From assembly GCA_022478985.1 (NCBI GenBank), contig JAKSZP010004236.1, positions 48,822 through 112,821 on the forward strand: a stretch of DNA of 64,000 bases, written 5' to 3'. Position 1 is the first letter of the stretch, and the number at the start of each line of letters is the position of its first letter. The translations under genes and the position numbers were made by a program. Under the pieces are notes generated by a model. The model did not search any database, was not told the origin of the DNA, and worked only from the letters and a program-made list of their open reading frames with translations. Below, piece by piece: positions 1 to 64,000 of the stretch. This stretch comes from Massospora cicadina. Its lineage: Eukaryota > Entomophthoromycota > Entomophthoromycetes > Entomophthorales > Entomophthoraceae.

Positions 1-285
1 AAACAGCACCCCGTCTTCCACATGTCTCAGTTGTCTCCATTCAAGGGGATCGTTTCCACCAAACCTGAACCAATATTGATAGAAGATGCTAAAGAAGCTG
101 AGATGGAAAACATCTTAGCATCCCGCAAATCCTGGTAGTCAGTTCAGTATCTCATCATCTAGAAGGGGTATCCAGCCTATGAGAACAGTTGGGTCAAGGC
201 TCAGAATTGCGCTAATTGCATGGAACTGGTTGAAGTATTCCATGAGTCCCACTCCAAAGCTCCCCGCCCCCCCCAAAAAAAGTTA
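1..285 (+). pseudogene. Chromovirus pol 3' end with chromodomain
   Basis: Frame 1 encodes the very C-terminus of a Ty3/gypsy polyprotein, cut by the window edge. An HPVFHMSQL segment (typical of the tail after the GPY/F module) is followed by a chromodomain, which in the family helps the integrase choose chromatin targets. Visible chromodomain residues are EMENILASRK, QYLII-stop-KGYP, ENSWV and MELVEVFHES. Two TAG stops break it: 136-138, and 160-162 where the family has an invariant Trp (KWKGY). A polypurine tract and a TG-start LTR follow at 363-386, so this is the 3' end of a plus-strand element whose body lies outside the window. It is dead, and of the same class as element N at 49-55 kb. 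Confidence 0.85.
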
Positions 286-362
286 CGACTGTATTGGCAA
301 TCAAATTTCCCAAGGCTCACAAAAATGTGGCTTCATGCAGTTTCCTGGCGTTGACACCCTTT

Positions 363-384
363 CTTTGGAAAAAGGAAAGGGTAA
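363..384 (+). other. Polypurine tract at start of chromovirus 3' LTR
   Basis: A purine-rich run (GGAAAAAGGAAAGGGTAA) ends directly before TGTAAGTCC, the expected TG start of a 3' LTR at 385. The sequence resembles the polypurine tract of element N (GGATGAGAGGGTAA before TGTCATGG). It lies about 80 bp after the chromodomain, as expected for plus-strand priming. Confidence 0.65.
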
Positions 385-1400
385 TGTAAGTCCAGGGAAT
401 GTCCCCTATGCATAGATTGGGAGCTCTTTCCATTTCCGAATAAAAAGGGGCTGAAGAGGGCAGCTGTACCCCTTGTCTCCCTGGGCGACCTCGCCCACAT
501 GGTAGATGAGTGCTGGATAATAGCCCTCCCTCTTCAGATTCCTCCCCCAGTACCCTCACTCACCTCAGTCAAACTGGTCAGCTGGATTAAGAAAATCAGT
601 GCTGAGATCATCAAATTGATATTAAATAATTTGAGATTGATGGGATCAAAGCCAGATGATCAGAAAATGCATGCCCAAAAAAAACAAATGACGAATTATT
701 GGCTGGAATGCAGACAGTTTTGACTCAGTCTCTAAGATTATCATCAGATGCCAAACCCTCCTGAAATTGTCAGGTATGATCCCTGATGTGAAGATGATAC
801 CTTTGGAAATCATTGCTGACACTTCAAAACCCTGATCCAGAAAATCAGGATTTATAGCTGACAGAACTCACTTGGCCAAACAAATGGCCCAGCAACTGGG
901 CATGGGCAGGTTGGGCATCCCAAACCCAATTCCAACCATTTGGGAACGCCCCTACGTGGGATGGCACTGGGGATTTCCCGTTGCTCATCATCTAGACACC
1001 ATCACGATAATCAACAGAAACGCAGTTAACTCTCAGTTTAGGAATTCAAGGTCGAACTGACAGCATTTCAGCCTGCCACCAAATCTTTTGATGCCAGTTA
1101 CAATTGAGATTATCTGCCCCATTCCCCAAAATATTAGCTGTGTTAGGTGAATTTGAGGGACCCAATCCCTGATTGGACTTACCACAATCAAATACTATTT
1201 AATCAGTTGCCTTGCACTATGAAAATTGTTGGTCGCTTTTTTTCCTTATTTTTATTTATAATTCCTCTCCCCAATTCTAATTTTATTTTTTAAACAAACT
1301 GCCTTTTCTTCTGGTATTCCAACACCCCTTGGGGTTTATGGCCGTGTTCATCTTGTATTTCACTATGTGTCTATATGCAATTATGGCTCATCTGCAATTA
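385..1400 (+). other. Probable chromovirus 3' LTR and unassigned DNA
   Basis: The LTR should begin at 385, but its right end cannot be placed because the 5' partner is outside the window. By analogy with N it could be about 0.9 kb. Short open stretches at 499-723 and 872-1060 match no family I recognise and are not treated as genes. A T-rich segment lies around 1230-1300. Confidence 0.35.
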
Positions 1401-1469
1401 TTGGCAGAACTCCTTCCTAGTTCCATAACTGTTGTACTAGCAGAAGTGCCTCTGGAATTCTGGTTTGCT

Positions 1470-2049
1470 GTTTGGGTGCTTCGGCACTCAGGCTGGCAGG
1501 CTGGTCTAATTCTAACTTGCTGTTTGCCTGACAGAGTCGCTCATGCAACTGAATAATGAATTTTCGGTTTGCCTCTACACCAGATTTAGCTGCTCCAGTA
1601 TGTTAAGAGGTCAGTTGATATAAATTATCATAAGCTAATTTTAGAGCATCATGGTTTGCTAGGTGTCAATGTAGCTCTTCATGATTGGCAGCTAATAGAT
1701 GTATAATATGAAACAAAGCAGGATGGCAAACTTGTGGACATAAGTAGTCAAATTGGTAAGCTGGCTATAAGCATCAGGAAGGATTTGAGTTTCATAGAGG
1801 TACATATGACGGTCCTCTAAAGAAGAACCTCTTTACCAGGAAGAAATATCTCCAGGGTTTAATATGCCATGCGTTAGGTTTCTCACTACTTCAGATGCAG
1901 GCCAGGTAAGGCGGTGAGACTCTGGTATCAAGATTCGTTCAATTTTTCTCCTCCAAATGATAAGGCTGATGGGGCTATCTATACGGTCATCTTCTGCCCA
2001 TCACCATTTTTATCCAGCTAGTAACACTTCCAGCTGATGAACCCTCCAT
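1470..2049 (-). pseudogene. Ty3/gypsy gag remnant (element M1)
   Basis: Reading leftward from the PBS at 2084-2101, the first ATG is at 2049 (MEGSSAGSVTSWIKM). After a frameshift the frame continues as RILIPESHRLTWPASEVV, then NLTHGILNPGDISSW and YETQILPDAYSQLTN, with few stops. Position directly after LTR and PBS and the lack of catalytic motifs mark it as gag, the capsid precursor. I see no zinc knuckle, and the element is cut off at about 1.4-1.5 kb. Identification rests on position and sustained coding rather than a named domain. Confidence 0.55.
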
Positions 2050-2083
2050 TTTTGATAAATAAACTTGACTTATAAAGGGTGGC

Positions 2084-2101
2084 CCCCTATAGTGAGCACC
2101 A
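2084..2101 (-). other. Primer-binding site of element M1
   Basis: The minus strand reads TGGTGCTCACTATAGGGG, two to three bases after an LTR ending in CACA (LTR at 2105 rightwards). The same motif, with minor changes, recurs next to other LTRs at 26107, 31005, 39688, 42758 and 63768, which identifies it as a shared tRNA primer-binding site. Confidence 0.75.
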
Positions 2102-2104
2102 ATT

Positions 2105-2400
2105 TGTGGAGATCCAGCGAGGTTTGGGCTCGCAGGTGCTGAATGCAGCTGGATATCCACAAAAATTACTTAAAACAAAAAAAGGCTACTCTTTTTAACA
2201 TATTAATGATTGAGCTTTTTTATGTTTTTATTTTGGGCATGGGCTAGGGAGAAAAAAATGTATGCTTTAATACTAACGCTCAGTATTTGAAATATTGCAA
2301 GTATTGAGGGTGAAGGGTTTCAGAGTAGCGTTTATAATAGCTTAGACACATCCTAAATTAGGAAATATGATATTATATCCTATCAGATCTCAGGAAATTT
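2105..2400 (-). repeat. Start of M1 5' LTR (right end unknown)
   Basis: LTR boundary TGTGGAGATCC on the plus strand abuts the M1 primer-binding site. No second copy lies in the window, so the right limit is a guess. No coding sequence is recognised in it. Confidence 0.4.
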
Positions 2401-2479
2401 TGGTTACTTTGGCGTAATGACAGATGGGAAGAAATTTTGGGGCAGAATGTACCCATGTGGTAATGATTTGATATATCAA

Positions 2480-2545
2480 CCAATCACCACTTGATAAAAT
2501 AATATCACCTTGGGGGACCTCCGTCATGCCTATAAAAGGGGGTTT
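2480..2545 (+). promoter_or_regulatory. CCAAT/TATA promoter-like sequence, possibly P1 5' LTR
   Basis: CCAAT at 2480-2484 is followed about 50 bp later by a strong TATAAAAG at 2531-2538 within CCTATAAAAGGGGG. Spacing and strand suit a pol II promoter in the 5' LTR of the plus-strand element P1, whose gag starts a few hundred bases on. No PBS was recognised nearby, so the LTR itself is not proven. Confidence 0.45.
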
Positions 2546-2879
2546 TCCCCGCTTAGGTGTTGTAAGAGATTTAGATTTGGCAAGGGAAGAACCATTTGAT
2601 GGATGCCCATAATATACTGCATGGTTAGAAGAATCTGATTACATGATTTTGAGTTATTTTCCCGTTTGGTATTTGGAAAAGTGTTACCCCAATTCTTATG
2701 GCTCCACCAAGAATTGGCCATTGTCTTTTGGCTGATATCATCATTATTATCATTTAAATTATTTGTATTTGTATTAAAAAACTTGAAATGGCCAGCATTT
2801 CTCTTTTCAGCTGATTTTTGACCAAAATCATTCTTCATTTGCAGCTGGGAGGGCAAATGCCTAAAATCCTTAGGTTGTC

Positions 2880-4020
2880 AACGTCTAATATGCTAACTTG
2901 ATGATGCCATTTCTGCCATGTTAACTGTGTTAGCTTTTCATCCTTCTCTAGCCAGACATATCACCTCAATGAAGTGAAGCTTCAAGAACATATGCAACAT
3001 AAAAGAGGCTTTGTTAGATGTTGCTGATTTTCTTACCTGTGCGACAACCAATGAAGCTGTGGTGAAACTTCAAGTTCCATCCATTGAGGAGCTTTTTCCT
3101 GTAGGGCAGTGTAAGGTGGCTCCAACTACCCCATGGAACCCTCTGTGCTTGTCACCCTATGAAAATTGCTCCTTCAGTGCGACTTAAGTCAGATATCACA
3201 CCATCCCATAGACCTGAGATATTTAAAGCTAATACTGTGCTCCCGCACCAGCTCATTAAAGCTGCAGTGCCTTCCACCCAGCCAATATTGTAGTCGCGCC
3301 CTAAAGGTAACCCCCACAACCAGGAAGGGCCCACTGGAAAGATGAATAATCAGAAGATAGCTACCCAACCTCAGGTTCCTGAATCCTCTAACTCAATTAC
3401 ATTATTTTTATTTGTGGAAAAATGCCTCTGAGGATGGATCTGAAGGGGTTACAAAGATGTTGGTTACTACGTATTAGGAGTACCCACTGATGTGGAGGTT
3501 CCTTATCAATTGAACGCTAGAGGAGTAGACAAGGCAACCATACCTGATGAAACGTACCCTTATTTAAGTTATAGGGTGTCCTGAAGTTATTGACACCGCC
3601 AGTGATGCTTATAAGCTCCTGTCAAATTTGATTCAATCCTTCCAGCAGGTTCACACCATGAAATCCATCTTGGAGAGCTATCCAGAGACCGTTTGCAAAC
3701 TAACTTCCCCTTTTTGGCCAAGGAGGTCTTGGCTCTGTCTCCTAACTTAGGAGGAAAACTCACCAAGGTGGAAGAGATTATTCAAAAAGTCTGGGTGATG
3801 GACATCCTGGATACTAACTCCCCTGTGAAAATAATCTCATCAAAGTCGATAAGATCCTGTTGGCGCCTGTCTTGGAGTAAAACCAAGTGTTTGGAACTGC
3901 AGGCCCAAACAACATCTGTACCAGTGGAGCGTACTCTTCCCTTCCCATTAGAATTGATAAGCTCAGCTTATCGTCCTTAGCAGTGGTCTTAGACAGCAAC
4001 ATATTTGATTTATTCATAGG
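2880..4020 (+). pseudogene. Ty3/gypsy gag region of element P1
   Basis: Plus-strand coding traces run in several frames: AMLTVLAFHPSLARH, EALLDVADFLTCATTN and VPSIEELFPVGQCK at 2.9-3.15 kb; PSVRLKSDITPSHRPEIF at about 3.16-3.3 kb; and TNFPFLAKEVLALSPNLGG at about 3.69-3.95 kb. They precede a clear pol on the same strand, so gag is the natural reading. There is no recognisable zinc knuckle. Boundaries are approximate and the frame shifts several times. Confidence 0.45.
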
Positions 4021-4589
4021 TACCCTGATTATGATTTAGTACGAGGAAGTAACCAACATGTAGCAAGGTTCTTTAGTTGCTCAACTATGAAGTCCCTTAT
4101 TTTATCCAATAAAGACCCCTAAAAAAACGACTATTCTTGCCTAGTTTAATCCCGTTTTCTTCTTTGCCTTTTTATCATATCACTTCTAGTGCAACACAAA
4201 GAAATTACTCGATTCATTGAATGCTATGGACAGTATCCCTTTTTTATGCTGCCAATGAGGTCTTGATTAAGTCTGGTGAACAATGAGTGATTAACACAAA
4301 GATAACGCTTCAAATACCACACCATTGCTTGTTGCACATCGTAAGCCTTGAGGGCCTTAGCACCTTGGAGCTTTAGGAATTACCTGGGATACTAGACCCA
4401 GCCTACCAGTGGCCTATTAATATTCTGTTTGGGAACCTCACCGGCTATATGGTTGTAAGAAAGCTTCAGGAGATTGTCAAAGGCTTATTGGTCCCTTTAG
4501 AGGACATTAAACTTGTTCACTTCAATAGCTCTATGGTGGATATGGGCTTGCCAACGGATAACAAGTTATTACATTACCCAAAGTCCATA

Positions 4590-6000
4590 TCTCGGATGAG
4601 CTGACCCTAGATGAGATGCAAAAAGTCCATACCTTACTATAAGGCTATACTACATATTGTACAGTCAGATAATGACGATGGCCACATAAAGGGCTGGTGC
4701 CACTCCATTGACGTAGGTGATGCCCATCCTATTTTATCAAACCCTTTTCTCAAGTCAAAGGTGGAAAAAAAGCAAATGAAAACTGAACTCAAGCAGTTAC
4801 TAGACTTGGGGTTACTAATTCCTTTAAAAAAGCCCTTGGTCTTCCGCTCTATTGATAATCAAAAGTAAAACGGAGGCCATTAGGTAGTCATGGACTACTG
4901 AAAACTAAATAACCTCACAATCTGACAGCTATCCTATCCCTCACATTGATGACGCCCTGGCCTAACTCTCTGGCTCTAACTTCTTTTCCGCCGATGGACT
5001 TAGCTATTGGCTATTGGCAAGTATACCTATCTCCACTAGATTAGGAAAAATGTGCTCTCATTTGCAGTGAGGGTCTTTTACAACCAACCTGATTATCTCA
5101 AGAGCTGTGCAACGCTCCTGCAATTTCCCAGCTCGCCATGGTTCACATCTTGCATGATTTAAAGTTAAGTTGCATCATCATTTATCTTAATGACATCAAG
5201 ATGTTCTCTAAGACCTTCAATAAACATTTAATCACCTGAAAGAGGTGTTTCAACGCTTACGTGATTCCAACCTCAGGTTATACCCTCCAAGTGCACCTTC
5301 TTTCTGAAGAGATTAGATTTTCTGAGACATGTCATCTCTCAGGAAGGAATTTAATCTATACAAAATAAGTTTGAAGAAATCTCAAAAATGGCTCTTTTTA
5401 AATATACACAGGAAAATTCAGGTATTTCTAGGCATGATGGGTATTACCATCAGTTCATCCCCAAGTTCACCCATCTTAGCGAGCCCCTTGTCCGCTTATT
5501 GACAATAAACACCCCTTTTTCATTGTGAGTGCTGAACAAAAGGCCTCTTTTGAGACGCTGGAGCAACTAGTACAAAATTGTTCTATTTTAAGGCATGCAG
5601 ATTATGGTAAACCTTTTATCATGTTTAACAACGCCTCAGACTACGCCGTTGGTGCCATCTTAGCTCAATTGGATGATAATGGTGTAGATAATCTGTATCC
5701 TACTTTAGTAAGATGTTGCCAAAGGCGGAACGCAAATAAAGTGTCATGGAGAAGGGATGCCTCACCTTTCTGTTAGCTATAAAGGCACTACTACTCTTTC
5801 CTGTATGGGACCACTTTCGCTGTGGTAAATGACTATGCATCGTTGAAATGGATACAAAACATGAAAGACCTTAATGGCCAGTTATCCCGATGGGAGTAAA
5901 GCTCCATCATTACAATATTAAGATTGAACACCATGTTGGGACCTGTCACATGAATGTTGATGGGTTGACTCAGCTGCCAGTCCTGCATTTGAATAACAGC
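4590..6000 (+). pseudogene. Ty3/gypsy reverse transcriptase-RNase H of P1
   Basis: RT entry is seen at about 4740-4860 (FLKSKVEKKQMKTELKQLL, LGLLIPLKKP), followed by SYPIPHIDDALA, GYWQVYLSP, a degraded motif around 5100 and the catalytic box YLND at 5183-5194, where the family has YLDD. RNase H follows with ADYGKPFIMFNNASDYAVGA at about 5.6 kb, and the usual domain end HMNVDGLTQLP near 5.95 kb. The enzyme would copy element RNA into DNA in virus-like particles. Stops, frameshifts and the Asp-to-Asn change in the active site show it is inactive. Confidence 0.85.
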
Positions 6001-6059
6001 GAGTCAGAGAGGTTTTATTACCTCTTAATGACCCCCAATGACCTGGATTAGGATGAGCC

Positions 6060-7204
6060 TGTAAAAAAAGTTAACTTGGCACTCCTGCAACACAATGTGA
6101 AGAGCGAAAAGTTGTATAAGCAGTTGTGAACAAAGTGGTTGCCTTATATTTGGTCCTCAGAATGTATACCTGCTATCCTGGAAACTCATTCTACCCTAGG
6201 ACATGGGGGAGCGATGAAAAATTATTTGTGGATTAGGGAACGCTATAATTGGGAAGGAATTATTTAGACCATCTTAAAGTCTTGAAATCCCGCCTCACAT
6301 GTATGAAGTAATCCAGTTTCAAGACTAGATACATGATACCAACCAACTACCCCCATCAACCTTTCAACACCATCAGTCTCGACATGGTAGGTCCCCTTTC
6401 ACTTGACTACCAGTGGGAATTGATATATCCTGATAGGAATTGACCATTTCATGAAGTGGATCGAAGCCGTGGCGCTCTCTAGCACAAACATCCAAGTCCA
6501 CTGCAACTTTCTTGCATCAGAACATTTTCACTCACCATGGCTGTCCTCAGGTACTACTCTGCGGCAATGTTAAGAACTTCACCTCCAGAGGGTCAAAATC
6601 CTGTCTACTTCCATGAGGTAACAACTCTTCCCAGATCTTTATGATCCCTCTACCAATGGGACCGTGGAGAGAGCAAATGGAACCTTGGTCTCAATCTGGC
6701 GAAAAATGGCCTCTTCTGATCCCCTTCACTGGGATCACTTCCTACCCAGTGCCCTTATGGCCTACCAGATTAGTTATCATTTGATCTTGAAAATGTCTTC
6801 ATTCCATGTTCTGTATGGGCGGGAACCAGGGATACCAGCCCTTTGATCTAAAGATGTTTTCTCCTTTAATGTTGAGGAACCTGAGAAAGCCATGGGAAGG
6901 TTGGCTCAACGTATCATTCAGCCTCAATCTGAGGCTATGACGAATTTAGATAAAATGGTTACTAAAGAAAACTAGCTGCCAATGAGCTTTGGGATCCGCT
7001 ACCTTCATTCAAAGTGAATGACATGGTCCTGTACTGCCATAACCGCATCACTCCTAAAAGCGGCAAGCTTGGATTAATTTTGGAGGGTCCCTACACAGTC
7101 ACTTACAAAAGAGGTAATGAGTATTCTATTTAGTCTTTGGCTACAGGTATTTTCATAATAGAATACATGGACGCTACTTACGCCCCTATTCTCCCCCCAA
7201 CATT
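6060..7204 (+). pseudogene. Ty3/gypsy integrase and GPY/F module of P1
   Basis: The integrase core can be followed from about 6.1 kb (zinc-binding region: ETHSTLGHGGAMKNYLW), through the core (DHFMKWIEAVAL at about 6.44-6.48 kb), to TNGTVERANGTL at about 6.65 kb, which holds the catalytic Glu. The 6664-6846 stretch is still open (LHWDHFLPSALMAYQ, FHVLYGREPGIPAL). A GPY/F module follows at 7.01-7.12 kb (FKVNDMVLYCHN, LILEGPYTV). Gene order RT-RNase H-IN places it in Ty3/gypsy; there is no chromodomain. Many stops. Confidence 0.85.
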
Positions 7205-7333
7205 CTTGAAGGGGTAATGTCAGACAATTACCTTCTTTATTAAGGAAGAAGAATTTTTTAATGCAAATAGTCCAAATGATGTTGGATTCCACCCCCGCAT
7301 CAACTCATATTTGGTTCTTGTCAGACAATTACC
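7205..7333 (+). repeat. P1 polypurine tract and 3' LTR start, with a duplicated 15-mer
   Basis: TTGAAGGGGTAA precedes TG at 7218, a good polypurine tract/LTR junction directly after the GPY/F module. The LTR start TGTCAGACAATTACC (7218-7232) recurs exactly at 7319-7333. The end of the LTR and its 5' partner were not found. Confidence 0.55.
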
Positions 7334-7887
7334 TGTCTAATTTTGTAATAACAGTGTTTTGGATCTAGTTAAAGGCTTAAATCGCCAAAAAAAAACTTGG
7401 TCACTTCTTGGTAAATCCCTAGATCTGGGGTAATACTTCCAACACCACTCCTCAGCCAATAACCCTATAGCTAAGGGTAGGGCTACGTCAAGACTGCACG
7501 AAATCAGTGGATCTACTTTGAGGATCCTCCTAGTACCAATTACAATTTAATTCAAGCTCCTAAGCGGAGACCACCCCTTTTATAGCTATGAGGGTGTTTC
7601 ACCAGAAGCCAATATTTTCCGCCAAATGATTGATTTGTATATTAAATCCTTGCCTCATAGGATAGTCTTACCTGGGATTAACCCAACTTCTGTCATCACG
7701 TTTAAATGAGGAGATTTGAGAACTACAATAGGTCAAAAGTCCATACTTCCTAATCTTGTTTAAAGCTTATAATTTTTTTACGCCCATATCACTTTAAGCC
7801 TCAATTTGCTTTAGATACTAAGCAGCGAGATCACATGGGATCCTCTTTTCTTATCCTCACGTCACTTATTAAAAATCATATATAACC
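7334..7887 (+). other. Unassigned, probably P1 LTR and upstream part of element V
   Basis: Short plus-strand coding-like segments (for example LGLTQLLSSRLNEEI near 7.68 kb) do not match a family I can name. Once elements C and LINE are removed, this DNA joins directly to the integrase fragment at 15058, so part of it may belong to the same gypsy element V. Confidence 0.3.
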
Positions 7888-7905
7888 AACTTTTCCCTAA
7901 TATTA
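7888..7905. repeat. Target-site duplication of element C, left copy
   Basis: AACTTTTCCCTAATATTA here matches AACTTTTCCCCAATGTTA at 15040-15057 in 16 of 18 positions; both differences are transitions. The two copies bracket the outer ends of element C exactly. Confidence 0.85.
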
Positions 7906-8041
7906 CTCTATCTAAGGTACGCTGACCAGGGGATGGACATTACCAATGCTCAGTGAGCAAAAGAACTGAACAAATTAATGAATGGGTCAAAAAACCAAAA
8001 TCCAAAACAGAACCTCAAACCAGTTGGGGAGCGGAATACTG

Positions 8042-9297
8042 CTAACCCACCATGGCAGAGGATGAGGGGATGGGAAGCTCTTTTACAGATACATTCTTTT
8101 GGGAAGCATCATTAAAGTTGTAGAAATGGACAAAAGCGGAGAGCCAGGGCGATGGGACATCAGCGTTGTGGGGGTGGATGGTGGCAAATGATTGGTTTTC
8201 TTCAAGATCAGCTTATAAGATAGCTTTAACTAATTCCTCTAGGTGATGCTCAGCTTGAATGCAGGCTTTGGGAAGTTGGAAAATTTTGTGATATTTTTTG
8301 GTTGCTTTTAGAAGATGGGCTTAAATCTGCTAGTTGTGCTACATGCTTGACCGCATCATTGGCTTCAGTGACCCATTTTGGTGATTTTCACCTGTGCTGC
8401 TTTGGGGAAATCAGGGGGAAATCAATTGTGCTCAGTCCTTTGTGGTATTGAGAAACAGATCGGGCCACTGCTTTGCGGAATTTGGGGCAATGGGGTTAGG
8501 CACCCGCTGCTAAGACGAGCTGGTGGTCACTTTGGTAGAGATGGCATTGGGTTTAGGAGTGAATCACTTGGGAGATGGGGTTTTTTCATATTCAAAAATG
8601 CAAAATTTTAGCCCAAACACAATCAAGATGTCCAAGAGGTTCATTGGTTTCTTCATTTATGACAACATTACCTGATTTGTCAATCTCAGATAATAAGTCC
8701 CATGGATCTTAGTTCACAAGAATATTGGATGACGAGAATTTGGGTAGTTAGAAGTTGAATGTGCTGCTTGGGCGCAAATGGTGGTCCAGGTCTGACTCTG
8801 ATTGTCGTGGGTGAAATTGGGTGGTTTAATGTGGGTGAGTGATTTGGTGGAGGCCGATTTCCCACCTTGGCCCATTGAATGAGAACGTTGAGTGGGAAGG
8901 GGCAACAAAACGCCCTATTCAGAATCCGTTGAATATGGCTCAGAAACCACACCAGAGGAAGTGGCTTAGGGCAGTATTTTTTGGAATGGTCGAGTCCAAA
9001 ACAGAGGGGTCAAATCTGGTGACCATTATCCACCTGATCGCAAAAGAATTGCTCAGGACTGCCGCGATATAAGCATGGGGGATTTTCTGGGTTATGGCAG
9101 GGTGGTGTGATTATGGAGGCAGTGGCGCGAGGTACAGCAAGGCGCTCTGAACCAGAAGAAACAGTGAAGACAAGGTTGAGCTGTGACCCTTAAGCCAGAA
9201 GCCCCACCATCAATTGATCATATAATATCTGGGGTTGGGGTGAGATGGGAGGGATTCAAAGGACACCACAAATGTGGTGTTTGTAGGGGTAAGTTTA
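8042..9297 (-). pseudogene. Element C ORF1, 3' part (zinc knuckle to stop)
   Basis: Read leftward, this continues ORF1 from the RRM-like region. A CCHC knuckle at 9016-8971 reads x-P-L-C-F-G-L-D-H-S-K-K-Y-C, with the first Cys codon now TGA (9013-9011). A Pro/Ser/Thr-rich linker follows, then DPWDLLSEIDKSGNVV near 8.7 kb, matching NPWDLLAEIDESNNII in B, and a terminal SSSAMVG before the TAG at 8044-8042 (B ends SSSTMMG). The family would be an RNA-binding ORF1 protein of a LINE ribonucleoprotein. It is broken by several shifts. Confidence 0.75.
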
Positions 9298-9312
9298 GTA
9301 GTTATTATGGGA
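9298..9312. repeat. Target-site duplication of the full LINE, left copy
   Basis: GTAGTTATTATGGGA here and GTAATTGTTATGGGA at 14521-14535 agree in 13 of 15 positions, with two transitions. They lie exactly at the 3' and 5' ends of the LINE and interrupt the ORF1 of element C. Confidence 0.8.
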
Positions 9313-9317
9313 GTATT

Positions 9318-9374
9318 TTGCAAGCTATTTTATTTAACTGAGGCAAGCCGACCAAGGGATGGGCATTACCAAAT
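9318..9374 (-). other. LINE 3' tail shared with elements A, B and C
   Basis: The minus strand reads TTTGGTAATGCCCATCCC then TTGGTCGGCTTGCCTCAG and TTAAATAAAATAG. Element B ends TTTGGTAATAGCTGTCCCC, TGGTCATCTTACCTCAG, TTAAATAAAAATAG; C and A have diverged versions. It directly follows the end of ORF2, so it is a short 3' UTR likely recognised by the RT. Confidence 0.85.
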
Positions 9375-12300
9375 ATGTGTGTAAAACGAAGAAAGATAAA
9401 ATTAGGCACCCCAAAGTACTCAAGTTACCTCTGTTGCCAGCGGGACTGCCAGGTATGGGGGGTTGGTGCACTACTCTAAGCGGGTTTCCCCCGCTATGGA
9501 GCAGGTGTGAAGAAAGGGGTCTGTGTGTAGAAACCAGAGTGGGAACCACGATTCTATGAGCGCCTGTTGCCTTGGCCTCATATATCCATAGAGCCAGGCT
9601 TGGAAGTGCTCTAATAAATGGACGTGGAACCTGTTGTTAACCCCATGAATGGTTGGGACTGTGCCCCTAAACGCATCTAAGGCAATGGTGTGGATTTTAC
9701 ACATTGCAATGGGTATCATTAAGAAACGGAGGGTAGATGGGATTGGTGACTCAATCTGGAGCGCAAGGAGGCTCTTTGATATAAAAATTCCTGCTCGTTT
9801 TGGATCTTAAGCAGGCGCGCAACTTCCTTCCATATGGCTTTGGGTGGGGGGCATGTTTCTAGGCGGTGATGTAGGGAGCCCTCCCCTCCACATACTGCGC
9901 AGGTTGTGTGGAGGGAATTGGAGCGGTCCGCCGTCCTATAGGTCCTTCACAGACAGCGCCAGGCGTTGGCTCTTATTCTCGGCTGTAGGAGTGGGTGGTG
10001 AGTCATTTTCCACATTACCTTCTGTGTGGTTAAGTCGTAGGGAATGTCCAAAACATCTAGGTATTCGATTCTAGCAATGGTTGGGGTTGTAGCAAGCATG
10101 TCTCTCTGTGGGTGATTTTCTGGATTTCTTAATTTGGAGTGGGGGCTGGGTCATCCCCTTCCCTGAACAGTGCCTGTGTTCTCTACGGTCCATCCCATGT
10201 GGCGGATGGTTCAGAGGATGCCTTTGAAGTGAGGGGAGGTTCTATGCAGACCCATTACGGTAGGGTGTTTAGCAAGGTATGATAGTAGTCTGGGTGGGCT
10301 ATGTGGGTTGGTTAATTTGAGCGCCTGTGCGAAGTTAGTCCTCGCTGCCCTGGACCAGTGTTGTTGTGAGAGGTCTGGGGCAATGACTTCCTTTATCCAG
10401 GTTCCCAGGATGCGGTTGGCGTGGCTTTCAAAATCTATTAGTCCCTTGCCTCCACTTGAGCGTGGGCTGAAGAGTGTTTCCATCCGTATGGGAGGGTGGG
10501 AGCCAGGCCATAGCCAGCCCTGGATGAGCGCGCGGATTGAAGTTATGAAAGTAGGTGAGAAGGCGATCGCGTGGGCAGGGTACCACAGTATTGGAAGGAT
10601 GATTGAGTTAGCAACTGTTACTCGTCCTGTTAGTCCTGGGGATCATTCCTTGAGGGAGGCGACGCGGGTGGATATCCTTTGTAGCAAGTTTCTTTCCATT
10701 GTCTCATTGGCATATCCCCCTGGTTCCAGCCATATCCCAAGGTGGCGGACAGGAGTGGTGGTGGGATGTGATGCAAAGGGTAAGATGAGTGGATTTTCCT
10801 TCATATGGGGGTATAGTTTCTGGTGTTGTAGCCCAGTTGTTAGTGTACTTGCCTAAGCGAACAATTTCTGTTTTCCTTTTGTTGAGCGATGCGTTGCTCA
10901 CCATGGAGTATTCCTCTAGGGTGCGTTTCAGCCGTCGGGCATCATTGTTGTTAGCTATACCTGCCACGCAGTCATCCGCTAAGGCCAGTATCTTGACTGT
11001 TGGCTGTCCTTGTGCAGTTATGCCCATGAGGCGTGAGTCAGTTACACAGAGGAGTGGGTCAAAACTGAAATTATACAGCAGTGGGCTGAGGGGGTCCCCT
11101 TGTTTGAGCCCTCTGTGTGGTGTGATCTTGCTAGTTAAGAATCCAGGGCCACATACAGCCATGGTTGCAGATTCTGTGAGGAGCATCGCCCAGTTTATGA
11201 ATCTGGGTGAGAGTTTGAAAGCGTGTAGGCATTCCTTTAGGTATGGCCAGCTAACGCGGTCATATGCCTTTTCCTGGTCTAAGAAGACTAGGGCTCCAGT
11301 CGCTTTAGACTGACATATGTTTGCAACAGGGTGTATGTTGTTCCAGATTGAGCGCCCTGGTATAAACCCAAACTGGTTGGGTGACAGGACGTCAAAGGAA
11401 ATTGCGCCTAATCTGGCTGCTAAAATTTTTGTTAGATTTTTTGTGTCAGTATTAGATAGTGCGATTGGACGCCAGTTGGCCAGGTCCAATTTGTCACCCT
11501 TTTTATATAAGGTTATGACATATGATTCATGGCCACCAGGTAGGAGGCGTGTTTCCAGTAAGCACTGGTTCATAGGCGCCAATAGGATGGGGGCAATTTG
11601 TTGAAAATATTTTTTTTATATTTTTGTAGGGTATCACATCAGCCCTGGGCATTTCCTATGTGGTGCACCGCGGATTGTATCCCAAAGCTCCTTCCGTGTA
11701 ATTAGGTTTAGAATATTGTAATTTGGCAGTGTGCTTTGTATCCCAGCATTTTGTATAATTTTTTTGATTTTTTGCAGGTCTGTCAGTGTATTGCTGTATA
11801 ATTTGGTGTAATAGCGGTGTACTTCCGCCTTGACCTCCTCAGGGTCAGTTGCCACGGTGCTGTTGGTCTTGTGGACCTGTGTGCATGTGGGCTGGTTGCT
11901 ACGGGAGTAGAATTGGTGGAAGAAATATGTCAAGCAGGTTTCGCCTTCCTTTATGTACTTACCTTTGTTCAATACTTTGATTCTGTGTTGGTGTTCGAAG
12001 ATGAGGGTGTTTAGTTGGGTGGATATTTCCGCCCATTTACATCCCCAGTTGGGGCTATAGCCAGATCTCGGGGTATTTAGCTCAAGGTGGTCCAGTTCCG
12101 CCAAGGTACGCTTGATTGTGGCTGTGTTGGTGGTGTACTTACGTGATGCAAGATGTCAGGTTTTGTTGATTAGTTTTTTTTTTAAAATTTGCCCATGTTA
12201 TGATGGGATCTGAGGTGAATGGGGCTGTGAATTCTGGGTTTGTAGCCTCATGTTCAACCCAGTCAGATATTTCGGGTTATTTTATGTTTTCTGGGTGAAG

Positions 12301-13095
12301 CTTTCTCCAAGGCGACACCTGTGCGTGGGTTTGGGTTGGTGATAACTGCACTGTAACAAGTCAGTGGTCATAAAAATTGACTTTTTTTGTTTTAAATTTG
12401 GAAAATCTTGATCGTTGGGATTGCAGGACAAGAATGTGATCAATGCAGCTCATTGATATGAGCGCTATCTCACGTATGTTGGGCCATGTCATGTGGGGAA
12501 GGAGTGATGAACTGGGGGGAGGGCATCCTGTAGGCCAAGGGATGCCTTCATTGTGCGAAATTCAATGTGCCCCGGTGAGTATCCCCTGGGGTTAAGCCAT
12601 TGGTCCATGTTGGGTTATCCCAGCAGTTAAAGTTGCCCAACAGGATAGTTTCTGGTGGAAGGGTGAGAGTTGGAACAGTTTTGAGAAATTGTTTTCTCTT
12701 GTTTGCAGTACACGGTGCATGGATGCATGCTATCAAGGTTGTTTCCTCTTGGCATGTGATTGTTGCTACTAAGACGTGACCGTGAAGGTGTAAAGATGAA
12801 TTTGTAATTTTAAGTTTTTTGTTATTTTGGACGATCACCCCACAGTGGGACATCCATATTGATTGTGATGGTGAGACCCTGGCTGACCAGGATCCAGCTT
12901 CCTCTTGTAAACAGTGGGTTTCTTAGATGGCCAAGATGTCTACAAGGGTTTTTGCAAGAAATCCAGCTTTTTGGCTTGGGACGTTTGAGCTCTGGCTCCT
13001 GCAATGTTTAGCATCCCTATTGACACTGAGGTGCCCGCGGCGCCTCAGGAGCGGTTGGGAGGACCCTCTGGCCCTATCCCACCATGGCTCATTTT
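9335..13095 (-). pseudogene. LINE ORF2: endonuclease and reverse transcriptase
   Basis: ORF2 performs target-primed reverse transcription: the endonuclease nicks DNA and the RT copies element RNA. Near 13014 the protein starts MLNIAGARAQTSQAKK, followed by the APE endonuclease (ACIHAPCTANKRK, ILLGNFNCW at about 12.63 kb, where the family has GDFN). The longest open part, 11582-10704, is the RT: FGFIPGRSIWNN, FLDQEKAYDRVSW (motif A), RGLKQGDPLSPLLYN (motif B), LALADDCVAGI (motif C, Asp-Asp at 10976-10971). The C-terminal region includes HANRILGTWIKEV and a CAVC...H Cys/His motif near 9.89 kb. Several frameshifts break it. Confidence 0.9.
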
Positions 13096-13099
13096 GGCC

Positions 13100-14510
13100 A
13101 TGCTCCGCGTCTGTACTCCAACTCTTTCAGTGATTTTATCAGTTCCCTTGATCTGACCCAATTTTTCGCGGGAATTGCAGTTTTTGGATTTGCATTATCT
13201 TTTCCTGCACGTGTCTCATGATGGTTCAATGCAGGGTGCTGATTGGGTTCTGTAATTTTGGGGTTCAAATTTGTAGAATTGTGTACCACATTTTCGTCCA
13301 TATTGCAGCTGAATTGTTCCTCAATGTGTGCATGATTGATGTCGCTTAGTGATTCAGTTAAGTTGCTGGAAAATTTTCAGCCTGGGCATATTTTTCTGAT
13401 TGGTTGGCTCGGTGTATATCTGCTATGTCCTCTTGAATTTGTCTGGGGTCAATGGATGATTCCGCGTGCACTGCCGCCTTGGCCACTGCCCGCTTGCAGG
13501 CTTTTTGTGCCGCTTTGCATTGTTTGTGTGTAACAGGGTCCACAATGGAGTAAAGCCCATCCTCACCCCAGCAGAATGGGTGGTGGCCGTCAGTCATTCT
13601 GGAAAAGTTTTTGTTAGTTTCATCCATGGCTTCCTCACATTAGTCTGCTTCCATTAGGCCTCCTTCACAGGGCATGTGTGTTCCTTGTGTCCTAATGAAC
13701 TGCAGTGGTTGCATATAGGCGGTGCACATTCCGGTGTAACTCAGAATGTGGATGACTGTCCCCCATCTACAAAGTGAAACTCTGCTGTGCGGTGGATTTT
13801 TGATAAGTCATCTTCCACTTTGGGGAACGGGTTGATAATGGCGATATCTTTGCCTGTACACAGGGTGGGCATCAGGCAAAATCTTTGTAACTTGAGTTGC
13901 ATAATTTCTCCATAGGCTATGAGGCCTTTGCGGAGCTCCTCCTCAATTACCTTACAAGGAAGGTTGGTAGGGAGCAAGTTAAATGAAATGAACAAAGTTT
14001 TCGCTTTGTTCCATCTGGTGCGCGCGGTGCACACTATTTTTTTGCCCTTGGGGAGGGCAATTTTGACGCAGACTTTTGCTGCGGCCTCCACTTCTTCAGC
14101 TGTTTTTGAAACTAATATCGATCCAGCCATGACCCAAGTTGTTAGTGGCAACATATACCGCGTGAGGGATAAGGGAGGGATGTGCCTCACATGTTTTCTC
14201 CCACAGGGTCGGGGACTCATCCCCAAGGAAGAGTTGAAGCCCATGTTCCACCTTTGAAAGGGGTTGGTTGCATTGGATGTACATGTACTGATCTTGTTTT
14301 ATAGTAAAAATCATAAACCCGACCAGTGTCTGAGTTTGTGGTTTCTTGGCAGATTGGGTTCCTGGTCCCCCTCCAGGGCGTTTCTTGCCCTTGGGTGCAC
14401 CGTTTAGTGCACCTTTTGATGTGACGCTCACCCAGGTTGTATTAGATTTATTATTAAAGTCGCACATCTCTCCTGTGTGATTATCAAAATTGCTGTTCAA
14501 ATTGAATCAT
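13100..14510 (-). pseudogene. LINE ORF1: RNA-binding protein with CCHC knuckle
   Basis: An ATG lies at 14510-14508 with a one-base shift soon after; the open stretch then runs from 14500 to about 14096 and shifts into 14244-13741. A basic N-terminal part (GKKRPGGGPGTQ) is followed by an RRM-like core (TLFISFNLLPTNLPC, EEELRKGLIAYGEIMQ), then a zinc knuckle CNHCSSLGHKEHTC at 13713-13672 (C-x2-C-x4-H-x4-C), and a Lys/Gln-rich tail. This is the chaperone/RNP partner of ORF2 in LINEs. The same domain order occurs in the ORF1-only elements A, B and C, but sequence identity is low, so those belong to a different subfamily. Confidence 0.85.
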
Positions 14511-14520
14511 AGTAACTAAA

Positions 14521-14535
14521 GTAATTGTTATGGGA
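14521..14535. repeat. Target-site duplication of the full LINE, right copy
   Basis: GTAATTGTTATGGGA, partner of the copy at 9298-9312. It sits inside the ORF1 of element C, just after the segment that aligns with the FIDFRPY region of element B. Confidence 0.8.
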
Positions 14536-14945
14536 AAGAAAAGCTGTTTTTGTAAACTAGGGGAGTAGAAGCTGCTGCTGTAGTGTCCTCCTCCATCTGG
14601 AAGCCTATGTCAAAATAGCCCTTAATGGGTGGGTATTGATAAAGCCATCCAGTGTAAACGCAGCAGCAACTACATCAATAATTGACTTGTCAGCATATGG
14701 GAACAAACGCTCATAGTCAACTTATATGCAAAATTAGATATTGGAATGATGGAGGGCGAGAGGATGGGGTCTTGAAGTGTATGCATGCCAGGTGGAGCAC
14801 TAAGTCCTATGGGGGACAAAATGGCTGGAAGGAGAAGGTAGGCTTTTTGACCCCTGTAAATTCATTTGCCCACAGAGCGGAAAATGCTAGTTGGTGGAGC
14901 ACCGCTACCCCACATTATAGCAGCAGGCGGCAGATCTGTGATATT
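14536..14945 (-). pseudogene. Element C ORF1, 5' part
   Basis: This segment aligns with the N-terminal part of the ORF1s in A and B. The start codon position (14945-14943) is ATA where A and B have ATG (ATGTCC in both), a G-to-A transition. Near 14.6 kb the reading PIKGYFDIGF, then EEDTTAAASTPLVYK, matches RPYNGYFDHGF and AATVPLVFQ in B. It continues at 9312 once the LINE is removed. Frameshifts are present. Its position on the far side of the LINE is what shows that the LINE interrupted a complete ORF1-only element. Confidence 0.75.
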
Positions 14946-15039
14946 TTTTGGAAAATGGGCATGGACAGATGGCGGTGGTAAAAAAAACTTTTATTTTTAT
15001 AAAATTTGCAAAAAGTGAGATTGAGCAGAAAGAAAACTT

Positions 15040-15057
15040 AACTTTTCCCCAATGTTA
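15040..15057. repeat. Target-site duplication of element C, right copy
   Basis: AACTTTTCCCCAATGTTA, partner of 7888-7905 (16 of 18 identical). Confidence 0.85.
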
Positions 15058-15477
15058 AATTCTCCTCTTTTTATTTATGAGTGGTGTAAACCCTGAATTT
15101 TAATAAGAAATGAGAGTCTCTATACTCTTATTATTGGTAACTTTTTTAATCTATTTCTCAAAAAGCACCATGAGCATATATATAGCCGGGATTCCAACAA
15201 ATAGATATGTTATAATAGCCATTAACAATTTAAATAAGTGGGTTGAGGGTAAAGCCTTTTTTGACTTTGGAGAAGCTACCAATGCTGAATTCATTATGGA
15301 GAAGATATACACCACCATGGTTTTCTTAAAATCATCCTAATGGATAATACTAACTTTACTTTACTGATAATTCTCAAGCTGAATGATAATGTTGGGTTGA
15401 AAAGTTATCACTACCCAAACCATCATAATACTCATGGGATGGTGACAGGGTTAACAAAACTATAAAGAATATAGGAA
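15058..15477 (+). pseudogene. Ty3/gypsy integrase core fragment (element V)
   Basis: The reading YIAGIPTNRYVIIAINNLNK, then WVEGKAFFDFGEATN and AEFIMEKIYTT, is the classic integrase core start (family: YIIVAIDYFTKWVEAK), with the first catalytic Asp replaced by Asn (AINN). After a stop, SYHYPNHHNTHGMVTGL corresponds to the YHPQTNG-VER block. Element C inserted just upstream and element T just downstream; the matching C-terminal GPY/F part lies at about 22.8 kb. The 15110-15340 stretch is open. Confidence 0.75.
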
Positions 15478-16389
15478 TTCGGCAGCAGTAAAGCCTCCCA
15501 GTAGCTTTATATGTTAGTCTTACCTTATATGTTTTGTTCATTGTTCAAATTATCTAACTACCTCTGGTAACAAACTCTATATAAACTATAAATTAACTAA
15601 TTGTTTGATTGGGCTTCAAAACTACCTTCTCTTGAGCCATCATCAATCTGTATAATTGGTTTTTGGTTACCTTGCCTCTGCACTCCCATTTTCTTGTATT
15701 TATTCAAATTTTGATCAATGCCTCACCACCTCGCCAATGCAAACCTACATTTTCTGAAATATATTGACTTACCTAACCCCCGCAGCTATGTAAAATCATA
15801 TCAATTGTTCACTATCAACTATATTGCCCTCACACCAGTGCAAACTCATTGTTGATAAGTTTATTAATAATTAATATGTCTAATCGCCAGAGTCTCTTTA
15901 ATAAAATGCTTCTTAATATTAACTTCTAAATGTCCAAAAGAGAAAGCATCGGTATTATTAACTTTTTCAGTTGACATGTAACTTTCCTAAAAATTTTAGG
16001 TGATACTATGTTGATAAATTGTTAAGCAGTAGTAAGAACTAAGGTATTTAAGCTTATTAAAGTGAATGGATTGCTATTTTTCTAAAAGTGGATATGAATT
16101 TTTGCTAGTGGGTTGTTATAGTCTACTTTGAACCACCTAGACAGCTTACCCAAGAGCCCCCAAACCACTAACAGTAATTTAATGCTACAGTGGTGTTTTG
16201 TTTAAAAGCTTTATAATAAACCCTGCTATAATAAGTTAAGGTTTAATTTTATATTTAGATATTCATGTCATCATGCATATCACTTTTTAGTTTTTGCAAA
16301 TAGCCTGTGTACTTAAAATATGCGCTTCTGCACTGATTTAACAATGCGGTTCATGATATATGGAACACTATCTGTAACCCTCAAACACA

Positions 16390-18190
16390 AACTATAGAGT
16401 TATGATCAAGACATAGAATATTACCAAGCTGAATTAGAGCGACCCAAATAAGCTGAATCAGCTGTCACAATGCCCAGAAATCTATGCCAATCCATTCGTC
16501 AACTTGCCAATTTAATAAATGACCATATTGGCTTTTTAAAATTTTATTTGATCATAATTTGCAAGTTTAAAAACTAAGTAAATAATACAAAAAAATGGAC
16601 GCCGCTTTTCTGGCCTTTAACAGGACATGGATGGAGCAATTTGCTCCAATATTGACACCTAGAAAGATCAACTCTCTTTATATCATGTCTTAAAGACAAA
16701 AAATAAAGGTATAAAACCATCACCTCTTTAAATTCTAATAAGATAATTATGCCCTTTGAAAAGATGTTTCTGGAAGAGTATTATATTTACTAGCCTGTTG
16801 AACCAATTTTACTAGGAAATGATATGAACTTTTTTAACAAAGACAAGATCATTTTAGTATTTTTCCCACATATAATGATTCTAATGAGCAAGAGATCATT
16901 ATGACCATTTCCAAAACCAGATATTATGAAGCGCTGATTCCATGCCACTTAACTATAAAATAACTGCAATACCTACTCCAGATGATTCCAACCAAAAAGA
17001 TACTCTGGTGACCGCATTTGTAGTACTTTTTCAACCTCAGCTTGAGCCATCCTAACAGCCCAAAGTCATTTTTCCCACTCTTTTTTACATAAGTATAAAG
17101 TAAAATCAGGATCATTGTGGCCTTATAAAGAAGTTTAATGAATTCAATTAAAACCAATATTAACAACTTAAACAGTTTTATAAGAACAGCTATGTGCATT
17201 ATTTATTGCTGTGTTTGGAATTAGTATGAGGTTCCAACAAGACCACTAAGTTGGTACATAATGAATTTCTGGACTTCAAAAAGTCATAATCTTGTGGCAA
17301 GCAAAATAAATATTGTAAATATGACTTACATGATCGCCAAGGATCTTATTAAGACTTTGGAGGAGCTAAAGTATTACTACTTATAGTTTTTGTAATTTAA
17401 TTTCTATTCTAAAGGATGAACAGTTTTGGCCTTTGTCAGTCATTTTTACCTTGAGACCTAAGTGCTACATGGATTCCAAGTAATAAATATCTCTCCCTAA
17501 TTGCTCTTTGCCACTCCTGTAAGCCCTATAAAGGAGCATTGATGGATATTGTTACTGGTCTCAAATGAAAAAGTATCACTTTACAGAAGTAACTTACTTT
17601 TCCAATGCAGTATCATATTTGATGCGCCCAACCAGATTTACTAAGAGCCTTAAAAAATGAATAAATTCATTTTTATTAGAAGAGGATTTGACCTAGACCT
17701 TTGACTCTAGCTTTGTAGACCTAATAATTTTCAGATCATTTGTAACTAGTGCACCAAAAACTTGGGCACTATGCAAATTAATGCGTCTCTATTATTGCAA
17801 ATCCAAACATCTTTGTTGTGAATACAGAAATTTTCAATGTTTGTAAAATGTGTGGCATAATAGAAGTGGGATGTTTTAGTTCCTTTAAAGCTCAAAAAAC
17901 TTCAATAATAATACTAAGGAGCTACAACGCGTTAACAAAATGTGTGGGGATAACCTTAATATTTCTCATCTAGATTTTCATCAAGTAACTGCTGATGATT
18001 TATCAAAAATTACTAATTTGAAGAGATACAGTGAAGTTATATTATTAGGAATTAAGCTTGAATTCATAAGCTCATCTATTGGAACAACAAGAATTATCAG
18101 TCACAATGAAGATAGTCTCAAGTTGGATGTGGAGCAGATGTCCATATATATTAGAACGTTGAAAAAAATTTCCTATTTAGAGAAACTTTA
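16390..18190 (+). pseudogene. Gag region of element T
   Basis: Shortly after the left LTR the plus strand reads YQAELERPK-stop-AESAV, then PRNLCQSIRQLANLINDH, which has the helical, polar character of a gag start. Further on, 17940-18191 is open (DNLNISHLDFHQVTADD). No capsid or zinc-knuckle motif is identifiable; the call rests on position between LTR and protease. Confidence 0.4.
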
Positions 18191-18289
18191 AATTAAATTA
18201 GGTCAAGCTAAAACTCTTGATGTAATTTTATAATTTTACCTGAAGCTTACTTCCTAAGCGCACCTATTTTGATATTACTATTAATAGAA

Positions 18290-18480
18290 TAAAATAGTCT
18301 AATAGTGGATAGTGGTGAACCAATAAATATTATGTCTAGTTTACTAGTAATACCTTAGTCTCACGCCAGACAATGATAACTGTAAAGATTATTGAACTGT
18401 GTGTCCCAATAAGACTACCTCTCTAGGAGCTCATAATGCGTTGCCACTGCGCTTTGGCTCACTAAGAGTATCAGATCCAG
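18290..18480 (+). pseudogene. Aspartic protease fragment of element T
   Basis: The reading LIVDSGEPINIMSSLLVIP contains the retropepsin active-site triad DSG (18308-18316) in the usual hydrophobic-LVDSGA-x-x-N context. The protease matures Gag and Pol in the family. Only the active-site flap region is readable; the rest is lost to stops. Confidence 0.65.
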
Positions 18481-19149
18481 TAATTGTATTACCAATTCTG
18501 AAATATAAGTTTTTAATTGTGACCTTTTTTATATTTATTAATAAATTAATGCTGATCTGAACAAAACACTTTTTAGATACTTGGAATAAAATTTCTACAA
18601 TTATATAATATGAAGAATTGGTTATTCAGCCCTAAAGTTAATTTTTAGCTTGCTTTTTAGCTTTTGTGCCAATTGGTTATAAGAAAGCCCTCAACTGCAC
18701 CAAGCAAATTCCAATCAGAGCTCTAGTTTAAAGGGCATCTCTTTAAGGGAAAATTAAAGTTTAAACATTTAACCATGCCATCAAATTATAGTAAGAACTA
18801 AGCTTATAAAAATTTTTCCCAAGGATTATGTTGTTTTAATTGCTTGGTTCTGTCAATAAAAACTTGTAATAGTTGCCATACTTTCTTTATCTTTCCAGAC
18901 CATAGAAATTTAAGTCCTAGAAAAATATATTTTCTTTGCCTCATCAGATAGCTACGTCAGATTGTTGCTTTTGTCCATACTTTACCAGTTGACCAAGTAC
19001 AAAGTATTATGATTATGGTAAACAGGATGAAATTGGCTTGTAGATTGAGGATTGTGGACCATTTGTTAACTAATACATTGTAAAAGCCTCTCAGGGTTAG
19101 CTAAAAAGTACTAAGCCCTGGCTCTACTTTTATATAGTACTATACTTTG

Positions 19150-20100
19150 ATAAAGATAACTTTGATTGGGGTGCGCACAAATCTTGCTACACCATATCAA
19201 TAAAGAATATCTTTTCCAATTTGCCTCAAACCTATCAGATGCTATAAGGCGTCCAATGAGGTTATAATTATAAAAAATTGATTAGCTTACACAACTAGGA
19301 CTTTTAGTGCCTTCTAAGAGTCCTTGGGCCTCCCCAGTATTAAATAAACAAAGGGTTGATTCAATAGTGTGATAATTGACTATTATAATCTTAATAATGT
19401 TACCAAAAAAGCTCTTATCCATTACCTCATATGAATGATGCTCTTGAACGCTTGGACAGCGCGCAATAATTTTTAAGCCATAGATATAAATTCTTGTTTT
19501 TGGAATATCAAGATGCCAAAAAAGAAAATATGAAAAAGGCGAAAAATTATGACTTAAAGCCTATACCAACCCAATTGGATGTCACAAGGGTTGCATAATG
19601 CCCCTGCGATTTTTATATGGGCCATAGATAGCATATATAACGTTATCTAAAACTTCTAGTATGCTAGAATATTTGAAGCATAAAAGTGCTTTTTAAACAT
19701 TCAACTAACACCTTCAACGCTTGGAAATAGTCTTCCTCTAAAGCGCTAAGGCAGAGCTTATAACTAAGCGGTGAAAGTGTAGCTTTTTTAGAAATAATTA
19801 GATTACCTGGGGTTTGTTATTCAATGCATGATGTTTGGTCCAGGCAGATTAGATTGAAGTTATCAAAAAGATGAAATGGATGATTAGCTAGCAAGACATC
19901 TAGGTTTTCCTTGTGATGATTGGTTGCTACCTTCAGTTTTTCAAAATTATCAGTAAAATCTGGGAACCTCTAATCCATCTTTTTAAAATGACGTGTATTA
20001 CTAGTGGGCAGTAATTTCCATTCATCCTTTGACAATTTAATAACTTTTCTCAATATAACTCTAGTACACAAGTAATTGAAACAAAAAAGCAAATAATCTT
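19150..20100 (+). pseudogene. Reverse transcriptase fragment of element T
   Basis: The reading QLGLLVPSKSPWASPVLNKQ is the RT entry (family: GII-PS-SPWASPVV-V-KK). Then come LNNVTKKALIHYLI, a degraded motif A, and GLHNAPAIF (family: GLTNAPATF, motif B) at about 19.6 kb. The YxDD box itself is not readable. Order and strand agree with the protease upstream and integrase downstream. Confidence 0.75.
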
Positions 20101-20459
20101 TTACCGTAATTGGAGCAGTGGTATTGAAAAATGATCAGGATGGTGTTAAACACCTAGTTGTTTACTGTATCTTAGCTTGTTTGTGCATGAAGTGACTATA
20201 TAATGACTGAGAAGAAGTGTTTAGTTTTAAACTATGCTTGTAAATAATTCCATGTGTATGTTCACAGGGTGCACTTCATAGTAGTAATTTTCCATTTCTC
20301 ACTAAAACTGAAAACAGAGATTTTAAAGAACCTGAAGTGCAGCTGAATAGAAGGGCTATGAAATTACAAGCCTATAATTTGAAATAAAACACTGCACGGT
20401 ATGAAACATCAAATTTTGACTGTTTATCTCAGCTACCCAGCATATCCTTAGATGTCAAT

Positions 20460-21620
20460 TTAGAGTTGTATTTGTTTGATAAGATGTTGGCCCAACAGTT
20501 TGACAATGAACCAGAAGAGGCTCTACGCGCTTTGGAGAGATTAGAAAGGAATATTATAGTAGAAAAGGGAAGTTTCTATAAGATCATTGATGAGCGGCAC
20601 CATTTAATAATAAGATTTGTGAGAAATCTGACTTTATCATCAGTTCTACAAGGTGAAAGTGAATGAGAGACACAAAAGTTTTTTTTGCAGTTGAAGCAGC
20701 ACTATTATCAGAAGTCAATGCATTTAAATGTCCAAAATACCCTCAACTATTGTAAAGAATGTCAATAAGAAACCCCATATTGGAAGGCCATCTCCTACCA
20801 ATTAGTTAAACTTAATAAAAGGCTTGCATACCATGTCCATAAAATATTAGGCCTACTTTTCAACAGTTATAAAAATTAAGCATATCATAGTAGCCATTGA
20901 CTGCCTTAACACTTAAGTGGATCTCAAAGATATCAAGGTCCTTGGTGCCCAATAATGTACAAGTTATTATTATTATAGTATAGACCAGCATAGATAATCA
21001 CAATTCATACTAAATGTTAATGTGACCAATTTTATGTCTCATGTCATCTTTAAATTAATAATTAATGAAATTTCAAGAGGTATTATTTACAACCTACTAC
21101 CATGAGATCAATAACACCTTGTAAAGGGTATATAGTACTTTTGTTGGCATTCTGCAGAATTTAACCATGACAAACTATCCAGGTGAAATCTATTATCGCC
21201 CTCTATCATGTTCTCCAATAATATTGCTATTCAATCATCTACAGGAAGGTTGTCATTTCAACTATTGTATAAGAACCACCGCGCGCTACCTTCTATTTTA
21301 TACTGGTGTTTCAGTGAAGAGAAATTGAGTTTAAGATATTTAAAGATCATTTGATGAGCCAAATCTAGATGCAAAGTATTTGGTACTTAGATGTGTTGGC
21401 TTAGAAATTAGAGGCTCAAAAACGAGAAGATGAGGGCTGACAAACCTTAACTACCTTTTCCATGGAATTGATTTTATACTACAAACACCAAGATTTCAGA
21501 AGGATAATCAAACTGGAGCACATTTGTCTAGGACTTCTAAGGTTGTTGAGAAAACTTCCACCAATGCCTACAAACTGAAAGATTCCACCAATGGTTACCT
21601 CATAGATTTGGAATCTTGCT
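20460..21620 (+). pseudogene. Integrase region of element T
   Basis: An RNase H-integrase linker is open at 20466-20666 (GSFYKIIDERHHLIIRFV). It is followed by a zinc-binding remnant with YCKECQ at about 20.75 kb (C-x2-C), a core start HIIVAIDCLN with catalytic Asp at about 20.89 kb, and a GPY/F-like tail (VVEKTSTNAYKLKDSTNG) at about 21.55 kb. Integrase inserts the cDNA into the host genome. Heavily mutated. Confidence 0.7.
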
Positions 21621-22512
21621 AAGTTCCTAACGTAAATTAGAAAAGATATGCCTGTTGGCTACCAACTTCCAGTAACCAAGTAGACCTCCATTCTATTTTT
21701 GCTCCATTTTGTTTGGCCAACTAAAGAGTAGATGGTTAGATTTGTTTGCTTAGCATGGGAACAAACTACTCTTATTAACTTGTATATTTAATTAATTAAA
21801 AGATTAGCGCTTCAATTTAACTTTCCCTTGCACATACATCTATCTATAGAATCAATTTAAAATACCTAGCTTATGACCATGCCCCTGATTTCGATTAATC
21901 TAATTATAATCCATCAATATCCACCTTACCAGTGCAAACCTAAAATCACTAATTATATTATTTTACCTTACCACCGCACCCTAGTAATTTTTTATCACTC
22001 TATACATTTTCAACTTTCTTGCCACTGCGCTAGCTCAAACTCTTTATAAAAAGGCTTTTTTATTTTATTCAGCTATTTACTAGCATTTTGATAGTAATAG
22101 ACAGATTGCTATTAATTTAATACTTCCCCAAAGCCAAGGCACCAGTTCACAGTTTTTAATCAATATGCAACTGTCCCAAAATTCCCAAGTGCTACTATGT
22201 ACCAGCTATTTTGAACCAATGAGAACTAGGAATTTAGTGTGTATATACTGAAGGGATTACTATTTTAGAAGTAAATCTGCTTTTATTGATAGGTTGCCAA
22301 GTCTACCTGCACCTACCCTGACAACTTAGCTGCGAGCCTCTAATCAACTGTAAGCACCTTAAGACTATGGTGTGTTTGGTTTATGTTTAAGGATAAAGTT
22401 GTTTAATATAAGGGTTTTGTTCATGCTTAATGGTTTCTTTTATCATACAGATTACCTTTTTTGTGCAACTGACACGTGCACTTTAAATATGACGCTGCTT
22501 TGCCAATTTCAA

Positions 22513-22985
22513 CAGTCATTAAAGTGCTAATGGATTTTTGCAATTTAAGCTTTATGGGAAACAGCACAACTTAAAACATTATTGTATTCCTTTGTAACTT
22601 ATTAGTATGTAATCTAACCCTTGGATCTTTAAACAATTTCTGAGCTATGTATTAGTATAGAGACCAAGGCCTATGGCATCTCTGATGCGCAAAAACAACC
22701 TAAAGGCAACAGATGACAAATAGAGGAAGGCTACATAGCTTGAGGAAGGAACTTATTTGTCCTATTGAGTCACCTATGGGCTTGGAAGGAATTATAGAGT
22801 GGAGACTTTATTGAATGATATCAAGTACTTTAGAATGAACAGGGATCAATTCTTACACCATCAAATATCTGGCTAATGGAAAAGTCATCAATAGGCTCCA
22901 CGCATTATTGTCAAGACCCTATAATGAGGCTAAACTGATAATATAGAAAAAGATAACTAACCGTTATTCAGATTTAGAATGAAAG
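22513..22985 (+). pseudogene. C-terminal integrase/GPY-F fragment of element V
   Basis: Past the right LTR of T, plus-strand coding resumes: YTIKYLANGKVINRLHALL then SRPYNEAK near 22.87-22.94 kb. This has the form of a GPY/F module tail (YTL..LDGK.....H...L+PYNE). It fits as the continuation of the integrase cut off at about 15.48 kb, with T as the insertion. Confidence 0.55.
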
Positions 22986-23440
22986 TGCCATTTGGTGTGT
23001 TGACATTATTCTGGGGTTTATCATTTAATTTTATTTGCTGTAGTTATTGCCTTGTGTTAAATGGGTACATGAGCTGTATCTACTAAACCTTGAACCCATC
23101 TAATTTGTAATTGCATGCAGGCGTTAATCAGCCTTTTTGATAGTATAAGCCTCCATATATATCACACATAGTTCCCCCATGAATTTTATAGATCCTTCCT
23201 AAACCTGGACCCCATTATACATAAAATATCCATTGTCATTTGTATCTCAAAAAATTTTATTCCATAATTTAAAGACTATAATCTAATTTTTATATTCCCC
23301 AAACCATCTTAAATACCCCAATTTTACCCAAATTAGGCTATTTCTATTAGAAGTTACCTCTAGAATACCTAACACTATAACAGGTAATGTGTAATGAACA
23401 TCTTGAGTTGCCTCTTTCTGGTTATCTGTAAAGTGGAATC
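22986..23440. other. AT-rich DNA without recognised genes
   Basis: May contain the 3' LTR of element V up to the start of X2. I see no coding sequence and no repeat partner. Confidence 0.3.
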
Positions 23441-23901
23441 ATTGGCTTGTGCATAAAAGCCCTGTAAAGAGATGCTCAGCCTAATAGGGCCAAACATGTG
23501 CATTGATGTTCCAAAGACTCACGCGCTACATTTTCATTAATGTTATACACCCTTCTATACATATATCTTATATGTTTTGTCTTATCATGAAAAATATCCG
23601 TCACTTAATTACATGCTTTCACAGGAATTTGAAGGCTATGTTAACCTTTATAAACTAAAATAACTTTTTTATGACGCACCCTATTATCTTTAGTACCATC
23701 TCAAAAATCCAGGAGTTTTTGTTGGTCTTAATAAAGCTCAAAGTTTATTAGTCTATGTATCTTAGCAATCTTCTTAGTGGAACATTATTGACTAAGGAAA
23801 ATAAGCACTTGCCTATACTATAACTAGTCAAGATATAGAATAGAGAATTCTTTACTTAATAAAAAGTGAGTGATAAATATAAGTTTAGCTAAGTTATGGT
23901 C
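23440..23901 (-). repeat. X2 3' LTR, first piece
   Basis: The segment from about 23740 aligns with the X2 5' LTR on both sides of the unknown insert: CTCAAAGTTTATTAG with CAACAAAGTGTTAAG at 40008-40022, and TATACTATAACTAGTCAA at about 23815 with the same string at about 41350. X1 begins at 23902. The left end is estimated from the length of the 5' LTR. Confidence 0.6.
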
Positions 23902-24083
23902 TGTTATAACTGGATATTGGGCGTCAATGTACAGCTGCACAGGTCTAGTTGTTTATTGATATGTAAATACTATATGAAGACATTAACCCTATAATAAGAT
24001 GAACAATGAATATATTGCAAAAAAATTATATTGACAGCTGTATTTAATAGGTGGAAAAAAAATTGTTTAATTTTTGTATGCCC

Positions 24084-26172
24084 ACATCATCCAGCTCAAT
24101 CAGATTATACAATTATTTGCTTAATTTACTGTGGGTTATATACCTAAGCTGATGTGGAGTTAACATATGAGATGATAACTAACGTATGGTTTAATTCCTA
24201 ATGGGATGTTATCAAATTTGTCAGGATTTAGTTACACTGGCTTACTGAATTTTCGCTGGGAAGGATTCAACAATTAACAAATTGTTCACTTACTGATTTA
24301 ATTATTCTTAATTTAATAATCTTTTATGGATCAATTAGAGTTTGTCCTCAATCAATTAAAGGCTTATTATTAGTTGCTGGGCGTTGCAAAGTTTTTAGTG
24401 GCAACTTGCAAGTTAACCTAGTACGCGGCCTGCTCTTAATGGATAAAATGGGTTCTTTACCTAAGAAGGTTTCTAGTTCAAAGTTGATAAACCTCTGAGG
24501 GTTGAGCAAAGGCGTTTAGAAACGTTCTTTGATTATAACACAGAAGGTGTCATGTTTTAGGTGGAGACAAAATCTGACTAGATGGATGAGTGAGATCAAA
24601 GTTTTGATTGACTCAAAAGGGCTAATCCATCAGTGATGGCTTCCGTTCCTATTGGAGCACCAAAGGAAGGGTTGGGTGCCAGGTTACCCAATATATTCTC
24701 TTAGTTTTATTAATTGTTAAATCAGGGCCGCTTTGATTGTAGCTAGCTTCTGCTCCCTGATCTTAACTGCACATATTCTTGACCTTTGCATTGAGTAACT
24801 GAAATAAATAAAGTGAATCAATAATAGTATAAAGACTAATATTAAAGTTGATTGCCCAAAAGCCACGTTGAGTAAAGGGTCCAATGCTAGACAGGTGCTT
24901 CTTCCTCTTGAAGATTTTTTGAACTGTTAGGTATCACTTCATTATTCTCTTAACGCAGGGAGTCAACCGGAGATTTGATAACAACAACCTAAGGATATCT
25001 GATCCTTGCATTTTATTTAAAGTTTAAGCTATACAACCTATGTATCAATAACTAAGTTATTATCAGTTTTGGATCTTCTTTTATTAGGGAATTATTGGGG
25101 ATTTTATAGTATACTGGGCGCACAGCTTTTCAGCTGCCACTGGTGATAGATCAACTATTCCCTGTATGATTTGACCCTTGAGTTTTAGCTTCCAAATCTT
25201 GGCAGGTAACTTTACCTTGGTTTTCTTATATAGCGAAATCCTCAATGTTTGGCAACCAATATATTGGTGTCAGGAGCCAGACATCAATTGATTTGGTCGT
25301 GTTTCCCAATGATGATTTTACCTTTGACACAAGTGTTAAAAAAGCCTAGATAGTTTTGACAACTCCCATCCGTTCACTTTATACTATTTATCAAAATAAT
25401 TCAACTATCAGATGTTAACCCTCATTGAATTCTTACAAAATATTGCTGGGGATGATCCCAACGAAAATATTGATTAGATTAATCATTAAAGCCTTTCATT
25501 GATTAACTATCACTAGTACCTTAGTTGGCAACCATTGCTGAAATATCAGATTAGAACCGCCAATCTTCAAGTTGATTGATTTTTCAGAGGGTTAGAAAAT
25601 GTGGTCAGCTTAAATTACAACATTTATAAAGTAGAATAAAAGTTGAGAAGTCTAATAGATATTTGGTTTGTTATACATTTGTGTATCTTTTACTTTTAGG
25701 AATAGAGTTGAAGGATATTGGTCCTTTGCAATAAATTGCTGTAAAGTTCTCCATAGGCTACTGTGTCAATTGAGGAAGAAAAAGTTCCCCTGGAACCGTT
25801 GAACCTACTGTCACTAGGTTAAGTTCTAATGTGAAGAGGAGTGCCCTTGCTCCAAAAGTTTGCCAACTCTAGAGGAAGAATAAAGGGAAATGTTTTCTTG
25901 TTTTTCTGAAAAATTTCAAGTATTTTCAAGGTTTATATTGAAAAGCAGTTACACAATTCTAGATTTATAGACAATACACTATTTGGTTGTGCGGATTCAA
26001 CTAGGACAGTAGTTTTCATACGTTATCAACACAATCAATTACTATATCAATAATCTATACAAAGCACACATTAGAACCGGAGCAGCAGACTAAAAAAGTT
26101 TACATTTGGTGCTCATTACAGGGGTTAGTTGGGTATAACGGTTTAAAAAGTTTACAAAGTTACTTCTTAAGT
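24084..26172 (+). mobile_element. LTR-PBS fragment S inside the X1 3' LTR
   Basis: About 2.1 kb absent from the other X1 LTR. It carries a plus-strand LTR-like sequence ending in TTTACA at 26104, followed by a PBS TGGTGCTCATTACAGGGG (26107-26124) and some 48 bp of leader, then stops. No gag follows. Motifs such as GGGT-TTTACCTAAG and GTTGAGCAAAGGCGT recall the Z LTR. TGCCC occurs at both junctions (24079-24083, 26173-26177) and may be a TSD. The left LTR boundary is uncertain. Confidence 0.55.
26107..26124 (+). other. Primer-binding site of fragment S
   Basis: TGGTGCTCATTACAGGGG, two bases after an LTR end ACA. The same motif occurs beside five other LTRs in the window. The LTR-end string AAAAAGTTTACA is repeated about 50 bp downstream, after the PBS. 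Confidence 0.75.
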
Positions 26173-26663
26173 TGCCCTTAATTTATAATAAACTACATTA
26201 GAGTATATAGGTAATACATAATTATTCTGGAAGATGGTTGAAATTATTGGCCTAGAATCTGGGGGAAACCACTTAGCGATTGCTTTTAGACTGGCATGGG
26301 TACAAAAGAGAGAATGAAAATAAAAAAAGAGTTTTTTTCTATGACACTGTAAAGCTTAATAAATATAATAAGTGATTTGGGAATATTTTCAGCTGTGTAA
26401 TACTAATTTGAGCCTCAATACCTATCCTTGTCATGGCCAAGGGAAAAATGTTGGTGAAATAATTTTATCAGTTAATAGTTATATATATAAAACTTTGGCG
26501 CAGAGGCAAGGTGATCTGCCATAACATAATTTAGTAGATTGACATCAACATCAGGATATACCCCTAAAGTCTAATTTCTAGAATGATATTGGCCTAAGTC
26601 CCAAGAAATTGAAACCTTAATCTTAAATACAGATAAAATAAAAGATAATATAAATTGATTAAG

Positions 26664-28559
26664 AAAACTTTATTTTCCGGTTCATCTCACTTCAAAGCAA
26701 TTTTATTGAAAGTAAAAAGTAAGTTTACCACTCAGCTTGCCGTGACACTGCTCCACAGATGTCCTCTTCCCAACCATCTGCTACTCCCAGGTGGTGCAGC
26801 GATGAAACTCCTCTGAGTTTTTTGTCTGGCGGGCAAATGCTTGCTGCATGGCTCAGCCAGTCCACCCATTCTTTAAGTCACTTCATTCCCCTGAGAGATC
26901 TCACTTTGCACCTTGTGGGATTTCCCAACTTGATCCCACCTAAGTGCCCTCCCACGCTCAAGTCTTTGATTTTGCCTTTGTTCACCTATTTATTATTGTT
27001 CCCATGCAATGAAAAAGCTATTTATTAAGCTTTCTTTTGTTATCTTTCCACCAGCTGAGTTTATTGACTTTCGCCCTTATAAGGGCTACCTTGATATTGG
27101 TTTTCCTCCAAAGAGGATGCAGCTGCAGCTACCCCATTAAAATTTAAAAATGTCTCATCCCTACAACTGATACAATCTTCCCTAAGGATACTACAATGTG
27201 ATATCTTTTGCAAACATACCTTTTCGTCTGCCTTTCCATATTTTGTATGATGTGTTGAACACAGAGCTTTCAGCATCTGGCATCAATCTCACTTTCCAAT
27301 TCACTGTACCTACTAGTGCAGAGCTTTTCTATCCCTCACGCCACTTCTATCATTATCCCTCACTACTCCCATATTTCTAAGAAAATTTCCCCGCGTTCTC
27401 GCATGTCTTCAGCACCAGAACATTGCTTTTAGGGCTAGGACTTGACAAGGGATGACATTTTTGTCACATCTGTTTTACCATAGATCATAATAAAGACCCT
27501 GTCCCAAACCTCTGACATCAACTCCACCATTTCCTCTATAGTCTTGTTGGCTGCTTCTAAATGGGATTTTTCTTCCCCCTCCACCTCACCCACTCAATCA
27601 ATGAGCAGCGTTAAGCTACTGCCCCCACCCAAAACTCTAGCCATCTTCACCAACCTAAAGATGCACCAACTAATCAGGGTCAGGCTTGGACTAGTGTACC
27701 CACATAAGCGCCATATCATTCGTCACCCATATTCAACTTCTCACTGATTCCCCACTAAAACTAATTAAAATACATGGGAACTACAGGATGAGAGTAATTA
27801 ATTGGGTGAAATCACTCCATCCTCACCCAATGAAATTGACTTTGGTCAATTTTTGGACTCTGACTTTTATTGCTCTGTTCAACCCCAAGTGGTATATTCC
27901 AAAAATTGAATGCCATACCATTCCTTAGTGATAATCAGTTTACCGTTGCAGCAGCTTCCTCCCCTTTAGATATTCCCCTATGTGACGTCAACTTTTGATC
28001 TATCTCTATGCTGGCACATGGTCTGCCCAAGATCAGCTTTCCCCAGAATTTCCCCGCATCACCAAAACTGAAATCTCACAGTTACATAAATCGGCCAGTG
28101 ATGATGTAAGGACTGTTTATAACTGCTCTATTTCCATCCCCAGTAGTAAGTTTACCCCTGAAAGTGCCACAAAGATGTCCTATCTACCAAACACCGCATG
28201 ATTGCTGAGCGTACCTCACTTATTATTAAATGCCCTCAGCACATCCCAAGCTGCCTCAGATACCCTATTTTTGCACGTTTAGCACCTCACACCGTGGATG
28301 CCCTCACATCTTTGCTCTCTGCCATAGTCAGAGTCAGATGCAGCATAAGTTTAGGTACCAAACTACCCTTGGCTCCCCCACACCCTCCGCCATGGATTTT
28401 AGTGGTGCGCTGCCTCACCACCTGGTTGGTGTGTTTCCAATAGATGTTATTTAGAAAAAAATCTTTCTGGGAGATTTGATTTGTTTAGGATTTAGTATAT
28501 ACTCTTTGAGCATTTGGTATGTCTGTCCTCAGATTGTTTTACCTCAAATAAATTAAATA
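26664..28559 (+). mobile_element. ORF1-only LINE-derived element A
   Basis: About 1.9 kb: a short 5' UTR (TCATCTCACTT, GCAATTTTAT blocks shared with C and B), an ORF1, and a 3' tail (CATTTGGTATGTCTGTCC, then TTACCTCAAATAAATTAAAT) homologous to the LINE 3' end. It interrupts the X1 3' LTR near its end. A TSD candidate is TAAATTGATTAAG (26651-26663) with TAAACTTATTAAT (28560-28572), 10 of 13 identical. No ORF2 remnant is present. Confidence 0.8.
26759..28405 (+). pseudogene. Element A ORF1 (RRM/CCHC LINE protein)
   Basis: ATG at 26759 opens 89 codons (LSGGQMLAAWLSQSTHS, FIPLRDL). The frame then shifts and FIDFRPYKGYLDIGF is read from 27060, matching FIDFRPYNGYFDHGF in B. A zinc-knuckle remnant (C-F-T-I-D-H-N-K) lies near 27.47 kb with the first Cys pair lost. 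TWELQDESN near 27.78 kb corresponds to the PWDLL..ESN motif. The ORF end region (CCGCCATGG..., then ACCTGGTTGGT) aligns with the stop region of B. The product would bind element RNA; this copy is inactive. Confidence 0.75.
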
Positions 28560-28605
28560 TAAACTTATTAATTGGTCAGACAAGTTACAACATTTCCCTA
28601 CTTGA

Positions 28606-30964
28606 CCAAACATTTAAGCACAATAATAAAGTGGGTGTCAGATACTCTCTAGGAAGATAAGGCCATTAGGCCAAGTAACATTTAAACAAATGCAAAGATA
28701 CAATGCTTTATTTGATGTGCACTGTGTAAGTATAGGTGTTTTCCAAAAACACCTTAAATTTATTATGGTGAGGATGGACAGCACCATAGCGCCAATGGAA
28801 TCCTTTTTGGGTTGGTGGATTGGCGGAAGAACCTTAACTTACAAACAACCAGGAGTCTGTAAAGTAATATCATTTCTGACGAGGGCCTGATGACCCAGTT
28901 CAGTAGTATAACTTCATCCAGCGCAGAGGGGAATTTCATTGGACTTTAAAATATACTTTGGTAAATTTAAGTTGCTTTTTTAACTTTTGCCTTAATCATT
29001 GGAAATGATTCCTTCACTCAACTCAGCACTCAAAAGTAAGGAATGTTAAGATGTGGTCTCACTTTGGGTCTTAAGTTTAACCTCCATCAGCTCTGGAAGC
29101 CGCATGGGCATGGTATACATGTTCTCAAATAGTATACAGTAAAAACCTGACAAGAAATCCAGTCTCATAAGGTGTTGGCAGAGTAATGATGATTGTTTCA
29201 GAAAAATGTACATACCTGCGTCCACTAGGTCACATTCCCTATCATTGGATTCCTTGTTATAATACAGTGGATAGATTTTTGACCCCTACATCGAAAGTAC
29301 AATTCTCATTGTTGGCTTTAAGCCCATATTTCCTCATAATAAATGCACCAAGAAGTAACTCATAGTTTTTATGAGTTAAAACAATGGATGGAGCAGACAA
29401 ACTCTTATACAAATCCCAGCGGCAAGGAGCTATATACTCACAGTGAGGCAGTAGCGCTAGGTCACACGGTGCCAAATTGTTTTCAATGAAGAAATATTGG
29501 GTATAAATTCAAGTTTATTTATTAGCGTCAAAGGACTATTTGATGGGTTCCTACTGTCCACAATTGCCCGCACTGGTACATTAACTCACTGATATCAATG
29601 TAAGTACATTCAGCGTGATTATTCACACCATTAAGCATTTGAACAGTAATAGTATCTAATTGACTCAGGTAATTCAAAAAGTCAATACCTGCCTGTGGCA
29701 GCATAGGCGTAGCAAACTCTTTTTCTATCATCATATCAGACATTCAATTTCTGTTATTTTATGAATGGGATTTTTGAATATCTGGAAGAAGTATAATTTC
29801 CATTTTCTACTCTTCCAGAGCTTTCCCACTTTATTGTCCATAGTTGAGTTCAAATAATGAATCCCCAATCCCTTCTTATCAGGCTTAATATTATGGTTGC
29901 CAAAAGTAAGGCTGCACCAGTTGGGGTAATCAACCATCTTAGGGATGGTAGTACTGAAATTTAAACAGGGTAGCATATCCATTATAATTCTCTGTGAGGC
30001 TTGCATGCATGGCGGAAAGTGATCTTAGCATAGTTATAAATCAAAACCTTGGCCTCATACATTAACCAAGTCTTATAGTATAAGTGATTGGCGAAGTCCT
30101 AAATTACTTTGCTAGCTTAAAGTTGATAAACAGGAGGGTAATTTTCTAACCTATCATCATTTATGCCCCACCACCACATCAAAAATAATTTTTTGCTATT
30201 AAGGTAAGACATAACAGCTTCAGTTATCTTTGTCAATACTAGCTCCTGATTATAAGGTTTATTTTGTCAGCGTGGCAATTTGGTCTTGTTAATGATGTTC
30301 CCATTATATTCTCAAATAAATGCATAAATGTATTTTTCATGTCTAGTAAATTTAGCAGTTTGTTAGGGTTAACTTGGTCTAAATCATTAGAGTGATTTAT
30401 ATTGGCGTCTTGGAAACTGGAATTGATAGAAGTGACAGCTGTTTTTGCAGTGCTGGTATTAATAGCAAATATGGGTACATTAGTCAATATGTTGGCAAGT
30501 AGGCCTATGCTGCCTCCATAGAATTGTCTGAACCATAATCTGAGGACTCAGATTGACTAGTCTCTTATCTAAATTTACAAGTAGCCTCTTTAAAATCTTG
30601 GCGGAGTTGCTTTACTATGCTATAAAAGTGATGTCATTCTGCCGTGGTTTTTTGTTTATCCTTGTCCTGTTTCTTAAAGAGACTTGACCAAATAAGAATT
30701 CAATTTTTGGATTTCACGCCCTTGATATTGAAATAATCTTTATAAAATATTCAGCTTACTACAGGAATCTTCTTATTAACTGCCCCATCTATAGGTAAAC
30801 CAAGGCCATTAAGGTGGTGCAGGGTTTTATGGGTCTCCATATTGAGTTGAAACAAATTAAGAAGTATTCCCATGAGCCTAGCACTTTACAAGACTTCCCT
30901 ATAACTTGGTTCATCATACAAAACGCACAGCATGTCACCATGAAAATCATCATCTGACTATGCC
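28606..30964 (-). pseudogene. X1 gag-like ORF and protease-end region
   Basis: The first ATG after the PBS is at about 30.96 kb (MA-stop-SDDDFHGDMLCVLYDEP). Sustained minus coding follows: MGILLNLFQLNMETHK, LHHLNGLGLPIDGAVN, a Ser/Asp-rich hinge (SQSESSDYGSDNSMEAA) near 30.52 kb, then open stretches at 30487-30239 and 30006-29257. The last one ends with NYELLLGAFIMRKYGLK, which has the form of the conserved retropepsin end (YDVLLGMPWLRKYG). The next 600 bp (LSGFYCILFENMYTMPM, LPELMEVKLKTQ) is open but has no RT motif before the polypurine tract. The protease active site was not seen. Confidence 0.6.
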
Positions 30965-31004
30965 ATTTTGATTTATATTAACAGAAGATGAGACTTAAAG
31001 GTGG

Positions 31005-31022
31005 CACCTGTAGTGAGCACCA
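31005..31022 (-). other. Primer-binding site of X1
   Basis: The minus strand reads TGGTGCTCACTACAGGTG, two bases after the LTR end at 31025. Confidence 0.8.
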
Positions 31023-31024
31023 AA

Positions 31025-31727
31025 TATTGCAACTAGCGCTTTGGAATCAATGTACAACTGCACAGGTTAGTAAATTTTCCATAAAATAAAGGTAACTGTT
31101 TTTAAGACATTAAACCTAGAATAAGAATAAAGATAAGTTACTGAAAAATTTTTAATTTTAGCAGCTATAAACCGCTAGGTGAAAGAAAAATCCCTCTCAT
31201 ATTGCCACTCCCATCATAAAATGAACTATACTAAGGAATACTGGGAAGTACATAATTATTCTAGAAGAGTAGTGAAACCATTGGCTAAGAATTTATGGAA
31301 CAAAAACCCTTAGCGATTGTCTTTATGCTGGTGTGGGGAAAATAGATTGTATAATAATAAAAAATAAATTTTCGAATTTATGTCACTGTAAAGCTTAATA
31401 AAGTAATACCGAGCGAGTTGGGGTATATTGTCAGCTGGGTAGGAATAACATGAGCCTCAATACTTATCCTTGTTATGGCCCAGGGAAATATGATAGTAAA
31501 TTGATCCTGGTAATCAATAAATAATATATGAAAACCTGAGTGTGGAGGTAAGATGAACTTATGTAACCCAATCTGATGGATTGCCATCAGCATCAAGATA
31601 ATTCATTATAAACTAAGTTGACAGATTGACGTTGGCGTCAAAGCTCAAGGATTTAAAACCTTTATCTAAAAATAAAGATTTATAAAGGTAATATACATTA
31701 TATGGTTTATCAGAGTAAAGCACAACA
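31025..31727 (-). repeat. X1 5' LTR
   Basis: A 703-bp repeat aligning with the split 3' LTR. Its TG terminus on the plus strand is TA (31025), a transition. It is followed by the TSD TGGTC at 31728-31732. Confidence 0.85.
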
Positions 31728-31732
31728 TGGTC

Positions 31733-32150
31733 ACATCTCAAATTTTATGCCTTTTGTGTGATAAGAAAATTTTTTGAAGGAGCTTTATAATTAGTTAGGT
31801 TGTTACCAGCTTTTTTAATAAACTTATTGTCATTTTAGATATAATGATTTTTTGTCCTATGTCATTTTTGGGTTTGGTCAATAGATTCATCAGTTGGTAA
31901 ATTCCCCTAGTTAAGTTCTGTTATTTATGACTTGTCTCATATCCAAAAAATACAATTATCGTCACTCAACAATACCCCAATAAGATCTTGCCATGAGGTA
32001 CATAAAGCAAAATTTATATTATAATCTTGATAACTAAAGTATCCATTTAACAGAAGCTATGGAGTATTTAGGTCTATATCAATAAATTACTCAATAGGGT
32101 CATATATATGATGTCAAGCTTATGAGCTATTCTTCCAGGACAATGGTGGT
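31733..32150 (-). repeat. X2 3' LTR, second piece
   Basis: Continues the X2 LTR beyond the X1 insertion and aligns with 41430-41678 and the start of 58333-58500. The right end, where the polypurine tract should be, was not located. Confidence 0.5.
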
Positions 32151-32299
32151 ACTAGAGAACCAAATCTTCCAATTTTGCATTTTGGTAAAACTAGCATTTG
32201 ATCATTTGCTTATTCAGTTTTCTAACTAATAAGCATTTAAACATTACACTGTAAGGGAAGCCTAAAAAATCATCTTCTAATCTTCATACTTCCAAATCA

Positions 32300-33265
32300 G
32301 TGGTGTCAGGAGTTGGCTTTTAAGATGTGCTTAACTCTGAGGAAAAATAAACTTATCCAAAAAGGCTTAAAAAGGAGACAACTTGTTGGTCCAATGGTTA
32401 CTTACCTTGAAAGCCATCAAAGCTTCGTGGAAGCAATATTTTCACTTGGAAGGGTCAGTGTGGGACAATTTACATAGTATGAAAATAAGATTTACTATTA
32501 TACCGCTCTACTGCCCCATTGGTAGCGGAATGGTATGAAGCACTGAATTTTGGTAAGTTAAAACTATGAATATATCTTGGTTACCGCCTAATACATGAGA
32601 AATTGTAGAATCAAAGGACAATAAAATTTTATTCTACATGTTGGGTGGATACTGGCTCAAGTAGAATAGATGATACAGGATTAGCTGTCACAGAAATCAC
32701 CAAAATAACCTTTATTCAATTTATAGATTAATCTAAAGCAATGATGTTGTAGTGGTGGCCATAAATTGAAGTTGGTAGTGGACTAAGAACTCCAATACTG
32801 ATGTTTCCAAATGCTGATGTTGGCCACACTACTTTATGAAGATATATTAGGTTGGAAGAGCTATGTTTGGCAAACACATGGCAGGAGTCAGGGACATATT
32901 TTACAAAACAATTAATACATTCCCAATATCATTAATAACAGTCCATTAACATATTTTCTGAAAAAAACCATGTCTTAAAGTGATATTATCCTCCCTGATG
33001 TTAGAAGACCAGGCCAAAGAGCGCGCATAGGGTAGCCAGAATGTTCAAACTTGTTTGTATAAAAATCCTTCTTGATATGGGTCTAATTAACCATTCTCCT
33101 CATTCTGTCCTAGTTTTAAGTTTTTTTGATCCCACACCTTGTGAGTCCAGTTAGTTCGTAAATCTGATCTTTTTGAGAAGTATAAAGGGATAGTATGAGT
33201 ATTAAAGACGGGCTATAGGAATTCTGACGTATAGAACCCTGCTCAATGGACAATAAAAAATAAAG
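32300..33265 (-). pseudogene. X2 integrase fragment
   Basis: Minus-strand frames give NISIGVLSPLPTSIYGHHYN, then IIALD-x-SINWIKV (family: GPLP-S-GH-YI-VAID-FTKWIE) at about 32.72-32.8 kb, and FSASYHSATNGAVERYNSK at about 32.48-32.55 kb (family: YHPQTNG-VER-N, with the catalytic Glu retained). It lies downstream of RNase H on the same strand. Numerous stops. Confidence 0.75.
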
Positions 33266-34336
33266 TTTTTTCAATTTGAGTGTAGATCAAGAAAGTTGCC
33301 ATTGGGTCTTTCATTTATTGCAACCACTTAATCAAGTAATGATTGGTCACAATAGAGAAATTTTAGTTTGGAAAGGACTTAAATATTTGATGGTCAATGG
33401 TATGGCTAGCTCTCTCGTTCTGTAGTGCTATAATGCCTCTATGCCTTGTTAGAGTATTAATAAAGTATTTGATCTATGCTCAACTTGGTTAAAAGTAAAT
33501 TGCGTTAAGTTATCTTTAATCAAAGTCACTCACGTCTATAAAAGTGTAAAAATTTAAATTCAGGATTATTCTGAATAGGGCCTATTATAAGACATTCTTC
33601 AGAGAGACAAAAGCTTGTGCCATTACTTCCAATGAAGATAAGTTCTTTGTAAATTAGTTAAACCAAAGGTTAGGTCAGTTCAACAAAATATGGATAAATT
33701 GCTTATAATCACCGACTATGCCATGTAGTAATTGTATACTATGATCTGTGTAGCTTAGACATTTTTTAGATCACTGTAACCTTATCAATCCATGGAGATA
33801 TCCCTTCACTAGTGACCTTGTGACCTATAACCAAAATATCGTTCCAAAAAGTTTTACTTGGGGGGCTTAAGTTTAAGAATGTAGCTCAAATTTATTTTCA
33901 GACTTTTCTTGATTCCAAAAGTTTTCACTTACAGTATAAGAAGCACTGTGACACCATATGTAAACCAGTAAACAGGGCACTTGGTTTTACCTAACAAAAC
34001 ATCAATGGCCCAATAAAATTTTAAGTCATTGCATAATTCCTGAAACATGATAGTCAGATCAAATAACACTTTGTTAAATATTAATGCATATTTTTGTTTA
34101 ACAAAGGGGCAAATTCTATCTTCCAGTAGCCACTGACAAGATTAATGATAGAGAAAGTTAGATCCAGATAGATGTTAGATTAAAATATCAATTTGAGTGA
34201 AAGATAGTTCCCTTTTCATGTTATTGCATCTTAGCAACTTTAATCCATCACTATCTGATGTCCTACAACTTATTTTGTATTAACATCAATGGCGAGGCCC
34301 AAGGACTCAGAGAGGGCTTCATAATCCTACCTTTTT
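33266..34336 (-). pseudogene. X2 reverse transcriptase-RNase H, main part
   Basis: From right to left: KRELSFTQIDILI and HLSGSNFLYH (family: KR-YPLP-IDDLLD-LSGS-FFS-IDL), FDLTIMFQELCNDL, SYTDHSIQLLHGIVGDYKQF (the post-RT FLG..NYYR.FI block), a segment corresponding to the tether, and RNase H end QNERASHTIDHQIFKSF followed by FSIVTNHYLIKWLQ (family: VVTDHQALKWL). It continues across element B at 36299-36480, the N-terminal RT segment. Confidence 0.8.
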
Positions 34337-34359
34337 ATAGTTGCAAAAAATTTAAGACA
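34337..34359. repeat. Target-site duplication of element B, left copy
   Basis: A 23-bp sequence beginning ATAGTTGCAAAAAATTTAAG; it matches 36276-36298 in 21 of 23 positions. Confidence 0.9.
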
Positions 34360-36275
34360 ACTCTCTTTCTGCTCAGCGTAACTTTCAAGCAAATCTTATG
34401 GGGAAAAAGAAGCAGTATTGACCACCCACCGTAGTTTCACTACAATGTCCTCAGATTCCCCGTTAGCTGCTCCAGTGTGGGGCAGTGGCAAATCCCTGTG
34501 CCATTTTCCGTCCAGCGGGAAAATGCACTCATACTGGATCGCCCAGTCATTCCAAACCCATGGGACAATTTGTTCCTCCTAAGGACCTCGACGCCCACCG
34601 TGCTTGTATCCAAGCGGTGCCTCATTGCCCCCTGGTGCTCCCCGGAGCTACGTGCAATACAGCCTTAGGGTCAATTATGGGAAACTTTTCCCTTACCATG
34701 ATCAAGCCATTATTAAATTGGCTCAAGTAGTGATGACTCCTGCCGGTTTTATTGACTTCCGCCCCTATAATGGGTATTTTGACCATGGCTTCACCTGTGA
34801 AGCTGACGCTGCCACTGCAGCAACTGTGCCCCTGGTTTTCCAGGGTACCCCTCTCCTCACGATTCAGACCTGGCTCCCAGTGGATACCATTTTTGTGGTT
34901 CATTTTGTTACTTTGCCCACCTACCTCCCCCCTGCAGTGCTCCACCAGGAGCTTATGGACTGTTTGGAAGCCTATGGCTCCAACCCCATCTTACAATTTG
35001 TGGTCAAAAATGGGGCCACACGCCTCGCTTGGCCTCAGGTGTATGTCATGATCAGCCCTGAATTTAGTAAAATTGCCTTGTTATATCCCCCTCACACCAT
35101 CATTCCTTCTGCCCCTGACCATCCATTCTGGCCCCCGTTAAGGGTGGGCGGACGATCTGTCCATCCTGTTTTGAGTTGGGCCACTTAAAGCACAAGTGCC
35201 CTTCCCTAGCTGCTTCTGATAGCTCTGATTTTTTATATACCAGCTTCCAATCTGCTGCCCACCCTGCGCCAGTTTCTTTATGAGGTACAATCCTACCTTC
35301 TCCTCCCCCAAAGCCTGTTGGTGCAGCTGCGCCCACAGCCACCAATCAGCTTTCTCCTCGCCCCAGTGTCACAAACGCTCCCTCCAATCAAACGCCAGAT
35401 TCAACCCCAGTTTTCTCTCATGTGTCCTCCAACAAACCAACCAAACTTCAGGCATATGCCGATTCCCCAATTCAATTTAACCAAAATCCTTGGGATCTAT
35501 TGGCTGAAATTGATGAGTCCAATAATATTATTGAAGAATACACTTTCCAACCCGTGCAGTTTGTGTATGCTGACCATGACGCTAAGCTACCCCCTCAGTT
35601 ATTCACCCCCAGCAAAATGCCAAAATGTTCCGTGGTGACCACCATCTGGCTGTTAAGCAACGGCTAAGCCAGATTGTTGTCCTCTCTGCAAACCTGTCAC
35701 TAAATCAGTGGCGATTCTTACAGTAGGAATCCCTCCTCCCATTGTTCCCTCCACCACCAATAAGCTCTAAAAGAGTATGCTGATCAAATCTCACAAAGCT
35801 TCCAATGAAGCCATACAGCATGTGGCAGTGGTAGCATAGAATCCCAAAGCCAAGATTACCCACACAAATATCACCACATTTGTAAAGCTCCCCAACCCAT
35901 GCATGAAAGCTGAAACAGCTTTGGTCAACTACATCATCTCTCTTATAGTCAACCTCTGTCTTCCTGCCACCCCAATCATTTGAGATTTCGCTCCACATCC
36001 CACTGACACCCCAACGCCCCTGATCTCCACCGTAGCCCATGCCCTGATTTGGGGTGAAGATGATGCTGATGAGGAGCTCTCTGATCACCCCTCCTCTTCC
36101 ACCATGATGGGATAAGCGGTTTCCGCTGTCCTACCTGGTTGGTTATGATCACATTTTGTGTGTCATCCACTCATTTTGGGCGGTTTGTTCATTTTGTTCG
36201 ATGAGAATTTCTTTGTTTGCTCTTTAAGTTTTGGTAATAGCTGTCCCCTGGTCATCTTACCTCAGTTAAATAAAA
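34360..36275 (+). mobile_element. ORF1-only LINE-derived element B
   Basis: 1.9 kb between excellent TSDs, inserted in the X2 reverse transcriptase. The 5' UTR is about 87 bp (CTCTTTCTGCTCA, GCAAATCTTAT, GACCACCCACC; the same blocks occur in C and A). One ORF1 follows, then a 150-bp 3' UTR ending TTTGGTAATAGCTGTCCCC, TTACCTCAGTTAAATAAAAA, which matches the full LINE's 3' end. It is the best-preserved member of the family and shows directly that the unit has no ORF2. Confidence 0.9.
34447..36115 (+). pseudogene. Element B ORF1 (RRM/CCHC LINE protein)
   Basis: ATG at 34447 is homologous to the ATG of A. About 556 codons spread over frames 1, 2, 1 and finally 2. The longest open part is 34604-35188: FIDFRPYNGYFDHGF, AATVPLVFQGTPL, then an RRM-like core (FVVHFVTLPTYLPPAVLHQ, LMDCLEAYGS). 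The zinc knuckle CPSCFELGHLKHKC is at 35158-35199. After a TGA at 35281 comes a Pro/Ser/Thr/Asn-rich linker, NPWDLLAEIDESNNIIEE at about 35.5 kb, and an acidic end (EDDADEELSD, SSSTMMG) with TAA at 36113-36115. Role inferred: RNA binding and RNP assembly. Confidence 0.8.
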
Positions 36276-36298
36276 ATAGTTGCAAAAATTTTAAGTCA
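36276..36298. repeat. Target-site duplication of element B, right copy
   Basis: Partner of 34337-34359 (21 of 23 identical). It directly follows the TTAAATAAAA tail of element B. Confidence 0.9.
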
Positions 36299-37330
36299 CT
36301 TGGGCTTTTAACATCGACTTTTAATATGTCTAGCATGGATATATTTAGCATCTCCTGTTTGCACCTAATGCTGACTCTTTCCATCATTACACATTCATTA
36401 GGACCCTTAAGAATTTATCAACATACTTAACACTAAATAGTCTTTCATTTGCTAGTGTTCAAGTATGAGTGTTTCTCAAAACTTTACTTCTGCTTAAGTG
36501 ATGATAAATTATCTAGAAACAGGTAAAATAGGATTTTGTAACCAGTTATTTTTGTCTCTTTACTTGCAATATTTAAGATTAAACTTTAGATTAGCCCCTG
36601 CTCATAGTCTTGGGCTAATCAATGCTGATTAGCTAAAAATTTTGTGGTAGGTCCTTGTTATGCCAGATCAAATATCTCAGGACACGTTATCTAATCATAT
36701 TTTGATGGATATATACCTCAGCAGTTTCCAGTATATAATTTGAGGATATAGTAAACTATATTTCAGAATCCACATATGTTTAGGATTTTAGAGAAATGAT
36801 GTCTACTTATAAGAGGAAGTGGCATTCCTCCACTAGCATCAACTGAAGGCAGAGGTAACATAATTATAGATCCTATAAAACAATATATAAGCTGCCTGTT
36901 AAAATGAATAGAACAGATAAAAATTTAGGATATCCTTCTTTCTTTTACCTTAAGTAGGATCATTACTATAAGTGGAACACAATACCTAAAATGAAAATTA
37001 TTGATCCTTATGGCTAATCATGATGTCAAACTCACCATTGTTTGTGTTCCTATAAGAAGGTCTTATCTATTGTTTCTAATATGATGGCTGGAGCAAACAC
37101 TTGTGGCTTCAAGCAGGATTTATAACAAGAAAAATCTTCAATGACCTAAGTCAATAAGTCCTTCAGTTCCATCCTCTAAGTCCTGATTGAGGTGTGGAGA
37201 AATCTCTATTTTATTTATAAGGCAATAGGCGATAACATTAGTTGGTGATCCAATATCAATATTAACCAACATTTTCTCCTTTTTTACGCCATTACTTATA
37301 TTCTAAAGACGTTGGATCCATAATATGTAA
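36299..37330 (-). pseudogene. X2 protease and RT start
   Basis: Near 37.25 kb the minus strand reads VNIDIGSPTNVIAYCLINK, a retropepsin active-site context with D-I-G in place of D-S/T-G, then HLNQDLEDGTEGLIDLGH. At 37.05 kb DLLIGTQTMVSLTS resembles the conserved protease end (YDVLLGTPFL). RT-linker sequence continues to the junction with element B. Stops are frequent. Confidence 0.6.
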
Positions 37331-39687
37331 GTAAAAGGACAACAACATTTATGGTGTTCTAATTAGAAGTTTTATGGGTTTTCCTAAAGGAGAAAACTAA
37401 AATGGACCTAAAACTTTAATTCCAATCAATGGATCATGGATATCAGCTTTGTCCAAAGAAGCTACTACAAAGTATTTAAACTAAATGGTCTTTTATTTTG
37501 AGGATAAGTCATTATAAGTTTGGCATCATAGAGGAGCCTTGCGCCTAAAGCTTTCAATTTTTAGCCCTGATAAAGTGCTTTTTCCAAAATTATTCCTCTT
37601 GACTATAGTAGATATAACAATAGAAACAGGGTTCTGTCTGTATATGGATTTGTGTTTCCATAAGAAACTTTATTTGAGGTTAGAGTCTCTTGTTGAGGAG
37701 AACAGACACATCGCAGTTTAGGTATTTAAAAAGCTTTTTAAAATTGCTTTTTTCATTTAAGTTTTTCTTGGATAACTTGAAGTGTAACAAAAGTCTGTAA
37801 TATAGAAAAGTATCATGGCAGTAGCATCGTCTAATGTAACCCAAACACAGAACGCCAAGGCCTGTGTCTCACAATAAAATTAAGTAGCAGAATCTGATTA
37901 CAATTATGCTTTATTAGGCTATATGATAATTAAGGCTTTCTCCATGTTATATAGGTTCAGATTGCTCCCAAAATCTTTTATAAATGCAACCTCCACTTGT
38001 TTCCATGTAGCACATTCTTTTAAAGAAGGTATCATTATTTCTCAGGTATCACAGTAAAGGCATGTTTGTGTATGTTGCCATTCTGGATGTCAGTAGCTTG
38101 GTCCAATCTCATAGAACCTTTCATATAAATCTATGAAGGTTTAGATATTTTTTTAACTGGTACATGCTTCTTATTATTTGTATGCTTAAAAGTTCTATAG
38201 AAGCAGAAAGCACATGTACAGAGGGGTTAGATTTAATCATCTTCAGAAGGACAGTCTCAGGCATCACTGCATGCATATAAGTAATATCAAATTGTTGCAT
38301 AAGGTAGCATGAGCCTCATAAAGACCTATTCAATATTAATTTTTAATGCTGTAAGATATCAGGGCATAGATAGTTTGGTAAATTTGTAGAATTTCCTCAT
38401 TCTTATCATAAAATTTCTGTTGCACTTTACATTTTTTTTCTTTAGTTTTGTAGTTGCAAAGTGTATAATAAATATTGTTATCCAAAGTATATTGATGAAC
38501 TCTTTGGCTATTATAAATGTCCATGCACATTTTTTTACATTTTCAACGCCATCACGAAAAACATATAAAGTCAAGGTTAAATCTAAGTTGGCATCTTCAT
38601 TCAACAGCCAAGTTCTTCGCGCTATGGCTTTAAATATTGCTCAAAGTTAACATTATGCTCTGTCAATAACAATCTCTATAAATATGTTAAGTTATTCAGC
38701 AGAAAAAGGGATGCTATGAGTACTTGTGGCTCAGGAGGTCCAGGTTGACCTGGGATCCCTGAGTATCAGGTGGTCCAGAGTTCTATGATGTCTGGCGATA
38801 ATCTTGGACCTGAGGCTTTCTAAGACCTTTGGTCTTAGATGTCCCTTCTTTAGTTTATATTTTATGCAATAGAGGCAAATTTGCCCTTTTGTTTAATTGA
38901 TATCTGATTAATTCTTAAGTTTGCGCATTGTATATTATTAGATGTTTAAGTAATCAGATGTGAACTCATTCTTTAATTGTTCAAATTGCTGTTATATCAA
39001 GATAAAGGCATTTGTGACATGTTAGGTTAACTCTTATTGTAGATAGCAACAACTCTACTGTTCATTACCACACTTTGACCTTGTAATATTTAGTATTAAC
39101 GTATTGTCAATTTATGGCTTCTTGATTATTTTGGCTTAAAATTAGAAGTAGTCATATACAGCTAAACAAGATGTAAATAGAACTGTTAAATAAAACCAAA
39201 TATCTTTGAATATCCACATGATGTAACTCCAAAAATGCATCTGTTGATATATAGCAGGTTTTAAAAACTAGGAAAGATATAGATTTTTTTGGATAACCCC
39301 TAACTCAGAACTTATAATCGTTGCTTAGGAATAAAACTGCATAAGTATTTGATCAGCTCTGGAGGAACAAAAACTACTTTTTTGTCCCCATGATGTAATG
39401 TGCCACAATTTAAAGCCTCTAAAGCCTCAGCAACTTCAACTGTATAAATTTAAAAATTGATTTCAGTAGCAGTAATAGTAAAAGTCCTTGGACCATCTAG
39501 TACTAAAAAAATAGTAAAAGTCCTTAAAACTCTAAGCTTGCAACTCTTCTATACACATGATGGAAATTTTTTCATGGTTGGTATAGTGTAATCATCAGTT
39601 TATATCCATGCTCTCATCCATAAGATGAGAATCATTACCAAGATTATTCATCTTTTTGAAGCTATGCCTTCACCAGGTAGCCTTGAG
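37331..39687 (-). pseudogene. X2 gag region
   Basis: Between PBS and protease, minus-strand coding traces include GPPDTQGSQVNLDLLSHKYS near 38.75 kb and NEDANLDLTLTLYVFRDGVE at about 38.6 kb (an open stretch at 38604-38336), with the look of a gag capsid segment (surface-loop Pro/Gly part, then a hydrophobic helix). No zinc knuckle was found. The remaining DNA is AT-rich and heavily mutated. Confidence 0.45.
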
Positions 39688-39704
39688 CACATGGTAATAG
39701 CACC
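39688..39704 (-). other. Primer-binding site of X2 (diverged)
   Basis: The minus strand reads TGGTGCTATTACCATGT, two bases after an LTR end TTTTGACA (LTR start TGTCAAAATC at 39708). The first seven bases match the shared PBS. Confidence 0.6.
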
Positions 39705-39707
39705 AAT

Positions 39708-40022
39708 TGTCAAAATCAAGTATTTTTGCAGATATTTAAATCTACAATAATATTAGTATATGTCATGCCACTGGTAAAAAAGTTATCACATTTTTGACCA
39801 GTGACGAGTTTACTCATCATTGATCAACAATGTGATACCAAACAAAAATTTTATAAGTTATATAAAAAATATGTCCAAAGGTAAATTTCATTTCATTCAG
39901 TATATATAAATTTATTGGAGTTTATTTAGGATGTTTTACTTTACTTACATATTCAATTTATAAAATAATAGCCAGTGACATGAAATAGTTTCTGTGTAAA
40001 ATTGCCAGTCAACAAAGTGTTA
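39708..40022 (-). repeat. X2 5' LTR, first piece
   Basis: AT-rich LTR segment between the PBS and a GC-richer insert. Its right edge (CAACAAAGTGTTAAG) aligns with about 23745 in the 3' LTR. Confidence 0.55.
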
Positions 40023-40023
40023 A

Positions 40024-41284
40024 GATTGGCCTGCCAGTCTGGGTAAGTAAACACCCAAAACACAATTCAGAATACCAGGGTTATAACTACCCAAAAACTG
40101 TGTTATCTTATTGGGAGGGGGAGAACAGGGGGTTGTCAATGGACAACAAACGTTAATAACACTCTCACAAGGAGCCACTCTGTGGCGGCAGACGCTGCAG
40201 AGAATCATAAGGAGGCATCGGTTTTGAGTACTGCATGAGTTAAGGGAAAATTTTAAGTATCAGATGCAGTGGCACTCAATGAGGTACCGCGAAACTTCCT
40301 GAACTGAGCGGGAAGCACCACAAAAAGCAGGCTAAGATTGTGACTCTTTAAGGCGTCCAAAATGGGGGACAAGCCCAAGTGGTTCCCATACTGGTACCCC
40401 CTTCCCAGAAATCAGGAAACAGCATTGTTATAATGGCCATTATGGCCAATCATTATGCAGACTGGGAAACATGGCAGCTTGCAGTGTATTGCAACAACTT
40501 TAGACAGGAATAAATTAAATTTCTTACATTGCAAGCTCTTGTTTTTATCGAAAATGAAGGGAAAAATAGATTTAAAACAGCGCCTGTTAGGGCCTATTGT
40601 CTTAGAAGGTATATTCCTGGGGAATAGAGAAAGCTTTCATGAATCTCAGTAGGCCAGTTACGCTTAATTCTAGAAGATCAAAGACTTAAAATCTATTAAT
40701 ATTGATTCAAATCTGACCTGACTATAGATCAATATCAAACTTTTTACAAATAAATTTGGAATGATTCCATCTACCAAGCTGGCAATGATACAAGCAATGG
40801 CCAGTAGGGAACGCCCAGGGACAGGGAAGGTAGGGGCGGTCCCATTTCAAATCATATAAGTTAAGCACACCTAAACCTGTTGGGGGTGGGATTGCCTTTG
40901 TTGTTGGTGGAAGGTCAGGTGGATGATACTAATCCAAGAGTGATTTTAATCATTCAATTTTGCTTGGTATCGACTTACCAATATTAACAAACCTTGAATT
41001 AGGCGATAATTCCTCTTGGCAAGGTGGGAGACCGCAAACTTCCTGATGGCATTGCTCTTGGCCACCACCTCCTCCTGACACCCCCTCAATCTTAGTCACC
41101 AACTACTCAATTGTAAGAAGGGGTAAATAAACAACTTTCAGGATGTAGGCCTTTGCGCACCTCTCATCGACCACATGGGTTTATCGCCTTGGTTGGTGAG
41201 GGGATGAGCAGCCTGTTTGACCACCTTCTTGGTCATAAAAGGGTGCTCCTCCCAGATAAGGTTCAGGTGGTTCTCCCAGGACTT
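40024..41284 (-). mobile_element. GC-richer insert of unknown type in the X2 5' LTR
   Basis: Base composition changes sharply at both edges, and the segment is missing from the aligned X2 3' LTR. Minus-strand frames are open over useful lengths: NHLNLIWEEHPFMTKKVVKQ, then HPLTNQGDKPMWSMRG (about 41.26-41.13 kb), EVVAKSNAIRKFAVSHLAKR then NYRLIQGLLILVSRYQAKL (about 41.09-40.95 kb), and others to 40.02 kb. I do not recognise the protein; a gag-like or ORF1-like TE protein or a processed host gene are all possible. No terminal repeat is clear; TTAAGAT and TTACAAT at the edges are weak TSD candidates. Confidence 0.5.
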
Positions 41285-41678
41285 ACAATATATATAGCTC
41301 AGCACTCTTTTTAGTAAACTTTATTGGATTAAGAAAATATGCACTTTGGTATACTATAACTAGTCAATTATAGAATAGAGGGTTTTTTATTGAACAAAAG
41401 TGAAGGATGTCTATATACTTATATGGTATATGCTTTTATTCCAAGAGGGATTCCTTTGTTTGGTTAAATTTTTCTAATTTTCTTGTATTTTTGTCTTTAG
41501 TTGAGATTTTACATTGTTTATATTAATTGAGAGTATTCTTGATAAAGGTTTGATGTTTCTTTTTCATTTTGGGTCTTATCAATGAACCTATAAATTGTAA
41601 TATGCCGTTGTTTAAGGTTTGTACTATGTTTTTGCTCACATATAAACTATTGCAAACATAATCTCTCTTAAAGCCACA
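41285..41678 (-). repeat. X2 5' LTR, second piece
   Basis: Aligns with 23750-23901 and then, across the X1 site, with 31733-31920 (TCATTTTGGGT-T--TCAAT). It ends where element Z begins. Confidence 0.6.
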
Positions 41679-42757
41679 TGGTGGGATTTTGCCTAAATTA
41701 ACAGATTCCTAGGTTAAAAAATCTCCTGGTTCGCTAGTGGACAAGTCCTTCCAGCAAATAACTTTAATATTAGATGATTTTAATATTGGTTTAATGCCAT
41801 TTATTTTGGGGTAATTCGCCTGGTTTGGATCTGTTGGGGTTACTCTGCGTAAATTCTTAATATCTCATCAGGCAGAAAGCTGATGAAATTGTTTATTTGA
41901 TAGTTAATCATTGATTAACTAAAAGACGTACTAATTGGGATTTTTCAGGATTTATCATTAACTGATTGAGGATCTATTTAGGAGTCATTAAGTGAGTGAT
42001 GCCAACTGCAACTAGTGAATTGACCAGTTGGTTTGCAATCTTCCATAATGGGTAAAGAGTCCCATTACCTAAGCAGATCACTAGCCAAATCTGGTTGGTT
42101 TGCTGTGATTGAGCAAAGCGTAAGGGCACGTCTTCTTTATTTCTCCATTTTAGGTTTTGGGATGTCCAACGGAGGAATCCTTAGCCTTATTGGAAAACCA
42201 TAGCTTGAAGAGACCTCAAAGGGAATCTCAATGGCAACGTCTGCCATTTCATTACTAATGTGCCAACAGAGTAGTTGGGCACCGAATTTCTATACAAATC
42301 CTAGTTTTTATAAATAATAAAGCAGATTTAAAATTCTAAGTTCTATTCATCTTCAGTTTATTATTGTTTTAATAAATTAATTGTTGACTCTTTTTTGTGA
42401 TAAAGAGTAAAATTTGGATTTCTCTAGAAGAGAAGCAGACCTTCAAAGCAGATCTCCACAGAACAGTGTGATGGGAACAAAGGTTGAGAACCTCTGAACC
42501 TAGAGTTAGATATAGTTCCACTGGAAGGGAGAAGAAGTCACAATTTGTCCATATATTCAGCATCAAGTAGAGCATTTCAAGTCTTGTATTGGATTACCTA
42601 TCAACCTGGTATATCTATAAACATCTATGGATAATGGTCTTCATACTATAAGAATAAATATCTACATTAATATAAATTAATGTGAATAGTGCACATAATA
42701 ACTGAACCTTTGCATTTAAGTACTGGGACTAGTATCAGCAAAACTCGGATTTTAGCA
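41679..42757 (+). repeat. Z 5' LTR
   Basis: 1079 bp; partner of 57240-58332. AATAAATAATAAAG near 42.32 kb could serve as polyadenylation signal in both copies. Confidence 0.9.
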
Positions 42758-42779
42758 ATTTATGCTCACTACAGGGGGT
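42758..42779 (+). other. Primer-binding site of Z
   Basis: ATTTATGCTCACTACAGGGG follows the LTR end. It matches the shared PBS TGGTGCTCACTACAGGGG except that TGG has become TA. Confidence 0.75.
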
Positions 42780-42821
42780 AGTTTTGTAAGATAAGTTATT
42801 TCTAGTGAAACTGAATCTTCA

Positions 42822-44440
42822 ATGTTTAACAAGGATGAACTAAGAAAACTTTGGACGGAATTGGAAGCGATTAACAAGAATGCCCTTAATCTGGCAGATA
42901 ATAGAGAATTTGCTGCTCTAGAGGAGAGAGTTACTAAGAATGAAAAAGGAATAGTAGAAGTTTTGAAATTAAGCAATGATATAATCAGCAAAATAATTCC
43001 CTAAAAAGGAAAGATGAGGAGCTGATTAGGGAAGTTTTTGAAACTGAAAACTGGAAAGAAAAGCAGATTGTGTGCAATTACGCTCACTCAGCTCGGATAT
43101 GGAACGTTTTAATAACAAGTCAAATGATTAAACCCATCAATGTGAATGTGAAACATATGTGGCGAACAATGCCAAAGAAGATACTCTGAGAACCCTGGTT
43201 GGGAAGTTGATGACTTCAAGAAACGTGCCATCTGCACATACCATCATTTCAGAAATGATGTCTGAAATCACCCCTCTCATTATTCCAGTTACTAAGCTGC
43301 AAGTGGCTGTTATAGAAAATTTGGAAAGATTTTAGATCCACACCCAAACTACCTAATTTTCATCAGAATAACGCCCCTGTGTTCTTCCGCCTTTTTTAAA
43401 TGACTATGTTTAGGTGTAGAAACAAACAAAAAGCATTGACCAGCATGAACTGCTTAGACAACAACTGCCAGAACTTGATGTTAGCTCATCTTGAGGGGAC
43501 AAATGGTCCTACTCTGAGGCCAAAGCTGCAATAATGAAGGAGTTCAGAAGTCACTTGCATATTTCAAAATGCATATAAGAATTCATGGAAATCTAATCTC
43601 TAAAGGATGAAACCTTAGTACATTATTGCTGGCTGCTTCTATCAAGGATCCCAGATTTTTGGTTTTGCAAAAGTGATGACTGATTTTGATTTGTAAATCA
43701 CGTTACAAGTGGCACTTTGTCCTTACTATTTACACCTAATGATGTCTTCCACGTTGGTTACTATTGGTATTTCACCAAATTCTTATATCTCCAAAAAATC
43801 CACTTCATCAATTCCCCCGACATCATTGGAAGGAACAAGCAATATATCTCAATTTATCAAGGTTAACAATCAATCTAATCCTGATCAATTGATTGAAGTT
43901 TTGATCGCGCAGAGATTAATTCGCTCTGATAAATTACAAACTGTTAAAAAGCCTATAAATATTCTCTCTTTTCAAAAATACAAATTAGGTCAATTTATAA
44001 CTTATATTTCCGTTTAATTTTTACACATTTCTGGAAAAACCATCCAGTGTAACTTTGAGATTAAACCTACCTTATTGAAAGTGTAATTAAAAATTTCCAG
44101 ATTTACTGAAGTATCCATATCACAAATGATAGACCATTTAAGGATGTTAGGAGCCACATTTGAGGCCCCTACTGAAGCTACAAATCTAGTGTGGTCAGAA
44201 ATTAAAACGCCAACAAATTTTCTGAAACCGCTAAGGAATTGCCTAACTGAGCAGTGCCAGAAAATAATCCCAGGGTATTCAAATGGGCGGACAAAAGTAA
44301 TATCCGCTGTCACCTTTATGGGTGATAAAGGTTACTTTGCTGCACAGTGCTTCAGCAAGGAGCCTATGGAGCTTATTAATGTGGTACATGCTAAGAAAGC
44401 TGAACCTACACAGGAATTGGGAAAAGAGTCCATGGCCTAA
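42822..44440 (+). pseudogene. Z gag
   Basis: ATG at 42822, 45 bp after the PBS, opens 60 codons of a charged, helical protein (FNKDELRKLWTELEAINK, LEERVTKNEKGIVEVLK) resembling a coiled-coil gag N-terminus. Further coding traces reach VISAVTFMGDKGYFAAQ and KEPMELINVVHAKKAEP, ending TAA at 44440. No zinc knuckle seen. It would form the virus-like particle shell. Confidence 0.65.
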
Positions 44441-44459
44441 ACATGGGAAAGTCTAGAGC

Positions 44460-45300
44460 TGCAGTTAGACATGCTTCCCCTTATATATTGAATGAAGAAA
44501 TTAACATCAACAATCTTTTTGTAGATGACAACACGCCGTACCAGCTTTATAAAGTGTTCAACCTAGATTAACGCAATAACTAAAGCTGGAGCAAAGTGGT
44601 TTGACCCCAAAACAATTAAAAGAGGTCACTCACCATTACTCATTCCAACTAACAGACAAGATCTGATCTGCTGAGAATCCAAATGAATTGGTTGGTACCA
44701 AATTAGATGAGGCAAAACAGCCTATTCTCTTTAGTGCAATTAAGAAATCTTTTCCTGATTTATCAGCGCAGATTATTCACACACTCAATTTGGCAAGTAC
44801 TGCTGTCATACACTTAGTAAACACTATTTACTATACTTTGAATTTATTTAGACAGACAATAGGTTAATTGAGAACGGTTGCAAGAAATAATTGACATTGG
44901 GGCACCAATCCTTATTGTCTTGACCAAATCAGTCAAAAAGATGAAAATCTTGCCCAATTTGGATCACAAAAATAAATATGGGACCAACAGGCCTAATACT
45001 ACCATCTTCTGTGGAGTGTATAGTGCACTGCCACTCAAATTTAGATCCCTGGTGGTATCCGCTTAAGCTATTGTTTTGGCCAATCAAAACTATGATATCT
45101 TAATTAGTACTGAGTTTTTAAGATAATAAGGAGTCAAATGCAACTTCAAAGATAATACACTGACCATATTAGGTCAAACTCTGCCTCTGTTTTATCAATG
45201 TAATGGTAAAACTCCGTTTACCAGAGGAACAACTTTACTAATCTAATATATAATGATGGCATTATCCTGATCTGCTACCAAATAGTTGGATGAAAGAAAA
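44460..45300 (+). pseudogene. Z aspartic protease
   Basis: LQEIIDIGAPILIVLTKSV carries the active site D-I-G-A (44893-44904; family D-S/T-G-A). It continues to VLANQNYDILISTEFLR, matching the protease end (YD-ILGM-FL), and FKDNTLTILGQTLPLFY. Positions and order (gag, PR, RT) are those of Ty3/gypsy. Ser/Thr to Ile at the active site and stops inactivate it. Confidence 0.75.
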
Positions 45301-45639
45301 TAGAGATGCTGACAGAAATCATGGAAAATAGGGAAATTTCAATTTTGAACGAAGACATTGAATACCATACCGCTGGTATCTCAGATCAATATGGTATGGG
45401 CTTTTTAAAATACCAGAGCAACTGTATGGAGAGGTTGGCAGTCCATGTAAAGGAATTCAGAGTTGAGCTATGGGTGGCGCCTGAATTAATTAAATGGGCC
45501 ATTGATAAATTTAAATTCTCCTGGCAAATCTGATTAGTAAACCGATGAGGATTAAAAATTAACTTTTTGTGTTTATCCAATTTATACTAACTGCAGAACT
45601 GAGAAAAATTTACAACTTCTAGAACCCTGACCAAAATGG

Positions 45640-47110
45640 GATTTCTGGAAGGGTCTTCTGAAAATATCAACTTACAAGTTGAATAAAAGCAACTTTATGA
45701 TCTGACAGAAAGACAGCAATATGAGGTTATCAAATTATTTAGAAAATATCAGAAACTTTTTTCTCAGGATGATCATGACTTAATTGTGAAAAAACTTAAT
45801 TTTAAAATGTTAACACTGGTAAAAATTTACTGGTACAGATGAGACCAATATGACATTTAAAAGCACAGTGGAGGTAGTGGAAGAAGAAATAAGCAAACTA
45901 GTAGAGCATGGGCACCGTAGATCCGTCGTCCAGCCCTTGGGTGAGCCCAATTTTATAGTGAAGGAGAAAGATGGATCTAATCAAGTGGTGATTTATTATC
46001 AGCAAGTGAACAATATAACAGAAAAGGATTCATATCCACTACCATAAATTGATGACATATTAGACTACCTGTGGGAAGCATAATATTTCTCCACGATGGA
46101 CTTAATCTTGGGGTATTGGTATGTTGATTTGCCAGCAGAAGACCAAGAGAATTGTTCAATAGTAGCAATGCAAGGTCTGTATCAACCGACCCAAATGCCC
46201 TAAGGTCTCTGCAATATGCCGGCAACTTTCCAAAGAGCCATGAATGATATACTTAATAAACAAAAGCTATCCTGCATCCTGATAGATTTGGACGATATAA
46301 AGACCTTCAGTAGGACCTTCACTGACCAATTACAGTATTTGGAAGAAAAGTTTAAGAGTATATACGACTAATTTAGAGATCAAGCTGAGGAAATGCCATT
46401 TTTTCAAAAAGAGTCAGAATATTTTTAGTTTGTCATTAACTCATAGCGTATTGCAGCTGCATCTGCAGAAGATTAAAGCCATAGAGAAGGATGGCTATCC
46501 CAAAGAGCATACAAGATATACAAGTATTCATCAGAATGGTTGGGTATCATCAACGATTTATACAGGATTTTGTGAAGATTACTGAGCCACTTTTTTATTT
46601 ATTAAAGGATACAAAAAAGGATTCATATGGAATGAAGAAGTTCAATAGTCATTTGATTAGTTACGATAGTACCAGATAGATTCTCTGGTTTTGAAATATC
46701 TGCGTTTCAATTGATAATTTATAAATAAAACTGACAATTCATCGATGGAGATTACGTCACCTAAGTCAAGTGGATGAACTTGGGGAGGAGCATCTGATAG
46801 CTTATGCAAGCAGGACACTATCAGCAGCAGAATAGACTACACATTATAGAGTGTGAATGCCTCATAGTACTTTATACTGAAAGAAATTTCAGATGTACAT
46901 CCATGGTACGCATTAAAGTGGTGACAGACCACTCCTCTATGCACTGGCTACACAACCTTAAGGAATGCAGGGACGTCTGGCCTAATGGGCACTAATAGTC
47001 CAATCATGTGACTCTGAAATAGTACACTGTACAGGAGCCTCCCATCAGAATGTGAACGGCCTATTGATATTACCTGATGTACAATTGGTACATCATCAGG
47101 CTAATGAATT
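45640..47110 (+). pseudogene. Z reverse transcriptase-RNase H
   Basis: An open stretch at 45850-46047 gives the RT entry (EEEISKLVEHGHRRSVVQPL, EPNFIVKEKDGSNQVV, SYPLP). Then come DDILDYLWEA, STMDLILGYWYVDLPAEDQ, LCNMPATFQRAMNDI and the catalytic box D-L-D-D at 46285-46296 (family Y-L-D-D), followed by IKTFSRTF. The tether shows GYHQRFIQDFVKITEPL. RNase H ends with IKVVTDHSSMHWLHNLKE at about 46.95 kb and HQNVNGLLILPD at about 47.06 kb. Confidence 0.85.
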
Positions 47111-47239
47111 ATTCCAGTGGATGGTCAATGGAGAGATTTGAAAAGAGCCTCAAGAAATTTAAAGTGCGCTTCAAGTTATGATGGAAAATACTGAGACTAA
47201 AAATGGACAAGTCTTCAAAACAATTGATGGAAAATGATT

Positions 47240-48275
47240 ACTATTTCCAAAACTGTCAGAATGAGCGAAGATAATTCAAATAACTCACAAGGTTGTTGGG
47301 CATGGAGGCCTGAGAAAAACAACTGACCATATTCACCAGTATTACTACTGGGAGTCGATCAACTATGATGTTGCTGACTATCTGGCTTGTTGTGTGGAGT
47401 GCCAACTGCACAAACCACACAAAAGAATACCGCTAGATATCAACTGATCTACCCCAGATTTTCTTGGCACACAGTGTCCATTGATGTAATGGGACCACTG
47501 ATTTGAGTACTTGGGGAGTCAAGTATATCATAGTTGCGAACAACCATCTAACTAGATATGTTGAAAAAAGGCACTAAGTAAAGTGAAAGCTATAAGCACC
47601 GCGCACTTTATCCTGGATCAAGTCGTTTATTGGCATGGATGCCCGCAAGTCTTGTTGATTTATAATGGAACGAATTCCACTTCTCATGTGATCCCAAGGT
47701 TTATAGAAATTTGGGAATCAGAGGAGTCATATCAGTTCCATACCAGCTGGAAATGAACTGACTGATAAAAGAGTGAACGGAATACTAGCCTTAACACTAA
47801 TGAAATTGGTTGCCAGAAAAAAAAATTCCATATGGGGAACCTACCTCAGTTCAGTAACATTCACCTACAACATCAGCCACCATACAGAGACTAGAAAACG
47901 CCGTTGAATTTTTATATGGGCAAAGGGCCACGTTACCACCAATTCTATATTTGGCTGTCAAATCAACATTAGGTGTGAGTGCTGATCAATACTTACTCCG
48001 ATTATTGAATATACTAAAAATTTAATCACAAAAATATAATATGACCTTAAAAAACATGGTTGAGATGATAGATAACAAGAACTGAATAGCGCTACATGAA
48101 TACCATGTGGGCATTAGGGTATCCTAATGCAACACGCATGGCTTTAGGAGAAAAAAGAAGCTGGATGCGCTGGGGTTGGGTCCAATCAAGATTATTGCCA
48201 AGTCAGCAATGGACGCCTATACCATCAAGAACCTCACAGATGAGCAAATTTTAAATGGGTCCATGAAATAATTCT
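47240..48275 (+). pseudogene. Z integrase and GPY/F module
   Basis: Zinc-binding HHCC domain at about 47.28-47.42 kb: THKVVGHGG...YYYWESIN...CCVECQLHK. The core reads VSIDVMGPL, AISTAHFILDQVVYWHGCPQ and LLIYNGTNSTSHVIPRF, where the family has SDNGTNF, so the second Asp is replaced by Tyr. The GPY/F module at 48.13-48.25 kb reads KLDALGLGPIKIIAKS. There is no chromodomain, unlike N. Confidence 0.85.
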
Positions 48276-49319
48276 TAAAGTGTTGGATTCAAGAAAAAAT
48301 AAAAATAATGAAAGTGTTCCCACAGGACCGCTGAACCATTAAAATGTTTATTTCCTGATATTTTGGTTAAATCCTAAAAAAGGACCACTAAACCAAAGTA
48401 TACGGTTAAGTCTTAATGAATTATAAGACCTATGAACCATGAAAACTTTAGGGTCAAAGTATTGCTAGGAACCAATGTGGGAATAATGAAAAGATAAACT
48501 ACTGAACCAAGTATAGGTTAAGTCCCATAAGAAACAGTATATTTTATAAACTTTTAATCAGTACCCTAGTCTTGGGGGATGATTCCGCCTTTGATGCCTC
48601 TTGAGGGATGGAGGTTGTACAACAGTAAGAGCGGACAAGTAGTATATCAAAATGGGAAAAAACACAAGTGAGGGCTAAGCCCACCCAAAGCCAAGTTCTT
48701 TGAGCAGAAGCTGAGCCTTGTGAGAAAGTAACCAGGGGAAGCGAAATCAAAATGTTAATACTGTATAATTGTGAGAATTTGTGTTAAATGGTTGACTGGA
48801 CCTCTATCACTGGGTATTTGGATAGGGAAAATGATAAAATTAGCTGATGCTAATTTATTATTAATCAATTTGAAACTATCAGTGATTATGGACCAAAAAT
48901 ATCCAAGTATATCCAAAGCTTGGTATTTTTGGCTTAGCGGTTCCACTTAATAATATTTGATTAGATGACATGGGCTTGGAGGCTTTGTTGGATAATCCAG
49001 AATTAATAATAGTCAACTTGATGACCCCGGCTTGTGTTCTTTTTTAGTTTATGTCAAATTTAGTTTCCAATTTAAATCAATTTTTTGATTAAATTAATTA
49101 CTCATTAGTGGTACAAATTGCCTTGGTATATGCTATGGTTACTTGAGAGGAGCGGTGGTTTAACTATTTTCTGATGCATCATAGGAAACGCTGTCTTAAA
49201 ATAATTATCAGTAAAACACTGACCACAAGTCTGAGCTGAGTTACTGCAGAGCCTCATAATTTGTAGACCCTCTGAGTCTTCACCATGATCCACTGGCTAA
49301 GTGGCAATGTGAGGCAAGG
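48276..49319 (+). other. Z region after pol, up to the N insertion
   Basis: About 1 kb with no recognised domain. A segment at 48560-48740 (CTTGGGGGATGATTCC, then GCC/GAG-rich text) is less AT-rich and open on the minus strand over 69 codons, but matches nothing I know. Together with 55353-57239 it makes nearly 3 kb between integrase and the 3' LTR, unusually long for this family. Confidence 0.4.
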
Positions 49320-50227
49320 TGTCATGGGCGATTTAAGGAGAGTGTCTATAACTCTCCTGTTCCTAGCGAGGGTGGTGCATGGTGCACAGACCCAACGCCA
49401 GGGAACTAGTCATCAGTAATAATGTGTGGAGAGCCTCTAGAGGATGCTGGAGCTGAAGTAACTTAGTGTGAGGGTGGTTAACAATACATAAAATAACATA
49501 AAATGGACTAACAACAAGGCTAGGGTGGACCCCAATGTGGATTCCATACCCAAGTGGTGCTCTATTATGGAGTTCAAAAGTGGCCCAGTCTGGAGGGTCA
49601 GGGCGGCCCAGTGGTTCACCAGAGGAGAGAGTTACTGTTTTGGAAACTAAATGGCTATTATGTGAGATTTATTAAAAGAGGTCCACGCACAGGTTCGCCC
49701 AAGTTAACATAAGGAAACTTATACTAATGAATGGTTCTTTATTATGGGTGAAGTTTACCAACGAGAGAGATTGGTCTTGAGAAAACAAATTTAAGGAAAT
49801 TTGGAGGAATATTTTGATCAGTGGAAGTATTGCTAAGCTAAGGTGCACCAATAAGTGCATGCTTCCAATGGGCAGTGTACTATACTTGGTAGTTAACTTA
49901 ACTCAGGTTATCAAATGTAGTTAAGGCTAACCTGGCTGGAAATTTCAAAAACTGAACGGGTTTTAGGACCCCATTTACCAAGAAATTGAAGCAAACCTTC
50001 GTTTTTAATTGCAAAGCAGGTTCATTCTTAATGCATCTTCTGTAATGCAGGGTCAAACTTCTCTCACATCCCCAGGATCAACCTGGCATTTGTCGCTTTA
50101 ACCCAGCGTTGGTCCAAGGTACGTTTGAGGTCATGGAGGCCTACTAACTTCACCATTTTGGCCTCCTAATATGCTTCTTTGTCCTTAACATTTGTCCCAA
50201 TTATGATGTCATCTTTAAGCCATGACA
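49320..50227 (-). repeat. N 3' LTR
   Basis: 908 bp with 8-bp terminal inverted repeats TGTCATGG/CCATGACA; partner of 54450-55352. Confidence 0.9.
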
Positions 50228-50349
50228 TTACCCTCTCATCCTTTTGGGGCTCCACCACCCTCCAGGGGCTTGCGCCAGGGAAAAGTTCTTGTGAGCTGGG
50301 GCCAACTTCATAGCGGCAACGGTTTTCTTTGGGGAGGTCCAGAGGCCTG

Positions 50350-50520
50350 GGGAAAATTCTTGTGGTTAACTTCAATCAGATCTTGGGCATGTGCACAATT
50401 AGGCACTGGTACTCAAATGTTTTCTGCTGCATCAAAACCCTTCTAGGATTTCAGGTACTTAAGCCTTTCTTTTACTCAACGGGAGGCTACTATCTCCTTC
50501 ACTTCCCACTCTGGCGCCCT
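50350..50520 (-). pseudogene. N chromodomain
   Basis: The minus strand reads APEWEVKEIVASR at 50517-50480, then RLKYLKS-stop-KGFDAAENI and ahead to HAQDLIEVNHKNFPQ. This is the chromodomain pattern (E-VE-IL-SR, Y-L-KW-KGY, L-E-FH). The stop at 50445-50443 is TAG exactly where the conserved Trp stands, as in the chromodomain at the window start. In the family the domain binds modified histone H3 tails and steers integration. Confidence 0.8.
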
Positions 50521-50639
50521 ATCCACGAGATAAGCCTTGGGAGTCTCTGATGGAGAGCCCTCAAGCAACGTCAATTTAATTTTGTGAAAGACCGAAAAGA
50601 TATGAATTAAAGAGAGAAGATCTAACTGGTTTGAGGCGT

Positions 50640-51620
50640 GGCTACCTTTCTGACAACGCGGTAAGTGCCAATCCGCTTTGATACCAGCTTTTTACATGGC
50701 TGCTTGATAGGGATATTTCGAGAATCAAGCATCATGAGATCCTCTTCTTTGTACTCTGGACCCACTCATCTTTTCCATCGGTGTTCACTTATAAGCTTGC
50801 ATTGCTGCCTCCAAACTTGTGGATACTCCCTGGTGTACTTTCTTGATAGTCCAAATAAAGTCCACCACCGTTCAACCTTTGATCCACAACTTGGCTCCAT
50901 ATAAGGCAGGGTTAAACCCATGGTTGGCAAAAAATGGAGAATAACTGATAGACGCATGCAAAGTGTTTTTGTAGCTAAACTGGACTATAGGAAGGTGAGA
51001 AACACAATCTGAATGATCTGCGCTAGTGTAACACTGCAGAAATTGTTCCAAGAACTGGTTCACTTGTTCAGTCTGCATGTCTGATTGGGGGTGATAGGCA
51101 GTTGAACGGCAGGGGCTAATTTTAAGAGTCTTACACAACTCTTCCCAAAAGACAGAGTGAACTGGGGTCCACAATTGCTAATAATTTCTTGGGGACCCCA
51201 TGAAGAGCAAACAAATTGGTGACGAAGAGCTTAGCCATCTTAGCCGTGGTTATTGTGGTTCTGCAAGCAATAAAGTGTGCAAACTTTGTAAACCAGTCCA
51301 CCACTACCATGATGGCATCGTAGCCATCATATACAGGCAATTTCATAACAAAATTCACTAATAAGAGAGTCCAAGGCCCTTCAGCCTTCTGAACTAGTAC
51401 CAACAACCCTGCTAGTGGTTATCAATTTGGTTTCATTTGATTGCAGATCAGACACTCCTTATAATACCTGCCCACATGAGCGGGTAATCCCTTTCAATTG
51501 TAAGTCTGGCAAATTAGCATCAGAGTCATCGCCTTCCCAGGATGACCAACGGTGATTTTGTCATGATGGTCTCAGATTATTTCTAGGCGAAGTGTCCAGT
51601 CAGAACCCATAAGCGCCCCC
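50640..51620 (-). pseudogene. N integrase and GPY/F module
   Basis: Open minus segments 51406-51131 and 51174-50872 give IMVVVDWFTKFAHFIACR with the first catalytic Asp, ISNCGPQFTLSF (family SDRGPQF, so the second Asp is Asn), AYHPQSDMQTEQVNQFLEQF with the catalytic Glu, and the SPFFANHGFNPAL block. The GPY/F remnant KKLVSKRIGTYRVVRKV (family KL-P-YIGPF-I) follows at about 50.67 kb, then the chromodomain. Confidence 0.85.
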
Positions 51621-51639
51621 AAAACCAAACCATATCATC

Positions 51640-53060
51640 TTTTACGTGGTAACCTCTGGCGATGCCCTCCTGATTCAGTGCGTTCTTAGCAAGGACCATA
51701 GTATATTCGGCTGATAGCAGCTAAGAAAGGAATATTTTTTTCTGAACATACTGTATTCCTCCGCATTTTCCAGAGAAGCAAGTGCTGGCCCATGGGCCAA
51801 AAAAGGAAGTTGTGGCATAATCTTAACTGGTGGAATCATTAAGTGGGTGTTATGCACCTCTACCTCCTTTAAATCAGGAGCTAATTCAGGGTTGCAGCCC
51901 AATGCATCCGCTAAACCATTCTCCTTGCCCTTAGTAAACTCATAAGAATTTACAAATTAAGCCAGGGTCTCATGCGAGTGAATTGTCATGGTGTCAAGAC
52001 ATGAGGTGCGTGGTAATACAGTAAGGCACGGTGATCTGTATGTATGTGGAAAGATTGGGAAGAGCCATGCAGGTGATGATTACAATAAGTCAACGCCTCC
52101 TCCACTGATAATAACTCTTTGTCATAAACAACGTAGTTTAACTCAGGAAGGACATTTTCTAAGAAAATATCTCATTAGATGCTCTAGTTCAGCTTCACCT
52201 AATTATAACAAGGCAGCCATATGGCGAAATTGAAGGCATCAGTATACACAATAAACTCTTTTCAGGATCTACAAGGCGAAGGTTAAACGTAGATAACAGG
52301 GTGCACTTTACTGCTTAGTTTGCATCATCCAAAACAGGGGACCACTGGAGCACTTTTGCCCTACTCGCCTTATACAAGGGAGCTGCCACTTCATAGAGAT
52401 TTGGCGTGAGCTTCTTGAGGAATGTAAACGTCCCAAATAAAATCCTCAATTCCTTGACCAAATTTGGGTTGTGCCACTCAAAAATCGCCTTCTCCTTGTC
52501 TAGAGTTATCATGTGTCTTTGGAAAACACAACCCTGCCCAGAAAGGTGACCTGGGACTTGAATAATTAACGTTTGCTGATTCTCAGCGTAAGTTTGCAGC
52601 CTTTAACATCTCCTTCACTTGCTGAAGGTGTACTGCATGGGACTCATGATCAGGAAAACATCATAATATCATCCATGTAGGCAACCGCGCATACCCCAGC
52701 AGGTCCCCCAAAGCCACATCAATACAGCGTTGAAAGATATTAGGGGCATTCTTAAGCCCAAAGGGCATAGCCCAAAATTTGAAAATTCCTTTTCTGGTAT
52801 GGAATGCGGTTAGCCAATCCTGGCCCTTCTTAATCCAGATATGATTGAACGCGTCTAGGAAATCCAGTATAAATAAGACTTTTGCCTTCTCTACATAGCT
52901 TGCAATCTGTGAATCCAAAGGGATGGGATGTGAATCTGGTACAGTGACATTGTTTAGGTTACCATAATCTACGCATGAGCATAAAGTACCTTTCGCTTCC
53001 TCCACAAAGAGAAGTGGGGAGCATACTGGGGAGGTACGCTGAAAAATAGCGCCTTTGGCT
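51640..53060 (-). pseudogene. N reverse transcriptase-RNase H
   Basis: Open minus segment 53005-52661: CVDYGNLNNVTVPDSHPIPL, FILDFLDAFNHIWIKKG (motif A), WLTAFHTRKGIFKFWAMPFG then LKNAPNIFQRCIDVALGD (motif B). A one-base shift later the catalytic box YMDD is intact at 52679-52668 (AVAYMDDIMMF). The tether (ILFGTFTFLKKLTPNLYEV, APLYKASRAKVLQW) is at 52.51-52.32 kb; RNase H is more degraded to about 51.7 kb. Confidence 0.85.
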
Positions 53061-53680
53061 AACTGCTATATAGCCCACACATCTAATGCTGCTTCCTCCC
53101 ATATGGTCAAAGGGTAAATTGGGTAAGATATATGCACCAGATCAACACTGATCTTGAACTTGCAATCAAACTCTGAATGAGCAGGTAATACATTGGCTGA
53201 AGCTGCTTCAAATGAAGATTCAGACTCTCCAAACAGGAATGTAAGGGTACATCCAGTGAGGGCTTCAACAATGGAGCGAGATTGAGAGTGTGGATATTGG
53301 GCCAGTGGGGCAGATCGCTCTGAAAACTTTCCTTGTACAATGGAACAATCCATGTATGACCATTCTTTAATGTTAAGGACAAGGTATTGTCTTTCAAGTT
53401 AGTTCTGACGTCAAACTTTTGCCACCACTCTACACCCAAAATAATGGGGTACAAGAGGTTTTTAATAGCTTGGAAGTGATCAGCCAAATGGTATTTGTCA
53501 ACTTGATAATTTACTTACCTCAGAACTTTCAGCTTGGGCATACCTTGAAATGCCCCTCCCTAACCATACCACTTGGCAGATAACTCAGCTCAAGGTAGTC
53601 GTCTATGGCTTGGTCAATAAAATTCTCAGAGGCTCCAGTACCACCAAAATAGTAGTGCTGATTTTACCTGAAGGTGATGA
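53061..53680 (-). pseudogene. N aspartic protease
   Basis: Around 53.65-53.53 kb the minus strand reads GGTGASENFIDQAIDDYLEL, the retropepsin active-site region with G-T-G-A where the family has D-S/T-G-A, so the catalytic Asp is lost. The open stretch 53487-53107 contains the protease end YPIILGVEWWQKFDV and the linker to RT. Confidence 0.7.
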
Positions 53681-54449
53681 AAGGGTATCAGTAAATTAAA
53701 ATATCTTAAATGATATTTATTTATAGCAGACAAAGCCAACACTTCACCACAAAAATCTTCTTCAGGCGTTATCATACCCCCAGGGTACATTTATGTGTCA
53801 TAGAATGGAGAGGGAAAGTTGGATACTCTTACTACTAAGATTAAATATCCCACCATATCTTCAGAAACTGCATAAGCATTTTTGTATTTAAAAGTAACTC
53901 CTTTTCCACCTCCTGTGTTCTTAAATTCATGGTTGTGGTCAAGAGTGGGTTATCTGGAGTGATTTGATACACTAAAATGGGTTCCATATCTGAGTCATAA
54001 GAGAAGATATATGGCTCAGATGTATATATGGAAACGTCATTATAAAACGCGTTTTGGGCCAAAAACGACACTATACACATTTCAGAGGCAGGTTTCGCAT
54101 TGTTATCCAGGGCCATCACCACCAGACCCCTTGTCAATGATCCCACCTGCACTGCCCAAACATGGTGTAAAGAAAAAACAATTTTATTGTGTTGAGTTTG
54201 TGAATTTCGGTGGGAAGTTGGTGAATCACAACTCTTGGATTGCAAAGCATCTGTATCCACTGGGTACAGGCAAAAAGGGTGGGTACTTTCTAATCGGAGT
54301 AGCAAGAATAATGCTGAGATGCTCCAACCTTTTTAAAAGATGAAACAGAGGTGAGCCCTACCGCAGCCATGACCAACAGCTGGCACACCCCTTTTTCACT
54401 TCATGAAAGTCCCACATGGAAAAAGTTTGTGAATGTAAAGTAAAGAGGT
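53681..54449 (-). pseudogene. N gag/upstream protease region
   Basis: An open stretch 54305-53841 (154 codons: GLVVMALDNNAKPASEM, AFYNDVSIYTSEPYIFSYD, MNLRTQEVEKELLL) lies between the 5' LTR and the protease. The space is too short for a full gag, so most of gag appears deleted. No capsid motif or PBS was recognised beside the LTR. Confidence 0.5.
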
Positions 54450-55352
54450 TGGTCAACTAATGTAAGAAGAGTGTCTATAACTCTTTTGTTCCCACCGGGG
54501 TGGTGCACAGTGCACAGACCCAACGCCAGGGAACTAGCCATCAGTAATAATGTGAGGAGAGCCTCTAGAGGATGCTGGAGCTGAAGTAACTTAGTGTGAG
54601 GGTGGTTAACAATACATAAAATAACATAAAATGGACTAACAACAAGGCTAAGGTGGACCCCAATGTGGATTCCATACCCAAGTGGTGCTCCATTATGGAG
54701 TTCAAAAGTGACCCAGTCTGGAGGGTCAGGGCGGCCCAGTAGTGCACCAGAGGAGAGAGCTACTGTTGTGGAAACTAAATGGCTATTATGTGAGACCTAT
54801 TCTAAGAGGTCCACGCACAGGTCCGCCCAAGTTAACATAAGGAAACTTATACTAATGAATGGTTCTTTATTATGGGTGAAGTTTACCAACGATAGAGATT
54901 GGTCTTGAGAAAACAAATTTAAGGAAATTTGGAGGAATAATTGATCAGTGGAAGTGTTGCTAAGCCATAGTGCACCAATAAGTGCATGCTTCCAATGGGC
55001 AGTGTACTATACTTGGTAATTAACTGAACTCAGGTTATCAAATGTAGTTAAGGCTAGCCTGGCTGGAAATTTCAAAAACTGAACGGGATTTTACCCCATT
55101 CATCATGAAATTGAAGCAAACCGTCGTTTATAATTGCAAAGCAGGTTCATTTTAATGCACCTGCTGTAATGCAGGGCCAAACTTCTCTCACATCCCCTGG
55201 ACCAACCTGACATACCTCACCTTAACCCAGAGTTGGTCCTAGGTATTTTTAAGGTCAGGGAGGCCTACTAACTTCACCCTTTTTGATCTCCTGGCATGCA
55301 TCTTTATCTTTGGTATTGGTCCTCATCAGCATTTCATCCTCAAGCCATGACA
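54450..55352 (-). repeat. N 5' LTR
   Basis: About 903 bp, direct repeat of 49320-50227 with intact CCATGACA end at 55352. Its other terminus is mutated (TGGTCAAC against TGTCATGG). Confidence 0.9.
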
Positions 55353-57222
55353 GGTAAGGTGTAATCAACATCAAACCCTATAAATTCTCCTTGACTTTAT
55401 ACAAAAAAGTGATCTTTTAGCAAAACAAGTTGATAGTTTAATATATAAGCTTTTTGTCTTTAATACTTTTTACTATATTAAGTCAATTAATCACTTGGTA
55501 TCAGGAAAATTAGGGCATCGAGGCATTTTACAAGTAAATGACAGGAGAGTACAGCCTTAAAGTGTTAATAGAAGGATTTTATACCTCAATTTCTGTCACA
55601 TTCTGGTCTATTGTCTTTATACAATAGGCGCTCAAACCTTCAATTTTTTTAAGAAGACCAGACTATTTGAAGTAGGCTAAAACTTCATCACTCTGGCTTG
55701 GGGAGGAAAACAACAAAAGAAGAAGAGGCAATTAGCGAATAACTCCAATCTCCCTATATGACACAGGCGCTGGAGATTGGTCTTGAGTGCTTTCCAGCAG
55801 GCTCATTAAGGACGTTTGACATGTGGTCTGGCATGGTGCAAGAAATACTGTAATTTGGTTGCTTAAATATGCCTTTGATCAGAGGCATTAGTGTAAAATA
55901 ATAATGTGAAGCTCTGAGATGAGGTAGTCATGCAACAGGTTAACAGAATCCTGAAGGCGATGGCTGCAAGTTTCCTGAAATCAGAAGCAAAAATAATGAT
56001 AGAAGTTGAGGGGAATTTAATAGCTTTGCTAGCCAGCTGCAAAGGGCTTGCCCAGCCAAAAAAAGGGCATAGGAAACGACATCTCAATCTAATATGCTTG
56101 TGAAATTGTTAGCGTTAAGGGCCTCAGCAAGGACACTAGTTACTCTGCTTCTTAAATCTGCATATAGAAGCTCAAAGTGTTCACAATTCCAATAATTAAT
56201 TCAGATGAAAGTACTACTGGCTTATAGTGTTGTCCTAGCTGTTATATAAACTCTGGTTGCAAATCTGATCCAGCACAAAACGACTGATTTATATATGAAG
56301 GCCTGGCTTCAGTAGGATTAAAAATTATCATGGGATTAGATGAAAATGGAGCCAAATTTAGCAAAGTGTCAAAGCCAATTAACGCTAGGTGGAAGAGGGA
56401 GAATTAGCTGCGATTTGTTTGAGGTAGCCGCCACACTAGTTTTATCAGGATTAGATACTGTTTCTAGTAATTCAGTGGAATGGCTACCCACATCTGCTCG
56501 ACTTAGAGTATGGGTCCTGATAGGGACATAAATGAGATTTCTTAAGAGACCTGACTCATCGCTCAGAAAAGCGGACATCTTCACCATAAAGATTATCCAT
56601 ATATTGTTGGTACCATGAGTTAAATGCTTTTGACATATAAGCTGAATAATCTGGCAAGCTGAGGATATGTTGAAATTTTATAATCAATCACAGTATCCAT
56701 CTCGTTGTAGATTGAGCTATAATTTATACTAATTTTGGTACAATTAACTTCTAATTTAGAAATTCAGCTCTTCAAAAAGAATATATTATTAAGAATGATA
56801 CAAGAATATTTTTTAACGAGAAAACATATAACAATAAAATATTTGATTATAATCACTTTTTTTGCAAGAAAATGCATCAGAAATAGTTTCACCTGCTAAG
56901 GATAAGGAGGGGGATCAAGGAATTAAGGACACTGAACCAAGATCCCTTAAACGACTAAGGGTTTTATAACCTTGACTTGGGGGAAACTGGCTTTCTGGAA
57001 CTAGCATCAGCACAAAACTGACTAGGCTGGCAAAGCAGTGGTCATGAGTACTACGCTCTCTGGAGGCAGCAGCAAAGAAGAAAGAAAGAAGAACCACAGG
57101 CCAAAGGTCGTCATGAGAAGCGGTGAGTTTGGAAATAGATGTGCTCTGCTGGAAAATTTAGGGTATTTGACCTGGCCTGAGGTGGCATTCTCCTACCCTG
57201 TACTTACTTTTGCTGAAAATCT
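55353..57222 (+). other. Z region between N and the 3' LTR, partly open, unrecognised
   Basis: Nearly 1.9 kb after the integrase. A plus-strand frame with few stops runs at about 56.08-56.53 kb (LVKLLALRASARTLVTLLLK, SKCSQFQ, then 56340-56531 CDLFEVAATLVLSGLDTVSS), and the opposite strand is also fairly open (PMIIFNPTEARPSYINQSF). A second plus stretch, 57038-57298, runs into the LTR (TLSGGSSKEERKKNHRPK). I cannot assign a family. Options are an extra 3' ORF of Z, a further unrecognised insertion, or chance. Confidence 0.35.
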
Positions 57223-57239
57223 AGGCAAGAGGGGGGATA
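57223..57239 (+). other. Z polypurine tract
   Basis: GGCAAGAGGGGGGATA directly precedes the TG start of the 3' LTR at 57240. Confidence 0.8.
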
Positions 57240-58332
57240 TGTTGGGGTTTTGCTCACAATTCCAGCTTCCTAGGTTAAAGAATCTGTTGGTTTGCTAGGG
57301 GATAAGTCCCATTGCAAATGATTTAGATATTGCTTGATTTTGATATCAGTTTGATAATGCCAGCAGATTTTGGGTAACTCTCCAGGTTCAGATCTATTGA
57401 GGTTGATTCGTGAAAAGGCTTAAGATCTTGTTGGGCTGAGTTGCCAAAAAAATTAATAATATCTAAAAGTTAATCATTGTTTAACTATTAGATGTACTAA
57501 TTGGAAATAGGTTAGGTTTCATCACTGAATGATTGTGAATTTAACTAAGAGCTGTTAGGTGAGTGATGCCGTTTGCAACTAATGAATTAAACAGTTGTTT
57601 TGCAATCTGCCATAATGGGTAAAGAGTCCCATTACCTATACAGGTGAATAGTCAAATGTGGTTGGTTTGCTGTGATTGAGCAAAACTTTAGGGACACATA
57701 CTCTTTCTTTCTCCATTTTTAGGTTTTGGGATGTCTGACGGAGGAATCCTTAGCCTTATTGAAAAACCATCACTTGAAGAGACCTCAAAGGGAAATTTAA
57801 TAGCAATGGCTACCGTTTCATTACTGAGGCGCCAACAGAGTAGTTGGGCGCTAAATTCCTTTTTATAAAACCCTAGCTTTAATAAATAATAAAGCAGATT
57901 CAAAATTCCAAGTTCTATTCATCTTCAGTTTATTATTGTTTTAATGCATTAATTGTTGACTCTTTTGTGTGATAAAGAGTAAAAGTTGGATTTCCTTAGA
58001 AGAGAAGTAGACCTTCAAAGCAGATCTTCACAGAACAGTGTGATGGGACCAAGGTTTAGAACCTTGAACCTAGAGTTAGATTAAGTTCCACCAGAAGAGA
58101 GAAGATGTCCCATTCTGTTCGTATATTCAGCATCAAGTGGAGCATTCTAAGTCTAGTGTTGGACCACCTATCAACCTGGTTTATCTATATTCAGCTATGG
58201 ATAATAGTCTTCATACTTTTATCAATTATATGTATCTATACTAATATCAATCAACGTGAATAGTCACATAATAACCAAACCTGTGCAGTTAATCTCTGGG
58301 GACTAGTATCAGCAAAACCCCAGATTTTAACA
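57240..58332 (+). repeat. Z 3' LTR
   Basis: 1093 bp; partner of 41679-42757. Confidence 0.9.
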
Positions 58333-58500
58333 CCATCATTCCATGAATTGAATCAGTTAAGTCTGAGACCAAATTTTATAATGATCAAATTATTAGGCTT
58401 TTTAGTATACCTTGATATTAAAACTGTCTTAGAGTTTTTAAAATTATAAAATTGCATAGTTTACTAAGGTAGTAGCTCTAAATTATAAAACTTAAGGTGT
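58333..58500 (-). repeat. X2 5' LTR, last piece
   Basis: CCATGAATTG...AAATTTTATAATGATCAA aligns with CCATGAGG...AAATTTATATTATAATCTTGATAA near 31.99-32.03 kb in the X2 3' LTR. This supports insertion of Z into the X2 5' LTR. Right end uncertain. Confidence 0.45.
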
Positions 58501-60200
58501 TGACCTCCACTTTGATAACAACAGCTTCTCTTTCCGTTGATTATGTGAAAGATATTGAATAATTTGAAGCATAACTCTAAACTACTAGTCTAATGATACA
58601 ATTGAATTACATATTACATATGCAGATTATCTTCATTGTATATGCTCTGGCTACTCATTTAAAGCCCCCATTTTAGATTTTTTTAAAGTTTAGGAGAGGT
58701 GAAATGTTTTTGTTGTTATTCTATCTGATAGCACTAAAGAAGCATTTTTTAAACTATCAATCAATAATTCCTGTTGATACTAGATACAACAATCTATATC
58801 AAAAATTGATTTTTTATAAATGCTGCACTAACCTTAGGCCACAAAAAAAATTCAGTAATTACTATATCATTAATTTTTAGCTTTAGGTTTTAGTTTTTTT
58901 AGTTGTTATCTTATTACATAATATATTCATAATCTGACATCAATTTCTAAGAAGCTCAATTTTCTTGTCAAGGTAAAAACATAAGTCACCTTCATTATTA
59001 GTTGGCTTAAACATAAAATGATATTAATACATTAATCATAATTTTTACAACTTTGGGCCTCTACTCACTTGACTCAATATTCTATAAAGCCCAAAGTGTG
59101 AAATAGTAGTAATGATTAAATGATTTAACGATAATTAGAAAAATGGCTTTGCACTGCCAACTTCAGTTCTTGGTGATTACTTTCTCACTCTTTTAAGATT
59201 TATTTGTAGGAGAAACTTATATTCTCTTCTTGTTACTTATTTTATTCATTGAACTAATGTGTGCTGTTAGAAAATAGAATAATGTACCATATGTAAGTTT
59301 CTTTTTTAGCTAATTGAGAATAATACAATTCTTCCTAAAAACCTAACCTTACAAGGAGTCGTTGTTATGAGTGGCTTCACCTTATATTATTTCATACTAT
59401 TTACTGGTAGTCTACTCTTCTAAATAAAACCTAGAATGGTTACTAAAGGCTTCACTTGCACTAAATAAGATGGAATAAAGGGAAAAACAAGATCTCATAA
59501 AGGTTGCCTTGAGTATTAAGATATTAATGAGCATTTTTTATACATAATAAAAGTAAATTGGGATACTATGTTAACTGTGGAATACTGAGTCTGAAGTTAG
59601 AGCTCATTTTATATCTTGGTAAGCTACATTATCAGATTTACTTATTTTAAGTATTTATATTCTTAAAGTCTTAGATTCAGATGCATTTTCTATCAATGTA
59701 TGTAAGCAATTTGGGTTTGCGTAAAGCTGTGGCTTCCCATTTGGTTTGTGTCTTAAGCTTCTAAAATTTCTACTTTCTTTTTCTTAAACAACTTGGGTTG
59801 TGGCTTTGATATAGCATATTCCAGGTCAATTTTGTCCCATCCTTAGAATCAAAACTTTAGATTTTATCTAATATGATTTTTGTTCATATTATCTATCTTT
59901 TGCATGCTAGCAGATTACTTTTTAAAATTCCATTTCAAATGGTATCTTCTCAATCTTTACATAGTTGAAAAACTAACTATCTTACATTTAATTACCACAC
60001 CCATAACATCACCTGTATAATGTGGGACCAAGTGAAGGATCTGAGGTGTCTTTCATTGACTTATTAATTACAATTATTGCATTGTGTTTACAACAGGTAA
60101 AGGTATGAAAGGTAAAGATTGCACTCAATAGATATTGCTGTATTAAACATAATACCTTAGAAGATGGCTATGTAGCCAAAAAATATTTTTAGTAAAAACT
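58501..60200. other. AT-rich DNA without recognised genes
   Basis: No coding run, RNA gene or repeat partner could be supported on either strand. Confidence 0.4.
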
Positions 60201-60204
60201 ATTT

Positions 60205-60305
60205 TCTTCAGCCTCACTATAGTATTGTCTAGTACTCCCAAGATATCAAAATACCCTTAATAATGTCTTTGGCTTCACTAAAGTATTGTTAAGTAGTCCC
60301 AATGT
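60205..60305. repeat. Short direct repeat
   Basis: TCACTATAGTATTGTCTAGT (from about 60215) and TCACTAAAGTATTGTTAAGT (from about 60277) are near-identical, each followed by ACTCCCAA or AGTCCCAA, spaced about 62 bp. Origin unknown. Confidence 0.5.
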
Positions 60306-60749
60306 GCTATTGATTTGGGTTAGTAAAAAGATACTCATTCCTAAAGAAATCATAGAGTCTTTAGCAGGGTTTAGCTTCTTTCTCTTAGTTATCATGACTT
60401 TTCCTTTTCCTCTGTTGCGCATCTTCCACTATATAGTCTTTGGTATCTATAAGGTGCTTCCTTTGATGGTCCTCTATGCAGTGCATGAATCTTTTTAGCA
60501 TCCTCTACTGTAGTATCAGTCATAGTACCAGTGTGCTAAAGGTCAAGGGCTCTATCAATTAAATGTTTGACTTTGAAATATAAGGGGAGATTTTATTAAG
60601 ATTGGTGAAGGAAGGCACAACAAAATATGAGATATATCAGTACTAAATAAGTATCAGACAGAAATGAGGGTAAAATTAAATTTGTGGGTATTGATAGGTT
60701 AACTGAAGGTCAATAGGTTAGCAAAGTATCTGTTGTCAGATCATCAGAA

Positions 60750-61670
60750 TTTGAGTTACAAAAAAGTGGGGCGGCATAGCGGAAAGGTCTATGAGAAGAT
60801 GTAATAGAAGTTGAATTGGTATGTTTGGTCAACACCAAATGACAAAATCAGTTCTGATGTCATCATCCTATATTTTATTCTGTTCCTTAATCTGCCAAAA
60901 TATTAATGAACTGATACATGTGGCTTGAAATTCTTCCTTTCTTTTTTTAGCACTTAGTGGCCTCAACAAAAGGGGTATGAAGTTCTTTCTTTCTAAGACC
61001 CTGCACATTGAAAAGTAATCTTTTGTGCAACAAAGAATTTATGTAATTTGGTGCACTTCTAACTATTATCTTGCTTTTATGGAAAGTTTACTTAATAATC
61101 TTGCTTGCTCCAAGCTATATACAAATAAGCTCCCAAGATAACTCCTGCTAATAGCTTTGGCAATTAAATCCATAAAATCTATGTTGATTGTTGGTGAACG
61201 CAGAGTTAATAAGGAAGCTTAGTGCTTATATATTGCCTTGATTGGAGACATTACTAAAAGCTAGTGGTGACTGAGTCTATATTAAAACAGCATGAAAAAT
61301 AGTAGAAGGTCCCATCTTAAATCCGAAATTAACAAAAATTTTCTTAGTTTTATCTAGAGTCATGTTGACTTTATTAAAAATTTCATTTGGTGATGAGATG
61401 TAAAGAGTCTTTGACTGATGCTTTACCCCAGCTAGGTCCATAAATTTATATAATACTTCTGAAATGAGACTTTTTAGATAATGAGAGTAGCATTTGAGAA
61501 TATTTGTATTGTATATATACATTAATTGTATAAGAACCGGCCAATAGTTTTCTAATATATCTTAATTGCTGCGGCCTTGAACCACTTTGTGAAGTTTTTA
61601 ATTCCTTCAAATTAAAAACTGTTTCTACTGGAGGTCATGGAGAGTGGTATTACCATGTATGTTGATAAAT
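60750..61670 (-). pseudogene. Ty1/copia integrase relic
   Basis: The open minus stretch 61522-61277 reads SEVLYKFMDLAGVKHQSKTL, then YISSPNEIFNKVNMTLDKTK, matching the copia integrase core (G-EF...FL...GI-HQ-S-PY-PQQNGVAER-N-TL-D--R). The NG-x2-E block has decayed, so the catalytic Glu is gone. Downstream FGFKMGPSTIFHAVLI fits the W--A---AVYI-NR segment, and RFYGFNCQSY near 61.14 kb the R-FGC-AY block. Upstream FTKWFKAAAIKIY fits the region before the second Asp. Only this copia fragment was found; ends are approximate. Confidence 0.65.
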
Positions 61671-63530
61671 CAGGGAAGGAAGCGGAAGTTGTAATTAGAA
61701 AAACTAGTAAAGTTTTATACTAAAGCTTTCAGAGGAGTGGTAGCATAGCGGGGTGGTTCCTGCTCCATTCTGGGTTGGGTAATGATAAAAACAGGTCAAA
61801 GCCAGAACAGGCTAAAAAAACTTGATATGGTATATTTTTCCCAAGGTCAACCCATCTCATTTGATTTTTTATATTAAAGCTTTCATAGAACGCACAACTA
61901 TATGTTTTAAATTATAACGTCAAGCATTAGTTTACAGTAAAGTATTCCTGTAGAATTTTCATGGTCTCTGTGCCACTTGTAACTGAAACTCTAGTGCGTT
62001 TCCATGACCAAGTACATTAACTTGCTAATTTTATATTTAAGAAACAAGTCCTTCTGATAAAAAGTAAATTATTTTCTTTATATCCTTAAGCGTATTCTCA
62101 TTATTAGTTTATACACTTTGTGTTTTTAAACTTTCCTTATTTAGTATAATAATAATGTATAACGAGTTCTATTTTGTTCCTGCAGATGAATACCAACAGG
62201 CTTGATAGTATAAATACCTTTAATTTATTTTTAAAGTTTGTGGAAAATTTTGAAGTTATCCCTGAAGCTGAACCTCATATATAGCAAACCTCATATCAGT
62301 ATCCTTGGTGTTCTATCCAGTTCAAAAATAGATGGTATGTCACTCCCTTTAGTGTACTTCATATATATAATTGTTTTCTTCTATACAAACTGCAAGGTAA
62401 TAATAATATGTGACTTTTTAATTATACTCTGCTAAAAGTGACTTTCATTAAAATTTGATGGGATTGATAATATGTTCATCTATTTTCACCATAATTGGCC
62501 AAACCTAACATTTTTGGCGTCAGTATTTAAGCAAAACTTCTTTCTAAAGTCATATTAGATAAAAATTGGCACTTTAGCCTATTCTGCTTTCAGAATACAT
62601 ATGCCTTCTCCTGTTTAAGCCCTATATAAAATGAATTTTTATCCATGAGTACTTCAATTTAATCACTGAAATCACAAATCATGAGAAAAAACTGCTTATA
62701 GTAGTTTATTTTGACCAAAAAGCTGGACATCTTGCATGCTCTTTAGTCACAACATTACCAATATGTCTCATACTTTGCCTTATTGTAGCAAAAACCTTTG
62801 TAATCAATATCTTGTCCAAAAACTGAAATTATCTTATTAAAAAACATTTTTTTCTAATATTTATAATAAAAGCTCAAGGCTAAATGAACAACTTTTATAG
62901 GTGCTCAAGGTGATCCTTTGAAGGTCAGCTGAAGCTATATATACAGATGATATGACACTTGTCAACACCTTATTTTCTCAAATATCTGATCCATGACATG
63001 TGACAGATATCAGAATATTAGAAATGATGGGAAGAATATCAACCATTTTACTCCCATGACCAAATTGACACCTAGACCCGCATAGGGGGTTAAAAGTATT
63101 ACTACAATGATTGCACAGAAGAATAAGTAGTAGATACAGCTTAAAAAGATACTAGGAAAGTCCATCAGATCTGTTTTAAGCCTAAAATACCCCAAGATGA
63201 AATTTTGCCAAAAATAAATCAAAGAATCACTAGAAAGTCAGGTGAATATTACTTAATGTGGCTCCTGAGGCAGCAAATCAAGACAAACCTGAAAAAGGTA
63301 AAAAACCTTTTTCCAATGATCAACCTAGGTGATACCAAGTCTCATCTGACTTGGTACATTCAACATCTGCTTTTGCTATATCAAAAATATGCTATAAAGG
63401 CATTATACCATCTGGAATGCATAGCTGACCAAGATCCTCCCTTCTGGATTCTCCTTCCACTGATTTTATTAATCCTTTTCATTTTTGGTGTTTATATTGT
63501 TATATGCGAAATATAAGATCCCCTATAATA
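61671..63530. other. AT-rich DNA with weak coding traces
   Basis: An RT-like string (AQGDPLK, then AIYTDDMTLVN at about 62.93-62.96 kb, plus strand) is too short to classify. The open stretch 63205-63516 ends in a very hydrophobic segment (FWILLPLILLILFIFGVYIV), a predicted membrane helix, but lacks any family match and may be chance in AT-rich DNA. Confidence 0.25.
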
Positions 63531-63767
63531 TACTATAATAAAGTTACGTTATTAAACTTCTATATCTCATTTTAATCCTTGACTTCAATTAGTATACTTC
63601 ACCATACGTACCATAGGATGGATACTCTAGCTGATAGGACATAAGCGGTGACTTGGCATTTTTAAAGTAAAAAATATACTTGTCATGTGCCTTAGGTGGC
63701 ATTCAATATTGACTGTCAGGCTACTTGGCATAGCACCATCAAGCTCAAAAATGGAAGCCCAACTGGC

Positions 63768-63786
63768 TGGTGCTCACTAAAGGGGG
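63768..63786 (+). other. Primer-binding site of a further gypsy element (E)
   Basis: TGGTGCTCACTAAAGGGGG follows an LTR-like end (GGAAGCCCA, about 63761). Same motif as the five other PBS copies. The LTR body upstream was not delimited. Confidence 0.7.
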
Positions 63787-63851
63787 CTCAGCCAACGCTT
63801 AATGATATTTTCACCTAAATAATTACACCACAAAAAATAACCCAATTGATA

Positions 63852-64000
63852 TTGCCACCCAATGAGTGCACAACAAAAATGGTGAAGAAGATGATCAAAT
63901 GGGAAGTATGCCCATCATCACATTTTTAAGAGTTTGAGAAAATCTTATGAAGATTCCCAAATCTCATCAGCTAAAATGAATTTCCAATGAAGAATTTCAA
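63852..64000 (+). pseudogene. Gag start of element E, cut by window end
   Basis: ATG at 63852, 65 bp after the PBS, reads MSAQQKW-stop, then SNGKYAHHHIFKSLRKSYED to the window end with two TGA stops. Called gag from position only. Confidence 0.45.

Follow-up and report, generated by a model that had tools for sequence, protein, structure and literature searches.

Elements in the window

The 64-kb stretch of Massospora cicadina DNA analyzed here (the window) contains three half-LINEs, A, B, and C, each 1.91-1.92 kb long, and a longer element, LINE D, which lies inside C. The half-LINEs have a common layout consisting of a short 5' UTR, a single ORF1 of ~530-560 aa that carries a CCHC knuckle, a short 3' UTR, and a 3' tail of ~50 nt. 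An earlier sequence-only reading had described three such elements of about 1.9 kb flanked by TSDs or a TSD candidate; their positions were borne out with small corrections at the edges, the measured lengths agree with the size given, and TSD pairs were recovered for A and B, that of C being a candidate identified by eye. The features are as follows.

26662-28568, plus strand: half-LINE A, full length (nhmmer match to A-family profile 3-1931)
26648-26662, plus strand: A 5' TSD (score 10; 13/15 identical to the 3' copy)
28557-28571, plus strand: A 3' TSD, paired with 26648-26662
28514-28568, plus strand: A 3' tail (tail comparison)
34360-36280, plus strand: half-LINE B, full length (nhmmer match to B profile 2-1926 at 34361-36280)
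about 34445-36115, plus strand: B ORF1 region, start and stop by eye, frame broken
34337-34359, plus strand: B 5' TSD (alignment score 18; 21/23 identical to the 3' copy)
36276-36298, plus strand: B 3' TSD, paired with 34337-34359
36231-36276, plus strand: B 3' tail, common to LINE D (58-nt inverted match at 79%)
15035-14545, minus strand: half-LINE C, 5' part (C profile 2-514; BLAST boundary)
9319-7903, minus strand: half-LINE C, 3' part (C profile 493-1918)
15053-15040, minus strand: C 5' TSD candidate, by eye (13/14 identical to the 3' candidate)
7901-7888, minus strand: C 3' TSD candidate, by eye (the window copy of C lay outside the TSD test)
7903-7957, minus strand: C 3' tail (tail comparison)
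14548-9325, minus strand: LINE D, 5.2 kb, inside C; broken frames, a CCHC knuckle in ORF1 and a reverse transcriptase (PF00078) in ORF2
9325-9379, minus strand: LINE D 3' tail (compared with A, B, and C)

The longest open piece of B is 201 aa, and the profile match of the C 5' part extends to 14522, past the BLAST boundary at 14545. Both halves of C were found in 18 of the 19 other C-family loci (L032-L050), the exception being L048 with the 3' part only, and because they adjoin in all 18, LINE D is a later insert in C. The Pfam match of LINE D to RVT_1 has an E value of 1e-31. Relatives over its full length occur at L051 (90% identical) and L052 (91%), a further locus, L053, has a weak Pfam zf-RVT match (21.9 bits against a cut-off of 27.5), and the LINE D endonuclease family numbers at least 150 matches in the genome (150/150 scored candidates, of 50,348 first-look candidates).

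Dispersed families and copy ends

The genome searched was the 1.47-Gb assembly of M. cicadina, a cicada-infecting fungus with a giant genome. Genome-wide querying, proposed earlier for B as a check, recovered a separate dispersed family for each of the three elements, the top-scored matches numbering at least 42 for B (40 of 13,583 first-look candidates scored), at least 42 for C (40 of 5,095), and at least 45 for A (40 of 2,298), all of which are lower bounds on copy number. Among the 42 B matches, 41 are at least 78% identical to the query and one is 69% identical, while the A family is old, its remaining matches being 69-79% identical to A.

Full copies run for about 1.9 kb and stop with the tail. 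The ends, which the sequence-only reading had expected to coincide, do so in 55 of the 56 copies whose alignment exceeds 1700 bases, a class that the search used favors, and TSD-like flanks (score ≥9) are present in 39 of 56 copies against 3.9% for randomly paired flanks. Many copies sit in contig interiors. Fifteen additional copies were met in the flanks of 55 loci, including L048, itself a search match; the 5' end is visible in 10 of these, canonical in four and truncated or interrupted in six. The claim that both ends are kept therefore holds for nearly full copies, whereas some other copies are 5' truncated. The 14 flank copies other than L048 span about 12.0 kb of 153.5 kb of flank (8%), a tally that leaves aside one 22-bit match in L025 and tail-only matches in L047, L051-L053, L064, and the window, and half-LINEs occupy 5.7 kb of the 64 kb of the window (9%).

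The absence of ORF2, noted for the three window elements, extends to the families: a tblastn search (E up to 1e-3) of the 1.5 kb downstream of 56 copies (54 outside the window, A, and B) gave no same-strand match to the LINE D endonuclease, and the ends are fixed. No LINE carrying a half-LINE ORF1 was seen among the loci examined. The observation of half-LINEs is confirmed, and it is larger than first claimed.

A 3' tail shared with LINEs

Over the last 50 nt, the family majorities resemble LINE D (B-D 42/47, z 20; C-D 39/46, z 17; A-D 31/38, z 11), and this similarity ends abruptly upstream (z -1.6 to 1.2 in the four preceding 50-nt blocks). Between 50 and 100 nt from the end, similarity is weak even among A, B, and C (z 0.8-2.6). 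Only a few bases separate the B majority tail from that of LINE D. The endings of A and C are different, and in a small sample of LINEs none had the exact tail of either. Because complete elements nearby carry the same short tail, half-LINEs probably use the copying enzyme of a LINE. From this tail we infer a LINE helper, and the LINE D family is proposed as its type.

RNAalifold predicted no structure, and no pair, in the tail. Two hand-made structure models were counted separately, on 57 of 65 tails, the other eight being A rows one base shorter that MAFFT placed out of register. For a GGUAA/UUACC stem with a further 3-bp stem inside it, the share of paired cells is 86.2% against 83.6% when shuffled, and covariation is 0.222 against 0.170 (0/500 shuffles in each case); two further measures show no excess over shuffles (193/500 and 208/500), and 10 of 11 double changes fall in two pairs, in five LINE rows. 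The outer five pairs of this modeled stem may be real.

Selection and decay of ORF1

Differences between families at codon positions 1/2/3 are 0.44/0.33/0.64 for A-B (512 codons), 0.34/0.25/0.54 for A-C (514 codons), and 0.42/0.33/0.63 for B-C (533 codons). In blocks picked with tblastx, dN/dS by NG86 is 0.16 (A-B) and 0.20 (A-C), with 1.08-1.69 in shifted frames, all rough figures because synonymous change between families (dS) approaches saturation and similarity guided the choice of blocks. Since change between families falls mostly at third positions and dN/dS is low, ORF1 stayed under purifying selection without ORF2, which answers, at the between-family level, the test of selection suggested by the sequence-only reading. 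Within B, shared variants number 99/75/108 at positions 1/2/3, a weak codon signal (p about 0.045) tallied in the clear-frame windows 121-480, 601-1200, and 1441-1680.

No intact ORF1 is present among the 56 copies, the longest open frame being 280 aa. Frame changes are needed in the family majorities; in B, the family inspected for them, two that were checked lie at or beside C-runs, and if the assembly is the nanopore-based one already published, it may contribute false frameshifts.

In alignments of LINE D ORF1 with half-LINE copies, identity is 30-37% over 53-105 aa (lowest E 1.5e-7), and judged by such alignments the half-LINE ORF1 is distantly related to local LINE ORF1s. Searches with a half-LINE ORF1 piece and profile matched only M. 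cicadina proteins, and no Pfam family was found in two half-LINE ORF1 pieces. The core of this ORF1 is presumably RRM-like, as read from its motifs. An RRM fold was not recovered for it: the AlphaFold2 model of the 201-aa B piece with 22 relatives is poor (mean pLDDT 59.6, pTM 0.36), and Foldseek gave no match at E ≤0.001, the best being tandem-RRM proteins (best E 0.28), so that the RRM-like label reflects motif reading.

The broken frames in 56 of 56 copies and the weak codon signal inside B would suit a SINE-like passenger that spreads through the LINE tail only, its ORF1 being a dead remnant without a role, particularly as the tail alone could be enough in stringent LINE systems (PMC3747384). 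Such a passenger is nevertheless unlikely, given the third-position bias and low dN/dS among A, B, and C, an ORF1 size of ~530-560 aa kept across three families, and the failure of a simple regex to find a B-box-like motif within 250 nt of the start of any of the three family majorities. Somewhat less credible again is a host origin, in which a domesticated ORF1 (gag-like) gene ending in a LINE tail would serve as a stable source of inert retrocopies. Such a source would fit the star-like shape of the B family (mean pairwise identity 81%; copies 84-90% identical to the majority) and an ORF1 conserved between families yet broken in all 56 sampled copies, but several source genes would be needed to account for three diverged families whose 5' and 3' ends are constant within each.

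Kinship of A, B, and C

A shared architecture had been claimed for A, B, and C. It stands end to end with family profiles, from which alone the relation emerges, but not in pairwise BLASTN, which detects nothing beyond a 35-nt stretch of ORF1 and the 3' tails. With the C profile, matches begin at position 2-84 and finish at 1915-1919 in each of the 30 B copies, and span 4-1918 in A. With the A profile, most C copies are matched over almost their whole length, and B copies in one or two segments. A, B, and C have sequence in common near the ORF1 end and in the 3' UTR (z 7-9 for A-B, 100-200 nt before the end), and in a tree the A/B/C ORF1s are separated from four LINE ORF1s by a 100/100 split with a branch length of 1.47. 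These comparisons make A, B, and C branches of a single lineage. An origin by three separate internal deletions of full LINEs, or as ORF1-only read-outs of LINEs with no lineage of their own, is very improbable: HAL1 did arise several times in mammals (PMC5753468), but that likeness near the ORF1 end and 3' UTR, the whole-element profile matches, and the tree split all speak against it. The sequence-only reading had ORF2 lost three times; because the profiles align the three over their full length, a single loss is the simplest account.

Interpretation and relation to known elements

The reading of the elements as a HAL1-like half-LINE family gains support from the fixed ends, the absence of ORF2, and selection on ORF1. 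With good confidence, A, B, and C can be regarded as one superfamily of ~1.9-kb non-autonomous, ORF1-only non-LTR retrotransposons, whose own ORF1p would package the RNA and which would be copied by the ORF2 of tail-sharing LINEs. The half-LINE RNA would be translated into ORF1p, which would bind chiefly the RNA that encodes it (cis preference); a LINE endonuclease/reverse transcriptase would then recognize the common 3' tail, and the RNA would be copied into the nicked target by target-primed reverse transcription. A broader proposal, to which we give slightly less than even odds, is that of one long-lived ORF1-only parasite lineage, dependent on LINE enzymes for so long that its families have come near saturation at synonymous sites, with its own selected ORF1 about one-third identical to the LINE ORF1s compared. 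It may track its helpers by the tail, and may make up several percent of the 1.5-Gb genome, an extrapolation because the flank sample and the window are both biased.

The half-LINE superfamily is neither HAL1 nor HeT-A, both of which are known analogues. HAL1 is derived from L1, with several independent origins described (PMC5753468), and is thought to require ORF2p in trans, its ORF1 coding capacity having been kept for about 29-44 Myr in guinea pig (PMC3627910). Like A, B, and C, it encodes only ORF1p, and its ORF1 was kept under selection, as seen between the half-LINE families and weakly inside B. Mammalian L1 is described as relaxed in its use of poly(A) (PMC3747384), whereas A, B, and C appear to have a specific ~50-nt tail common to LINEs. 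They also differ from HAL1 in being fungal and seemingly one lineage, LINE D ORF1 being only 30-37% identical.

Insertion of HeT-A is not known to make a TSD, whereas half-LINEs are dispersed and have TSD-like flanks in 39/56 copies. HeT-A of Drosophila (with TART/TAHRE) is, as A, B, and C are, a non-LTR element with ORF1 only; it is described as obtaining reverse transcriptase from another element and as targeting chromosome ends (PMC4700185). If the present reading is true, loss of ORF2 with a selected ORF1 is a repeatable and durable lifestyle, so far represented by mammals and telomeric HeT-A.

SINEs have a Pol III promoter and are not known to carry a conserved long ORF, whereas half-LINEs carry a selected ORF1 of ~530-560 aa and no B-box-like motif by simple regex. 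Half-LINEs resemble stringent SINE/LINE pairs in that their 3' end is also common to a LINE; in such pairs (UnaSINE1/UnaL2), the LINE 3' end is shared and a hairpin there is described as common (PMC3747384). Fungal half-LINEs with a stringent-type tail would part two signals that are hard to separate in L1, namely the 3' tail, acting through ORF2p, and ORF1p acting in cis.

A literature search, covering sources outside subscription journals, found no fungal half-LINE precedent. In Blumeria graminis, EKA consists of many-copy truncated sequences derived from a LINE ORF1 (PMC4641428), which by that description are degenerate and co-opted as effectors, without a fixed-end family and LINE tail such as half-LINEs have. 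Eg-R1 of the same fungus, an abundant non-autonomous non-LTR element, differs in being called SINE-like, with a described peptide of 74 aa (PMC6022598). A LINE expansion has been reported in the giant genome of M. cicadina (PMC11105155), and half-LINEs may explain some of it. They also flag errors in gene annotation, nine M. cicadina "hypothetical proteins" matching the half-LINE/LINE ORF1 profile.

Half-LINE families in the Massospora cicadina genome

Massospora cicadina is a member of the Entomophthorales whose published assembly (1.488 Gb, 19,694 scaffolds) is reported to comprise 92% transposable elements, with Ty3 LTR elements making up 73% of these (PMC9584336), and a Ty3 burst followed by LINE expansion has been described as unique to this species among the genomes compared (PMC11105155). 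The three half-LINEs, ~1.9-kb elements with ORF1 only that a sequence-only reading had grouped as one family, lie in the window where that reading placed them, and one of them is split by a LINE of the type proposed as helper:

26662-28568, plus strand, half-LINE A
34360-36280, plus strand, half-LINE B
15035-14545 and 9319-7903, minus strand, half-LINE C, in two parts
9325-14548, minus strand, LINE D, 5.2 kb, with ORF1 and ORF2, within C

In an assembly of 1,469,884,898 bases (16,968 contigs), where the window occupies positions 48822-112821 of one contig, B has at least 42 matches (best 40 of 13,583 candidates scored), most covering the query from 1 to ~1917; among the best-scored matches identity is 78-83%, B itself aside, plus one at 69%. 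At least 42 matches were obtained for C, queried with its 3' part only (best 40 of 5,095 candidates scored), and at least 45 for A, 69-79% identical, A itself aside (best 40 of 2,298 scored). These counts are lower bounds, and ranking the candidates by score biases them towards full-length copies.

Element ends and target-site duplications

Ends were compared in those copies that align over more than 1700 bases, 56 in all: 30 B, 18 C and 8 A, taking in A and B of the window and leaving out the split C. An end was counted as canonical within 30 profile positions on the 5' side or 35 on the 3' side. Both ends are canonical in 55 of them, the sole exception being a C copy (locus L046) with the last ~100 positions missing. 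Flanks resembling target-site duplications (TSDs), at a local-alignment score of at least 9, accompany 39/56 copies versus 3.9% of randomly paired flanks of different copies; at a score of at least 10 the figures are 33/56 and 1.4%, and the median length in these copies is 17 nt.

Fifteen further copies were found in the flanks of sampled loci, including one (L048) that was also a search match through its 3' part. Since six of the ten 5' ends visible among them are truncated or interrupted, the other four being canonical, half-LINEs do undergo LINE-like 5' truncation, though many copies are complete; eight of the ten visible 3' ends are canonical. At one locus (L040:649-3846) a half-LINE lies in opposite orientation within another, and the two parts of the host element share ~20 profile positions, the overlap to be expected of a TSD.

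Kinship of the three families and absence of ORF2

BLASTN among A, B and C returned nothing beyond 35 nt of ORF1 shared by A and B, and the 3' tails, which matched between B and C and for C against itself. A profile built from 18 C copies aligns with A over positions 4-1918 and with each of the 30 B copies, starting between 2 and 84 and ending between 1915 and 1919. With a profile built from eight A copies, the alignment covers almost the full length of most C copies, and B copies align as one or two segments. Upstream of the tail, likeness persists between A and B (z for consecutive 50-nt blocks: 1.9, 7.4, 9.3, 2.9) and is weaker for A-C and B-C (z 0.7 to 5.6). In an unrooted tree of the ORF1 core with seven rows, A, B and C fall on one side and the ORF1s of four LINEs (D, L018, L064 and L041) on the other (support 100/100, branch length 1.47), the L018 reading being partly out of frame and on a long branch.

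No same-strand match to the LINE D endonuclease was found by tblastn 3' of any half-LINE in the sampled loci, with flanks of up to 1.5 kb, and the two halves of C are contiguous in 18/18 C-family copies where both were found. LINE D itself carries a reverse transcriptase domain (RVT_1, E 1e-31), has full-length relatives that are 90% (L051) and 91% (L052) identical, and belongs to a large family, as all 150 scored endonuclease candidates match (best 150 of 50,348 first-look candidates). The simplest reading is a single loss of ORF2 before A, B and C diverged.

Selection on ORF1 and its relatives

ORF1 readings pieced together from the family majority sequences have 528 aa in A, 551 in B and 558 in C. 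Of the frame changes in B, the two inspected fall at or beside C-runs that differ by one base from copy to copy, and we take them to be slippage or assembly error. Between families, ORF1 differences concentrate at third codon positions, with pN/pS of 0.50 for A-B (512 codons), 0.46 for A-C (514) and 0.53 for B-C (533), values that carry no shifted-frame control and in which pS (0.64-0.76) is near saturation. For blocks chosen by tblastx, dN/dS after correction is 0.16 for A-B and 0.20 for A-C; saturation of dS made a value for B-C impossible to compute, and the same blocks read in shifted frames as a control gave 1.08-1.69. Since A, B and C all lack ORF2, this selection would, provided that the loss was single, have acted at least partly during the non-autonomous stage. 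Within the B family the codon-position signal is weak, which is expected of copies decaying after insertion and counts as no support.

The LINE D ORF1 reading matches half-LINE copies over stretches of 53-105 aa with 30-37% identity (best E 1.5e-7, among sampled sequences), three other LINE ORF1s (L041, L063 and L064) are 35-40% identical to it, and B and the LINE readings have in common the order of core, then CCHC knuckle. Judged by sequence, the ORF1s of half-LINEs and LINEs are homologous. For B, the open stretch of ORF1 has four protein matches, all from M. cicadina, and an ORF1 profile run against a 5.8-billion-protein database gave nine, again all from this species (4,925 candidates scored). 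These nine public database entries (P0001-P0004 and P0124-P0128) are named 'hypothetical proteins'; as they match the half-LINE/LINE ORF1 profile, transposon ORFs have seemingly been annotated as genes.

The shared 3' tail and the proposed mechanism

Over the last 50 nt, the majority sequences of B and D agree at 42/47 aligned bases (z 20), those of C and D at 39/46 (z 17) and those of A and D at 31/38 (z 11), and the four 50-nt blocks upstream have no likeness between half-LINEs and D (z -1.6 to 1.2). By profiles, the tail match is also present, weakly, in many single copies. B and D majorities both end in TCAGTTAAATAA, A and C otherwise, which hints that B and D may belong together; in some B copies the other form is present. 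Five 3' ends from other LINE families, met in flanks (L003, L010, L026, L049 and L023), bear a related tail with GGAAG/CUUCC in place of GGUAA/UUACC, a double change that would preserve the putative stem, with variants in L023 (AUAAG) and L049 (CUUUC). Of five measures of pairing in the tail, three lie above the shuffles, mostly owing to the five LINE rows, and RNAalifold predicted no structure for the tail.

In stringent LINE systems a shared 3' end is described as the presumed route by which a non-autonomous element recruits its enzyme (PMC3747384). Half-LINE RNA would be translated, its ORF1 protein would act in cis, and the ORF2 protein would be borrowed from a LINE. HAL1, as described (PMC5753468, PMC3627910, PMC4859970), works much as proposed here, but A, B and C differ from it in 3' tail and origin; HeT-A likewise (PMC4700185), but they differ from it in TSDs and dispersal. 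Among fungi, the closest cases found, the Blumeria EKA ORF1 fragments and Eg-R1, both differ from half-LINEs as far as their descriptions go (PMC4641428, PMC6022598).

Surrounding repeats

Three pairs of repeats and two coding remnants, named from reading translations, also lie in the window:

26210-26463 and 31244-31505, repeats ~5.04 kb apart, 74-80% identical, half-LINE A between them
41678-42744 and 57239-58318, repeats ~15.57 kb apart, most blocks 79-92% identical
49331-50159 and 54460-55283, direct repeats ~5.13 kb apart, blocks 83-96% identical
50872-51177 and 52661-53065, minus strand, Ty3-like reverse transcriptase and integrase pieces

The direct repeats ~5.13 kb apart, with the Ty3-like pieces between them, look like a Ty3-type LTR element. 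The repeats ~15.57 kb apart flank it and may be LTRs, in which case an older element would hold a nested insertion. Half-LINE A may lie within an LTR element.
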